Below are positions 1-64,000 of a DNA stretch of 64,000 nucleotides, piece after piece (the first letter of the stretch is position 1; each line of letters opens with the position of its first letter). The translations under genes and the position numbers were made by a program. The stretch is taken from positions 65,059,946 to 65,123,945 of the forward strand of contig OX381720.1 of assembly GCA_947462335.1 (NCBI GenBank), given 5' to 3'. The notes beneath the pieces were generated by a model. The model searched no databases, was not told the DNA's origin, and worked only from the letters and a program-made list of their open reading frames with translations. This DNA comes from Harmothoe impar (lineage: Eukaryota; Annelida; Polychaeta; Phyllodocida; Polynoidae).

Positions 1-440
1 AGTAGTATAGTATGTATCGGAACGGGACTATAGTTAAGTACTGTTTATTACTCAATCGACATGCAGCCAATCAGAGGCCTCCATTTGGTCACGTGACCCG
101 TTGCCATGGTAACGTGACCTACTTAGGGCTCTCAGCCAATCAGAAGCCAGCATTCTGGGTGACCTTCTGACCTACTTAGAAGCTCTCAGCCAATCAGAGG
201 CCGGCATTCTGGTAACCATGGTAACGTGACCTACTTACGTCACGTGACCTACTTAGGCTCAGCCAATCAGAAGCCGGCATTCTGGTAACTAGGGTAACGT
301 GACCTACTTAGGGTTTGTTTGTAAACAACACCACGTGGCTTTCTTGTTTGTAAACAACACCACGTGACACGTGACTGTTTGTAAACAAACAAACAAAAAA
401 AAGTTATGTAACTTATATATAGAAATAAAAACACAACAAG
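1..440 (+). repeat. Left terminal inverted repeat of element A
   Basis: It pairs with 10044-10463 in inverse orientation. The outer 98 bp are identical at all four ends of elements A and B. Inside lie repeated modules: CCAATCAGA (CCAAT box), CACGTGAC (E-box), CCTACTTAGG and GCATTCTGG, then GTTTGTAAACAACACCACGT copies. The inner edge is an AAATAAAAACACAACAAG stretch. In protein-primed elements the terminus is the replication origin and integrase substrate; that role is from family knowledge. Confidence 0.93.
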
Positions 441-506
441 ATAATTTCTTTTCTTTTCATTTTATTCTTTATTTTTTTCATTTTCAATCAGAAAAAACAC
501 ACAAGT

Positions 507-806
507 TTATGCTTTTTTAGCTTGCTTCTTCGATTTGCAGCAACTCAACAGGCCGCAAAGTCTCACGCCGCCGTCACTCGCACCACCACACCCCGGACGA
601 CTTCTCTCCAATAGACATTGCACGACTTTGGATAAATCCAACACCATTTCGGCAAGGCAGAGAATCTTTGCCTCCATGAAACGGCCGCCATCGCAACAAC
701 CCGTCACAACAGCATCATCGATAGCTTCTGACTCACGACCCGGTCGCTCAGCTTTGGGATTTTGCTCATGCGCATGACGCACTTCTTGGGGTTTCTTGTT
801 CGACAT
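507..806 (-). CDS. Small Cys/Lys-rich protein, unknown
   Basis: This 99-aa open frame is the last minus-strand gene of element A, next to the left terminal repeat. It begins inside the 3' end of the protease gene, overlapping it by about 100 bp in another frame. The N-terminal third is charged, the middle (about residues 45-66) could form an amphipathic helix, and the C-terminus has a CC pair followed by a Lys-rich tail (LLSCCKSKKQAKKA), as seen in some membrane-anchored or palmitoylated small proteins. T-rich DNA with TTTATT (AATAAA in minus sense) lies just downstream at about 460-475, a possible poly(A) signal for the whole block. I do not recognise a family, and the overlap leaves some doubt that it is translated. 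Confidence 0.45.
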   Translation of the reverse strand: MSNKKPQEVRHAHEQNPKAERPGRESEAIDDAVVTGCCDGGRFMEAKILCLAEMVLDLSKVVQCLLERSRPGCGGASDGGVRLCGLLSCCKSKKQAKKA

Positions 807-1156
807 GCTTCAATTAGGAAATGAACGCAATGAGGTCCACAGGTGTCAGCAGAAGTGTCTTGTAGTTGAATGCGGTTTCTTTGCCACTTGAACGGAGCAG
901 AGCGTTCCACGAAAGACAAGAACTCCGCACTCAGCGGCGGTAAGCCGAAGGAATCAAAGTAGTACACTTCACCCGTGCTCGACACGTAAAACGCCACCCA
1001 ATGCTGACCTGGTAAATGTTGCGGATCTGTGTTGCTCACGAAACAAGTGTCTTTGATAGGGTGCTTCGGAATAGTGTCACAAGAGAAAACGCCCAGGAAA
1101 CGATGTTTTGTGTGAACGTTTTCCTTCAACACTCTGCTTATTTCAAGCGTGTTCAT
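704..1156 (-). CDS. PRO: Adenovirus-type cysteine protease (Polinton PRO)
   Basis: This would be the maturation protease that cleaves capsid precursors in adenovirus-like virions. I choose the ATG at 1156, giving 150 aa; the frame is open further upstream but overlaps the capsid gene. Catalytic residues are visible: His52 in GQHWVAFYV, Asp68 in YYFDSFG, oxyanion Gln99 in QLQD and nucleophile Cys106 in DTCGPHCVHFL. The Gln-to-Cys spacing of seven matches adenain. It is about 50 residues shorter than adenovirus proteases at the C-terminus. It lies 29 bp after the major capsid stop codon, suggesting co-expression with the capsid genes. Fold assignment is strong; activity is inferred from the intact residues. 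Confidence 0.9.
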   Translation of the reverse strand: MNTLEISRVLKENVHTKHRFLGVFSCDTIPKHPIKDTCFVSNTDPQHLPGQHWVAFYVSSTGEVYYFDSFGLPPLSAEFLSFVERSAPFKWQRNRIQLQDTSADTCGPHCVHFLIEACRTRNPKKCVMRMSKIPKLSDRVVSQKLSMMLL

Positions 1157-1185
1157 ACGATACGCCAAGTACCGCCGTCTTGTCT

Positions 1186-2475
1186 TCAGTTCATGTGGTA
1201 GTCGGTGACGGGGTGTCGATCTCGGGTCAGCTCGACGACGTTGTCGTACACCAAGTAGAGTAGCACCGTTGTTGTCGCTTGTAGCGCCGAGCGGAAACTG
1301 ACTTCCACCCTCAGCTGACCCGCTCTTATAAGGTTCACGCGACACCCGTCGTGCGATCTGTCTGGGGTTAAGTCGAGGGGGAACACCGTGTAACCGTTCA
1401 GGAATTGTTCGTATGAAATACCGCAAGAGCGCGCGCCCTCCGTGTGTAGCGCCAAGTACTCTCTCACGGCCGCTTTGGTCTTAAAGTCGGGCACGTAGGC
1501 GTCGTTCGGCACTTTCTGATCGTTCACTATCACTTGAAGCGAGCTGATGTCGTAATGCTTCATCTCGAACGGGTTCTTGGTGTAGCTACCGTTGAAGGCG
1601 TCGTGGTCAAGGAAGCAAATCATCATCGACTTGGGAAGCTGGCCTGTGTTGGAGTGCGTGTAGCTGTGATCTCTGTTACCTTGAGGGATGGCGTAGGTCG
1701 TCACCTCCACTCTGTTCACCGGGTAGTCGAAGGGCCCGTGTTCTATCACCGCTCTCTCGTGCGTTTCCGCTACAGCGTCCGCCACCAGCACGCGTCGCAC
1801 GTAGAGCTTTGCTTTGTAGATCTTCAAGCTGTAGCCTCCGTCAGCGGCGCACATCAGATAGAAAGAGGGCGCCGCTTGTTTCAGAGTGAGATTGATTTCT
1901 GTCTCTCCAACGATGAGCTTCGGTTGATGAGCCAGGTCAAAGTGCAGTCGCGCCATCAGCGAAAAGCGCTTGTTGGAGATTAGCTTCTTGCGCGCTTTGT
2001 ACCCCGCATTCGCGTCAGTCAACGTGTCAAACTGACCGGGCGTATCTTCATGCCACCCCTGGGCGCTCATGACGCCGTCCTTCACGTCTTTGTTGTAGTT
2101 GAGTAACCCTTCCAAGTAAGCTCGGTAAGGGTAGGTCTCGGTGTTGCCAGACACTTTGAAACCGCCGATGGAGACTTGGACGTCTTTGAAGAGCGAGTGA
2201 GCCAAGTTGTTCACCGGAGCTACCGCGTCGGTGTCCTCGATCGCCGCTCCGTCCTTTAGCACTTGACATTCCAGATGAAGGTAATTCTCGTTCAGGTCTG
2301 TGTACTCTTGCGACTTGTTGATGGTGAAATTTATGTTACCTCCATCCTCTAAAGAGTTTTTTGTTTCTATCCCCAGGAAAGACGACTTTAAGATAGTAGT
2401 CTGAGTCGGCGCTACGGTGTGCAGGTCGAGCTCAGAGAGCGCGCACTCGTTACTGCTCTCGTGTACGTAAGCCAT
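1186..2475 (-). CDS. MCP: Major capsid protein, double jelly-roll (Polinton PY)
   Basis: This 429-aa protein starts at an ATG in a good context (AACACAATGG). It has the conserved Polinton capsid signature: an N-terminal MAYVHESSNECALSELDL block, then HSLFKDVQVSIGG and NTETYPYRAYLEGLLNY, a region widely annotated in invertebrate genomes as 'F54H12.2-like'. This family is the predicted double jelly-roll hexon equivalent that forms the icosahedral shell. The frame is intact from end to end, with no stop or shift. A TATA element lies about 55 bp upstream on the minus strand. It sits between the small basic protein gene and the protease. Family assignment is from motif recognition and is confident. 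Confidence 0.9.
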   Translation of the reverse strand: MAYVHESSNECALSELDLHTVAPTQTTILKSSFLGIETKNSLEDGGNINFTINKSQEYTDLNENYLHLECQVLKDGAAIEDTDAVAPVNNLAHSLFKDVQVSIGGFKVSGNTETYPYRAYLEGLLNYNKDVKDGVMSAQGWHEDTPGQFDTLTDANAGYKARKKLISNKRFSLMARLHFDLAHQPKLIVGETEINLTLKQAAPSFYLMCAADGGYSLKIYKAKLYVRRVLVADAVAETHERAVIEHGPFDYPVNRVEVTTYAIPQGNRDHSYTHSNTGQLPKSMMICFLDHDAFNGSYTKNPFEMKHYDISSLQVIVNDQKVPNDAYVPDFKTKAAVREYLALHTEGARSCGISYEQFLNGYTVFPLDLTPDRSHDGCRVNLIRAGQLRVEVSFRSALQATTTVLLYLVYDNVVELTRDRHPVTDYHMN

Positions 2476-2530
2476 TGTGTTCTCTCTTCATGCGGCCGAC
2501 AGACTGACGCCGGCCGCCTCCAGTCTTTTT

Positions 2531-2537
2531 ATTTATA
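2531..2537 (-). promoter_or_regulatory. TATA element upstream of the capsid gene
   Basis: On the minus strand the sequence reads TATAAATAAAAAGACTGGAG, about 55-60 bp before the capsid ATG. The TATA-plus-AAAAGACTG arrangement recurs at 8683-8690 and, in looser form, before the ATPase gene at 7583-7600. I infer a capsid-gene core promoter inside the otherwise tightly packed block. Confidence 0.5.
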
Positions 2538-2554
2538 CCTGAACGCCTAGGCGC

Positions 2555-2980
2555 TTACCGGTCGAATACATCCCCTCTACGTCTCTTGCAAGAGCCACCG
2601 CCCGTCTGAGGAGAATGCCGGCGACGTTTCGACCCTTTCTTAGACGCGACAGGCGTCTTTCCTCCCGAGAACGCCGTACTCGCCAGTCTCTTCAGAGCGC
2701 CTGCGCCTCGGTCTTTCACGCTGCTCTTTAAAGTCCGACCCGCCAGCACATCTTTAGCTACGCCCACACCGGCGCGGAGCAGCGTTTTTCCCACCGACTT
2801 CAATAGCGGGGTAGCCGAGCGCATCAGACCTAACAGAGCGCCGCCTAAACCGTGCCCGCTCTGGAAAGAGCGCCCGCTGTACACGTTGACGCCGTTGCCC
2901 AGCTGCGCGTTGTAGTAATCGCTGTACCCTCTGCCGACGGTGTGCCTGGGTGGAAAGTACGGAACGCGTTGACGCATCAT
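2555..2980 (-). CDS. Small basic Polinton virion-associated protein (putative)
   Basis: This 141-aa protein lies between the minor and major capsid genes. The N-terminus is Tyr/Gly-rich with the block GRSFQSGHGLGGALLGLM (about residues 36-53), followed by a predicted amphipathic stretch (ATPLLKSVGKTLLRAGVGVA). The C-terminus is strongly basic with two Lys/Arg clusters (KKGSKRRRHS and CKRRR), which could bind DNA or act as nuclear signals. I recall this SGHGLGG-type protein in the same position in other animal Polintons. By position and composition it resembles adenovirus minor virion or core proteins such as VI or X, but I cannot show homology. The frame is intact. Confidence 0.7.
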   Translation of the reverse strand: MMRQRVPYFPPRHTVGRGYSDYYNAQLGNGVNVYSGRSFQSGHGLGGALLGLMRSATPLLKSVGKTLLRAGVGVAKDVLAGRTLKSSVKDRGAGALKRLASTAFSGGKTPVASKKGSKRRRHSPQTGGGSCKRRRGDVFDR

Positions 2981-2991
2981 TTTTCTCTCTT

Positions 2992-4110
2992 TCAGCGCTC
3001 AATAGGTCTCAGATGAAGTGTCACGGTCACCTCGCCTCTACCGAATGGGATGGAATGACCGGATCGGTCTCTTAAATAGATGCCGACCTCGGTAAACCTC
3101 TTGGATTTCAAGGGGAAATAATCCAAATGGGGAAAACTGATAGCTTGCACGCCACCTCGACGCTTTCCGCCTCTGTCCACCGCCACGCAGCGCAACAGCG
3201 GCACTTGCATGTCGCCCACACGTCTCTCCTGGATCATGTCGGTGTATATGTACACAGAGTGCACGTCCCCGTAAACATCCATCGAGTAGGCGCCGGTAGT
3301 CGGCGACGCGAAACACGTCTTCTCTCCGAAGCCTAGAACGCATGCGAGATGCTGACTCAGCAGGACAGCACAGTGTCTCGGCGGTTTGATGGTGACGCGT
3401 TTCGTCTTGGCGTCGTACGATAAGATCCGCATCGGTTTGAGCAAGAAGCTGTCGCCCTCTAGTCTGTCATCTCGCAACGTCTCACTCAAGCGCTCGATTA
3501 GGGTGTGGTTGCTTCCGGTGAAAATAGGAGGTATCTCGAATATGTTTGGCATGAAACTGCGCACTCCCATGTCCTTCTCCATCTTTTCGATCATCTGTCT
3601 TGCTTGATGGCTGATCGTCTTCTTCTTCACCGCCGGGGACAAGAACTGCTTGTATACGGCATTCGTCTGTCTCAAGTCGACCTCTCTCTTGAACCTTTTT
3701 GTTTCCGGTTTCAATTGCTGCTCTTCCGACGTGTCTGATATCTCTTCCACCGTTACATAGCTCGCTTCCTTCCAGTTCAGCGGGAATTTTGAGCTGAACG
3801 TTAGCTTGCTCAGACCGTTCGCGTTTTTCATTCTCTTCCAGTCTACCTGTGGTTTTTTTCCTTCGGAGAATTTAGTTTCTTTTAAAACCTGGATCGCCTC
3901 CTCTAGCGAACCTTTGGTGCGCAGAGGAACAACGATGATCAAGTCGTCGTCGTGCACGTTAGTCCATTCTGTAGGGAGGATGATCTCAGTCAGAGCCGCT
4001 TCGTACGCTTCGGGCAGAAGGAGCGGCGAGTCGAAGTGAGTTCGGAAAGACGTCAAGCTGTTGTCAGGATAATACTCCATAGAGCTGTTGCTAGGTAGAG
4101 TGATGTTCAT
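2992..4110 (-). CDS. mCP: Minor capsid protein, penton-like (Polinton PX)
   Basis: This 372-aa protein matches the Polinton minor capsid family, predicted to form a single jelly-roll at the capsid vertices. The N-terminal block YYPDNSLTSFRTHFDSPLLL followed by EAALTEIILPTEW is typical. The C-terminal half carries VYIYTDMI, the FPHLDYFPL block and a final strand with GRGEVTVTLHLRP. Length is close to the family norm and the frame is intact. The ATG at 4110 is preceded by an A-tract of more than 20 nt broken by one T. It lies 21 bp after the integrase stop codon and 11 bp before the small basic protein gene. Function is from family knowledge. Confidence 0.87.
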   Translation of the reverse strand: MNITLPSNSSMEYYPDNSLTSFRTHFDSPLLLPEAYEAALTEIILPTEWTNVHDDDLIIVVPLRTKGSLEEAIQVLKETKFSEGKKPQVDWKRMKNANGLSKLTFSSKFPLNWKEASYVTVEEISDTSEEQQLKPETKRFKREVDLRQTNAVYKQFLSPAVKKKTISHQARQMIEKMEKDMGVRSFMPNIFEIPPIFTGSNHTLIERLSETLRDDRLEGDSFLLKPMRILSYDAKTKRVTIKPPRHCAVLLSQHLACVLGFGEKTCFASPTTGAYSMDVYGDVHSVYIYTDMIQERRVGDMQVPLLRCVAVDRGGKRRGGVQAISFPHLDYFPLKSKRFTEVGIYLRDRSGHSIPFGRGEVTVTLHLRPIER

Positions 4111-4131
4111 TTTTTTATTTTTTTTTTTTTT

Positions 4132-5268
4132 CTACGTTATTTTTTTGACGGGGATCCACTCGTTGAACTTGTCGTCGTAACCTAACCAACGTACGAAAGC
4201 TAACTCTTTACCGTCGACGGTCTTGCGGCGCAACACCTCGTCTATCAGGTAGTTGTTGTCGTAACGACTCTTGTACACCTTCTGAACCTCTTCCGGGTAG
4301 AAGACGCCTTTTATCTCCTCGCCCTTGTCGTCTTTCAGCTCGAACCCTCTGCTTCCCAACGTCTTAGCAACGTCGACCACTTCCTCGCGCCAGTTTCCCT
4401 CGTACCCTTTGTCGAAGGCGCCTTTAGTTCTCAACATCCTCACTCTGTCACCCGGAGCGATGACGTCGACGGCGGACGTCTTTGTTTTTTTCTTCTTTTT
4501 CCATATTTCGTCGATTTGTTTGTTAGTTGGGAGATCTTGTCGGTAGAAAACTGTTTCGCTGTTTTCCGAGCTGACTTGAGCCGGCGCCATTTTCAACGTC
4601 TTGTGGTGAGTGCGATTGTAAGAAGACACTACATGGTGCAGTACGTCTACGTAGCGATACGTGCGCTTGTGTGTGAAATAACGCCACAGCTTCTCCTTCA
4701 GACTGCGGTTCAAGCGCTCCACTAGACTAGCTTTGATGTCGTCGTTCTCGCCAGTGAAGAACTCTATGCCCTCGCTCTTCAAGTGATCTTGAAAGATCTT
4801 GTTCAAAAACTCTTTCCCCTTGTCTGTCTGAACAGTGCGCGGTCGTCTCTCGCCAGTGCCTGTCATCTCTCGGAAGGCCTCGGTGACATCAGCGCCGCTC
4901 TTGGATTTAATGGGAACGGCCCACGCGTACCTAGAGAAAACGTCGATCGCCGTCACCACGTACCGGAAGCGGTCGTTGTGAGACGCCAAAGCTTGCATGT
5001 CCATCAGATCTATCTGCCACTGCTGATCGATTGCGCCGGTTATAGTCTTGTTCCTTGCGAATTTTCTCCGAATGGGTTTATGTTTAGTGTAGGCGTCCAG
5101 CGACACTAAAGCATCTCGGATGACGGCTGGGTTCAGGTGGCGAAAATGATGTTTCTGGAGTTTAGTCACGCTAGTGAAACTGGAGGGCGCTTTGACGTCG
5201 GTATATCTAGCTACTACGCGCTTCTTTTCTTTTTCCTTCTTGGTCAGTCTCTTCACTGGTTTGCCCAT
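4132..5268 (-). CDS. INT: Retroviral-type integrase with C-terminal chromodomain
   Basis: This 378-aa DDE integrase would insert the element and make the 6-bp target duplication. The catalytic core starts near residue 82: Asp87 in WQIDLMDM, Asp149 in VQTDKGKEF and Glu184 in VERLNRSLKE. The C-terminal 45 residues (IDEVLRRKTVDGKELAFVRW onward) form a chromodomain, as in other Polinton integrases. I do not see an HHCC zinc-binding pattern in the N-terminal 80 residues, which are instead Lys/Arg-rich. The ATG at 5268 (CCACCATGG) overlaps the end of the upstream gene by 16 bp. All key residues are present, so it may be active. It is the only integrase in either element and is the obvious candidate to mobilise element B in trans. 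Confidence 0.93.
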   Translation of the reverse strand: MGKPVKRLTKKEKEKKRVVARYTDVKAPSSFTSVTKLQKHHFRHLNPAVIRDALVSLDAYTKHKPIRRKFARNKTITGAIDQQWQIDLMDMQALASHNDRFRYVVTAIDVFSRYAWAVPIKSKSGADVTEAFREMTGTGERRPRTVQTDKGKEFLNKIFQDHLKSEGIEFFTGENDDIKASLVERLNRSLKEKLWRYFTHKRTYRYVDVLHHVVSSYNRTHHKTLKMAPAQVSSENSETVFYRQDLPTNKQIDEIWKKKKKTKTSAVDVIAPGDRVRMLRTKGAFDKGYEGNWREEVVDVAKTLGSRGFELKDDKGEEIKGVFYPEEVQKVYKSRYDNNYLIDEVLRRKTVDGKELAFVRWLGYDDKFNEWIPVKKIT

Positions 5269-6415
5269 GGTGGGCTTGTTGAGGGCGTGAACGACGAGCT
5301 CGCCGCTAGGCGGTTGCGCCCTTTCCTTTTCTTACGCGGCACGCTCCTATAGGAAGTCGGAGTTTGGAAAAGTTCACGGTCGTCCTCCTCGTCTTCAGAG
5401 GATTGATCGTCCACCACCTGGAGAGAAGAGTCTGCTGCTGCTACTGCTGCTGCTGCTGCTGCTGCTTCTCCTTCTTCCGAGTCGAAGCTCGGTCGTTTCC
5501 GACCTCTGTCAGCAAGCCGTGTGTCCAAACTTTGGCCAGGTCCGCTCGCTTTATACAGATGGTTTCCGATCAAGGAGTCTGTGGGAACTGCTTCGCGCAG
5601 CGCTTTCGTGAACGGCGAGTAGCCCGCCGGTCTGGGCGCCGTCTTCCTGAACCTGGCGGCGTCGTTCAGTAAGTCCACTATGTTGATGCGACGCTCAGGT
5701 GGTATTCTCCGACCCGACATCTCGCGCACCGCACCGTCCTCGTTCCACTTGATCACACCGGATTTCTCCAATTGTTTGTACAGCGCCACGGTCCGAGTGC
5801 GATTCCTCTTGGGAACTTGGTTCACCAACCGCTCGAGTAGGGACGCGCTGGCCTCTTCAGCAGACTGACGGAGGTGAGCCGGGGGCGAAGAAGAGTAGGA
5901 CGAAGAGATGTTGCTGTTGTGGGGATTCGCGAGAAAAAATTGCAATCTATTCAACAACCTTCGGTATTTCAACATTTTCTCGCGCGATTCCAAAGTGGGG
6001 TCGTTCAACACTAAATCCAAGTCCCTGTAGATAAACTGTAGCACCTGGTGCAAGGCCGCGTCGGGATGAAGGGACTGTTCTGCCTGCTTGTGGCAGGAGC
6101 GGAACTCTCGTTCTTTTCAGTGCGCTCATCAGGAAGAGGAGGAAGGTTTGGAGCAGTAGAAGTACTAGCAGCAGCGACTGCAGTAGTAGCAGCGCTAGTA
6201 GTAGCAGCAGCAGCGGGCACATGATGAAGTAGACCTGCTCGTGATGATTTGTAGAGCGTCTCAGGATCCACGAGCGCTAAACGTTTGTAGTGTTGTTGCT
6301 GCTCTGGGTCCGTCATGGGGACGACGGTGGCAATGACGCTGGTGGTGGCGGTAGTGGTGGTGGTGGTGGTGGTGGTGGTGCTGTCGGCGAGTAGGTGTCG
6401 AATGAGGTGTCTCAT
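5253..6415 (-). CDS. Conserved uncharacterised Polinton protein, apparently frameshifted
   Basis: Two overlapping minus-strand frames appear to be one gene. The first (6415-6011) has a poly-Thr tract and an LVDPETLYKSS block. The second (open to a stop near 6121, down to 5253) has a helical region, then VPKRNRTRTVALYKQLEKSG, IKWNEDGAV and INIVDLLNDA, then an Ala run, an acidic SSEDEEDD patch and a basic tail. I recall LVDPETL-like starts and VDLVND-like domains within single proteins of other Polintons, which suggests a -1 change of frame between about 6105 and 6123; I see no canonical slippery heptamer there. The first ATG overlaps the previous stop as ATGA; an alternative start lies at 6316. 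Function is unknown. Confidence 0.6.
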
Positions 6416-6744
6416 ATACGGAGAATGCTCTTTATAAGCGGTAAGGCCATCCCTATGAGAGCCGGAATGAGGAAACCTCCCTCTTGTACCAAGACGCGTC
6501 TCTTTTTTTTGATGGGCGTAGATTTTTTGCCGACCTCCCTCAACACGTCAGCCGATTCTCGAAGCTTGTCCAGTTGTTTGTCGCTGAGCGGGATGTTCCC
6601 TACCAGTAAATTGTGACAGATCTCACTTAACGCTGCGATCAGATCGTCGCTTCCAGAGTCTATTAGATGCGAGCAGTCCTTTGGCGAGCACTTAGCTAAG
6701 TGCTTGAGAGTACCAAAGTGTCTTTCGAGTAGATGAGAAGACAT
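6412..6744 (-). CDS. Small conserved protein with hydrophobic C-terminus
   Basis: This 110-aa protein is wedged between the ATPase gene (8-bp gap) and the next gene (4-bp ATGA overlap). The N-terminal two thirds are helical and charged. Then come a basic cluster (about residues 74-83, KKSTPIKKKRR) and a C-terminal hydrophobic segment (GGFLIPALIGMALPLIKSIL). I recall this arrangement, a basic stretch then GGF and a hydrophobic tail, as a common small protein of animal Polintons next to the ATPase. The tail suggests membrane interaction, perhaps in entry or assembly as for adenovirus protein VI, but this is a guess. Its ATG follows a run of eight A residues. Confidence 0.72.
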   Translation of the reverse strand: MSSHLLERHFGTLKHLAKCSPKDCSHLIDSGSDDLIAALSEICHNLLVGNIPLSDKQLDKLRESADVLREVGKKSTPIKKKRRVLVQEGGFLIPALIGMALPLIKSILRI

Positions 6745-6752
6745 TTTTTTTG

Positions 6753-7472
6753 CTACTGCTTTCTCTTGTTCTTTTTTTTGTCTAGCGGTACGAACACTAG
6801 CTGAGAGTGTATGGACGTCAAAGAGGAGCGTATTCTCAGATCGTCAGGTGTTGACTGCTTGAAGTCCAGAAGGAGGTATGAGTGAGGTCGCTTGAGTTCA
6901 TGGGTAAATATACTAGAGAGGGCCGCCGCGTTGGACGGAAACACCTGGCGAGACAGACTAGCTATTTGCCCCATGTCGCGCGGGTTCTTGAAAACGATCA
7001 TGTAGTGAGCGTTCAGACTCATAGTTCGAAAGTCGGGTGATTTCTGGAATAGGTTCTGAGTGATGTATATGACGCTCACGTTCCAGTGATGCGAGTATTT
7101 AGTAAAGATGTCGGCTACCACTTGCTGATTGGAACTGCTCATCAGATCGTCCAATATCAGTAGAGTGTGGGGTCGTAAAGCGTCTTCTGCTACTTCCACG
7201 TCTCCCGCTATAGACTCTTTGCTAGGAAGACCTTCTCTGAATTCCACACCGTACTGATTTTGCATTTTTTCAAACAGAGGTTGCCACTCGCCGTAATGGT
7301 AAAAAGTCTTTTCCACCGGCGGCGTGACCAAATTGTTCACGTCGCTCAGAAATTGATCCACCAAGCGCGATTTTCCACAACCCGACGGACCGCTAATGAT
7401 ACAACTAAAGGGTCCTTGTAGTCGAGCGTCGAAATGAATTTCTGTGAAGAGTTTGCTTTTACTACTGGACAT
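6753..7472 (-). CDS. ATP: FtsK/HerA-type genome-packaging ATPase
   Basis: This 239-aa P-loop ATPase belongs to the A32-like packaging family found in Polintons and many double jelly-roll viruses, where it drives DNA into the capsid. Walker A is GPSGCGKS at residues 28-35; Walker B is LLILDDLM with Asp108/Asp109; a TQN motif (about residue 145) fits the family's conserved polar residue after the Walker B strand. The frame is intact and of normal length. The ATG at 7472 follows an almost pure A leader (two runs of nine to ten A split by one C). It is the first gene of the main minus-strand block, preceded by a TATA-like element at 7583-7600, so it may lead a long transcript covering the downstream genes. 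Confidence 0.92.
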   Translation of the reverse strand: MSSSKSKLFTEIHFDARLQGPFSCIISGPSGCGKSRLVDQFLSDVNNLVTPPVEKTFYHYGEWQPLFEKMQNQYGVEFREGLPSKESIAGDVEVAEDALRPHTLLILDDLMSSSNQQVVADIFTKYSHHWNVSVIYITQNLFQKSPDFRTMSLNAHYMIVFKNPRDMGQIASLSRQVFPSNAAALSSIFTHELKRPHSYLLLDFKQSTPDDLRIRSSLTSIHSQLVFVPLDKKKNKRKQ

Positions 7473-7582
7473 TTTTTTTTGTTTTTTTTTCAGGACGCGT
7501 CAGAGAGCGGTTGTGTGTCTGACTGTCTGCTGTGTTTCTCACTCGAACGGTCGGTAGTGAATGGTTGTGGAGAAAAGTCAGC

Positions 7583-7600
7583 CGACCTTTTTATTGATAC
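7583..7600 (-). promoter_or_regulatory. TATA-like element before the ATPase block
   Basis: The minus strand reads GTATCAATAAAAAGGTCGGC about 120 bp upstream of the ATPase ATG. It resembles the capsid-gene promoter (TATAAATAAAAAGACTGGAG) in spacing and in the AAAAAG core. Inferred promoter; no direct proof. Confidence 0.35.
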
Positions 7601-7679
7601 CGGCCGGTGTCACAGTAGCGGCGGCAGAAGTGACTTTTTTTTGCGATAAAATTCTATTTTCACTCAATAGTCATAAATG

Positions 7680-7712
7680 TTTGTATCAGACTCCAGAGGA
7701 GTCTGATACAAA
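7680..7712. other. Perfect 15-bp hairpin followed by T-rich run
   Basis: The arms TTTGTATCAGACTCC and GGAGTCTGATACAAA pair perfectly around a three-base loop (AGA). The plus strand continues into a run of T after a short AT stretch. It sits between the ATPase promoter and the convergent-looking end of the next minus-strand gene. It could be an RNA processing, termination or cruciform site. Confidence 0.7.
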
Positions 7713-7725
7713 TATTTATTTTTTT

Positions 7726-7770
7726 TTAAAAAAAGAAGAAGAGGAGGAGGAGGAGGAGGAGGAGGAGGAG

Positions 7771-7809
<39 letters not shown>

Positions 7810-8466
7810 ATCATTTAGGCAAAGCTCGTCGCTTTGCCGTTTTTTTTTTCTATTTCTGTGTTGTGACACGATCGTCTCGAAAAAGCAATAAGGGGTGTGA
7901 GCGCGGCGGTGACAAATACATATTGGAGCGTATGGTTTAAAATAGTGCGTCCCTATCTTCTTCAATTCGGCTGCGTTGCAATATGCGGGATAACAAGTGA
8001 CGACGTCGAAACGTTTAGAGACCGTGTTCACGTCGGCCACAACGCGCGCCCACCGAGTGGGAGCTGCAGTCGCTCCCAAGAAACCGATCGGCTTGTCGAA
8101 TCGTTTCATAGCACTTATTCTCACTTTATAAGAGGAGGCAGGGTGAGGAGAGTAGCGGCGCTCTTTCTTTTCATGAAACGCCCAACGAGTGGGGGCGCTG
8201 AGAGCAGCTGTTATGCAATAGTAGAGTAAATGCTGTTCTGAGAAGACGGCTCTCGGCCATGTCGCTACGTTTTCCTTTTCCGCTCTTGTATAACGACGAT
8301 GGCGCTCAGCTTTGCATTTCTCGAGAATTCGGTACGCCTCAAGAGAAGCGTGAACCTCAACTACGTGACGCTCTCTCCTTTGAGATAAAAAAATAGCCGG
8401 GCAGTTGAGGAGAGCGCTTTGTTCGCGCGACCGTCTTTTAGAAACTCGCGCCCTCTGCAGCGCCAT
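7726..8466 (-). CDS. Hypothetical Arg/Lys-rich protein
   Basis: The frame is open for 246 codons, but the last 35 or so are an artefact-like poly-Lys/Leu/Phe tail from simple repeats, so a natural product may be nearer 210 aa or end through another mechanism. The N-terminus is basic (RARVSKRRSREQ), and two copies of an APTRWA motif occur about 50 residues apart. Several Cys and His in the C-terminal part (ICICHRRAHTPYC) could bind a metal. I do not recognise a family. It is the first gene to the left of the divergent promoter region, with TATA at 8683-8690 and a GGC-triplet-rich leader, the same place the death-domain gene has in element B. Confidence 0.5.
7738..7838. repeat. GAG-triplet run, poly-T tract and short hairpin
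   Basis: Low-complexity DNA: a run of GAG triplets (7740-7770), a T tract of about 30 (7775-7808), then a 7-bp hairpin GGCAAAG/CTTTGCC (7818-7838) followed by another T run. The triplet and T tracts are read as poly-Leu, poly-Phe and poly-Lys in neighbouring open frames and are unlikely to be coding. Confidence 0.8.
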
Positions 8467-8574
8467 ATTTCTTTCCTCCGAAACAAAAAAGACTGAGTGA
8501 AAATAAAAATTTAAGAAAACAAAAAGCTCAAAGAAAAAAAATAAGCAATAAGCAGACTCAGCTCGAAATTCCCT

Positions 8575-8655
8575 GCTGGCGTGATGGCGGTGACTGCAGG
8601 CGGTGGCGGCGGTCGGCTGGCCGGCGGTGGCGGTGTCGGCGGCGATGGTAGAAGG
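8575..8655. repeat. GGC/GGT triplet-rich leader
   Basis: An imperfect run of GGC, GGT and GGA triplets lies between the minus-strand gene start (8466) and its TATA element (8683-8690). Element B has a purer GGC/GGT run at 44273-44340 in the equivalent place. Confidence 0.7.
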
Positions 8656-8682
8656 GTGTGTGGAAAGAGAGACGCATCTCAG

Positions 8683-8690
8683 TCTTTTAT
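8683..8690 (-). promoter_or_regulatory. TATA box, minus-strand arm of divergent promoter
   Basis: The minus strand reads TATAAAAGACTGAGATG, sharing the AAAAGACTG downstream block with the capsid-gene promoter. It would drive the hypothetical gene ending at 7726. The plus-strand TATA at 9197 points the other way, so 8690-9197 is a divergent control region. Confidence 0.55.
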
Positions 8691-8699
8691 AGGAGCGGC

Positions 8700-9195
8700 G
8701 AGTCTGACATTTTCAGCTGTCGCATGCTGACCTGCTGCTATCATAAGAGAAACAAAAGCCCTAATCACACTTTTCAGCTGGATCCTTCCACCCCGCCAGA
8801 CATGGATCCCAGATGGGAAGGCGGTTTAAAATTAAATCCGTGTACCGACTGTCATACAATAGGGTAATTAGTTGAACGCGTGTTACCTGTATAAAGGATT
8901 AACGGGTCATGGGCTCAGCGTGTGTATAGAAAAACAACTACAGGTAGCGTGAACAAAGCGACCCCCTCCCTTTCTGTCACTCTGTCTGTGACTAGAGGGT
9001 GCGCGTGTGGTAAGCGGCTTATATCTAAAGAAAAAAACAAATCACCCTCGCCTGTCATCAGCAGACAGCCGGCCGGCGGCTGGAAAATGCGATTAGAGGG
9101 ATGATGAGCCACGTAGTAAGCGACTTAAGGCTGATCTAAAGACCTGCCGTGAAGGGGCAGCTGGCCGGTGGCTTGAAAAAAGGCGGGGCGTAAGG
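8700..9195. promoter_or_regulatory. Divergent control region of element A
   Basis: No convincing gene lies here. It holds TTTTCAGCTGGATCC (8771-8785), the exact inverse of a 15-mer in element B, and GTGGTAAGCGGCTTA (9006-9020), exactly present in B at 44952 and 45114. A degenerate copy of the latter lies at 9113-9127. A GCCGGCCGGCGGCTGG block (about 9068) also resembles B. I infer shared regulatory or replication/packaging signals. Confidence 0.6.
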
Positions 9196-9196
9196 G

Positions 9197-9204
9197 TATA
9201 TAAG
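9197..9204 (+). promoter_or_regulatory. TATA box for the Ala-rich gene
   Basis: GTATATAAGGGGAGTGAAACC closely matches the element B promoter GTATATAAGGGGCTTGGAAACC at 45290. The context, an upstream TAAGCGRCTTA motif and then TATATAAGGGG, is the same in both elements. Confidence 0.7.
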
Positions 9205-9240
9205 GGGAGTGAAACCACATTCAGCATCGTCATCATCGTT

Positions 9241-9244
9241 CACG

Positions 9245-9289
<45 letters not shown>

Positions 9290-9290
9290 G
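9241..9290. repeat. ACT triplet microsatellite in 5' leader
   Basis: About fourteen CTA/ACC triplets lie between the TATA box and the chosen ATG of the Ala-rich gene. Confidence 0.85.
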
Positions 9291-9319
9291 CACCGCGCCT
9301 CAATTTGCAGATCCTCGTG

Positions 9320-9955
9320 ATGGAAAGTTGCTACCGTGACATGAAGCGGAATGACGAAGCGGCGCGCGAATGTGAAGCTGATGCTGTAGCCTCTGCTACT
9401 GCTGCTGCTAGTGCTGCTCAGCGTGCTACTGCTGCATTTACTGCGGCTGTTAGTGACGCGGGTCGTGATGACGTTGTTGTTGTTGCCGCTGCGGCTGTGA
9501 CTGCTGCTGTTGCTGCCGCCGATGCAGCTACTCATGCCACCGATGCCGACGCTGCTGCTGCTGATGCTGTTGCGGCTGCCGATGACGCCGCTGATAACGC
9601 TACTAGTGCCCGCTCTGCCGCCCTTGCTACTGTCGCTGCTGCTGTTGTTGCTAATGCTCACGCTACTGCTGCTGCCGCTGCTGCTACTGCTGCTACCGCT
9701 GCTGCCGAGGCTGCTGCCGCTGCTGCCGATGCTGCTGCCGATGCTGCCGATGCTGCTGCCGATGCTGATGTTAGCAGTCGCGTCGACAAAGAATCGTCAT
9801 TTGTCACTCTTAAAGCCGCTCCAGTGGAACGCGCGACGGGTAGTAGGGCTACCAACGCGACGGCCGGATGGTGCAAATGGTGTCGTCGCTTCTGCTCGTG
9901 CGCTTGCTTTTCTTCCGGTCCTACCTGCTGCTGCTACGGTATGATAGTGTTATAG
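9320..9955 (+). CDS. Ala-rich protein with Cys-rich tail, unknown
   Basis: I choose the ATG at 9320 (211 aa); upstream in-frame codons have no ATG. Residues about 15-155 are almost only Ala with spaced Asp, Thr and Val, in an irregular alanine-helix pattern (such as AADAATHATDADAAAADAVA). The DNA is a decayed run of GCT/GCC/GCN triplets, so the domain probably grew by triplet expansion. The last 60 residues are different: a Lys/Glu linker, then WCKWCRRFCSCACF and CCCY, a Cys-rich hydrophobic end that could be lipid-modified or metal-binding. No family is recognised. It is the only plus-strand gene of element A and uses a promoter like that of the PC4-like gene of element B. Confidence 0.6.
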   Translation: MESCYRDMKRNDEAARECEADAVASATAAASAAQRATAAFTAAVSDAGRDDVVVVAAAAVTAAVAAADAATHATDADAAAADAVAAADDAADNATSARSAALATVAAAVVANAHATAAAAAATAATAAAEAAAAAADAAADAADAAADADVSSRVDKESSFVTLKAAPVERATGSRATNATAGWCKWCRRFCSCACFSSGPTCCCYGMIVL

Positions 9956-10043
9956 TGTTTGAATGAGAACGCGCGTAGTTACACATAGACGCTGTTACAG
10001 ATGTGCTTTTTTATTCGAAAATATAATTTTAACATAAGATGGA

Positions 10044-10463
10044 ACTTGTTGTGTTTTTTTCTATATATACGTTGTTTGTTTACAAACAGTCACGTGTCAC
10101 GTGGTGTTGTTTACAAACAAGAGAGCCACGTGGTGTTGTTTACAAACAAACCCTAAGTAGGTCACGTTACCCTAGTTACCAGAATGCCGGCTTCTGATTG
10201 GCTGAGCCTAAGTAGGTCACGTGACGTAAGTAGGTCACGTTACCATAGTTACCAGAATGCCAGCCTCTCATTGGCTGAGAGCTTCTAAGTAGGTCAGTAG
10301 GTCACCCAGAATGCTGGCTTCTGATTGGCTGAGAGCCCTAAGTAGGTCACGTTACCATGGCAACGGGTCACGTGACCAAATGGAGGCCTCTGATTGGCTG
10401 CATGTCGATTGAGTAATAAACAGTACTTAACTATAGTCCCGTTCCGATACATACTATACTACT
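10044..10463 (-). repeat. Right terminal inverted repeat of element A
   Basis: This is the inverted copy of the left end with a few substitutions and small length differences (for example, one subterminal unit has an extra AGGTC copy). It ends ATACTATACTACT, the complement of the left end, and host DNA follows immediately. Confidence 0.93.
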
Positions 10464-11029
10464 CTTATTTCTCTTGAAAGTGATCATTTGGTCCCACCGC
10501 CTGTTGTCCATAAAACCCTCCCTTTGTCCTGCTTCTTCCCCGGCACCCAGCTCTCTGTACTGACAGCTCTCATACAGGGTCATTAACAACAGCTGTGTGT
10601 CAGCAGCATTTAGGCCTCTATAAGCCACCATAATAACTGTCAATCCCTTTTTCTCCAAGCTACCCCCAATTGAATAATAATGTATAATTTTTTGCCTTTT
10701 CACGCGTCCACTATTGCCTACTTTGGCACACATTACCTTAAATACACAGAACTACAGACATACAGTGTTTGCACTTGTAAACCCTTTTATTGTGCCCCTA
10801 CATGGGTAATATTCGACACGAGCGACACGGGCGACACAGAAACACGGCCCTTTTAAAAATCAAGGTACTTCATGGAATCCCCCTTGGAGATGTAAACCCC
10901 TCTTGGGGGTCTATAAAATTCCACTTGTTTGAGTAAAAAAGCCAGCATGTTACTATGGAACAAAGGGGCAAGAACACGCACAATTTCCGCCCCAGGGGGT
11001 AACATTTTTGACCCCTCTAGAGGGGGACA
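10464..11029. other. Intergenic DNA with a degenerate member of a GC-homopolymer MITE family
   Basis: There is no supported gene; a minus-strand open frame at 10431-10733 runs into the terminal repeat and is not recognised. The part at about 10840-11029 contains CCCTTTTAAAAATC and a GTTACTATGGAACAAAGGGG block that also occurs in other elements in this window (23120, 35055, 36770 and 38950). Confidence 0.5.
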
Positions 11030-11226
11030 CGACACGATCGATGCTAACAGGACATGACACGAAAGATCTTAACAGGACACGACACGATAGATGTGAAAGG
11101 GAATGACACGATAGATGTTAACACGACATAACATGGTGGATGTTAGGAGGACACGATACATGTTAACATAACACAATAGATGTTAGCAGGACACGATAGA
11201 TGTTAACAGGACACGATAGATGTTTA
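11030..11226. repeat. Tandem repeat, ACACGATAGATGTTAACAGG-type unit
   Basis: About eight imperfect units of 20-26 bp (GACACGATAGATGTTAACAG and variants). Confidence 0.85.
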
Positions 11227-12008
11227 CACAACATGCCATTGTGTCCCTGGAAATGCTGTCATATGATTTACTATAGAACATGACCTCCACCTCGTGTGTA
11301 TAAAACAACCTAATTCCACTTAGCTTTGGAGTGGTAGATTCGCCACTTTCGGACGTTCATTGGCACTGCCACTAAGACCCTTTTCTGGTTGGGCATGGGC
11401 ATTGGCCTATGTCACCTACACTCAAGTACAGCACACTTGCAGGGGAGGGTTCAGGAAGCGGTAGTCTGGGAGGAGAGGGTTTATATTCTATGCCACATAT
11501 GTCATTAAGAGGTATGGTCTTTTTTAGACTAAACTGTTCAGGCATCTAGTAACAATTCTGTAATTCCTGAAAGTGGAATACATCATTCAATCTCCTTGGT
11601 CTCCCTGATGAACAGTGAAAAATGATAAAGCTCAGACTAAGCTCCCCCAATTTCCATAGTAGTGAAATCTTCAAATCAATAGCAATGTCATTTATACTTT
11701 TCCCATAACATGAGAACACAGTTATGCAACTATTACATAATGATATAAGATGCTGATAATGGGGTTTTTGACCCTTGGAACAGTTACACGTGTCACCAGA
11801 CTAAACCAGATTAAATTAGACCTTAACTGTATTCCTACATCAGGCTCCCCCTACAGGGCTGGTGCACTCTGCCTGATGCAGCAATGCAGCATCTACAAGG
11901 TACTCACACACTATACTCTCATGCATCATGCTGACAGATACATATGAAGGTTTAATATGTGAGCTAAAAGCTGAACTATGTGAGTTCTACGATATGAATG
12001 TGTTTATG

Positions 12009-12176
<168 letters not shown>

Positions 12177-14870
12177 AATATGACCCAAATACTTGGTGGT
12201 CTCCCATGCCCTGTTTCCTATCTGGTGTGTTCACGTAATCAGGACCGTGATAAGAGTTACACTTCGGGACAGCGCACAACTACCTGTACAACAAGAGACA
12301 TGTAAGTTTATAAATACTTGTCTTCAATCGTGAATAATACGATGAGGTCCTAATGTTGACATCTACAAGAGGGGCTTAGTGGTCGGGGTGGGTGTGGGGT
12401 CAGTAACACGTCTGTGGGTTTAGTACTGGGATGGGGTGGCCAGTGACAGTGCTATGGGTGGGGAAGATCAATGCCCACATTGGGTGTAATAGATAGCGTA
12501 CAAGAGAGTCGCTGTATAAGTGTATAAGCCAAGGACATGAAACTGCTTAAGGCGCGAGCTGAAGATGACTACAATTGGCAAGGTGTATAACACGTATGGA
12601 GCTCCTCACGGGTAGCCATGTGTGACTTATACACAGTGACTGTGTGTGTGTGAGGTGGGGACTAGAGGATATCCAGACACATACAGCGACAATGGTGGTT
12701 GGTGCATTCACTCCACTGTCCACATGGCCACTGACCCCCCCCCCCCTCTGTCTGCTAGTCCCTAGTTCCCACCACAGGGGGAAGCACTGTGACGGTAACC
12801 TGCTTCTTTCAAAATCAAGATAGTTCAGAGGCAGCTCATTTATGCAAAATGATCGTGCGTAGACTCTAATGCTGTGAAAACAGTTAGCTGCCAGGAGATG
12901 ATCATGTTTCTCAGTTGATGGTAAGCAAAGATGAAATGTTTCCAATTAGTCCAGGCCATGATAGACCATGAGCTCATGTGATATGATCCAAAGCACCCCT
13001 CGTGGAGAAACCTGCTGTTCAGACAGATCACCATGGACCTCTGTCTATATTGCCTTTATGGATATTTCACAACCAATGTTGTAGCTACACTGATAAAATG
13101 AAGGGATCCAAACTTGTCAAATGGTTGTCTTATAAGTAGAGCTTATGTCTTTAAAGTGACGATCGTGAAATAAAAAAGTTAAAGGTTGTCTACCTCAGGA
13201 CCTACCAAGTTACCATCCCACAAGACAACACTAGACTCATCTAACTGACAATGCTAGCCCAGGTGGTGGCCCACTCCAAATGACGAGTCTAGGGTCGTCA
13301 AATTCACAACCCTAGAATAGTTAACCCTTTATTGGCTGCAAGCTACTTTAAATGTGCCTCAATCCTATTGTCAGCATGATGCATGAATGTAGACCTGGCG
13401 AGTCTATTCATCAAGACTGCATTCATAAATCATGCGGACCCTTTGGAAATGTATTAACAGTTAGGTGAGTAAACTTACCGAGGCTGAATTCATGCATTAT
13501 GATCCCATAGAGCATAGCACCTTAAACCCGCAGTTCTTACTGCATGTCCAGTAACAGTCCGAGTGCAGTCGGGACAGGTACTCAGCTCTATATATAGGGG
13601 CGCTGGGCCTTTAAAGCACTATGCAACCCTTCAAGGGTTAACTTGTGCACTATAACCTCTTTTTCACTGCAGGTGGAGCTCACTGGGTTGTGAGCCTAGG
13701 CATAATTACTGTCCATGTCTCTAATTCTCAGGTTTGTGATAGCTAATTCATAGAGGTATATAGGTTAGGGGAATCCCTGCCATGTCCTAAAAGTCTGTAT
13801 GACAGTATTTCTAGTCCTCAGTAACAGACTGTTAACACATATACAATGACTGTAGATGTCATACCCATGAGAGTTTCCTTGCAGCTATTGTACTTTTGAA
13901 ATAAACACAAAAGAGGTGTATATCAAAACATTGAATCTTTTACCTTTTCTAGCATCTCCAATAGATAATTCTCAAGATTCTCCAAAGCATGAATGTGTAT
14001 TTCCAGAATTATGATTAAGATCAACATAGAAATAATGCAATTTATTCCCTCACTTTATACATCATGCATGCTATACTGATACCACCTACAGGGGGAATCC
14101 TAAATCAGGCCCTGGTTGACATGTCTAGGGCTGGCATATGTCAGACTTTGGGCTGGCACATGCCAAGTAGGTACTTTATCTGAGAACTATAGTTAGAACA
14201 CCCGCTACCTTGTCACTTAGAATAGTATGCAGACGACTTTCTTTTTTGAGTGTACCCCCCTTCCCTGTACACAGTGTTGTATAAGGCTATTCAGATGAAG
14301 GTTTCTGGGTGCGGGATTCACTCAGACTGCAGACATTGCCAAGATACCTCAACATGCACCATGATCTAGTGTTAGGTTCAGTTGGCTCATGTTGCCTCAC
14401 AACACCACACTGTATTGCTACAGCCCAGGGACTGCTCATTGGGTAAGTACTGGGGGGGGGGGGGCACAATGTGAGCCCTTCTTAGCAGGAGGTGTCAAGG
14501 GTTCTGACCCCTTATGATGGGGACATAAAGAATGGTGTCCCGTTTAAGCCAAGAAAAAACACACATTACCTTGAATGGGTGGGGGGGAGGGGGAGTTTTG
14601 TACCTTTGGCAAGGCGGGGTGGGGTTGAAATATTGTGCATGCTCTGGAGAAGGAGGCCTTAACAATTGAGACTTCTCCACCTCCCTCAAAATGAATTAAT
14701 GTATACTCCTCTAGACCTATTGATGCTAATGTAATGAATAACTCAATCTGACAGCAATGCATTCCTACCTTATACCCATTATACATAGAAGACACCATGA
14801 CTCAAGTTCTATGAGTCCTTGCTCTGGTACACACAATGGGAGTACTCCTACAGGGGCAGGGCTGAGTGCC

Positions 14871-14872
<2 letters not shown>

Positions 14873-14904
<32 letters not shown>
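14873..14904. repeat. (TG)n microsatellite
   Basis: About sixteen uninterrupted TG units. Confidence 0.95.
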
Positions 14905-14906
<2 letters not shown>

Positions 14907-15018
14907 GTTGTTAGACACCACTGCAGCTCACTCCACACCTTATACTACTAGTGTAGCTCTACCATTGAGTAATGAGTTATGCTAGATTCCAACCTCAGTA
15001 GTCATCAATGTGTCCAGA

Positions 15019-15600
15019 TACACTCTAAAAATGTGTGTTAACTTAACACACCTTTTCAACTTGCTGTTTTTTTGTATACTCATTTTACACACTTTTTTTT
15101 TACACACTAATCATAAAAGTGTGTAGGGAGAAAAAAATTACTAAAATGTCAAGTGTGTAGGAAAAATTGTATGACTGATATATTGCCTTATGTTATAGCT
15201 GAACACACAGGAAAGGTATCCCAATCCTTCCACATTATTTATTCAGGCTTCAAAGGAACTTCTCAGCTTCCATTAAAGTAACACTTCATGATATGTTTTG
15301 TTACAGCAGATCTAGGTCCCTAGGTTTCTCAGTGTGTACCACCAATATATAACAGGTTAACATTTTAAATCTTCAAACATGATCTAAAGTGGAATAAAGT
15401 CTTGAAGTGTGACTGAAATTTGTAAAACAATGCTTTTGATGCCATCTGGTGTCGATAATTTTAATACAGACATTTGATGAAAAAAAAGTGTGTAGGCCTA
15501 AGTGTGTTTAGAAAATGTGTTCGTGCTCGTAATGTATGTAGCATTTCAAAGTGCATCAAATGTAAATGTGTGTTACCCTTTATCCACTTTTTACAGTGTA
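15019..15600. mobile_element. Non-autonomous TIR element (MITE-like)
   Basis: The ends TACACTCTAAAAATGTG and CACTTTTTACAGTGTA are inverted repeats of each other, with TA at both edges as for Tc1/mariner-type duplications. The interior repeats GTGTGTAGG-like words and has no coding frame. Confidence 0.5.
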
Positions 15601-15757
15601 TTAACCCCGCTCGGTACAGCACCTGTGTACAGCAGAGAGCTGTCTGAGTCCTCTTCATGTCATGTTTGCTACATCCTTACATCTAGCCTTCTAGTGGACT
15701 GCTGGCTAGGTCTACCTCTAGTTCTACACTGGTAGGATAACTTACCCCTTTACTACT

Positions 15758-18700
15758 ATGTCTAGGATGGCGGCGGCCCTGGCAGCCTACCTAGTGTGCC
15801 TCCTCACTGTGGGCGTGGTTACAGAAGGTGAGACCCCTGTAAGATAACTTACAAGTTATAATAGTTGTTGTTGTTAATTCGTTTATTTTTATCCTGAGGA
15901 GTTACATAACCATTATAGATTGTATTTCTTGTATTCCACAGCATTAATGTGTATAATATATTCCGTTAAGCAGACGACTAACCACTTTTCCTTAGTTAGG
16001 GGTGGTAATAGGATGGGGGGGGGGCTGACCACGGTGTATTTGTTGATTGACCAGAGACATGTCCCATCGCTGTTTTATGTAGTTCCACTTAGATTTGGAG
16101 AACTGATAACATGATACAATTCTGAGGGATAAAGGCCCCACATGGCTATACATGTGTGAAGCTGTACTTGTTGATAGTGTAGGGCAGAAAGTGGCGGTTC
16201 ACATTGTATTTGATGTATCCCCATGTACAGAGACAATACACACACGTGTTGATGTTTTCAGATGCTGCATGTTCAGGCTGCACCGAGTCATGTGAGTAGT
16301 CATTGTTGTATATCCAACAAATAAGTGAATAAATCCAAAAAGCTGGAAACCTCCTCCTTGTTCTGGGTGTGAGGATAGGATTCTGTGGTGTTGATCCTTA
16401 CATGCACATATAGAGCTTTCTATACAGAACTCATGTCAGAATATTGAAACACTTCACAAAGAATTTGATATATTTCATGAATTATTGTCAATTTCAATAC
16501 ATTTTTTGTTTTAATATTTATGTATATCTACAATATAATAAATGCAAGTACTATGTTGCTGTCCTTGCCTGTACAGCGTGTGTACCGGACCCGTGTCGCG
16601 GCGGAGAGACCTGCTCCTCCTGTCCGGATAACTGCATCTTCAAAGCCAAGTGCTCCAGGGGAGCTGATATATGTCTAGGTAAGGACTCCTCATAAATACA
16701 ACCCTCATCCAGTCCTCACTGTTACTGCTGGTATATGTATGGGTAAGGACTCGATCCTCATAAAGATTTTTATGTTTTAAGGTTTTTATTGCCATAACAA
16801 AACATACTCAGTAGAAGTGGTAACATGACAACAGGTAATCCTTAATGTTCGCAACGATCTCAGTTTGTTATCACATAATTGATAATGATATAAAAATGGA
16901 AAAATATACAATGAGAACAAGATGAGTTACACGAAAAGGAAACAGTAAATATACAAAATACAAACAGAATGTAATTACATAAGTGGCGCTATAAAAAAAA
17001 CAATATTGCTGAGGTGAAAACAAAGAGAGGGATTCCCAGCCAGCAAGTGAAGTCTAAGTTCATATAACATTCAAACTGAGATGACATTGTATGCACAGCC
17101 AGATACACATCATGGCAATCAACGATAGGGTGCATCCTTATAGCATAGCTCTCTTAGACCAGACGATGAATTAGTTAGTTATATACTGTACCATACATTG
17201 ATAGGTGAAGTCATTATAACCTCTCCCATCACTTGACACTAATCATTAATGGACGAGTTGGGTTTCCATTCAGGTGACGTTATTACGACATCTCCCGTCC
17301 GACAAACTCAACCCATGCATTCTAGTCAAACTCTTCAAGAAGAGCCTTTGCAGGATTGTTGGTGACAGTGTCCAAATCCTGAATCTTACCAATTCTTTTC
17401 TTGAAAACAAATTTATCCTTACTGGTCTGATACCATGAACCCAAATTATTGCATAACTTGACTCCCCTAAATAAAGGGGAATTATGAATTCCACTGTTAC
17501 GGGCCCTTGGTAGTTTAAAGCGAATCTTGTTTGTAGATCTCATCCCTGGTCGCCTCTCATGGTCATCTACCCACGCAGGATTCAGCATGTAGTTCAGTAG
17601 TAAATCCTGCTTCCTTCTAGGTAACCTCGGAATGCCTGATAGCCTGTACATGGTATCTTCAGACATATGTTTTCCACGGAAACAGATTTTCAATCCACGT
17701 TTCTGTAGTCTGTCCAACTTTTTCGTAATGTCTTTGTTTGCTCCGTCATGAACAAAGCTCGCATAGTTAAACAAGCTTAATACTGTGGATTTATATACCT
17801 GGATACACACATTTTTAGACATATATACACAGAGCTGCACGCTAAAGTGACTGAGTCACTGGTTACTGCACTTGCCGTGTTTGGGGCGTATTGCACCCTG
17901 GCCGTAGGTCTAGTGCAATACGCCCAAAACACGGCAAGTGCAGTAACCAGTGAAGAGAGCACTTTTAAGTGACGCTCTGTATTTATTTCAGGGTATTTCA
18001 GTCTAAAACATATACACAATCCATGTTTGTTAACTTCCGCGATGTTTTCTTACTTCCACGGTGTTTGGTTACGTCCGTAGTGCCGCGATTTTGAATTCCG
18101 CGCAGTTCACGTGACCCTCGGTAACATGACAACCCCATGGCAACCCCATTGCGACCCCTAGCAGCGTGAAATACGGCCACAGCGTGAAATATGACATAGG
18201 GTTATTTCACACTTCACTCGCATACGGTACTCCCATAGGGTTAACCTTGATAGATCGTATTCACCATGAAATAAAAATAGAACCCTCATCCAGTCCTTAC
18301 TGTTACTGCTGGTATATGTGTGGGTAAGAACTCGATCCTCATAAATACAACCCTTATCCTGTTATACGAGCACAGACTCAGCGGATGTGATGAATGAAAC
18401 ATTGCCTTCCTTCTTGAAAATGTTGCATTAGACAATTGTCCAGTCCAAATTTCATACTTATAGCACAATTTGAACGATTGTTCCACTAATCTGCCTCACT
18501 AGTAGAGATGTTTCCACTCTGAGGAAAAAGTGAACGTTACCGTCTCCAAAAGCACTCTCAGTTTAATGCTCCCTTTTTTCCTCAGTGCAGTTTGAAGTTT
18601 ATTGCTATAGCTAAAGTAGAGGACTGTTTATTCATTGATGGTGTGTGGCCTTTACTTGGTGTGGCAGGGTGTGGCCTTTACTTGGTGTGGCAGGGTGTGG

Positions 18701-21478
18701 CCTTTACTTGGTGTGGCAGGCTGTGTTATGGCCTTTACCTCATGTTGCAGGGTGTGTTATGGCCTTTACCTCATGTTGCAGGCTGTGTTATGGCCTTTAC
18801 CTCATGTTGCAGGGTGTGTTATGGCTTTTCCTTATGTTGCAGGGTGTGTACCAGGTTCATGGCCTTTACCTCATGTTGCAGGGTGTGTACCAGGTTCATG
18901 GCCTTTACCTCATGTTGCAGGGTGTGTTATGGCCTTTACCTGATGTTGCAGGCTGTGTTATGGCCTTTACCTCATGTTGCAGGTTTATGGCCTGTACCTC
19001 ATGTTGCAGGCTGTGTTATGGCCTTTACCTCATGTTGCAGGGTGTGTACCAGACCCGTGCAGCCCGGGTTGTCTCTGCATGCCGCTGTGCCCCCCTGGTG
19101 AACCTCCCACCTACAGCTGTAACTGCACTCAGCAAGGTCAGTGTCTGAATACATGTTGGAACTTCATAACTTCTTAACCCCCAGCTAGCATAGATACATT
19201 GGGCCAACATTGGCAATGGTCAGCACCGTTGCGGGCAATACTTTAACGGTGTGACAACCTTGGTCTGCCAACATTGATACAATGTTGGCACATCTATGTT
19301 GTGCCAACATTGGGAATAATCCCAGTGTTTTTCCAGTGTTGGTGCACCGTAAGAAAATCCATGTCATCCCAACGTTGGCAAATTCGTGTTGTACCAATGT
19401 CTAAGTCCAGCTGGCTAGGCGCTGGTACAACGTTGGTAAAACCTCAGATTTTGACGTTGGCCCAATGTCACTTCTTTGTTACGTCATGACGACAAATGAG
19501 CGTTGGCCCAACATTATTTATCTGACATGACAGCTCAACATTAGCTATGGTTGTGCCAACGTTGGCTCAACATATCTTTGCTGGTTGGGCAGTTACTAGG
19601 AAGGGGCACCAATCCTATGACCGAGATCGATTTTCAAATACCTTATAGATATTGATGAATGTGATATTTACAATGGCAACTAAAATTGCTAGAACTGGAA
19701 TATTAATAATGATGTATCAGTGTGTATTAGGTTCTCTAACATCTAACGGCCCCCGGAATGCCATAAGCATCACTGATGTACTTGCAGTAATGACAGTGTA
19801 ATTGTAGTTCTGTCACACCTGTAACTGCTGCCCCCGTTGTGTTACAGAGGGTGCGCTGGACGTGCCGGCCGTGGTAGGAGGGACGGTGGCAGGAGCTCTT
19901 GTCCTCATCGGTATCTGCGTGGTTATAGGGATCTACATCAAGAAGAGGAGTAGCGCTGGTGCAGACCGGGGAAAGTATTTATTCTGGTTATGATGACAAT
20001 AATTCCTCTTTAGTGCATGAATTATCCACACTACTATACCCTCAGAACTTGTACCAGTTATACATGTTTCTGCATGTGACTGCAGATGGGTCAAAAGCAA
20101 CCTGGCGACCTGGGCCATTTGGGAGGCGACTTTCGACCTGAGGCAATAATAAAAACGACTTTGCGACTTTTGGTAAAAAAATAACTATAGAATAAAGGAT
20201 CCAAAAAAGCGACTTTGTGACCTGGATCCCTTAATTTCAGTGACTTTCCGACCTCAGGGTTGGGGGACCCATCTGCAGCCCCCTGCATGTGTAATGACAA
20301 GTCTAAGTATAGTGATTCAAAAGGAATTACCAACTGAAAATATAGATATGTAGATGACACATGACTGATTGGTATCTACATATAGAGATGACACATGACT
20401 GATTGGTATCTACATATAGAGGTGACACATGACTGATTGGTGTCTACATTGTACATATGTAGATGACACATGACTGATTGGTGTCTACATATAGAGATGA
20501 CACATGACTGATTGGTGTCTACATTGTACATATAGAGATGACACATGACTGATTGGTATCTACATATAGAGATGACACATGACTGATTGGTATCTACATA
20601 TAGAGATGACACATGACTGATTGGTATCTACATTGTACATATGTAGATGACACATGACTGATTGGTATCTACATATAAAGATGACACATGACTGATTGGT
20701 GTCTTCATTGTACATTTAGAGATGACACATGACTGATTGGTATCTACATATAGAGATGACACATGACTGATTGGTATCTACATATAGAGATGACACATGA
20801 CTGATTGGTATCTACATATAGAGATGACACATGGCTGATTGGTATCTACATTGTACATATAGAGATGACACATGACTGATTGGTATCTACGTATAGAGAT
20901 GACACATGACTGGTTGGTATCTACATTGTACATATAGAGATGACACATGACTGATTGATATCTACGTATAGAGATGACACATGACTGATTGGTATCTACA
21001 TTGTACATATGTAGATGACACATAACTGATTGGTATCTACATTGTACATATAGAGATGACACATGACTGATTGGTATCTACGTATAGAGATGACACATGA
21101 CTGATTGGTATCTACATTGTACATATAGAGATGACACATGACTGATTGGTATCTACGTATAGAGATGACACATGACTGATTGGTATCTACATTGTACATA
21201 TAGAGATGACACATGACTGATTGGTATCTACATTGTACATATGTAGATGACACATGACTGATTGGTATCTACATTGTACATATAGAGATGACACATGACT
21301 GATTGGTATTTACATATAGAGATGACACATGACTGATTGGCATCTACATTGTACATATAGAGATGACACATGACTAATTGGTATCTACATTATACTTTTA
21401 GAGATGACTAATTGGTATCTACTTTGTACAGGTGGGGAGATGTCAGCTGTCACGACCAATGTGGCAGCCCCGGAGTAG
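15758..21478 (+). CDS. Small Cys-rich type I membrane protein (six exons)
   Basis: Exons I can place: 15758-15827, 16262-16291, 16577-16678, 19041-19136, 19848-19958 and 21432-21478. All introns are phase 1 and the coding sum is 456 nt (151 aa). Exon 1 encodes a signal peptide (AALAAYLVCLLTVGVV). Exons 3 and 4 each encode a Cys-rich module starting CVPDPC, with eight and seven Cys; these resemble small disulfide-rich extracellular modules, but I cannot name the family. Exon 5 encodes a single membrane helix (VVGGTVAGALVLIGICVVIG) followed by KKR. The last exon gives a short cytoplasmic tail. The exon 5 donor (CTG|GTGCAG) is weak, and reading through instead gives a different short tail. Phase-1 symmetric exons are typical of shuffled extracellular modules. 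Confidence 0.7.
16755..17840 (-). pseudogene. 5'-truncated non-LTR retrotransposon remnant
   Basis: The frame at 17322-17840 on the minus strand resembles the C-terminal part of LINE-type reverse transcriptase proteins: LFNYASFVHDGANKDITKKL followed by DRLQKRGLKICFRG matches the region after the polymerase domain where a tyrosine- and Lys-rich helix leads into a short C-terminal domain. No catalytic RT core is present. The AT-rich stretch from 16755 may be its 3' part. It lies antisense in intron 3 of the Cys-rich membrane protein gene. Confidence 0.6.
17830..18275. mobile_element. Hairpin-containing interspersed repeat, copy 1
   Basis: It is homologous over about 440 bp to 25038-25485. The first 110 bp form a long hairpin (arms about 17852-17890 and 17917-17955, loop near CCTGGCCGTAGGTCTAG). 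The rest shares CTTCCGCGATGTTT-type words and a TTCACCATGAAATAAA end. No coding capacity is seen. Confidence 0.75.
18640..19040. repeat. Minisatellite carrying repeated 3' splice sites (intron 3)
   Basis: Units of about 24-40 bp (GGCCTTTACCTCATGTTGCAGGGTGTGT and variants) end exactly at the real acceptor of exon 4. About a dozen upstream copies each contain the pyrimidine-rich TTGCAG|GGTGTGT acceptor, some with the exon-like GTACCAG. The array therefore offers many decoy acceptors. Confidence 0.88.
19180..19590. mobile_element. TIR element with CCAACGTTGG-type palindromes, copy 1
   Basis: The ends CCCAGCTAGCATAGATAC and ATCTTTGCTGGTTGGG are imperfect inverted repeats and match copy 2 at 52832-53472. 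The interior is an irregular array of palindromic CCAACRTTGGCA words in both orientations. Confidence 0.65.
20345..21431. repeat. Minisatellite ending at a 3' splice site (intron 5)
   Basis: Units of about 34-44 bp (GATGACACATGACTGATTGG then TATCTACATTGTACATATAGA) run up to the acceptor GGTATCTACTTTGTACAG of the last exon. The TATCTACATTGTACAT part of each unit mimics the acceptor. About 28 units are present. Confidence 0.92.
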
Positions 21479-22204
21479 AAACTGGATGAACCTCATCACA
21501 TGGATGCCGATGGCCAGAGCTAGGACTAGTTTATAATGATATCTCACTCTAGTCCCGTGTATATCTTACATACCTTCAGCTTCATACAAATACTTTTATC
21601 TATATATTCATACAGATTTTTCTTTCAATATTTGGGATAATTATCATCTACTATTGTAGTAAGATCATTTAGCTGTACTATCTAATGGCATCAAAGTGCA
21701 AGCCAATGTATAGAAATTGTAAGAAAACCATCTTAAATAATGTACCTGACCTTTGACCAGCATGACCTTGGTCGTGTAACCATGGTAACCAGGTCAGATT
21801 CTCTGCTCTTTGCACTACCTCATTATATCAAAAACCTTAATACCACATTACCTGATAAAAACTGGTCGCGAAGTTTGATCAACTGTATGAGCACAGTAAA
21901 TATAAATGAATGAAATAAAATGTTAGTTGTCCAATGTGTCTATTATGTTAATATGATAAATTCAACTTGCCTGGTTTTGCTTGCAGTCTTTATGCAATTT
22001 TACTGTATTTGTAAGTCATGTATTCTGAAAATAGTCAATTTGCCCCCAAAAATGTAAAAGAAGTCTTTTTTTCCTCAAAAATGACGAATTTGATGAATCA
22101 AGTGCTGAAATAAAATTAAAAAAATTTGTTGATTTCTTTTCCCTTCTTTTGATAATGATGAAAAAAAAACACATTTGATGAAACCTCAACATGCATTATA
22201 TGCC

Positions 22205-22640
22205 TACTGTAAAACCCCGCCTACAAGCCGAAAGTGAGTTTAAGGACAAAAATTCGGCTTATATGAAATAATATTGACATTCAGGAGAACCCCGCCTATA
22301 AGACGAATGTGAGTTTTGGGGTCTTAGGGTCCCCCTGGCCCTTACTTTGCTCCCCCTAAAAAGAGTTTTAAAACAGATTTTAATCCCTTTATTGCATCGG
22401 AATACCGCGCGTTGTTTGTTTAACATGTATACCTCAAGTGGAAATGATTAGTAAGGCCTTAAAATTAAAAATACAGTCAAATTAATGACTTAAGTTTTCA
22501 TACTTTTCTACAGTATCATTCTAAATATCATTTTCCAAACCCCGCCTATAAGCCGAATGTGAGTTTGGAGGGAGAAATTCGGCTTATAGGAAATAAAAAC
22601 GCCAAAATAAATTCGGCTTATAGGCGGGGTTTTACGGTAA
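22205..22640. mobile_element. MITE with CCGTAAAACCCCGCCTATAAG termini
   Basis: The left end CTGTAAAACCCCGCCTACAA and the right end TATAGGCGGGGTTTTACGGTA are inverted repeats, with further internal copies of the AATTCGGCTTATA word. TA flanks both ends. There is no coding frame. Confidence 0.65.
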
Positions 22641-22984
22641 TTCTTTTTATAGACATCCTGAAATTTACCTTAAAATGTATTTCTAGAAAGTTTTCAATCC
22701 AATTACTCCACAATGTAAATCCTTACTGTATAAGTATATCCATCCTGCCGACCCTCACCTATAATATCTTATGGAGTAAAACCCTGCCTTTAATAAGGGC
22801 ACGGTCTCACTCACATCCCACAAGTGTTGGTTGGCTAATCAGAGCAGATTGTATTTCTATCAGAGAGAATAAAAAAGAATACAGAATACATAAGGTGTTT
22901 GTATGAAAATGTATTTCTCATGATCCCTGTACAATAATACATCAATGGCAAAGCTGCACACCAAGCCCACACAGGTCAATATAA

Positions 22985-23314
22985 GGGAGTGATCATTTTT
23001 TAACAACAGGGTGGGAGGTGGTGGGTTTCCGTGCGGAGTGCGCGGAATTTTTTACACCTCCCCCCGTCGAGGGGTCAAAATCTTTTACCCCCCCCCCCTT
23101 ACGGCTGAAAATCGGCTCGCGCGAGGGCCCTTTGAAGCATAGTAACGTGTGGGCTTTTTGGCTCAAAACAGGTTAAATTATTTTGACCCCCCCCCCAAGA
23201 GGTGTCCAAATTTTTTTGCCCCCCACCCCGGTCAAGGGGTCCAAATTTGTTTGCCCCCCCCCCCAAACCCACCACCCCCCTCCCCCGTTGTTAAAAAATG
23301 ATCACTCCCTAATA
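22985..23314. mobile_element. TIR element rich in C homopolymers
   Basis: The ends GGGAGTGATCATTTTTTAAC and its complement GTTAAAAAATGATCACTCCC are perfect inverted repeats. The interior has many runs of 7-11 C and the block CCCTTTGAAGCATAGTAACG that recurs in related copies at 35050, 36750 and 38955. Confidence 0.75.
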
Positions 23315-23324
23315 TGACCATGTG

Positions 23325-23785
23325 GGCAGGCTGACTGCAGCTACCAGTTTAACACCCACAACCTGCAGTCATACAAACCTGCACACCAAGCCCGCACAGG
23401 TTAATGTCACCATGTGGGCAGGCTGACTGCTCACACACAGGTTAATGTCACCATCTGGGCAGGCTGACTGCTCACACACAGGGTAATGTCACCATCTGGG
23501 CAGGCTGACTGCTCACACACAGGGTAATGTCACCATCTGGGCAGGCTGACTGCTCACACACAGGGTAATGTCACCATCTGGGCAGGCTGACTGCAGCTCC
23601 AGAAGGCTGTGGCTACCGTCCTACTAAACACGTCCAGGAGGAGCTACATCCACACACTGGTTAACTATAGGGACACACTACAGCCTCCTACATCCACACA
23701 CTGGTTAACTATAGGGACACACTACAGCCTCCTACATCCACACACTGGTTAACTATAGGGACACACTACAGCCTCCTTAGGGACC
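23325..23785. repeat. Two adjacent minisatellites
   Basis: About five units of 41-42 bp (GGCAGGCTGACTGCTCACAC then ACAGGGTAATGTCACCATCT) at 23325-23605, then three units of 43-44 bp (CATCCACACACTGGTTAACT then ATAGGGACACACTACAGCCT) at 23648-23780. Confidence 0.9.
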
Positions 23786-24144
23786 AATACGTAGTACCTG
23801 GAGATGCAGTCAATGTCGAGGCAGAAGTGGTTGCATGCTTATGTCAACGAGATTTATACTAACCATGCAGGCATTATACTTTATGAGATACAGATATAAC
23901 TAGATATCACTGAGGCTCTATAAGAAACTGTTGTGTTGTATGGCAGCTTTCATTCAACACATTTTCTATCATTTGGCCCTTTACACTTTTGTGAATTCCC
24001 TAACATGTAAGTTTTATGTGCGATCATCAACTTGTCAACATGCACCAGAGGACACATGTGCATTTACAGTTGAGATAACTATGATTTTGGAGTTCTATAT
24101 AGCACTGCTGATGTCATCTTAGTTAAAGAAGTTCCTCAATGAGT

Positions 24145-24610
24145 AATGCTTGTCCCCTTGTCACCCCATCTTGTCCCCTTGTCACCCTGTCTTGTCCCTT
24201 GTTACCCCGTCTTGTCCCCTTGTCACCCTGTCTTGTCCCTTGTCACCCTATCTTGTCCCCTTGTCACCCCATCTTGTCCCCTTGTCACCCCGTCTTGTCC
24301 CTTGTCACCCTGTCTTGTCCCTTGTCACCCTGTCTTGTCCCTTGTCACCCCATCTTGTCCCCTTGTCACCCTGTCTTGTCCCTTGTCACCCTGTCTTGTC
24401 CCTTGTCACCCTGTCTTGTCCCCTTGTCACCCTGTCTTGTCCCTTGTCACCCCATCTTGTCCCCTTGTCACCCTGTCTTGTCCCTTGTCACCCTATCTTG
24501 TCCCTTGTCACCCTATCTTGTCCCTTGTCACCCCATCTTGTCCCTTGTCACCCTGTCCTGTCCCTTGTCACCCTGTCTTGTACCCTTGTCACCCTGTCCT
24601 GTCCCTTGTC
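24145..24610. repeat. 21-bp minisatellite seeded at the RDH-like stop codon
   Basis: About 22 units (CTTGTCACCCTGTCTTGTCC and variants) directly follow the stop codon of the SDR gene, in its 3' untranslated region. The unit resembles the coding end (GACAAGAAGGGGTGACAAGG on the minus strand), so the array seems to have grown from the stop codon region. Confidence 0.9.
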
Positions 24611-27600
24611 ACCCCTTCTTGTCCCCGTCTCCATGTGTCTTGCCCTCCTCCAGCCCGACCAGCTCCGCGCTAATCTTCCACAACTTGGCTGCTGTGACGT
24701 CATCCTTGGCAAAGTCCAAAAGTTTCTTCTCTTTACAATCACTGCAATTAAAGAAAAATATTAATGTATTTAAAATTGAATAAATCATATCACTCAGGAT
24801 AATGCATTTGTTTCGTTACACTTTTATACATGTGAAACTCTATTGCAGTTCAGAATAAGATTATCCATAGGATATAACTTACTCCAATGATATATCATAT
24901 AAATCCTCTCACTCAATTACTGCATCTGCTATAAATAAGTACGATGGTTTCATGTAAAATGAACTTTAAATAAACAATAATGTATAGATGTAAAGGTTGT
25001 GTAAACGTATTCCAGGAACTACTGGGAATGAATAGACAGAGCTGCACGCTAAAGTGACAGAGTCAGTGGTTAGTGCACGAGCAGTGCTTGGGCCGTATTG
25101 CACGCTGGCCGTAGGCCTAGTGCAATACGGCCCAAGCACTGCAAGTGCACTAACCACTGACGAGGTCACTTTTAAGTGACGCTCTGTGTTTATTTCAGGG
25201 TATATCGATGTAAAATAGATATGTAGTGTATGTTTCTTTACTTCCACGATGTTTCTTTACTTCCGCGGCGTTTGTTTACCTCCGTCGGCCGCCATTTTGA
25301 ATTCCGTACATGTCACGTGACCTTCGGTAGCCTAGAAACGCCATGGCGACCCCATGGCGACCCTCGGGAGCGTGCAATACGACCCCAGCGTGCAATACGG
25401 CCTAGGGTTATTGCACGCTGCCCTGGAGAACGGCCCTCCCATTGCTTTAACCTTGACTGGCTGTATTCACCATGAAATAAAACCCTGATCTCTCATGACA
25501 AGGTTGTGGATGTTAACAATTACACCAAAGTCTGAATACAGACGGCTCCTTACGTTACATGCTGCAGGCTACCCGCACAGTACAGGGACACATGCAGCAA
25601 ACAGAACCCCACATACCCGCTACTTCCTGGTACGCCCCAGACTCGATGGTCAGGGCCACGCCCACACCACAGTACATCTGGGGTCTCCCTACCTTCTTAC
25701 CATATCCATGAGTGAGCATACCTTCTGTTTAGTCACGATATAGTAAGTATACCCACCTATAGCACCTCCCTGACTGGTTAGTGAGGACCTTACTACACTA
25801 TATCTATAAGTGAGTATACCTACCTATAGCACCTCCCTGACTGGTTAGTGAGGACCTTACTACACTATATCTATAAGTGAGTATACCCACTTATAGCACC
25901 TCCCTGACTGGTTAGTGAGGACCTTACCACACTATATCTATGAGTGAGTATACCTACCTATAGCACCTCCCTGACTGGTTAGTGAGGACCTTACTACACT
26001 ATATCTATAAGTGAGTATACCTACCTATAGCACCTCCCTGACTGTTTAGTGAGGACCTTACTACACTATATCTATAAGTGAGTATACCCACCTATAGCAC
26101 CTCCCTGACTGGTTAGTGAGGACCTTACTACACTATATCTATAAGTGAGTATACCCACCTATAGCACCTCCCTGACTGGTTAGTGAGGACCTTACTACAC
26201 TATATCTATAAGTGAGTATACCTACCTGTAGTACCTCCCTGACTCATTGGCCAGGCCCGGGTGCACACTGCAGTATATCTGTGTCTGGGCGCCCTCCATG
26301 CTGTCCTTGAACAGGAAGTAGCGCAGCGTGTCCCAGAGGGGTGTGATGGCCCTGACCCAGGCCTGGTGTCGGTACAGGTCGGTGCTGACCACCCCTGGGT
26401 GGAGGCAGTACGCCGTCACCCCTGTACCTGCAGCACATAAACACATACCATAAAACCCTAACCCTGACCACCCGCGGGTGGAGGCAGTACGCCGTCACCC
26501 CCGTACCTGCAGCACAGCATACACTACTGTACAACATCTTTAAGGAGGATATCATCATTCACAATTAAATGTAGTACAGTTTAAAATACATAAAACCTCA
26601 ATTAACAATCTTTTAAATACAGAAGTTCTCATGAGAAGATTTTTTCCTTTAACAAACACAACATGCTTTACTAGCAGACTAACTTCTCCCTGAATGATGT
26701 TCATCTAAACCATTTCATTGTGAAGGTATTCAGCAAGCTGCATGGGGAACAGTTTTTACTTTAGTGTCATGTTTACCTTCAAGGCGTTTGGCCAGTTCCC
26801 GTGTGAACAGCACGTTGGCCAGCTTGCTGTTGCAGTAGGCGGTGGGGGCGGAGTAAGACGTGTCAGACATGAGGTCGTCCAGGTCGAGGCGCGCCCGGCT
26901 GTAGGCCCGGGACGACACGTTGACCACACGACTCGGGGACGACTCCTGCAGTACACCCAGCAACAGGTGGGTCAGGTAGAAGGGGCCTGTAGGGGGTATA
27001 CTGAATGTGTCAGGTAGAGGTGTCCTGGGGGTAAGGGAGGTATACTGAATGTGTCAGGTAGAGGTGTCCTGGGGGTAAGGGAGGTACACTGAATGTGTCA
27101 GGTAGAGGTGTCCTGGGGGTAAGGGAGGTACACTGTATGAGTCAGGTAGAGGTGTCCTGGGGGTAAGGGGGGTATACTGAATGTGTCAGGTAGAGGTGTC
27201 CTGGGGGTAAGGGGGGTACACTGTATGAGTCAGGTAGAGGTGTCCTGGGGGTAAGGGAGGTATACTGAATGTGTCAGGTAGAGGTGTCCTGGGGGTAAGG
27301 GGGGTACACTGTATGAGTCAGGTAGAGGTGTCCTGGGGGTAAGGGAGTCATATTGTATCAGGTAGAGGTGTCCTGGGGGTAAGGGAGGTATACTGAATGT
27401 GTCAGGTAGAGGTGTCCTGGGGGTAATGGGGGTATACTGAATGTGTCAGGTAGAGGTGTCCTGGGGGTAAGGGGGGTATACTGTATGTGTCAGGTAGAGG
27501 TGTCCTGGGGGTAAGGGAGTCATATTGTATCAGGTAGAGGTGTCCTGGGGGTAAGGGAGGCATATTGTATCAGGTAGAGGTGTCCTGGGGGTAAGGGGGG

Positions 27601-30593
27601 TATACTGAATGAGTCAGGTAGAGGTGTCCTGGGGGTAAGGGGGGTATACTGAATGAGTCAGGTAGAGGTGTCCTGGGGGTAAGGGAGGTACACTGAATGA
27701 GTCAGGTAGAGGTGTCCTGGGGGTAAGGGGGGTATACTGAATGTGTCAGGTAGAGGTGTCCTGGGGGTAAGGGGGGTATACTGAATGTGTCAGGTAGAGG
27801 TGTCCTGGGGGTAAGGGGGGTATACTGAATGTGTCAGGTAGAGGTGTCCTGGGGGTAAGGTAGGTATACTGAATGTATCAGGTAGAGGTGTCCTGGGGGT
27901 AAGGGGGGTATACTGAATGTGTCAGGTAGAGGTGTCCTGGGGGTAAGGGGGGTATACTGAATGTATCAGGTAGAGGTGTCCGAGGGGTAAGGGGGGTATA
28001 CTGGTGTATTGTTGACGTTTTGAAATAGTCAAAATTGTGGAACTTTTCATAACATAACTCCAACTTTACTCAATTTTGCTTAAAACTATCCTTTTTTCAT
28101 TAAACTCTCTTAGTATTATCCCCATCATGTATACTTTCAAAATTATGTATACTTTTGCAATCATATACACATTATTTGCATGGTAAACCCATATATAAGG
28201 TGTTGAAATGCAATAGATCTGACGGATGTTACATTTGTGATATTGCTTAGGATAAACCCAGTTCCATGAGCACCAAATATCATCAAACACTACTAAGACC
28301 TGTTCACCTTGACTCTCCTTGTATAAAACAGGTTTGATGTTTGTTCTAGGTGGCCAAACTGATTTAAAACACTCATTTAGGGTCTCAACAGGCTGTTTGA
28401 GAACAAAAATATCCTTACTTTCACACTTTTGATATTTTTTGTCAAAAATTGAAGTATCTGCTATGGTCTAAATGAGTGTTTGGTGTAATAGAAATACCAT
28501 AGGGGCATACTATGTTACAATATGAAAAGGTTGCAGTGAGCAGAAATGGGATTTTTGAAGAATAATCTGATAATGTAACGTGCGTCAGATAAATAAAATG
28601 TGCCCTAAATTAATGAACAGTGGGTGAAAATAACATATTGAAGGTTCAGGATATTAGACAAGACACCCCTTTAAGATATTATCCAGTGATAACTCTAAGG
28701 TAGTTGATATTAACATCTCTAGGCTGATATCAATTTTCCGGTGTAACGTCCGTCAGATCTATTCCCAAGATCTTTGTAATCAGTATGAAAGGCAAATTGA
28801 ATAATGCCTGGATATTTTTAGCACACCAAATTGATAGCTTGGGGGTATAGGTAGAATATTAACCACAGAAGAATGTACTCTGATGCTTATTTGATAAGTT
28901 TCATATATATCTGATGGATGTTACATAAATAGATCTGACGGATGTTACATAGGGCAAATTGGAGCTAGATAGGTTGTGCATTCCACAGGAGCAACATTAG
29001 GAGGGAACTATTGCTCAAGATTGCTCAATGTGTGGTCAGCCATGGTTGTAGGACACATTTAATGTGTACAAGTGCATACATTTATGCTGGAGAGAGACTC
29101 ATGTGTATGTAACGTCCGAAGATCTATTCTGTCCACAATAGGTTTTTCGGACCCTGAGCTGAGAAAAATTAATAAATTCTCAATTTTTTTTCTGTAAATA
29201 TAAAACCCATAACAACCCTCTAGGTGGATGATAACATGGCTATTAAACTCACTTTCTTAACCAGCCATTTTGCCACCTAAAATAGATCTGACGGACGTTA
29301 CATTTATGTGAATCTTAGGTTTTACGGACCATGAATCAAAAAATTCTCACCAAACACACCAAACGTGTTTTTTTTCTGAAAGTCTCAACTATTCCCTGTC
29401 ACAAAGAAAGTATTTTACTAAATAGATCCAGTATTTCTGGTTCTGTAGCATTTTGCAGGATAATGTACCTGTCAAAATGACTGAATTGTACATTTATGGA
29501 TGGTCTCACCCATATATAGACTGTACTAGTGTAGGAGGTATAAATATGTCACTATCTTTATTATAAAAGAAAACAAACATGACATTTTTTATGACATTGA
29601 CTTATCCTTGACTTCTGGTTAGGTTCGTTAAGAAGCTTGTATGATTTTTTTTTTTTATTTCAAGAAAGATGAGTGATATTAAAGACTGCAAAAAAGGATG
29701 CTAGGTCAAATCAAGGTTTGAATCTAGGAAGTGGGGACTGGTGAATGAATGTTCTACACAACCTTTCCTGTTAACTGCCGCCTACATCACAAATTGGAAC
29801 AGAGATTATATTGGTGGCTAGTCCTTATAGATCTACAGCAATGTAAAGCTCGATCCATCAAATCAGTAGTTTCACCAGTTTAAAAAATATCATAAGACAT
29901 TGAGTGATTTGTGAGATATTGCTGTGAACATACCGAGGTGGTTGACGCCCATGGTTGTCTCAAACCCGTCCTGGGTCCTGCCGTGTGGCACCCACATGAC
30001 GCCCGCGTTGTTAGTCAGCACGTCCAGACGCTCCTCCTCTGGTGGAAGCAAACCATACACTGTTATTCATGTTTCTGCTTTCAATTTAACAAGTCAAATC
30101 ATATGTTATAGTATTATATTGTGTTTTTAATGCAATATAGCAGCATATGTGTATCAAATTTTGGTTCATGAATTACTACAAATTAGATATCTGATATCAA
30201 CACACATAAACTAATCTTTACTTTTGTATTTAATGAAATTGTCTGTCCATTGGCATTGTCTGCATGATGCGTGAACCCAGCCCGGGTGAGTAACTCATGT
30301 ATCATGCCAAAGCTATTAGACTACCGTAAAACCTCACGTATAAGCCGCGGCGAGTACGTAAGTAAGATTGGCCTTGCGGCTTATAGGATTGGCGCAGGGT
30401 CAGGATGTGGGTTATACTTGAGTTTTTGCTACTATGGTGCAGTACTAAAAGTCACCATAACCAGATCTCTGGTGCGGCTTATAGGATCGGCCCAAAGTGC
30501 GGGGTGCGGCTTATATGTGAGTTTGGCTTAGGCCAAAAAAAAAAAAAGGTGTGTTTCCGGTAACATCATGATAAAAGCTAGGTAGGTAGGGTC

Positions 30594-30637
<44 letters not shown>

Positions 30638-33600
30638 ATGGGGCCTAGGAATTCCAAGGCAAACTGTAGCGGGGTAGTATGTGAACAGTGTTCCAAAAGT
30701 CTAGTTGCAGGGATATTGAGAGGGCCGCGCCCTGCGCCATAGGCGCATTAAAATTCGGGATGGCGCATTGGAACCCTTATGGGTGCGCCCTATGGCGCAT
30801 AGGCTTTCTAAAACTGAAAGAATTTTTTTAATATTCCAATCAGAACCAAAGTTAGAACCCCTCAGTATTCCCCAATCTATCAGCAGTTTTCAAAAAAAAA
30901 ATCTTGGGAGTATTGAATTCTCAATACCTACAAAGCCCTCAGAAAACACCAATTAAGCTGCTAAAGTTAGAATTCCAAGGTTTTCTCTGCCCACAGAACA
31001 CGCCAATCTAAAAATAAAATTCCTATATTTTTGGAGCAAGATGCACAAGCCACATAAACCTATCGGAATATAAAGCAGTCTACAGAAGATTTTCTCAATT
31101 TTCTTGGAACCCCTCAAAATATAACAACCCAAAAGTAAAATGCCAAAGTTCTCCCGAAGCAATATGCCCCCAAAACTCCGCAGAACTGTAGTCGGGTTTT
31201 CTAACTACAATTTCTCCCCAAATTCTTAATGTAAACGTCTTAATGCCCCCCCCCCCCGAATGCACACATCTAGACATAGAATTTATAGAATTTCTGGGCA
31301 ATAACACCAAATAAAAATAAATGAATATCAAAATTCTCCTGGATGCCAAAGTATGTGTTGGTGAGACACTTTTTTTTAAAAAGAAGTTATTTTTCAATAT
31401 TCATCTTTATAAGTATGTTTTACTGTGGGGACTATGAAGGCCCATTAGCTCTCAAAATGGCGCATTGCTCTTGCCAAGGAGTGCGCCATTGCTTCTTTAT
31501 TTTTTTCCAAATTGAGAATAATTCCCCCAGACCAACCACAAAAATGTTTATGTTAGGAGTCCACTAAGAACTTTTGTCGGAGGCTGGGCTAAAAAAAAAA
31601 AAAGTTGTCGCTCGCTCCACTTTTCCACCGGCAAAATCCATTGAAAAAAATCTTAAATTTTTTTTTGGTGTGGCCTAAGGGAGTGCTCATTTTTTAACAA
31701 CGGGGCGTGGGAATCATGTGCATTCGCACTCCTTTCTAGCCTACGGTACCATAAAACCCTGCCCTTAAGATGACTCCACCTTTATGATGACCCCCTAGTT
31801 TGAGAAAAAGAATTCATCTTGTAGGAAAAAGCAATGAGAATTGAGACATCTTTAAGCTATTTAAACCCCGCCTTTAAGACGACCCCCTAACTTCTGGGGA
31901 AAATTTGGAACCCTCAAGGGGGGGGGACCAACAAATTGTACCCTTTGTTTAGCGAAAAACTAGCGCTCAAAGGGTCGGCCGTGCTCAATTTCAATCTGTC
32001 TGGCCAGGGGGGGGGGGGGGGGAGGAACCAAAAAAAATTCTCAATTTTGAAATAAATTAGGCAAGCGAAATCCATTGACCAAGGTGGCCTAATTACCCTG
32101 TAGACACTAATGCTGGCCCGGGAGCCAATGGCCCGTAATTCTTGGTCCGGACCCGTAGTTTTCTACAGAATTAGCTTCCTATGGGCCCGGGTGACCCACA
32201 AGAATATCATTACAGCCTAGGCATGCAATATACCGTTGAAAAGAGAAAATCAACAGGAATCTTTATATTTTGATTACGTTTTGATGTATCCTAATCAATA
32301 ATAACTATGATTTTCTTTTGGAAAAAAAGTAAATATTTTTGTTGGGGCCGCAGATTTAGGTCTGGGCCCGTAGATTTTTTAAGCTGTGGGCCCGGGTGGC
32401 CCATGACTGAAAAACTTAGTGTCTACCCCTGTAAGTATACTACAGTAATAAATCAACAACTTTCAGTCCCCTATGGACATCCTCTGTGGTTATACAATTT
32501 GTCAAAGTAAGGGGTCCAGCTTATGCAAAAAGATTAAAAAAAAAAATAATAATAAAAAAAAAAAAAAGTTAATTAAAAAAAAAAAATTCCCAAAATGTCC
32601 AAAAAAAAATTAGGGTCGGCCCTGTTTTGCTAGGTAGGGTCGGGTGACCGGAAACACAACTTTTTTTTTTTTTGGCCTTATACTCGGCAAGGTTTTACAG
32701 TACTGGTGAGCTACCGAGGGACACATGGGAGCATCATGATGACAATGGCACACGAGGCTTTAAGGCATCGTGCGGCCCTTTACATGTTAACAACTGACTG
32801 TGTTTGATGCCTGGTGTAACTGACTGTGTTTGAGGTGTAACCCCAGTAACTGGCTGTGTTTGAGGTGTAACCCCAGTAACTGGCTGTGTTTGAGGTGTAA
32901 CCCCAGTAACTTACTGTGTTTGAACTCCTGTACAAAGCTCCTGATGGAGTCTAGAGATGCCAGGTCCAGCTTCATCACCTTCACCTGGGACCGGGGGGCC
33001 CCCGTGATATCCAAGATGTCTGCCGCCGCCGCCTCCCCCCTCTCCACCGAGCGGCATGCCATGATGACCCGCGCACCTGCAGTAGCAGCACATCCGTATC
33101 AAACATACAGACGGGGGGACACTAGCACTGCAGTAGCAGCACATCCATATCAAACATACAGACGGGGGGACACTAGCACTGCAGTAGCAGCACATCCATA
33201 TCAAACATACAGACGGGGGGGACACTAGCACTGCAGTAGCAGCACATCCATATCAAACATACAGACGGGGGGACACTAGCACTGCAGTAGCAGCACATCC
33301 ATATCAAACATACAGACGGGGGGACACTAGCACTGCAGTAGCAGCACATCCATATCAAACATACAGACGGGGGGGACACTAGCACTGCAGTAGCAGCACA
33401 TCCATATCAAACATACAGACGGGGGGACACTAGCACTGCAGTAGCAGCACATCCATATCAAACATACAGACGGGGGGACACTAGCACTGCAGTAGCAGCA
33501 CATCCATATCAAACATACAGACGGGGGGGACACTAGCACTGCAGTAGCAGCACATCCATATCAAACATACAGACGGGGGGACACTAGCACTGCAGTAGCA

Positions 33601-35633
33601 GCACATCCATATCAAACATACAGACGGGGGGACACTAGCTCTGCAGTAGCAGCACATCTTAAGGTCCATCCTGATTGAGTGATTGTGCCTGTAGTCGTAT
33701 TGTGCATATGATTATTGTTGGTTGTTAATGAAAAATGTTTTAAATTTGTTTACAATATCAAACACAAACACAGAGCAAAGCTAACAGCTATTATCAATGT
33801 TCCCCGAATAGAAGTTGTTAAAGGGCGGCTAGCACCGTTAAGACTGCCAGTCGTAGCAGGTCACGTGACCACCGATTGACCAATCAGGTGGCCGCTAAGG
33901 CTCCGCTTGTTCCTGTGCACTTTTGTTAGATCTGTGAGGGCAGGTAGGCCTACCCGTCTTTGCTACGCTCCATGCTAGCCCCCCTTTAACACAAGACAGC
34001 CACCTACCTCTCCTGACATGGTCCAGTGCGTGCATCTTGCCTAAGCCGGTGTTTGCGCCAGTGATGATGACAACTTTACCCGTCAGCTGAGCATCACTCC
34101 TACACACTCCGCCCCGCGTGTACCGTCTGGATGGGGGAATAAATACAGCATCAGACAAAACAGATGTGCTTTAAGCCTCTTGGGCATCTAGGCTGAGTCT
34201 TACAGTGTTGCCGAAAACAACAGTAACCAACACAGGTGTGGTTAAAGTTCCATAGGCATCTAGGGTAAGTCTTTATTAACCCTTTATACTTTTATTAAGA
34301 CCCAGGGTCGGGGTATAAGATCCAGGGTCCGGGTGGCTGCATTAAGACAGCATATAAAACCACCTGTTATGTTCGTGAAGTCCTACACCACCAACAATAA
34401 GGATGTCATCGACATCCCATTGTTGTCTATTCCTATGAGATTATCGCGATTATTGGCCTCGATTTTCCGAATTTTGTTGATGTCAAAATATAGTAATGAA
34501 AAGCATTGAATCAACCAAATAAATGTACACTCTCCTGTATGTGCGTTTGGATCATGATGTACAGTATGTAATTATCATGTTAATACATCCTGTTTTATCC
34601 AAAGTGCCTCAAACTCTGCGGTCATGTATTGATACGTGTTTCTAGGACTAAGTTTCAAATTTCCAAAATTAACTGTTGTTTTTGGATTTGCATTTCCTTA
34701 CAGATGATGTCTTTCGTTTGTGTTGGAATATTTTTGAAGGGTAACCCCAGTAATTTTGAAAAGATAATTTGTCCTGCTTTTCAGTGGCTAAAAGGGGTCA
34801 ATTAGGCCCTTTTAAAAATCGACGGACACAGAAAAATGGATAAAAATGTAAAGGATAAAAATCGACATGGCGACACGGCACCTCAGCTAAAAATCGACAC
34901 GGCGCCATGTAGATTTTTATCCTTTACATTTTTATCCATTTTTCTGGGTCCGTCGATTTTTAAAAGGGCCGTGTCGCCCCTATCGGATTTAAAAAGTGCT
35001 GTGTCGGCGTGACTGTGTCGAATTTTACCCATGTATAGTCACATTAATATAGCCCGCGCGTTACTATAGTTCAAAGGGGGGGGCGAACATTTTTCGGCGC
35101 CTTCGGCAAAACGTTCCACACGCTCTTGAGGGGGGGGGGGCATAAAAAAAGTTCGCCCCTCCGCACAAAATCTCACCACCCCCCCCTGTAATTAATAGAT
35201 GAACACTCCCTAAATGAGTGTCCCCCCTCCCCCCCCCCCCCGCCCCCAAAACGACCAACTCTTCCCTGTTTAATACTAGATGATGTCAACTCCCTAATTT
35301 ATACTAGTCCACATGGAACGCCACAAGGTGAGGCATGAATCATTACAGTTCAGGGTCAGGGGCTCAGTGCGCCCAGAACTAGGTCACCCTGACCTAGTTG
35401 TATGACCTCCCTCTGTAAACACAGGCTGCACGGCAACTGCACTTATTATCGCTCAGTGCCGTGCCTCAGTGCCTGGCTGTAGGCGCTGACAGGTGGTGGG
35501 GGGTGCTTTATATGACGGCTGTACTGTACCTGAGTGTGACGTGTTAGTGGGTACTGTACCTGAGGGAGTAGAGTCCTGCTGCTGACACACACACCAGCAC
35601 GGCAGGCCTCCTCAGGGCGCCCAGACCAGGCAT
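24609..35633 (-). CDS. Retinol-dehydrogenase-like short-chain dehydrogenase (seven exons)
   Basis: Exons (minus strand): 35633-35560, 34126-34008, 33076-32915, 30038-29934, 26986-26777, 26427-26226 and 24741-24609. The sum is 1005 nt, 334 aa, with every phase closing. The N-terminal 25 residues hold a hydrophobic membrane-anchor segment ([14 protein letters not shown]). The NADP(H) site is TGANTGLG (47-54), with NNAG at 128-131, catalytic Ser near 179 (NVSS), and Tyr204 and Lys208 in YCNSK. The order and C-terminal block resemble the RDH11-14/WWOX-like group that reduces retinal at the ER or inner mitochondrial membrane; I cannot tell which paralogue. The G-K-M-H-A stretch after the glycine motif differs slightly from the usual GKETA. 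Many of its splice junctions have become minisatellite arrays. Confidence 0.88.
25038..25485. mobile_element. Hairpin-containing interspersed repeat, copy 2
   Basis: Same family as 17830-18275. Its hairpin arms (about 25061-25098 and 25121-25158) differ from copy 1 at several positions, yet both arms changed together and still pair (for example GTGCTTGGGCCGTATTGCA with TGCAATACGGCCCAAGCAC). Confidence 0.75.
25735..26226. repeat. 67-bp minisatellite carrying repeated 5' splice sites (RDH-like intron 6)
   Basis: About seven units start at the donor of exon 6 (TACTACAG|GTAGGTATAC on the minus strand). Each unit repeats the last ~20 bp of the exon plus the donor (GGAGGTGCTATAG|GTAGGTATAC). Confidence 0.92.
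26427..26515. repeat. Duplicated acceptor and exon start (RDH-like intron 5)
   Basis: The first ~45 bp of exon 6 plus its acceptor recur once at 26463-26513 (GGTGGAGGCAGTACGCCGTC, then ACC.CCGTACCTGCAGCACA on the plus strand) with few changes, giving a second candidate acceptor. Confidence 0.85.
26987..28005. repeat. 44-bp minisatellite seeded at an acceptor (RDH-like intron 4)
   Basis: About 22 units (GTCAGGTAGAGGTGTCCTGG then GGGTAAGGGGGGTATACTGA) follow the exon 5 boundary. The real boundary on the plus strand, GTCAGGTAGAAGGGGCCTGT then AGGGGGTATACTGA, is clearly the parent. Confidence 0.92.
28205..29310. repeat. Dispersed AGATCTGACGGAYGTTACAT motif in both orientations
   Basis: About seven copies of AGATCTGACGGATGTTACAT or its inverse (near 28217, 28575, 28742, 28908, 28930, 29108 and 29284) are scattered at irregular distances over 1.1 kb of intron 4. 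The sequence between them is unrelated. No coding frame is present. Confidence 0.7.
30322..32705. mobile_element. Composite TIR element in the RDH-like intron 3
   Basis: The outer ends CCGTAAAACCTCACGTATAA and CTCGGCAAGGTTTTACAGTA are inverted. Just inside lies a second inverted pair, GGCCAAAAAAAAAAAAGGTG onward (30533) and its complement ending at 32685, with a TTTCCGGT core and GTAGGGTCGG words. Between them is non-coding DNA with long A, T, C and G runs and part of the C-homopolymer family near 31676-32030. Confidence 0.5.
32815..32915. repeat. 30-bp repeat carrying donor copies (RDH-like intron 3)
   Basis: Three units (ACTGGCTGTGTTTGAGGTGT then AACCCCAGTA) directly follow the exon 3 donor (AAACACA|GTAAGTTACTGG on the minus strand), each repeating the exon end CAAACACAG. 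Confidence 0.85.
33077..33660. repeat. 51-bp minisatellite carrying acceptor copies (RDH-like intron 2)
   Basis: About eleven units (ACAGACGGGGGGACACTAGC, ACTGCAGTAGCAGCACATCC) abut the exon 3 acceptor. On the minus strand each unit contains TGTGCTGCTACTGCAG, the same as the true acceptor. Confidence 0.93.
34805..34972. repeat. Long inverted repeat (about 66-bp arms)
   Basis: The arms starting CCCTTTTAAAAATCGACGG (34805) and ending CCGTCGATTTTTAAAAGGG (34972) pair nearly perfectly, around a loop of about 35 bp that itself repeats AAAAATCGACAYGGCG. It is probably a folded-back element. Confidence 0.8.
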
Positions 35634-35920
35634 AGTGGGGCCGTGAGAGAGGTAGTATGAGAGAGGCTCCGTCTGTCTGCCTGCTTCTCTACTCACACAC
35701 CAGGCGGCAGCACAGAGTAAGGAGCGGCCCGCAAGACGTTAAACCGCGGATTGACTGGCCCCATTATATCATATTATGTAATGTAGTCTGCGTTAGCGCT
35801 GGGCGGGGACGCCCAGGGGGACGGGGGAGGGGGGGGGGGGGGAGGAGGGGCGGAGAGATTGTGGAGGGCAGGGGGGCCGGGGGTAATTGTGGGGGGCGGT
35901 GGGGGGGGGGGGGGGTGTAA
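35040..35920. repeat. GC-homopolymer element and G-rich tract near the RDH-like first exon
   Basis: A C/G-homopolymer stretch at about 35040-35225 includes GCGTTACTATAGTTCAAAGG and a GAACACTCCCTAAAT end. A G-rich tract at 35813-35920, upstream of the RDH-like start, has many runs of 4-14 G (potential G-quadruplexes). Confidence 0.6.
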
Positions 35921-36604
35921 TTATACTGGTGCAGTGGTGATCACTTAGGAAACCTATTCATGTATTGGCTGGAGGGCAGTCTGCTGTATATTCCATTTCG
36001 GTTTGGATTGCCACCCCCAGGTTGCCACCCCCCCCCCCCCCACCATTCATAACTAGGCTGACAGTTTGTTTTCACTGTCAATTGTCTAGATTCATTATCT
36101 ATGGCCTATATGTGTAGGTCCTTATATAGGGGCCATACTCCCTGACTCCTGGGGCATAGGCCTTCTATGTGTTTATTGGAGGAGTGTTTATTCCACAAGT
36201 TAAGGGTTACCATAAAATATCTATGCAGCAATTCTTATTTGTACAGCATTATATTACGACCTTAGGCCACTTAAAGTCGATTATCAGCTTTGCGGACACC
36301 GCCCCCACTGGTACTTCTTTTCATGCTTTAAAAAAAAAAGCGCAAGGAGGAAAACACCAGCAATACAATTGCAATATCATCAATATCTCAGCTGTTAATT
36401 GGGGTAGAAACCTAGGCCTAATTTAAAAGGCATTTTAGACTTATTTCCACATAGGCCTACAGACCATCGATGTTCTAAATAAAAATAAAAAGGCCCTCCC
36501 GTCCCTCCAGAAAAAAGTAAAACAAAATAAAAATAATAAGCGCCCTACCGTCCCCTTTTTTCTTAAAAAGTGTCCGCAAAGCTGATAGTAATCAACTTTA
36601 ATTG

Positions 36605-36895
36605 GCCTTGGAGTGGTCATTTTTTAACAAAGGGGGGGGGGGGGGGGGGTTGGTGGATTCGGGGGGGGGGGGTGACCAAATAAATTTGGACCCTTTGATG
36701 GGGGTGACCAAAAAAATGTGGACCCCTCTTGAGGGGGGACCCTTTTTTAGCGAAAAAGCCCGTGCGTTACTATAGCTCAAAGGGGTCGGGCCGTGCTCAA
36801 TTTCAACTTGCCCGAGTGGGGGACCAAAATTTTTTCGACCCGCTCGCCCGAAAATCCACCAACTCCCCCCCCCCCCACACTCCCTAAGGGCCTAC
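36605..36895. mobile_element. C/G-homopolymer TIR element, another copy
   Basis: It begins GGAGTGGTCATTTTTTAACAA and ends CACACTCCCTAAGGG, with an internal GCGTTACTATAGCTCAAAGG block shared with 22985-23314, 35040 and 38890-39112. Confidence 0.6.
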
Positions 36896-37249
36896 CTACT
36901 CTATTTTGGTGTCTTTGAAAAGGTGAACTTGAATGTTTGAGTACCAAAGTTAAAGCTAATAGTAGCCTATTACACTCCCCCCCCCTTGCATTCCCTCATC
37001 TTCTTGCAATATTCAGCAGTATTATAGCCTAAATTGGGCAAACTGCAAACTATACTAGGCCTACTTGATATCTTTGGAAACCAAAATGTTTGGCAAAGTA
37101 CACTATTAATTTTGGTATCTTAGAAAAGCAAAATGTTCAAATTTTAAAGCTAAAGGTGCCCCCCCCCTCCTTTATCCCCTTCCCCCACATTCTTCACCAC
37201 CCCGCACCACGTCCTCCTGCCCCCATCGCAGCTGACAGATTACTGCGGC
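36896..37249. other. Intergenic DNA, nothing recognised
   Basis: AT-rich with C runs; no gene or RNA seen. Confidence 0.5.
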
Positions 37250-38370
37250 CATTGTAGTCCTGAGGACTATGCCTCGCCTTGCGCGTTATCTGCCCCCCCC
37301 CCCCCCGCCTGCCCCCCGGCCCCACCCCTCTGCACCCTACATCCTTCTGATAGCCTGCAAGGCTGCATGTGGCCCTACCATGTTTATAGTCCCCAGGACT
37401 ATGTATATAGTCCCCAGGACTACAATTGTGGTCCCCAGGACTACGGTTGTAGTCCACAGGACTATGATTGTTGTCCCCAGGACTAAAACTTAGTATAGAG
37501 CTGCTTACTGTCCCCTTTTCATATCATAAAGGGCCTATGTCTCTGCTTGACGATGAATTCTAAAAGTGCTGAACAATATTGGTGCATAGTCCTGGGGACT
37601 AAATCTGTAGTCCCCAGGACTACAGTGAAAGTCCTTATGACTACAGAGGAGGTCCTTAGGACTACAAGTATTAAGTGTGTAGTCCTGGGGACTTATAAAA
37701 TGGTAGTCTTGGGGACTATAGGCATAGTGCTGGGGAGTACTACAACAAGCTGCATAGTCCTAAGGACTACAGAGACAGGTCTACATAGTCCTGGGGACTA
37801 CAGACATAGTCCTGGGGACTACCAACCCCCAATCTCTAGTCCCTAGGACTATGCTTCTATACCGATGTTGCAGGTTCCTTAGTAGGGGGCACCATTGCTT
37901 GATCTGGTAACCAGCGAGATAAGCACTGATACAACAATCACAATGGGTACAGGCTGTTACATAATGCCCCCTAAGAATTCCGCAGTGAAGGCCAAGGAAT
38001 TTTCTCATTGGTTGATAATGCAACCGGCTAGATGCCTATAGTCCCTAGCACTTTGTAGGCCTGTCCTATCTACCTCTCTGGTTGTAGCAGTCTTGGGAAG
38101 TCCCTAGGACTATATGGGTAGTCCTCAGGACTACGACAATAGTCCTCAGGATTACACCTGTAGTCCTCAGGACTGTGCAGGCCATGCAGCCTATAGATTC
38201 GTGTATTTAGAAGGCCTGTGCATAAGGGTATGGCCCCAGGTGCACACATAGGCTTAGTCCCTAGGACTACATGTATAGTCCCTAGGACTACATGTATAGT
38301 CCCTAGGACTATATGTTTAGTCCCTAGGACTACACATATAGTCCCCAGGACTATAACTGTAGTCCCCAGA
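37250..38370. repeat. Array of about 25-30 AGTCCYNRGGACT palindromes
   Basis: A 13-bp palindrome (AGTCCCCAGGACT, AGTCCTGGGGACT, AGTCCCTAGGACT, AGTCCTCAGGACT, AGTCCTAAGGACT) recurs at irregular spacing in three clusters (37375-37490, 37585-37850, 38040-38370) plus one copy at 37255. The centre varies but usually stays symmetric. It is not a simple tandem repeat. Confidence 0.85.
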
Positions 38371-38889
38371 ACTATACAATAGCTTTTGCTGTATAGGTAT
38401 ACATGAATCCTAAGTGCCCCCCCCCCCCCCAAAAGAAAAAAAAAAAAGCCCTGTCCCCCTACCCTACTTCCCACGGACGCAGGGCAGCACTCTGCGTGCC
38501 GCAGCAAGCACGCGTATTGGCGGGCACGGCAGCGTGGTAGTTCTAGGGGGTCAACCATTAATCACATACACACATTTTTTGGCAAAAATAGACCCCCCCA
38601 CGCCCCTGTTGCACCATGTACGCATTTGGATTACCCCCCCCCCCCATGCGTACATATGCAGTTAACTTTTACCCCCCCTGATAAATTAAAGGAAATAAAT
38701 TTATGGAGGAAATTTTGTGTTAATAGATGCGTATGTAGGGGGAGGGACGGAGAGGAACTCCTTTTTGAGTTTATGCATCTTTTAAACCTCTAAGGACAAC
38801 ATAATGCTTTAATGCATCATGCCCTTGGTGGGTATGATGCTTGAATGCAGCCCTGGTGAGTAACTCGGCAGTGCCAGGGCTGGTCAAGC

Positions 38890-39112
38890 TAAGGGAATGT
38901 TCATTTATTAATTAATTGGAACGTTTCGCGCCCCCCCCCTTTCGCCTCCCCCCTTTGAACTATAGTAACGCGCAGGCTTTTTTGCTATAAAGGGGCTTAA
39001 ATTTTATGCCCCCCCTCAAGAGGGGTCAGGATTTTTTATGCCCCCCCTCAGGAGAGGTCTGAAATTTTTACGACCCCCCCCCCTGTAACTAATAAATGAA
39101 CACTCCCTTATA
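38890..39112. mobile_element. C-homopolymer TIR element, another copy
   Basis: It begins AGGGAATGTTCATTTATTAA and ends TTAATAAATGAACACTCCCT-like sequence (ACTAATAAATGAACACTCCC), with the TTTGAACTATAGTAACGCGC block inside. Confidence 0.65.
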
Positions 39113-39652
39113 GTGAAGTTATATATTGCAATCTAAGGAGGGGGTGGCATTGTGAAGAAATTTAAATGACCATTTAAGTACTCGTCACCATGCCTCATTA
39201 CACCACCATGCATTTGCGATTTGTTGGGAGGAGGGAAGGGCATTTTGCAAAAGGAGAACTTAATGGCCAGGCCAGGGGGGGGGGGGGGGTAGGCCTACTT
39301 ATGGCTAGTTGATAGGAGGGGGCGGGCAAAAATGTCATGTTTGGAAAATCTATAAGAAGATTTTCAAAATTTGGTTGGATATTTGGACCTAAAAAGGTAC
39401 CAATTTTACTATAAAAATGACCAGAAAATCGGTCAAGATGGCCTAGACCCCCCCCCCCCTGTATGCATCTGTATGTTGGGAACAACGGCGCATGTGTGGA
39501 GGTGCACCAGTCGGGGGCTAACCCTGCACCATGCAGGCCCTTTGTTCTATAATACTTTCACACTTTTCTCTAGGTGGCCACAGTAATCTGTCACCTGCTC
39601 CACCATCCCCCGTAAGCTCGCCTGCCTCACGCGCCCACGGCATGTACAAAAG

Positions 39653-40562
39653 TATATTATGGAAGGCCGGAGCGCCATAGTCTTTGCCATTTGCCAATTG
39701 CCATTTGCCAATTGCGAATTGCTATTTGACGGCCATCTTTGTTCTCGGACATTAGATACTCGGACATTTCCTCGGACATTTCTCGGACATTAGATGCTCG
39801 GACATAGCCTAGGGTCCTCGGACTTTTGATGCTCTGACATAAGCTACATTATTTTACAGCATATATGAGTAGGTCTATGATTATCTATGCCCTATTAAAA
39901 TGTCCGAGCACCTGAATGTCCGAGCACCTGAATGTCCGAGTACCTGAATGTCCGAGCACCTAAATGTCCAAGCACCTACATGTCCGAGCACATTTACGTG
40001 GACTTTGTTTTGGGGATGGGTAGGGCGGGTGCAGTTTTGTTTTTTAATTACTTGGTAGGGGGGGGGGGGACACAAGGGTCCGAGCATCTCCCAATATAAT
40101 GTCCGAGAATAGACCAATCTGATGTCCGAGCATTGTCACAGTAAATCACTTTACACCCCCTATATATTTTTTGAATCAACAATTCCTTCATACTTTAATT
40201 ATAAGTGTGCTCGGACGTTTAACGTACCATTGGTGGTCCATAGGCATTAATTGAGCTTTCAAGTAGGCCTACCAGAGGCGTAGCCACACAGCTACATGGG
40301 CATATGATATTAACAGCATATTAACTGTACATTGTTTATATATAGGGCTATATACGTTATAGTGGCGATTTCCCGCCATTTCAGGTACAACAAGATGGCT
40401 GCCAATTAGCAAATGACAATTGGCAATTGGCAAATGGCAATTCGCAATTGGCAAATGGCAATTCGCAATTGGCAAATGGCAATTGGCAATTGGCAAATGG
40501 CAATTCGCAATTGGCAAATGGCAATTCGCAATTGGCAATGGCGCTCCGGCCTTCCATAGTAT
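39653..40562. mobile_element. TIR element with GGAAGGCCGGAGCGCCAT ends
   Basis: The left end TATGGAAGGCCGGAGCGCCA and right end TGGCGCTCCGGCCTTCCATA are exact inverses. Inside each end are runs of CAATTGGCAAATGGCAATTCG words (39688-39725 and 40410-40540). The centre repeats CTCGGACAT or its inverse ATGTCCGAG (39750-40215). There is no coding frame. Confidence 0.72.
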
Positions 40563-40739
40563 GTACATAATAGCGGGATGACAGCGCGTAGGAACGCACG
40601 CGGCAATTTCCAAAGTCCGCGGGACTTGCTTGCCCGCAGCTCTCTCCCGCCTGCCCGCGGTGATTCGGTGGGGCCAGTGGGTCCGCGGCATAAGAGTAGC
40701 GGAGCGGCCCTCTGCTGGCCAAGTACGGAACTACTGACT

Positions 40740-40912
40740 GCATTCTGAGACAGAGAGAGGACCAGAGGGCCTCTCTGTGCCGTTCTGAGACAGAGAGAGG
40801 ACCAGAGGGCCTCTCTGTGCCGTTCTGAGATGGAGAGGGGACCAGAGGGCCTCTCTGTGCCGTTCAGAGACGGAGAGAGGACGAGAGGGCCTCTCTCTGT
40901 GCCGACGGAGGG
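40740..40912. repeat. 40-bp tandem repeat
   Basis: Four units of TTCTGAGACAGAGAGAGGAC then CAGAGGGCCTCTCTGTGCCG with small changes. Confidence 0.9.
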
Positions 40913-41018
40913 AGGGACAGAGGGTCAGTGACACTATTTTATTCACCCGTTTTAAATATGGACTGCATGCAGACATGAAAGACTTATGCTTTTTTACTAC
41001 TTAGTGTATTTAATATGT

Positions 41019-42426
41019 GTTGGTGATGGGTGGTGAGGTGTGGCAGGGTTTCTGCTGCTGCTGGAGTACAACGGTATACAGTGGTGTGTTGGTGATGGGT
41101 GGTGAGGTGTGGCAGGGTTTCTGCTGCAGGAGTACAACGGTATACAGTGGTGTGTTGGTGATGGGTGGTGAGGTGTGGCAGGGTTTCTGCTGCTGGGGTA
41201 CAAAGGTATACAGTGGTGTGTTGGTGATGGGTGGTGAGGTGTGGCAGGGTTTCTGCTGCTGGAGTACAACGGTATACAGTGGTGTGTTGGTGATGGGTGG
41301 TGAGGTGTGGCAGGGTTTCTGCTGCTGGAGTACAACGGTATACAGTGGTGTGTTGGTGATGGGTGGTGAGGTGTGGCAGGGTTTCTGCTGCAGGAGTACA
41401 ACGGTATACAGTGGTGTGTTGGTGATGGGTGGTGAGGTGTGGCAGGGTTTCTGCTGCTGGGGTACAAAGGTATACAGTGGTGTGTTGGTGATGGGTGGTG
41501 AGGTGTGGCAGGGTTTCTGCTGCTGGAGTACAACGGTATACAGTGGTGTGTTGGTGATGGGTGGTGAGGTGTGGCAGGGTTTCTGCTGCTGGAGTACAAC
41601 GGTATACAGTGGTGTGTTGGTGATGGGTGGTGAGGTGTGGCAGGGTTTCTGCTGCTGGAGTACAACGGTATACAGTGGTGTGTTGGTGATGGGTGGTGAG
41701 GTGTGGCAGGGTTTCTGCTGCTGGGGTACAACGGTATACAGTGGTGTGTTGGTGATGGGTGGTGGGGTGTGGCAGGGTTTCTGCTGCTGGGGTACAACGG
41801 TATACAGTGGTGTGTTGGTGATGGGTGGTGAGGTGTGGCAGGGTTTCTGCTGCAGGAGTACAAAGGTATACAGTGGTGTGTTGGTGATTGGTGGTGGGGT
41901 GTGGCAGGGTTTCTGCTGCTGGGGTACAAAGGTATACAGTGGTGTGTTGGTGATGGGTGGTGGGGTGTGGCAGGGTTTCTGCTGCTGGGGTACAACGGTA
42001 TACAGTGGTGTGTTGGTGATGGGTGGTGAGGTGTGGCAGGGTTTCTGCTGCTGGAGTACAACGGTATACAGTGGTGTGTTGGTGATGGGTGGTGAGGTGT
42101 GGCAGGGTTTCTGCTGCTGCAGGAGTACAACGGTATACAGTGGTTTGTTGGTGATGGGTGGTGGGGTGTGGCAGGGTTTCTGCTGCTGGGGTACAACGGT
42201 ATACAGTGGTGTGTTGGTGATGGGTGGTGGGGTGTGGCAGGGTTTCTGCTGCAGGAGTACAACGGTATACAGTGGTGTGTTGGTGATGGGTGGTGAGGTG
42301 TGGCAGGGTTTCTGCTGCAGGAGTACAACGGTATACAGTGGTGTGTTGGTGATGGGTGGTGAGGTGTGGCAGGGTTTCTGCTGCTGGGGTACAACGGTAT
42401 ACAGTGGTGTGTTGGTGATGGGTGGT
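41019..42426. repeat. 66-bp minisatellite, left part (insertion site of element B)
   Basis: About 21 units (GTTGGTGATGGGTGGTGAGG, TGTGGCAGGGTTTCTGCTGC, then TGGAGTACAACGGTATACAG). Because 66 is a multiple of three, frames stay open for about 480-500 codons on both strands; I regard these as non-coding. The array is cut in the middle of a unit by element B and continues at 51935. Confidence 0.95.
42421..42426. repeat. Target-site duplication of element B, left copy (GGTGGT)
   Basis: GGTGGT precedes the element and GGTGGT (51935-51940) follows it. Joining the flanks through one copy restores a normal minisatellite unit (GATGGGTGGTGGGGTGTGG). Six bp is the usual Polinton duplication. Confidence 0.92.
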
Positions 42427-42847
42427 AGTAGTATAGTATGTATCGGAACGGGACTATAGTTAAGTACTGTTTATTACTCAATCGACATGCAGCCAATCAG
42501 AGGCCTCCATTTGGTCACGTGACCGGAAGTGACCTACTTAGGGGATTAGTGGTGACGTCACGTGACCTAGTTAGCCAATCAGAGGCCGCCATTGGGTCAC
42601 GTGACCGGAAGTGACCTACTTAGGGGATTAGCGGTGCATTCTGGGTAACCCTGCAGCCAATCAGAGGCCTCCATTGGGTGACCGGAAGTGACCTACTTAG
42701 GGGATGGTGCATTCTGGGTAACCTACTGACCTACTTAGGGGACCGGAAGTGACGTCACATGACCTAATGGCCAACCGGAAGTGACCTCATTGAGGATCAC
42801 GTGACCGGAAGTGACCTGATTGATCACGTGACCGGAAGAAGAAGAAG

Positions 42848-42878
<31 letters not shown>

Positions 42879-42880
42879 GA
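42427..42880 (+). repeat. Left terminal inverted repeat of element B
   Basis: The outer 98 bp are identical to element A; then the sequence is B-specific. About six ACCGGAAGTGAC modules (ETS/GABP-type sites), TGACGTCA (CRE), CACGTGAC (E-box) and CCAATCAGAG (CCAAT) alternate with CCTACTTAGGGG. A GAA microsatellite follows at 42835-42876. Homology with the right end resumes near 43388-43490, after about 500 bp present only on the left. Confidence 0.92.
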
Positions 42881-43084
42881 CGTCACGCGACTTAATGAAG
42901 AGATGAGCGTCTTTAAGGGGTCACGGGCTTTAAAATGTGATATCTTTTTTTTTTTGGAGGAGGAGGCGAGTCTCTTATTTTTTTTTGGTAAACTAATAAA
43001 AAACACCACGATATAAGTTTTTTTTTCATTTTTTATTGTTTTACGAGCGACTGGAAGTGACTTATTGAACTAGTTAGAAGCGTT

Positions 43085-43255
43085 CTTTAGAGTGTATAAG
43101 GGGGAAGGAGGGGAAGGAGGGGAGGGGAGGGGGGGAGGGGGGCCCTTTTAACATGCATGGGGAGGGGGGCGCTTTTAGGATGCATGGGGCGAGTGGGGGA
43201 GGGGGGGAGGGGGGGGGAGGGGGGCACTCTAGGGGGGGGCACTCTAAGGGGCGCG
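43085..43255. repeat. G-rich tract, potential G-quadruplexes
   Basis: Many GGGG/GGGGG runs separated by one or two bases (GGAAGGAGGGGAAGGAGGGG), present only at the left end of element B. Confidence 0.85.
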
Positions 43256-43291
43256 TTTGTCTCTTTTAAGAAAGAAAAAGATTTTCAATCG

Positions 43292-43333
43292 AGAGACACG
43301 CTTCTTCCTCTCGAGAGGAAGAAGCGTGTCTCT
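43292..43333. other. Perfect 42-bp palindrome followed by T run
   Basis: AGAGACACGCTTCTTCCTCTC is followed directly by its complement, with no loop, and then by CGTGTTTTTTTTTTG. It lies between the left terminal repeat and the death-domain gene. It could be a transcription end signal, a cruciform or a recombination site. Element A has a shorter counterpart at 7680-7712. Confidence 0.9.
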
Positions 43334-43462
43334 TCGTGTTTTTTTTTTGTTTATCACGTGCTGCGATGAGGCGATCAGCTGCGACTGGAGGAAGTGACAC
43401 TTTAAGAGATCGCGCGTCTTAATTGTTATGATATATATATTTTTTTTTTTTTTTTTTACTTA

Positions 43463-44256
43463 CTAATAAAGAAGACGTATGAAAATAAAACACAACAATT
43501 CACATGTCCGTCGTTCTCGTTGTTTCTTGCTTGATAAAGTCAAGTACTTAAGTAATATCGCGATGCCGAGGCCAAACTTTCCCATGTCCTCAGTCAACAC
43601 TCGAAGGAGTTCAAAAGGCGTACCGCCGGCGCCGTCAGCTTCATCTTGCCACATTTTCAACACTCGGAAGGCCCACTCAGCGGGACTTCCTCCGTATTCG
43701 CATTCTTCAGCGATCTTATCTAACCTCTCAGGCGACAATTTTAAATGGTCCCCACCTCTTTCCACCTGCTACCCAGACGTCTGCCGAGGGTGCCCAAGTG
43801 CTTATGCATCGCGCGCGAGTCGGGGTTTTCGAAATCCAACCCCTGTCTGTGGAGAAGGGCCATCCACTGAGCCAACAGTTCCATGCGTCTAATGCGGGTG
43901 AAGACGCGACCGAGCTCGCCCCATCTATGACGATGCGGGGTTTCACCCCACCACACTCGGAACATCGCCGTACACAGCTCCTCCGGTGTCTTGACACTGC
44001 GCTCTACTAGAGCATCCATACGGGCGGCGCTGACTTTTAAGCTACTGCCCAACTCTCTCCAACAGCCGCTCAACTCTTTACCTAGTTGACGAAGCAAGGC
44101 GTCGCTATAGGCTAACCGCCGCTGTCCTACCTGTCGGGTCTCCCCATCATCGGTCTGCTGCCTCGCGCCGCGTCTCACGTCGTCAAGCTGCATTAACTTT
44201 TTTTCAGGCGCACCGGGCGGTGAAGGCGAGCTTGAAAGTGGAATAGCTTGAGCCAT
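43463..44256 (-). CDS. Tandem death-domain protein, frameshifted
   Basis: The first frame (44256-43741, 171 aa) has a polar linker and then a death domain at about residues 50-133 (LLRQLGKELSGCWRELGSSL, then KVSAARMDALVER and a FRVWW helix). This is the six-helix pattern of FADD/Tube-like adaptors, which join apoptosis or immune signalling complexes. A second death domain starts at about residue 150 (GRRLGSRWKEVG) and is continued only in the neighbouring frame (43765-43463: LKLSPERLDKIAEE, EWAFRVLKMWQ, TPFELLRVLTEDMG). The break lies in or next to a short G run at about 43752-43757 and looks like a one-base change, in nature or in the assembly. A host-derived modulator of cell death or innate signalling is the likely role, by inference. 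Confidence 0.72.
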
Positions 44257-44272
44257 CTTGTCTCGTCTTGGC

Positions 44273-44279
44273 GGCGGCA

Positions 44280-44315
<36 letters not shown>

Positions 44316-44340
44316 GTGGTGGTGGCGGTGGTGGTGGTAG
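44273..44340. repeat. GGC/GGT triplet repeat in leader
   Basis: About 22 GGC, GGT or GGA triplets lie between the death-domain ATG and its TATA element, as in element A at 8575-8655. Confidence 0.9.
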
Positions 44341-44393
44341 TAGCCGTTACTGGGGTCAGAGGCGATATGTTTTTTTTCCAACAGAAATGAGAG

Positions 44394-44403
44394 CTTTTTA
44401 TAC
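44394..44403 (-). promoter_or_regulatory. TATA box of the death-domain gene
   Basis: The minus strand reads TGTATAAAAAGCTCTCATTTC, about 140 bp upstream of the ATG at 44256 and pointing away from the plus-strand TATA at 45291. Confidence 0.55.
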
Positions 44404-44429
44404 AGAGGGAGTTTAATCCCATTTCCAAC

Positions 44430-45290
44430 AGCGCTCCAGCTGTCTAGCGCCCTGTCCGCATGACGCTTTTTCAGCCGCTCCGCTCCTTAAGAGCTTAGAT
44501 GACGAGGGGGTGTGGCATCGCTATCCGTGGAGACCAGCTGAAAACGGTGTTTTTTCTCACTCATAGCCTTAATACCTCCTACCCCCTACCCGAGGACGTC
44601 TCCCTCCCTCTGACATTCATTGTAACAAACGTCAGAGGTCAGGTGAAAATCGGATTTTTTTTCATGCACAGCCTTAGGCAGCTGTCACCCCTCCCTATTG
44701 AACTAGCCGGCCGCCCGCTCCGCCTGGCCGGCCCGGTCTACTCACCACGGCAGGAGGTGGCGATTTTTGTCTTACACTTAAGTCGCTCACCACATGCACA
44801 CGCCTCTACTCACAGACAGACACGTTCGTCTTAGGGGGTCCTGCTTCACGCCACACGCCTCCTGTAGTTTTTTTTTGTATACACACTGTAAGCTCATCAC
44901 CGTTACCGTTAATCCTTTATACAGCTAACGCGCGCTGAATGGCTGAACAGGGTGGTAAGCGGCTTAGCTCACCACAGTGGATCCCTCAAAAAGGGATCCA
45001 GCTGAAAACGTCATACCTTATGTCTTTGTGAATGGCCGCCGCCGGTCAGTCGACGGCAGGCAGCAACCGCTTAACCCTTTATACAGCTAATGCGCGTTGA
45101 ATTGCTGAACAGGGTGGTAAGCGGCTTAGCTCATCATCACAGTCGATCTCTCAAAAGAGGGGGGGGAAAGGGATCCAGCTGAAAACGTCATGCCTTATGT
45201 CTTTTTGTTTCTCTTTGTGAATGGCCGCCGGCCAGCCGGCGGCAGCTGAACAGGGTCGGTAAGTAGCTTAGCTCTAGAAGCGAGAAGGCG
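44430..45290. promoter_or_regulatory. Divergent control region of element B with tandem duplication
   Basis: There is no convincing gene (the plus-strand frame 44499-44834 looks random). A block of about 150 bp is duplicated (44924-45060 and 45085-45240). Each copy holds GTGGTAAGCGGCTTA (44952, 45114), GGGATCCAGCTGAAAACGTC (44994, 45170) and a GGCCGCCG-rich part; a third degenerate TAAGTAGCTTA copy is at 45257. The first two motifs have exact 15-bp matches in element A. Confidence 0.7.
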
Positions 45291-45298
45291 TATATAAG
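45291..45298 (+). promoter_or_regulatory. TATA box for the PC4-like/polymerase block
   Basis: GTATATAAGGGGCTTGGAAACC lies 68 bp before the ATG at 45359; it is nearly the same as the promoter of the Ala-rich gene in element A. Confidence 0.72.
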
Positions 45299-45358
45299 GG
45301 GCTTGGAAACCTCCATTCACTCACTCATTCTTTTTTGCTGCTCTCTACAGTCACCACC

Positions 45359-46939
45359 ATGAGCAAAAGACAACAGCTAGCGGCGTTCAAGAACAAGAAG
45401 ACTACGCGGAACAGCGTTCGTTTAGCGTCAGTGCCTGCTCTTGCTACTGAACATGAGACTACCGCCGCAGCCGGTTGGTCTTATCACCCTCCTGCTGTAG
45501 CGAGCGCTCGCGGCAGTAGTAGTAGTAGTAGTAGCAGTAGCACTAGTAGTAGCAGTAGTAGTAGTAGTGGTAGTAGTACTAGTAGTACTACTGGTAGCAG
45601 TCGTCGTGCTAGCGACGTTGTTACACTCGCGACGGTACACGTTGCTGCTAAGCGCGCTGCCGCTGCTACCGCCGTCCCGCCTGCCGCTGCTGCTGCTGCT
45701 GCTGCTGCTGCTGCGCCTGCTACTGCTGCGCCTGCTACGGCTGCGCCTGCTGAGGCTGCTGCTGCGCCTGCTACTGTTGCGTCTGCTGCGGCTGCTGCTG
45801 CGGCTGCTTCTGCTGCACCTGCTGCTACTGCTACTACTACTGACGACAACGCTCCTGGCACAGCGCAGTACTGGCAACCGGGTTTTTACCTCCCCACTAC
45901 TGTTGATGACTTTGATGACCTGCCGCACGTTGCACAGCCCCTCTCCTCCACCACTACATCGACGGACGCCCTCGACGCCGCTCGCGCTGAGAGTTACAGC
46001 TATTCGGACACTCAGCCCCTGAACCGAGAAGAAGAGGAGGAGGAGGAGCAGCAAGAGGGTGAGACAGAGAACGACGCTGACGACGAGGCGTACGAAGAAC
46101 CCGAAGGGCAAGGGGTGAGCGGTACGTTTTTCGGCTTCCCTCTTCGACCTTTCGACCTCACTTCCTCCACTGCTAGCGCCCCCCCGTCCGGTCCGTGGCG
46201 ACTGCCCTCACCGCCACCTTACGAGGGCGGCGGCGGCGCTTCATCTTCTACCGCTACACACAGCACGGACGGCGTGTGGCTGCGCTGTTCCAACAACGAG
46301 ACCTCCGATACCACCAGCGCTGACGCTGCTCCTGCTATCGGTTCTGCTGCTGATTCAGCTCACGCTGATGGTGTTACTCATCCTGCGGGTGTGAAACGTT
46401 CTAAGGTGAGTTCCAGAACAACAAGGCCCACTAAGAAGAGAAAAATACAAGAAAAAGAAGGAGATGGACGAGAAGAAGCAGAGAAAACACTCGGGTTAGA
46501 GTTCTGCTTAGACGGAGCTTTGACGCTGGAGATCTGGGAGGACGTGGCTAGACTGTCTAGGAGGCCGCGCTACACAAAAGACGGCCAGGTGAAAGAGGCG
46601 TCTCTGACCAGAAGCAAGCGAGTGCACTTCACGGCCGACGCGCTGCGCGAGCTCATAGCACGCATCGCCGATATCCGCGCAGTGGTGCGCATACGCGACA
46701 CAGCGGCCGCGCAAGGAAAACCTAATCACACCCCCTGGTTCGCAGTGCTGGATGAGGCGGGCGAAGTGTACGCAGCTGTGAGCTACTACAGCGGTAAGAA
46801 CCTCGTCCACGTGCGCAAGTACGAAGGTCCTGACAAAAAACCCACACAGCAGGGGGTGACGCTGTCCGCCAGAGCGCTCAAAGAGTTGGATGACAAAACA
46901 GAGATCATTCTGAAATATCTCGGCATAGATTCGGAATGA
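45359..46939 (+). CDS. PC4-like (putative ssDNA-binding) protein with Ala/Ser-rich N-terminus
   Basis: The ATG at 45359 has a strong context (CACCACCATGAG) and gives 526 aa. Residues about 40-165 are Ser, Thr and Ala runs from AGT and GCT triplets. An acidic Glu run (about 223-230) and a basic nuclear-signal-like stretch (TRPTKKRKI, about 360) follow. The last 150 residues hold two related segments, about 378-450 (YTKDGQVKEASLTRSKRVHF) and 460-522 (YYSGKNLVHVRKYEGPDKKP then QQGVTLSARALKEL). The second fits the PC4/Sub1 pattern: beta strands, K-x-P, basic G-V-T-L, helix. PC4 proteins bind single-stranded DNA, so a replication role beside the polymerase (like adenovirus DBP) is plausible; terminal protein is the alternative. 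Both are inferences. Confidence 0.62.
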   Translation: MSKRQQLAAFKNKKTTRNSVRLASVPALATEHETTAAAGWSYHPPAVASARGSSSSSSSSSTSSSSSSSSGSSTSSTTGSSRRASDVVTLATVHVAAKRAAAATAVPPAAAAAAAAAAAPATAAPATAAPAEAAAAPATVASAAAAAAAASAAPAATATTTDDNAPGTAQYWQPGFYLPTTVDDFDDLPHVAQPLSSTTTSTDALDAARAESYSYSDTQPLNREEEEEEEQQEGETENDADDEAYEEPEGQGVSGTFFGFPLRPFDLTSSTASAPPSGPWRLPSPPPYEGGGGASSSTATHSTDGVWLRCSNNETSDTTSADAAPAIGSAADSAHADGVTHPAGVKRSKVSSRTTRPTKKRKIQEKEGDGREEAEKTLGLEFCLDGALTLEIWEDVARLSRRPRYTKDGQVKEASLTRSKRVHFTADALRELIARIADIRAVVRIRDTAAAQGKPNHTPWFAVLDEAGEVYAAVSYYSGKNLVHVRKYEGPDKKPTQQGVTLSARALKELDDKTEIILKYLGIDSE

Positions 46940-46967
46940 GAGACGCTCAACGCTCACGCGCGCACAC

Positions 46968-47105
46968 ACACACAGCGTTTGACGTACGCTGTATGAGACA
47001 GACAGACAGACAGACAGACGGATACACAGACAGCAGACAGAAAGATAGTTACATAGACGACAGATTGATAGATGGCTAGATAGATAGATAGATAGTTAGA
47101 CGGCT
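46968..47105. repeat. GACA and GATA microsatellites between PC4-like and polymerase genes
   Basis: Short CACA, CAGA and TAGA runs fill the 195-bp gap. No TATA box is clear here, so the polymerase may share the upstream promoter. Confidence 0.75.
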
Positions 47106-47134
47106 AAGTAGTTGGTAACCGAGTGAAAAAAAAC

Positions 47135-50100
47135 ATGACACAGTACGTATGCGAAAAGTGTTTCAAAATGTTTAAAAGAGCGTACAACCACGAGAGACAC
47201 GTAGAAAATTGTAGAGTAGTAGCTAAGTTTTGCCCTCTATGCGGCGAAGGGGATTGCCGAAAGAGCGCTTGTCGACGCGAATCTCTGGACGGGGTGACCG
47301 TCCCTCCGCGCATATGTGCTGTACCGAACGGGGAGGAAACGTTCACGGCGAATTGGCCTGCGATACAAACGGGCGTCAGGATGCACGGGACTCGCGTGAG
47401 TGTAACAAACTTCAGGCTACCAACCGGCGAGTTGAGTGACGCTGTAGATACTATGCGTCGCATTCACTTGACACAAAGATTCAGATACAAAGTGGGTTTC
47501 TCGGTAGGCTTACTGTTACAACACAGAGAAGACAAGAGCAAACTGCGCTACTTCCACGCCTCCCAGAACAACGCAACTCTCATACAACCGCTCCCTACTG
47601 TAACTAATTCAGAAACTTTGGAAGAGCTCCTCTCAAAGATGCAAAACACCGTCGCTTGCGAGGAGGTACGGAAACTTTGCGACGCTGACACCAAGTGGCA
47701 CGTTCTTTTTCCTACCAATTTGAACATCTGCGTTTACATGGGACCGGGGGAATTCCCCATAGGCGGTAGGATCACTCAGGCCGGTCGAGTTGGAAAGAGA
47801 AGCGGCGTGTTAGATTTTCCCAACAAGGACAACCTCTGCATCTTCCGCTGCATTTCCTTTCACTTATACAACACCAGCAAGCGCGCTTCAGATTTGTTAC
47901 GTCAGTTCTGTCCCGCTGCCACACCTGAATCCTTTCCGGGTCTGAACATCCGCGACTTACCCGCGTTAGAGAACTTGTTTGACGTACAAATAGCGGTTTA
48001 CACCGCGTCGCGTCAAGTGCCGGGGCGGAAGTTGAGAAGACGCGTTACTCTGATCAGACCGCCTTCCAGAACTGTGGCCGCCCGAGGTAAAGTCAACCTA
48101 CACCTGACGGCGAAAGGCGGTTTGCACGTCTCTCTCGTCACGGACTTCAACGCGTACGCGGGCATATACGAATGTTGCAAGTGTAAGGCGGCGTTCACCA
48201 CCGAGTTCTTGCTGAAGCGACACAGGAACCAGCTTTCCTCTTGCCGACAAGTCAAGTTGCGCTACGTAGGTGGCATCTACCAAAATTCGAGAACGATTTT
48301 CGAAGCGCTAGCAGACTTCTCCATTTTTCCCCCCGACGGACATTCCGGAATCTACCCTTACAAGATCGCCTTCGATTTCGAGGCTTTCTTCAGACCGTGC
48401 AAAGAACCGTCGACGGAGCACGTGTCCCTGCTGTGGGATCACGTCCCTTTGTCGGCTAGCGTCGCATCCGACTTTCCGGGGTGGGAGGGGCCCGTCTGCT
48501 TCGTCAGAGCGTCCGACGCAGATTCCGACCCCTTGTTGGACCGAGTTTTAAATCACATAAACGAGAACGCCAAAGCGATCGGGGAAGCTGTGCTAGAACT
48601 TTACCGACCGACGTTAGCGAAGTTAGATGCGGCGATAGGTGAAGCTCTCCTGCTGGAGGAGGCGACGTTCACCACCCCTTCTCCAGGCGGCTTCGCTGCG
48701 GCTCAGACCAGACACCCGTTAGTTCAACTGAAGAAGCGTCTTCTGAGATACATCCGTCAAGCTCCAGTGGTGGGCTTCAACTCGGGGCGTTACGACTTGA
48801 ACCTGATCAAAATACGCCTTCACTCGTTCTTCGCCTCCGGAGACCGAAGAAACCAAGAATTCAGCGTCATAAAGAGAAGCAATCAATACTTGGCGGTTTA
48901 CACACAGCACACGGTTTTCTTGGACGTAGTCAACTATTTGGCACCCGGTTACAACTACGCGACCTATTTGCGAGCTTTCACCAGGAACGAAGAGAAAGGT
49001 CACTTTCCTTACGAATGGATGACGTCTACCAGGAAACTGGCAAACAGAACGCTGCCGCCGAGATCGGCTTTCGACAGCGAGCTGACGGGCGTCAAAATGT
49101 CCGAATCCGACTACGCCGCATGTCAGAAAGTTTGGTCCGACGAGAAGATGCAAACTATGGAAGACTACTTGATCCACTACAACAACAAAGACGTGAAACC
49201 TTTCATAGAAGCTCTGAAAAATCACGCTAAATTTTTCCAAGATCGCGGCATCGACATGTTGAAAGACGGAGTTTCTCTCGCCGGTTTGACTTTACGCTTC
49301 CTCTTCCAAAACCTAGAAGACGCGTTCACAACGTTTCCCCAGTTCGACGCCGTCCTCCACGCTCTGATCAAAGAGAATCTAGTCGGCGGTCCTTCCATCA
49401 TCTTCCATAGATTTCACGAGAAGGGCACCACGCGGATAAGGGAGCACAAGTACGGCGAAGAAGCGAGACCGTGCCAACACATCCTAGGACTAGACGCTAA
49501 CTCTCTGTACTTGCGCTGCATGAGCGAAGCGCACTGCACGGGCTATTACGCGGTGAGACGGCCCGAGACCGAGTTCAAGCCCGAAATCAGGCAAAGAAAC
49601 TCTCACAGCGCTTTGGAGTGGTTACGCTTCGTAGAGCACGACCGCGACGTGAAACTGCGCCACGCTCTGAACGGCGGCGAGATGGCGGTAGGCTGTCGGA
49701 GAATTCGCGTGGACGGATTTCACGCGGCCTCTAATACGGTTTTCCAGTTTCACGGGTGTTGGTTCCACGCTCACGAGTGCATACCGTCGCACCGATATCA
49801 GTGCGCTTCACTGAGAGAGGAGAGACGCGACAGAACGACCAGAGTAAGCGCTTACTTGAAAGCGTTAGGTTACAAGCTGGTCGTCGTGTGGGAGTGCGAA
49901 TGGCGAGAGATGAAGCGTCGAGATGAGCGGGTCAAGGCCTCCCAACAACGCTGGAAGGTTGACGCTTTGAAAGTGTCTCGAAACGCGATGAGCGAGAGCG
50001 ACATCCTTTCCGCTGTGAAAGAGGAGAAAATGTTCGGTTTAGTTCAAGTGGACATCACTACGCCGCCTCACCTACGAGAGTACTTCGAAGAAATGACCCC

Positions 50101-51262
50101 CGTTTTCAAGAACGCGACCGTTTCAAAATCGGACATAGGCCCTCACATGTCAGACTTTGCGCAGGAAGAAAAGCTGTTGAACACGCCTCAGAGATGTCTG
50201 ATAGGGAGTTACCACGGAAAAAATATTCTCTTGGGAACGCCGCTTCTCAAGTGGTATTTAGAGCACGGTTTGATAGTCACCAAAGTGCAGCTGGTGGTAG
50301 AATACCTACCTAAACGCTCCTTTGCCGGTTTCGCGGACGAAGTGACGGCGGCGCGAAGACGTGGCGACGTGAACGAGAACGAGAAAATTCTGTCAGACTG
50401 TTACAAGTTAATGGGAAACGCTACGTACGGTAAAACAATCTGCAACAAAGAAAAACACACGGCGGTGAGATACACTGACAGTCGGAAGTTCGAACTATTG
50501 GCCAATTCGTGGCGCTTCAAAAAGGCGTCCGAGTTGACTTCCGATCTGTTTGAAGTCGAACTACAACCGAAAACGGTCAAGAACAACCTCCCTATTCAGA
50601 TAGGGTTCATGGTATACCAGTACGCGAAGTTGAAAATGTTAGAGTTCACATACGACTTCTTGGATAGATTCGTCGATCGGCGCGATTATGCCCTTTGTCA
50701 AATGGACACCGACAGTCTTTACATGGCTCTCAGCGGTGCCACGTTGGATGACCTAGTGAAACCTCGCCTGAGAGAGACGTACTTCAGAGAGAAACGAAAG
50801 TGGCTTCCGACAGCGGTGTGCGACGAGCACTTAGAGCTTTTCGTGAAGACAAAAACGGAAAGAGTGCGAGAATGGTGTGCGCCGCCCGGCGGATGTTGTG
50901 AGAGACGGTACCTTCACGATCTGAGAACTTCGGGGCTCATGAAAGCGGAGTGGGAAGGTGACGGGATCCTAAGTCTCAACCCTAAGACTTACATTTGCTA
51001 CGATCGAGTCAGCGACACTGGTGAAAGAAAATCCAAAAAATGGAGTGCAAAAGGCGTACAGAAGAAACAAAACCCCCAGGAACCAGACGCCTTCTTGGAT
51101 GTTCTTCGCCAACGAAAAACTCTCATTGCTGTAAATAGAAATTTCAAAGTGGTGCGAAACAAAATGGTCACCTACACCATAGAGAAAGACGGCGTGCGCT
51201 ACTTGTATTATAAGCGTCGCGTGCATTCTGACGGTGTGACAACAAGTCCTTTAGAGATATGA
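47135..51262 (+). CDS. POLB: Protein-primed family B DNA polymerase
   Basis: I choose the first ATG at 47135 (after GTGAAAAAAAAC), giving 1375 aa with no break. The N-terminus has C2H2-like zinc fingers (CEKCFKMFKRAYNHERH; a second Cys cluster; a third at about residues 347-370) and a NKDNLCIFRCISFHLY block reminiscent of OTU-type cysteine peptidase-like segments in other Polinton polymerases. Exonuclease motifs: FDFEA (about 412), FNSGRYDLN (about 547) and YNNKD (about 685). Polymerase motif A is LDANSLYL (about 786), motif B KLMGNATYG (about 1094) and motif C MDTDSLY (about 1191). Between A and B lies the FQFHGCWFH and VVVWECEW nuclease-like insertion typical of Polintons. All catalytic residues are present, so it may be active. 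It would copy A and B from their shared termini. Confidence 0.95.
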   Translation: MTQYVCEKCFKMFKRAYNHERHVENCRVVAKFCPLCGEGDCRKSACRRESLDGVTVPPRICAVPNGEETFTANWPAIQTGVRMHGTRVSVTNFRLPTGELSDAVDTMRRIHLTQRFRYKVGFSVGLLLQHREDKSKLRYFHASQNNATLIQPLPTVTNSETLEELLSKMQNTVACEEVRKLCDADTKWHVLFPTNLNICVYMGPGEFPIGGRITQAGRVGKRSGVLDFPNKDNLCIFRCISFHLYNTSKRASDLLRQFCPAATPESFPGLNIRDLPALENLFDVQIAVYTASRQVPGRKLRRRVTLIRPPSRTVAARGKVNLHLTAKGGLHVSLVTDFNAYAGIYECCKCKAAFTTEFLLKRHRNQLSSCRQVKLRYVGGIYQNSRTIFEALADFSIFPPDGHSGIYPYKIAFDFEAFFRPCKEPSTEHVSLLWDHVPLSASVASDFPGWEGPVCFVRASDADSDPLLDRVLNHINENAKAIGEAVLELYRPTLAKLDAAIGEALLLEEATFTTPSPGGFAAAQTRHPLVQLKKRLLRYIRQAPVVGFNSGRYDLNLIKIRLHSFFASGDRRNQEFSVIKRSNQYLAVYTQHTVFLDVVNYLAPGYNYATYLRAFTRNEEKGHFPYEWMTSTRKLANRTLPPRSAFDSELTGVKMSESDYAACQKVWSDEKMQTMEDYLIHYNNKDVKPFIEALKNHAKFFQDRGIDMLKDGVSLAGLTLRFLFQNLEDAFTTFPQFDAVLHALIKENLVGGPSIIFHRFHEKGTTRIREHKYGEEARPCQHILGLDANSLYLRCMSEAHCTGYYAVRRPETEFKPEIRQRNSHSALEWLRFVEHDRDVKLRHALNGGEMAVGCRRIRVDGFHAASNTVFQFHGCWFHAHECIPSHRYQCASLREERRDRTTRVSAYLKALGYKLVVVWECEWREMKRRDERVKASQQRWKVDALKVSRNAMSESDILSAVKEEKMFGLVQVDITTPPHLREYFEEMTPVFKNATVSKSDIGPHMSDFAQEEKLLNTPQRCLIGSYHGKNILLGTPLLKWYLEHGLIVTKVQLVVEYLPKRSFAGFADEVTAARRRGDVNENEKILSDCYKLMGNATYGKTICNKEKHTAVRYTDSRKFELLANSWRFKKASELTSDLFEVELQPKTVKNNLPIQIGFMVYQYAKLKMLEFTYDFLDRFVDRRDYALCQMDTDSLYMALSGATLDDLVKPRLRETYFREKRKWLPTAVCDEHLELFVKTKTERVREWCAPPGGCCERRYLHDLRTSGLMKAEWEGDGILSLNPKTYICYDRVSDTGERKSKKWSAKGVQKKQNPQEPDAFLDVLRQRKTLIAVNRNFKVVRNKMVTYTIEKDGVRYLYYKRRVHSDGVTTSPLEI

Positions 51263-51474
51263 AAAAAAAAAAAAAAAAAAATAAGCGTGTGCATCTTTTC
51301 AAAAATAGAGTGTTTATCAAGATTGAAAAAAAAATAAATAAAAAAAAATTAAAAGAAAATATTGTTGTGTTTTTATTATCATACGGCTTCTTTTACTAGT
51401 AAGTCGCGCAGTCTCTTAAAGCGTCACTCATGTGACGACGTCGCTTCCAGTCACGGGATCCTAAACAAAAAAAA

Positions 51475-51934
51475 AACTTCTTCTTCTTCCGGTCACGTGA
51501 TCAATCAGGTCGCTTCCGGTTGGCCATTAAGTCGTGTGACGTCACTTCCGGTCACGTGACTCATCAGGTCACTTCCGATCACGTGATCCTAAATTAGGTC
51601 ATATGACGTCACTTCCGGTCCCCTAAGTAGGTCAGTAGGTTACCCAGAATGCACCATCCCCTAAGTAGGTCACTTCCGGTCACCCAATGGAGGCCTCTGA
51701 TTGGCTGCAGGGTTACCCAGAATGCACCGCTAATCCCCTAAGTAGGTCACTTCCGGTCACGTGACCAAATGGAGGCCTCTGATTGGCTAACTAGGTCACG
51801 TGACGTCACCACTAATCCCCTAAGTAGGTCACTTCCGGTCACGTGACCAAATGGAGGCCTCTGATTGGCTGCATGTCGATTGAGTAATAAACAGTACTTA
51901 ACTATAGTCCCGTTCCGATACATACTATACTACT
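51475..51934 (-). repeat. Right terminal inverted repeat of element B
   Basis: Inverse of the left end: the outer 98 bp are identical, followed by ETS/CRE/E-box/CCAAT modules and a shorter GAA (here TTC) run at 51478-51490. Homology extends inward to about 51361 (ATTGTTGTGTTTTTATT), matching 43388-43490. Confidence 0.92.
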
Positions 51935-52250
51935 GGTGGTGGGGTGTGGCAGGGTTTCTGCTGCTGGGGTACAACGGTATACAGTGGTGTGTTGGTGATG
52001 GGTGGTGGGGTGTGGCAGGGTTTCTGCTGCTGGGGTACAACGGTATACAGTGGTGTGTTGGTGATGGGTGGTGAGGTGTGGCAGGGTTTCTGTTGCTGGA
52101 GTACAACGGTATACAGTGGTGTGTTGGTGATGGGTGGTGAGGTGTGGCAGGGTTTCTGCTGCTGGGGTACAACGGTATACAGTGGTGTGTTGGTGATGGG
52201 TGGTGGGGTGTGGCAGGGTTTCTGCTGCTGGAGTACAACGGTATACAGTG
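51935..52250. repeat. 66-bp minisatellite, right part
   Basis: About five more units of the array at 41019-42426, starting with the second copy of the target duplication (GGTGGT). Confidence 0.95.
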
Positions 52251-52830
52251 GCGGTATCTGGTCCCTCACAGTTAACGCTTTACCCATAATGCAATGCTTT
52301 ATAGATTGAATGTAGCCCGTTTCTACATTAATTTTCTTGTTTCGAAGGACCAAAAACCTTCAAAGCAATGCACGGGACCCCCTATCAGAATTACTCTTAT
52401 CTACAAATGATCTAAGGAATCTTTAGGGGATATGTGTGAAAAAAAATGACTGTGACAATTGATTCTAAATCAAATTTATGAAAAATTGAAGACGAAATTA
52501 TCCAAAAAATTGTAATCAAACATTAGCTTTTTACCTAGAATGCCATGGAACAGGACCATAACATTATTTTCTAAATAAAAAGCAATATCTGTTGGTTCAT
52601 TCTGGGCGATTTCATATTTCTGTGGTAACTGGTTATATGACAAAGAAAATCATTGAATTTTAATGTTATCTTAATCATTTTCAGAGAAAAATCTAAATAC
52701 TTTTATTTTTCAAAATTCTGTATCAAATAAAGTAGCACAGTTTTCTCTTTGAATTTCAATTCTACATGATGTAAAGTACTTATGGGGAGAAAATGAAGGA
52801 ATTCTTTGATTCAATGGTCGTGACCTTTCC
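52251..52830. other. Intergenic AT-rich DNA, nothing recognised
   Basis: No gene, RNA or repeat structure is evident. Confidence 0.5.
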
Positions 52831-52831
52831 C

Positions 52832-53472
52832 AGCTAGCAAGGATATGTTAGGACAACGCTGTGCCAACTGCAGCTAATGTTGGATTGACATTGGTGCTGA
52901 CGTTGTGCCAACGTTAATTTATCCGTCCCTTAGAACGTCTACAAGGGGTATAGCCCAAAAAAAGGTTTGTTTCAGGTAACATGGGATGGTCGGTAGGTCG
53001 GATTTTCTTCTTTTTTTTTAAATGTTTTATTTTAACATGAATGTACTATTTAAAATTTGCACAAAAAGGGTAAAAATATGAAAGTTTCTTCAAAATTGCA
53101 TAAAAAAACTTAACGTCGGCCCTGTTTTGATAGGAACTAGTGACCTGAAACAACCCTTTATTTTTTTTGCCTAATATATGGCCAAGGTTGGTTACGACAT
53201 GTATCATGTGACGTTGTACCAACATTGGCAAATTACGGGGAGCATTACCAAAACATTGGTAGAACATAAATTTGCCAACGTTTGTATGACATGAATTATC
53301 TGACATTGTATCAATATTGGCAAATTACTGGCCGTATTACCAATGTTGGAACAACATAAATTTGCCAACGTTGTATCAATGTTGGCAGACCAATGTTGGC
53401 ACAAGGTCATAATATTGCTGCGACGGTGCCAACCATTGCCAATGTTGGCCCAACGCATCCTTGCTAGCTGGG
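52832..53472. mobile_element. TIR element with CCAACGTTGG-type palindromes, copy 2, with nested element
   Basis: The ends CCCAGCTAGCAAGGATATG and GCATCCTTGCTAGCTGGG are inverted. The interior has CCAACGTTGGCA-like palindromes. At 52952-53168 a second element is nested, with inverted ends AAAAAAAGGTTTGTTTCAGGT and ACCTGAAACAACCCTTTATT-like sequence (CCTGAAACAACCC), related to the inner repeat at 30533 and 32685. Confidence 0.68.
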
Positions 53473-53570
53473 ACCTTAAGGTAAGACGTGTGAGCGAACT
53501 GAGGGCTTTTCCTGACTTGCTGATTGGTGATGACTAAGTGTATCAATCCGACTGTTCACTGTTAACTATA

Positions 53571-53733
53571 TCTATTATTCGATTGGGGCTCTGATCGTGC
53601 TTTTTTGTTATCCAGCGATAACAGCACGATTGAGGGGAATATTTAGAGTTAAAATCCTAAGTTTCATTGGAGGATCGAACCCGGGGCCGCAAGACTACGA
53701 GTCCAACGCCCTATCCACTATACCGTGCTGGCC
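53571..53733 (-). repeat. tRNA-derived SINE-like sequence
   Basis: On the minus strand 53733-53668 reads like a tRNA: a TATAGTGGATAGGG A-box and GGGTTCGATCC B-box spaced as in tRNA genes, with an anticodon-loop-like ACTCGTAGT. The acceptor stem is not well paired, so it is a SINE head or pseudogene. The downstream part holds a CGTGCT/AGCACG hairpin. Confidence 0.55.
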
Positions 53734-53959
53734 ATACAGAAGAAGGGGGTGAAACAAGAAGTCTACAGACACATTCTTAGCCCTCTAGCTCTTATATTAA
53801 CAGAGATACAGCAATTTTTACACTTTTTGTTATAACTTCTCCCTTTTTTTTTGTAATTCTTTTTTTACTATAAAGGTAGTTGGACTTAACTTACCTATTC
53901 ATTTAAATAATTCTAGGGATTTTTTTTCACATACATATAGGCACTTTAAAATTGGTACG

Positions 53960-54032
53960 TTTCCACCGGGATTTGTTCCGGGGACCTCTGGTGTGTGAGA
54001 CGGACACACTAGCGCCCATTCATATCTGGCCA
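53960..54032 (-). repeat. Second tRNA-like sequence (SINE head or tRNA pseudogene)
   Basis: The minus strand has GCTAGTGTGTCCGTCTCACA then CACCAGAGGTCCCCGGAAC, resembling the anticodon arm, variable loop and T-arm of a tRNA-Val(CAC)-like gene with a damaged B-box. Weak evidence. Confidence 0.35.
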
Positions 54033-54234
54033 TGGTAAAAGGGTAGGGAAACGCTGCCTATATTGAAGTATAGAGGGGAGCGGTAACTAACCAAAACGGC
54101 AGGTGGCGACGCGGGAGTACAGTCGTATTCTTTAAGCTGGCGAAAGCAGCGTAACAAAATAATGACCGGTCCCCGCGCCTAGCTTCTGCTTCCTCACCTC
54201 CCCTACTGAAGAGTTCTACAACATGGCGACTGCA

Positions 54235-55330
54235 CCCTCCCTAGTAGCAAACACACTGTGGCCCCGGACGGGGCCAGACTGTGTTTGCAAGTCTGGCCCG
54301 GAGTGGGCTAACCGACGGGCTCCCGTCGGTTTAGGGCACTGGGCTTTGGTCTGGCCCCGTGCGGGCTTCCCATGTTGGGCGCAGATGGGGTTTTGGACGG
54401 GAAGCCCACTTTGGGCTCAGATCAGTTTTTGGACGGGCTTCCCACTTTGGGCTCAGATTGGTTTTTGGACGGGCTGAAAGTGGGTTCAGATCGTTTTTTG
54501 GACGGGTTGAAAGCGGGCCTAGATCGGTTTTTGGACAGGTTGAAAGCGGGCTAAGATCGGATAATTATGGGTTTTTAGAATCTATTCAATCATTCTCCAA
54601 TGATTTCTTGTATTTGTTGAACCAGATATCCTATGTCCTGCTAATCAACCCAAGGCATAATCATACTCTTCCTACCCAATAATGGAGGCCTATTATCATC
54701 AGGTTTGAGCCACATGCAGCATAGACAAGTGTCTATGGTGCACATTGGCCTTCAAAGCCATAGTTCATACCTACATGGGGCACATGAGTCTTGTATTAAG
54801 ATTGTGATGCCACAGAAATAGTGTTTACACTGGATAGCTGCTTAGAGAACCTCCTTTTCATCATTCAAATATATATTCTATCTTATTTCCAAACTGTGAG
54901 AACATCTATTTATTGTTTCCTATTCTATGTCACTTTAACATTTTATTGTATTATGATATAATGTCAATTTCATCTGGCTTTGTTGGAAAACTCTAGATAT
55001 TGTATAGTAGTGACATCTGGTGTCAATCATCAGAACTATTAGACCAGTTGCCCTGTCCAACCTCAGCCCTCATCGGCCCGGAGAGGGCTAACCGACGGGC
55101 GCCCGTTGGTTTAGGGCACTGGGTTTTGGTGTGGCCCCAAGTGGGCTGCCCGAATTGGGCTCAGAACGGGTTTTGGACGGGTTTCCTGTCATCTGGCCAA
55201 CATGAATCCAAATCGGGTAGCCCTCTTTGAAACTGATCTGAGCCCAAATCGGGCAGCCCGCTTTGAAACTGATCTGAGCCCAAAATGGGCAGCCCGATCG
55301 GGGCCACACTTCAGCCCAGCCATCTGCCCA
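54235..55330. repeat. Interspersed repeat with GGGCTAACCGACGGG blocks
   Basis: Two related segments (54240-54560 and 55070-55320) share GGGCTAACCGACGGGCKCCC, TTTAGGGCACTGGG and tandem TTTTTGGACGGG words; the second continues into an inverted part (GATCTGAGCCCAAATCGGGC). Unique AT-rich DNA lies between them (54560-55070). Confidence 0.65.
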
Positions 55331-55733
55331 ACATGAAACCCAGCTCAGTTTTGCCCGACTTCAAACAGCCAATCCGAGCTAAAACCAAATTGGCCCCGTG
55401 TATGTCTAGAAGGCTGCAAGCAGCACCGACCTAGCCAAGGCCCTCTAATTCATGCATGAATCCGAAGACAACATATCACGTTCTATCATAATATATTTAT
55501 CATAAATATAAACAAGTGAACAGTAACAAGTAACAGAAACAAAAATGCACATTGTGGACCTCTAAATATATATATATATATATCAGATATCACAGTATCA
55601 GTCTGTATAACAAGTGTAGGCTCCCCTAGTGTCACACACAGGCAGTGTCCAGTCTTGGTGAAATGGTAAAATAATATAATCTGCATGTATTTAGTCCTCT
55701 GTCTGCCTGATACATGGGCTCTTTCTACCTATA

Positions 55734-55909
55734 CAGTCAGGTCTTGATAGTCCGCCCCTTGTGGTTGTAAGTAAAATGATGGCGGATATCAAATCAGGCG
55801 GACTATCAAGTCATATTTGTATACTAATATACTAGAGATGTACCAGCAAAAGCATGGCTGATCCTGTGTATGTCAGACTATCAAGGGACGGTCTATCAAG
55901 ACCTGACTG
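55734..55909. mobile_element. Short MITE flanked by TA
   Basis: CAGTCAGGTCTTGATAGTCC and its near inverse GGTCTATCAAGACCTGACTG bound a 176-bp element with TA at each side, as in Tc1/mariner-derived MITEs. The interior repeats GACTATCAAG. Confidence 0.75.
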
Positions 55910-55924
55910 TACACTGTTTGTAGA

Positions 55925-56335
55925 TACTACGTGAATGTGGTGGTCCACACGCAGGGCGCCCTGCCTGCATTGTCCGGTGCTACAGTGGAGTATAAAGGTA
56001 CAAGTCCTGACTGACACAGACACTATACCTCCCTATATCATGTTGTATGTACACACTATGTGAATGTAGTTGTCCACACGCAGGGCGCCCCGCCTGCATC
56101 CTCTGTACACGCTTTATTTCTCTATATCATGTTGTATGTACACACTATGTGAATGTAGTCGTCCACACACAGGGCGCCATGCCTGCATCCTCTGTACACG
56201 CTTTATTTCTCTATATCATGTTGTATGTACACACTATGTGAATGTAGTCGTCCACACACAGGGCGCCATGCCTGCATCCTCTGTACACACTATGTGAATG
56301 TAGTCGTCCACACACAGGGGGCCATGCCTGCATCG
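55925..56335. repeat. Tandem copies of the 3' coding end of the KptA-LRR gene
   Basis: Units of about 87 bp (plus strand ACACACTATGTGAATGTAGT, CGTCCACACACAGGGCGCCA, TGCCTGCATCCTC) repeat the last ~45 coding bases including the stop codon of the neighbouring exon, in the 3' untranslated region. Confidence 0.88.
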
Positions 56336-57711
56336 TCAGGTGCCACCGTGGGGTCGGTCAGCCCCTTCAGTATGACAGTCAGCCTCCTGGTGTGCCCCAC
56401 CTGTACCAGGGCGCGGTGCCCCTCGGGCGTCATGTTGGGGTTGTCGTACACATCCAGGTGCTCCAGGTACGTACAGGTGTTAACGAGCCGCAGCAGCCCT
56501 GCCTCAGAGAACAGCGGGTTCCCCGACCCCACAAAGTGCCGCAGACCCGGGTTGTGCTTGGAGAGTGAGCGCAGCGTGCGGTCTGTCAGGTGGTGGCAGC
56601 AGCTCAGGTTGAGGCTCTCCAACTTGGTGATCCTCTGGAAGGGACAACATGAAGAAGTATTAGGTTTCTGACTTACAGGTCTCTTAGTGCATATTTAATA
56701 AGCCTGCAATTGATTTCTGGCAATATTAAACTCTAAAACAAAAATGTAAAACTCAATATAATTATATAGACTGTTGAATGTTGTCGTAATCTTTTCTCTG
56801 TTCGTAACAAAAAACACCTCCATGTAGAATAGCCCAATGGATGTCAAAGGGGTGTGGACACCGGTTATCTCGTGACAACAATCAAGTGCCCTATGACTTT
56901 ATGTGCAGATGTTTTTTTGGGTTTACATGAGTGAGTACCTTAAACATGATCTCCGTGTGGTAATCATTATGGATGTAGCCGCACTCTGTGTGCGTGTGGG
57001 TGAGTGTGTGTGGGTGAGTGTATGTGTTATGTGTGGGTGTGTGTTTCTGCCCATAACTGGGGACTCGAATGAGAAAAATCACCTTGGAACTGGGGACTTG
57101 AGACTTAACTGGGGACTTGACCGAGTCCCCACTTAATTGAGACCTGTTTTGGGAAGGAAATAGCTTTGTGATACCTAAAAATCGGTTTCGGCAAAAGTCC
57201 CCAGTTGCAATGAAAAGTCCACCACTTCTCATACTCAGACACTGCCATACACCAAAGGATGCTGAGTACCCAGTTCCAGGTGGAATTCCCGATAGGAAAT
57301 GACCTTGGAACCGGGGACTTGAACTTTAACCGGGGACTTGAGTCCCCACTTGATTGAGACATCACACACTGCCACACACAGAAGGCTGCCGAGTACCCGG
57401 TTCCAGGTCGAATTCCCGATGCTATGCGAGACATACAAGTAACCAATATGGCCGCTCACGCGAGTGATATTATGTTTTTAGAAGTTAAGACAATGCAATC
57501 AGTAGTGTTGCAGAGCTCCCAAACCCTTCTCAAGGCACGGTCCCCAGTTGCCAGCATATATCCTGAGTCCCCAGTTCCCGGCATAAACACGTAATAGTGT
57601 GTGTGTGTGTGTAAATCAGTACCTTAAACATGTGCTCGATGTAGTGGTGTGTGAGTATGTAGCGGCACTGTGTGTGTGTGTGTGGTGTGTGTGTGTGTGG
57701 TGTGTGTATGT

Positions 57712-57750
<39 letters not shown>

Positions 57751-57803
57751 GTGTGTGTGTGTGTGGTGTGTGTGGTGTGTGTGTGTGTGTGTGTGGTGTG
57801 TGG

Positions 57804-57834
<31 letters not shown>

Positions 57835-57889
57835 GTGTGTGTGTGTGTGGTGTGTGTGGTGTGTGTGTGTGTGTGTGTGTGGTGTGTGG

Positions 57890-57920
<31 letters not shown>

Positions 57921-58023
57921 GTGTGTGTGTGTGTGTGTGGTGTGTGTATGTGTGTGTGTGTATGTATAATATAGTATACCTTAAACATGTGCTCCATGTA
58001 GTGGTCAGTCAGTATGTAGCCGC

Positions 58024-58064
<41 letters not shown>

Positions 58065-58349
58065 TGTGTGTATATATATGTGTATAATATAGTATACCTT
58101 AAACATGTGCTCCATGTAGTGGTCGGTCAGTATGTAGCCGCACTGTGTGAGTGTGTGGTGTGTGTGTGTGTGTGGTGTGTGTGGTGTTTGTGTGTGTGTG
58201 TGTGTGTGTGGTGTGTGTGGTGTGTGTGTGTGTGGTGTGTGTGGTGTGTGTGGTGTGTGTGTGTGTATATATATGTGTATAATGTAGTATACCTTAAACA
58301 TGTGCTCCATGTAGTGGTCGGTCAGGATGTAGCCGCACTGTGTGTGGTG

Positions 58350-58380
<31 letters not shown>

Positions 58381-58668
58381 TGGTGTGTGTGTGTGTGTGG
58401 TGTGTGTGTGGGTGTGTCTGTGTGTGTGTGGTGTGTGGTGTGTGTGGTGTGTGTGTGGTGTGTGTGTGTGTGGTGTGTGTGTGTGTGGTGTGTGTGTGTG
58501 TGGTGTGTGTGTGTGTGTGGTGTGTGTGTGTGTGGTGTGTGTGGTGTGTGTGGTGTTTGTGTGTGTGTGGTGTGTGTGTGGTGTGTGTGTGTGTGTGTGG
58601 TGTGTGGTGTGTGTGTGTGTGGTGTGTGTGTGTGAGTGTGTGTGTGTGTGGTGTGTGTGTGTGGTGTG

Positions 58669-58699
<31 letters not shown>

Positions 58700-61600
58700 T
58701 GTGTGTGAGTGTGTCTGTGTGTGTGTGGTGTGTGTGTGTGTGAGTGTGGTGTGTGTGTGTGTGTGTGGTGTGTATATATATGTGTATAATGTAGTATACC
58801 TTAAACATGTGCTCCATGTAGTGGTCGGTGAGTATGTAGCCGCCCTGGTGCAGGTTGAGCACCCTGAGGTGGGGACAGCGGGTGGCCACGGTGCGCAGTG
58901 ACCCGGCGGTGTGTGTGTGTGTGTTTGTGTGGTGTGTGTGTGTGTATATATATGTATGTGTGTATAATGTGGTATACCTTAAACATGTGCTCCATGTAGT
59001 GGTCGGTGAGTATGTAGCCGCACTGGTGCAGGTTGAGCACCCTGAGGTTGGGACAGCGGGTGGCCACGGTGCGCAGTGACCCGGCGGTGAGGTAGACTCC
59101 GTAAAGGTTGAGCTGCTCCACACACGGCACCAGCACCGTCTGCAGCGTCTTGTTGTTTAACGCCTTGTCACGCTTCAATCGGTGAATGATGGAACTGGAG
59201 GAAGGCAAACAGTATTGGTAAGTGATTTAGTAACACCAAAGGGAACCACATTCACATAATTTCTATATGTAATATGTGCTGAATTTAGTTGAAAACTGAT
59301 TTATAGCAAAGATTTATTCAGTGAGTTGAGTTTGAGTCAAAATTCACCAGTCACCATACACTGAAGGGTAAATTAGCATACAATTATTCCTTCTTTCTGG
59401 TAGGGCGTTGATGCATTGTGCAATATCACTCATAGCAGTAGATAGAAACTCTGCAATTTGGACAAGTTACAATTACATGAATTATCGTATTGTAGAAACG
59501 TCACTTACTTGAGCAGGAAGAGGTCGGGGAACTCGTCAAAGTCGTAGTCGTTGATGTTGTTACAGATGGTGGTGATGCAGGCCTCCAGGAGCCGCGTGAC
59601 CTTTGACCCCTCGTGACACGGGTTACGCTCCATCTGCTGTCTGTGCCGCGCCCGGATGTAAACCGTACCGTGCTCCTCTTTCTGCTCAAACCTGCAACAC
59701 AACACAGATAGAGTATACAGACTTGTAAGATTCAAACACATGGACTTGTACAACAACATAATGCCACCCCAGATGGAAAAGGTGCAGTTGTCCTCCTTTA
59801 AACTCGCAGTAACACAGGGAGATATCATGTACTCATACAACATCATCATAAGGCTGCTGTACTCAGGACTCTGCTCTATATTTATTTTTGGTTAAGGGCT
59901 CTTCCTTTATGTGGAAAATTAGAGAAACATTCAATTCCTTGCATTAAAGGGCCTGTTATTAAGACAATTAAACATGAATCCATTAAAAAAAGAAAGCCAT
60001 TATAATTGTTGTTGGTTGATCTGCAGTCATCATATTGTGTCAAGTCCCTTTAATTCTGGAAAGTATGTAAGATATACTTCTTCATAAGATTGTATTTCAT
60101 TTATAAACGGCTTACCTTGCAGTTCCTCTGTAGGATATGGAGTTGGTGACGAGGTCCAGGATCTGAGACTCGGTGGTACGGTTCATGATGGGTAATGATA
60201 AGATACTGCGGACATCGATGTAGCCTGTGGGGTGCATGGGGGATGTGTATGAGCATGGACATGTAGGGTATTCAATAGGTTACATTTGTCAATGTATGAT
60301 ACATGTGTAGTTTTCCACAACTCATTGTATGAACCCTTTATGCAGGTAGCGATACAATTCAGGTTTACTAACACCCCCAGGAGGGGCTCCTAGTTACCCC
60401 ACAAGAGGGAGCTGCACTCAGGGCGTCCTTGGTTACCACTTGTACAACGTCTTATAATACAGCGTCTTCCATGTTTGAATTTCGCTTTATGTTTCAAGTT
60501 TTCTCGAATTTTGAATAAATGGGCATGGCCTCTTGCCAATTGTGTCTGGGACAAATACACTGTAACTTACGTGTTTCAGTTATTCATTGATACATGTATA
60601 TTATTACTTTTCCTGTTCTATACAATTGTATGTGACACATTGCACTACAGACACTCCGTATGGATATTAGGTTCATTTAAAAAAGAAAAATGTTTTGAAG
60701 CAAATGATTGTTTCTTGTCTCATCTGGAACTAGTGACTGTACATGGTTATTGGCTCTAAAAGTATAAACTGTGCAGTTACACCACTTACTGCTAACACCA
60801 TCCTGGGATGAGCACCAGGCACCAAGGGCATGGGTTAGTCATGTGTTGAATCGTGCAATCCAAGGTTTTTGAGGCTCCTGCTTACTGACATATCCAGAGT
60901 TTACATTTTTAGAGCCGATAACGATTCACAGTCACATTGTGCAGCTACACAATGAAGTATAACACCAGTTTAAAAGCAGCTTGATACGATACCAGACATG
61001 ACATCAGTGTGACATCAGTATGATATTAGTTTGACCTAAGTATTACTTCAGAATGACATCACTAACAACATCAGTTTGACATCAGTATGACATCAGTATG
61101 ACATCGGTATGACATCAGTATGACATCAGTATGACATCAGTATGACATCAGAACACCATCATTATGACATCATTATGACATCAGTGTGACATCACCATGA
61201 CATCAGCATGACATCAGCATGGCATTAGCATGGCATCAATATGACATCAGCATGACATCAGCATGACATCAGCAGGATATCAGCATGACATCAGTATGAC
61301 ATCAGTATGACATCAGTATGACATCAGTATGACATCAGTACAACATCATTATGACATTGGTATGACATCAGTATGACATCAGCATGACATCAGTATGACA
61401 TCAGTATGACATCAGTATGACATCAGTATGACATCAGCATGACATCAGTATGACATCAGTATGACATCAGTACAACATCATTATGACATTGGTATGACAT
61501 CAGTATGACATCAGCATGACATCAGTATGACATCAGTATGACATCAGTATGACATCAGTATGACATCAGCATGACATCAGTAGGACATCAGCATGACATC

Positions 61601-62312
61601 AGCATGACATCAGTATGACATCAGCATGACATCAGCATGACATCAGCATGACATCAGTATGACATCAGTATGACATCAGTATGACATCAGCATGACATCA
61701 GTATGACACCATTAACTTACCCCCTGGTGCTAGAGTATATATACCATAACTGACCCCCTGTATACATACAGTATATATACCATAACTCACCCCCTGTATA
61801 CATACAGTATATATACCATAACTCACCCCCTGTATACATACAGTATATATACCATAACTCACCCCCTGTATACATACAGTATATATACCATAACTCACCC
61901 CCTGTATACATACAGTATATATACCATAACTCACCCCCTGTATACATACAGTATATATAACACAACTCACCCCCTGTATACATACAGTATATATAACATA
62001 ACTCACCCCCTGTATACATACAGTATATATACCACAACTCACCCCCTGTATACATACAGTATATATACCATAACTCACCCCCTGTATACATACAGTATAT
62101 ATAACACAACTCACCCCCTGTATACATACAGTATATATACCACAACTCACCCCCTGTATACATACAGTATATATAACACAACTCACCCCCCTGGTGCACG
62201 GTGAGCCCTTCCCGTGCCGCCCCGTACCGCAGGAAGTAGGTCAGCCGCTTCCCGAGCCGCTCCCTCCACTCAGCCTCCCGGTCCTTGCTGTACTGACTCC
62301 TCTCTGGGCTCT

Positions 62313-62385
<73 letters not shown>

Positions 62386-62421
62386 GCCCTGCGCCTCATC
62401 TACACCGTCTGCAGGCTCCAT
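56290..62421 (-). CDS. KptA/TRPT1 N-lobe-like plus leucine-rich-repeat protein (five coding exons)
   Basis: Exons (minus strand): 62421-62187, 60224-60116, 59691-59509, 59194-58978 and 56634-56290. The sum is 1089 nt, 362 aa, with phases closing. After a Gly-Gln repeat (GQ about 11 times, from CCTGTC repeats), residues about 55-140 resemble the winged-helix N-lobe of tRNA 2'-phosphotransferase (GKRLTYFLRYGAAREGLTV, GYIDVRSILSLP, then ARFEQKEEHGTVYIRAR). The usual LRHG reads LRYG and the RANQGHS-like motif is lost, and the catalytic C-lobe is absent. The rest has leucine-rich repeats of the AMN1/FBXL cysteine-containing type (LNLHQCGYILTD; LNLSCCHHLTDRTL). A binding or adaptor role is likely; activity is not. 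An acceptor 30-40 bp before the ATG implies an upstream noncoding exon. Confidence 0.75.
56720..57595. repeat. Interspersed repeat with GGGGACTTGA words
   Basis: About 57040-57595 holds two related segments with AACTGGGGACTTGAGACTTA and GAGTCCCCACTTRATTGAGA; the flank at 56938-56995 is a degenerate copy of the exon 4 end (TACCTTAAACATGATCTCCG). Confidence 0.6.
57600..58977. repeat. (TG)n array with repeated copies of exon 4 end and donor (KptA-LRR intron 4)
   Basis: Starting from the true exon 4 donor at 58978, the exon end plus donor (plus strand TATACCTTAAACATGTGCTC, CATGTAGTGGTCGGTCAGTA) recurs near 58795, 58291, 58097, 57978 and 57622, separated by long TG/TGTGG runs. The copy at 58795-58910 includes about 115 bp of exon. 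Frames through the TG runs are open on both strands and are not coding. Confidence 0.9.
60985..61705. repeat. 11-bp minisatellite (GTATGACATCA)
   Basis: About 60 units of TATGACATCAG with common C and T variants. Each carries a CRE-like TGACATCA word. Confidence 0.93.
61718..62187. repeat. 36-bp minisatellite carrying donor copies (KptA-LRR intron 1)
   Basis: About thirteen units (CATAACTCACCCCCTGTATA then CATACAGTATATATAC) abut the exon 1 donor. On the minus strand each reads ATACAGGGG|GTGAGTTATGG, a copy of the true CCAGGGGG|GTGAGTTGTG. Confidence 0.93.
62313..62385. repeat. Coding hexanucleotide repeat (Gly-Gln)
   Basis: About twelve CCTGTC units in exon 1 of the KptA-LRR gene, translated as alternating Gly and Gln; the number of units is likely variable. 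Confidence 0.92.
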
Positions 62422-62461
62422 GCTGTCTGGTGGTGCTGGTAGTTCAGGTCAGTTCTGGAAC

Positions 62462-63070
62462 AAGAGAAGAGACAGCTTTATCAAATTGGGAATCGTAAGC
62501 TTTATTGTAAGCAAATTGAGATATGTATATGTAAGCTCAATATGTCAAATCAATTTAAGTCATTAGTTTAACATTAGGGTTTGGTTGATTTTTATACACA
62601 AATTTTATTTTGGACTCCTGATATAGGGGGTCAACATTTTTCAGCCCCATCCCCTGAGACCATCTTGGCTCTCACAATGTGGAAAACTTTTAGCCAGAAG
62701 GAAAGAATTTCTAGCCCTCCCCCCCTCAAAAAGGGTCCAATTCTTTTTCTTTTTTGATTCCCTGTTTGCTTTCCACCAACCCCTACGGTGTCCCTGTTGT
62801 TAAACAAGCCTTACCTAGAAGTAGTCATGAGGCAAATTTGTCTCAATAAAGCAGGTAACAGCGGATTATGAGCACGCTGTAGAAACACTCAGCCATTTAC
62901 TTATTGTTCAAATGATGTAATATGTAAAATGTAAAATATATAGGCTGCGTCTTCATCAAAAGGACATCCCTGCACCCTAAACACAGCACTGAGAGCACAC
63001 TGAAAAAGTAAACTTGTCCCCAGGACAGTCTAAGTAAATGTCATGAAATAAACAAGTCGAAAATCGTCTT
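62462..63070. other. Probable 5' intron of the KptA-LRR gene
   Basis: Bounded by the acceptor TTGTTCCAG (62456-62463 region, minus strand). It contains a degraded C-homopolymer family piece (about 62620-62815, ending CCCTGTTGTTAAACAAGCC). No gene is seen. Confidence 0.45.
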
Positions 63071-64000
63071 ACCTATCAGACCTACCTGTGTTATAGCGTA
63101 CCTATCTGCAGTCTGCTCCCAGACCTACCTGTGTTATAGTGTACCAAGCTGCAGTCTGCTCCCAGACCTACCCCTGGTATAGTGTACCTAGCTGCAGTCT
63201 GCTCCCAGACCTACCCCTGTTATAGTGTACCTAGCTGCAGTCTGCTCCCAGACCTACCTCTGTTATAGTGTACCTAGCTGCAGTCTGCTCCCAGACCTAC
63301 CTGTGTTATAGTGTACCTAGCTCCTGTTTGCTCCCAGACCTACCTGTGTTATAGTGTACCTATCTGCAGTCTGCTCCCAGACCTACCCCTGGTATAGTGT
63401 ACCTAGCTGCAGTCTGCTCCCAGACCTACCCCTGTTATAGTGTACCTAGCTGCAGTCTGCTCCCAGACCTACCTGTGTTATAGCGTACCTAGCTGCAGTC
63501 TGCTCCCAGACCTACCTGTGTTATAGTGTACCTAGCTCCTGTTTGCTCCCAGACCTACCTGTGTTATAGTGTACCTAGCTGCAGTCTGCTCCCAGACCTA
63601 CCTGTGTTATAGCGTACCTAGCTGCAGTCTGCTCCCAGACCTACCTGTGTTATAGTGTACCTAGCTGCAGTCTGCTCCCAGACCTACCTGTGTTATAGTG
63701 TACCTGCAGTCTGCTCCCAGACCTACCCCTGTCATAGTGTACCTAGCTACAGTCTGCTCCCAGACCTACCTGTGTTATAGTGTACCTAGCTGCAGTCTGC
63801 TCCCAGACCTACCCCTGTTATAGTGTACCTAGCTGCAGTCTGCTCCCAGATCTACCTGTGTTATACTTTACCTAGCTGCAGTCTGCTCCCAGACCTACCC
63901 CTGTCATAGTGTACCAAGGTGCAGTCTGCTCCCAGACATACCTGTGTTATAGTGTACCTAGATGCAGTCTGCTCCCAGACCTACCCCTGTTATAGTGTAC
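63070..64000. repeat. 43-bp minisatellite reaching the window edge
   Basis: About 21 units (CTGCAGTCTGCTCCCAGACC then TACCTGTGTTATAGTGTACCTAG). On the minus strand each holds ATAACACAG|GTAGGTCTGG, a good donor site, so it may have grown from the donor of the noncoding first exon of the KptA-LRR gene. Confidence 0.9.

What the first reader, a model, noticed from the sequence alone, without database searches (positions are those of the whole stretch)
1..51934. A bipartite (segmented) Polinton: two complementary half-elements with the same ends
Seen: A (10.5 kb) has integrase, ATPase, protease, both capsid genes and small virion-like genes; B (9.5 kb) has the protein-primed polymerase and a PC4-like protein; neither has any hallmark gene of the other. 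Both are complete TIR-to-TIR units, and their summed length (about 20 kb) is that of a normal Polinton. Inference: a split genome whose parts replicate, package and integrate together, like a two-segment virus. I do not know of a described segmented Polinton/adintovirus.
Basis: partly seen in the sequence, partly recalled or inferred. Interest (0 to 1): 0.97.

Follow-up and report, generated by a model that had tools for sequence, protein, structure and literature searches.

The report
A Polinton virus in two pieces
One family of Polintons (virus-like mobile elements) in this genome occurs as two separately inserted kinds with identical ends, one with the integrase and predicted capsid genes and the other with the DNA polymerase, repeated at many sites, so the two likely depend on each other like the parts of a segmented virus.

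Summary
Confirmed, and extended genome-wide. A (1-10463) holds integrase, protease, ATPase and a double-jelly-roll capsid gene. B (42427-51934) holds the Polinton polymerase and a weak PC4 match. Their outer 98 bases are identical and each sits between a perfect 6-bp target duplication. The host genome (1.51 Gb) lists 98 capsid, 109 integrase and 34 polymerase copies at 100% identity (capped lists). Ends were fetched for 20 A and 20 B copies: all are separate insertions with duplications; 18 A are 10,499-10,540 bp, 19 B are 9,481-9,518 bp; the exceptions are a shortened A and an A and a B with inserts. No 17-25 kb class appears among 40 terminus pairs. A and B share a diverged central promoter region, so the split is not recent. 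Surprise: a third class (C, 8.7-9.8 kb) has the same ends but no A or B gene found, and 13,855 termini exist. Replication, packaging and integration in trans are inferred.

The parts
1..10463 (-). Element A: 10,463 bp capsid and integrase half, flanked by CTTATT on both sides (left copy just outside the window)
1..392 (+). A left TIR; outer 98 nt identical to B
10072..10463 (-). A right TIR
10464..10469 (.). A right target-site duplication CTTATT
704..1156 (-). Adenovirus-type C5 cysteine protease
   Evidence: Pfam PF00770 23.7 bits, cut-off 21.3
1186..2475 (-). Major capsid protein, predicted double jelly roll (429 aa)
2555..2980 (-). Small basic glycine-rich protein, virion-like by look only
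   Evidence: open frame, no Pfam match
2992..4110 (-). Possible minor capsid (penton) gene; tentative
   Evidence: position and N-terminal look (recalled); no match, model failed
4132..5268 (-). rve integrase, weak C-terminal chromodomain (378 aa)
   Evidence: PF00665 50.2 bits
5253..5975 (-). Open frame of unknown function in the late operon
6412..6744 (-). Small open frame with hydrophobic C-terminus
6753..7472 (-). Likely packaging ATPase
   Evidence: PF02456 Adeno_IVa2 24.3 bits, cut-off 21
8467..9319 (.). Divergent promoter region, homologous to 44257-45358 of B in inverted order
9320..9955 (+). Alanine-rich open frame
   Evidence: similar low-complexity frame in class C
42427..51934 (+). 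Element B: 9,508 bp polymerase half
42421..42426 (.). B left target-site duplication GGTGGT
51935..51940 (.). B right target-site duplication GGTGGT
42427..42768 (+). B left TIR
51593..51934 (-). B right TIR
43741..44256 (-). Small gene, weak death-domain match
   Evidence: PF00531 17.3 bits, below cut-off 22.6
44257..45358 (.). Divergent promoter region of B
45359..46939 (+). PC4-like protein (526 aa)
   Evidence: PF02229 21.9 bits, below cut-off 25
47135..51262 (+). Polinton family-B DNA polymerase (1375 aa)
   Evidence: PF03175 29.8 bits, cut-off 25.8; conserved columns in alignment A1

Best explanation
A Polinton family in this genome is split into two separately inserted elements with identical 98-base ends, one (10.5 kb) with the integrase and predicted capsid, protease and packaging genes and the other (9.5 kb) with the DNA polymerase, and the two likely copy, package and insert each other. 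Shown: the complementary gene sets, the shared ends, many near-identical copies of each class, and a 6-bp duplication at every sampled insertion, including B, which has no integrase. Inferred: B's polymerase primes replication from the common terminus of both elements; A's capsid, protease and ATPase package both linear DNAs, each in its own particle or together; A's integrase inserts both by recognising the same ends. The shared, inverted, diverged central promoter suggests that A and B descend from one ancestor by duplication and complementary gene loss.
For: Genome searches: capsid 98 of 98 scored, polymerase 34 of 34, integrase 109 of 109, each printed as 100% identical over its full length without stops (all capped, lower bounds; 97 of the 98 capsid copies are five residues longer than the window's). 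Ends of 20 A copies (of 97 listed beside the window's): 18 are 10,499-10,540 bp, 17 of them with an exact 6-bp duplication and one with the duplication beside an end that lost 3 bases; the other two are 9,893 bp (shortened) and 14,369 bp (3.8-kb insert), both with duplications. Ends of 20 B copies (of 33): 19 are 9,481-9,518 bp with exact duplications; one is 12,222 bp with a 2.7-kb insert and a duplication. None of 34 polymerase copies lies within 20 kb of any of 98 capsid or 109 integrase copies (nearest 24 and 149 kb), while 32 of the 98 capsid copies have a listed integrase 2.8-3.0 kb away (all lists truncated). 40 terminus pairs: none of 17-25 kb. Six of six other polymerase loci here have integrase and capsid matches within 10 kb. 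Public contigs: the window's integrase cluster reaches at most 10,510 bp and its polymerase cluster at most 9,882 bp. Trees of polymerase, capsid and integrase place the window's clade next to contigs of the same lengths. Shared promoter: 76 bits against at most 31 in 100 block shuffles and at most 26.5 against 80 host stretches.
Against: No virion, free DNA or expression was seen. Class C shows that having these ends does not prove a needed part. B could be a satellite that replicates A, or A could use another polymerase. B-like elements at about 91% and a degenerate B variant show that the family is older and more mixed than two clean parts. The capsid, polymerase and integrase lists are capped, so a rare joined element could be missed; two of 40 terminus pairs are 13.2 and 15.9 kb and were not read, 20 of 100 listed termini are unpaired, and two of 24 probed elements could not be placed. 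Most sampled copies were classed by ends, length and marker gene; their interiors were not read.
Confidence: 0.8

Rival explanations
1. Helper and satellite: one class is the real virus or transposon with an outside partner, and the other only exploits it.
For: Class C elements share the ends and lack A and B genes, so free riders exist in this family. Other Polintons with polymerase, integrase and capsid live in the genome and could supply functions.
Against: Neither A nor B is complete: A lacks the polymerase, B lacks capsid and integrase. The stretches beside six other polymerase loci do not hold this terminus exactly. The capsid and polymerase genes stay intact and identical in every scored copy.
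Confidence: 0.12
2. Deletion derivatives: A and B are internal deletions of a full 18-20 kb element that is still present.
Against: No remnant of the missing genes in either; shared promoter blocks only about 73-77% alike while stretches of copies within a class are 98.8-99.6% alike; no 17-25 kb pair among 40; 42 of 42 elements examined fit a single class.
Confidence: 0.05
3. Two unrelated mobile families that converged on or exchanged ends by recombination.
For: Beyond 98 nt the TIRs differ in detail, and one module occurs in B's TIRs only.
Against: Several short modules are common to both TIR sets and absent elsewhere in the window; the promoter regions are homologous; the trees agree.
Confidence: 0.03

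Closest known systems
Polinton/Maverick elements and adintoviruses (one piece)
   Same: rve integrase with chromodomain, family-B polymerase, C5 protease, ATPase, double-jelly-roll capsid, TIRs, 6-bp target duplications
   Different: The known ones carry the core genes on one element (e.g. 13-15 kb Drosophila-associated adintoviruses, PMC8363768, passages seen); here they are split over two
Bidnaviruses (Bombyx mori bidensovirus)
   Same: Two linear DNA segments, Polinton-derived polymerase, TIRs; segments packed in separate capsids (PMC4061559, passages seen)
   Different: Single-stranded, parvovirus-type capsid; no integrase (recalled)
Drosophila Vesanto virus
   Same: Up to twelve segments, many with similar terminal inverted repeats, related to bidnaviruses (PMC8363768, passages seen)
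   Different: Bidna-like single-stranded DNA virus, not a double-jelly-roll integrating element
Bipartite begomoviruses (recalled)
   Same: Two genome parts that share a common control region
   Different: Circular single-stranded plant viruses, unrelated genes

Membership tests
Polinton/adintovirus | Family-B polymerase of the Polinton type | tested here: met
   in B only; PF03175 over cut-off, 39 homologues
Polinton/adintovirus | rve integrase with C-terminal chromodomain | tested here: met
   in A only; rve over cut-off; the chromodomain is below its cut-off (19.6 of 25.1 bits), precomputed for most listed relatives but not for the seven closest
Polinton/adintovirus | Double-jelly-roll major capsid protein | tested here: met
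Polinton/adintovirus | Protease and packaging ATPase | tested here: met
   in A only
Polinton/adintovirus | Penton (minor capsid) protein | tested here: inconclusive
Polinton/adintovirus | TIRs and 6-bp target duplication | tested here: met
Polinton/adintovirus | All core genes on one element | tested here: not met
   window pair read in full; 40 further copies fit one half by ends, length and marker gene
Segmented virus | Parts with complementary essential genes and common ends | tested here: met
Segmented virus | Parts replicate and are packaged together | not testable with these tools
   needs virion or free DNA
Bidnaviridae | Parvovirus-type capsid and superfamily 3 helicase | not tested
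   no such Pfam match among the frames scanned, but no dedicated search

The most novel reading that the evidence does not exclude
An integrating, segmented double-stranded DNA virus of the Polinton lineage with at least three classes of segment sharing one terminus: A (capsid and integrase), B (polymerase) and C (8.7-9.8 kb, alanine-rich frame and long repeats, third segment or size-matched satellite). Packaging holds most segments near 9-10.5 kb, and the family has filled roughly 4% of the host genome.
Probability: 0.5. Interest if true: 0.97.

Novelty: new variant of a known kind. Interest (0 to 1): 0.93.

Why it matters
Polintons sit at the base of many eukaryotic DNA viruses. A split one would show that a genome of this lineage can become segmented, as bidnaviruses did with a borrowed Polinton polymerase. 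Thousands of termini and near-identical copies mean the process was very recent or is going on, so virion DNA could be sought directly. The narrow size classes, including gene-poor C, would make packaging limits and trans-integration of Polintons testable.

Tried and rejected
Deletion-derivative and chance explanations were tested and judged unlikely. IMG/VR scans with polymerase, capsid, both alignments and the 33-nt terminus found no relative. The GTDB scan found two polymerase fragments, on contigs labelled as a tubeworm endosymbiont, probably host DNA. The 98-nt DNA search of the genome gave 0 candidates, although the window itself holds four copies; the tool skips common words, so this is no evidence. 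A PDB profile search with the capsid alignment gave only ribonucleases (best E 0.0033, no stretch passing by itself in the top rows), judged false; the polymerase profile matched only Vsr endonucleases in one region. The single-sequence model of the possible penton failed. No Rfam or tRNA hit. Literature: searches (listings, plus passages of PMC8363768, PMC11071296, PMC12220804, PMC11071308 and PMC4061559) showed no segmented Polinton; the adintovirus paper PMC8502044 is not held, and most subscription papers and preprints are missing from the library. The host species was not identified.
Full report
Observation. The window holds two complete TIR-bounded elements: A (1-10463) and B (42427-51934). 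Their TIRs are 392 and 342 nt at 99%, and the outer 98 nt are identical in all four ends. The 33-nt tip occurs four times and never in 100 shuffles. B is inserted in a 66-bp minisatellite with an exact GGTGGT duplication, and six array units still show the exact 30-nt empty site. A starts at window base 1; the left flank fetched from the host genome ends in CTTATT and the right flank starts with CTTATT.

Genome-wide test. The window lies on contig C20 of a 1.51-Gb genome in 736 contigs. The capsid protein rings at 98 scored places, the integrase at 109 and the polymerase at 34, each printed as 100% identity over its full length without stops; all three lists are capped. 97 of the 98 capsid copies are five residues longer than the window's. 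I fetched both ends of 20 A copies out of 97 listed beside the window's, and of 20 B copies out of 33. 18 of 20 A copies measure 10,499-10,540 bp: 17 have an exact 6-bp duplication, and one has the duplication next to an end short of three bases. 19 of 20 B copies measure 9,481-9,518 bp with an exact duplication. The three copies whose second end was not in the first stretch were followed up: an A of 9,893 bp (shortened inside), an A of 14,369 bp with a 3.84-kb stretch unlike A or B, and a B of 12,222 bp with a 2.72-kb stretch unlike A or B, all three with duplications. So 42 of 42 elements, the window pair included, fit one class only; the 40 others were classed by ends, length and marker gene, and their interiors were mostly not read. 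The stretches of copies that were compared over 0.8 kb or more are 98.8-99.6% identical to the window's A or B. None of the 34 polymerase copies lies within 20 kb of a listed capsid or integrase copy (nearest 24 and 149 kb), whereas 32 of 98 capsid copies have a listed integrase 2.8-3.0 kb away as in A (truncated lists).

The ends. The 33-nt tip with up to two mismatches occurs 6,924 times forward and 6,931 times reverse, against none for the reversed control. That would be about 6,900 elements, or roughly 67 Mb and 4% of the genome if nearly all pair up and the mean length is near 9.7 kb (rough estimate). Only the first 100 places are listed, all on the first 5.25 Mb of C1. They form 40 pairs and 20 single ends: 28 pairs of 8,728-9,881 bp, 10 of 10,344-10,537 bp, and single pairs of 13,245 and 15,926 bp; none of 17-25 kb.

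A third class. I probed 24 of those 40 pairs by central stretches (6 of 3 kb, 18 of 401 nt), mostly choosing sizes that do not fit A. One is A, eight are B (four at about 99% or more, one at 97.8%, three at 90-92%), two are a B variant (in the one read over 3 kb the polymerase gene lacks residues 39-435), eleven belong to class C, and two could not be placed. C shares the 98-nt terminus and a CAGTAG duplication in the one copy read throughout. That copy matches none of 13 A and B proteins and has a 366-aa alanine-rich frame; C centres hold long internal repeats. The likeness of the alanine-rich frame to A's 9320-9955 frame is low-complexity and weak evidence. C may be a third segment or a satellite; its size near A and B fits a packaging limit (inference).

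Contrast and origin. Six other polymerase loci in the same genome, picked by hand from 129 matches, all have integrase and capsid matches within 10 kb of the polymerase, and the fetched stretches do not hold this terminus exactly; whether they are six distinct families was not tested. Among public proteins, contigs of 12,657, 16,628 and 17,632 bp recur with the same length in the polymerase and integrase searches, the first also in the capsid search, so these nearest relatives (44-55% identity) are probably in one piece (contig names are not shown). The polymerase, capsid and integrase trees put the window's clade beside these same relatives (in the capsid tree only the 12,657-bp one is present). 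For the window's own clusters the longest public contigs are 10,510 bp (integrase) and 9,882 bp (polymerase). A and B share two collinear, inverted blocks in the central intergenic region (72.6% over 175 columns, 76.9% over 91) and a third, low-complexity one; the best scores 76 bits, against at most 31 in 100 block shuffles and 26.5 against 80 host stretches. Several short modules are common to both TIR sets and absent elsewhere in the window, while one is B's alone. The simplest history is duplication of a one-piece ancestor followed by complementary loss, long enough ago for the promoter to diverge, then a recent burst of both halves.

Mechanism. By what is known of these families (recalled), the polymerase primes from the terminus with a protein, the ATPase packages, and Polinton integrases leave 6-bp duplications. 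B has no integrase yet is inserted with 6-bp duplications 21 of 21 times, so integration in trans is a strong inference; replication of A by B's polymerase and packaging of both by A's proteins are inferences from the shared ends. A helper-satellite relation cannot be excluded, but neither half is complete.

Novelty. Bidnaviruses have two segments packed in separate capsids and a Polinton-derived polymerase (PMC4061559, passages), and Vesanto virus may have up to twelve segments (PMC8363768, passages). Seven searches of the held library showed no segmented Polinton. It meets the gene and insertion criteria of a Polinton but fails 'all core genes on one element', so I call it a new variant of a known kind.

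Noticed in passing
G000:C1:649809-659630 (L116, L110, L117) and other C1 elements: Third class C with the same ends, an alanine-rich frame and long internal repeats but no A or B genes found; 11 of 24 probed elements.
   Followed up: partly
L111 (C1:785032-794817), L120: B-derived variant, about 74-89% to B in places; in L111 the polymerase gene lacks residues 39-435.
   Followed up: partly
L118, L123, L126: B-like elements only 90-92% identical to the window's B over 401 nt: perhaps a second B lineage with the same ends.
   Followed up: no
window 8467-9319 and 44257-45358: Homologous divergent promoter regions in A and B, in inverted order.
   Followed up: yes
window 1186-2475: The window's capsid gene codes five residues fewer than the 97 other scored copies.
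   Followed up: partly
window 43741-44256: Weak death-domain match in B, perhaps a modulator of host cell death; below Pfam's cut-off.
   Followed up: no
L098-L109: Six other Polinton loci in the same genome, each with polymerase, integrase and capsid close together.
   Followed up: partly
window 20265-21499, 26860-28115, 40923-42545, 60991-63974: Many long minisatellite arrays in the host sequence.
   Followed up: no
L001, L002: Polinton polymerase fragments on contigs labelled as a bacterial endosymbiont of the tubeworm Escarpia laminata, likely host contamination.
   Followed up: no
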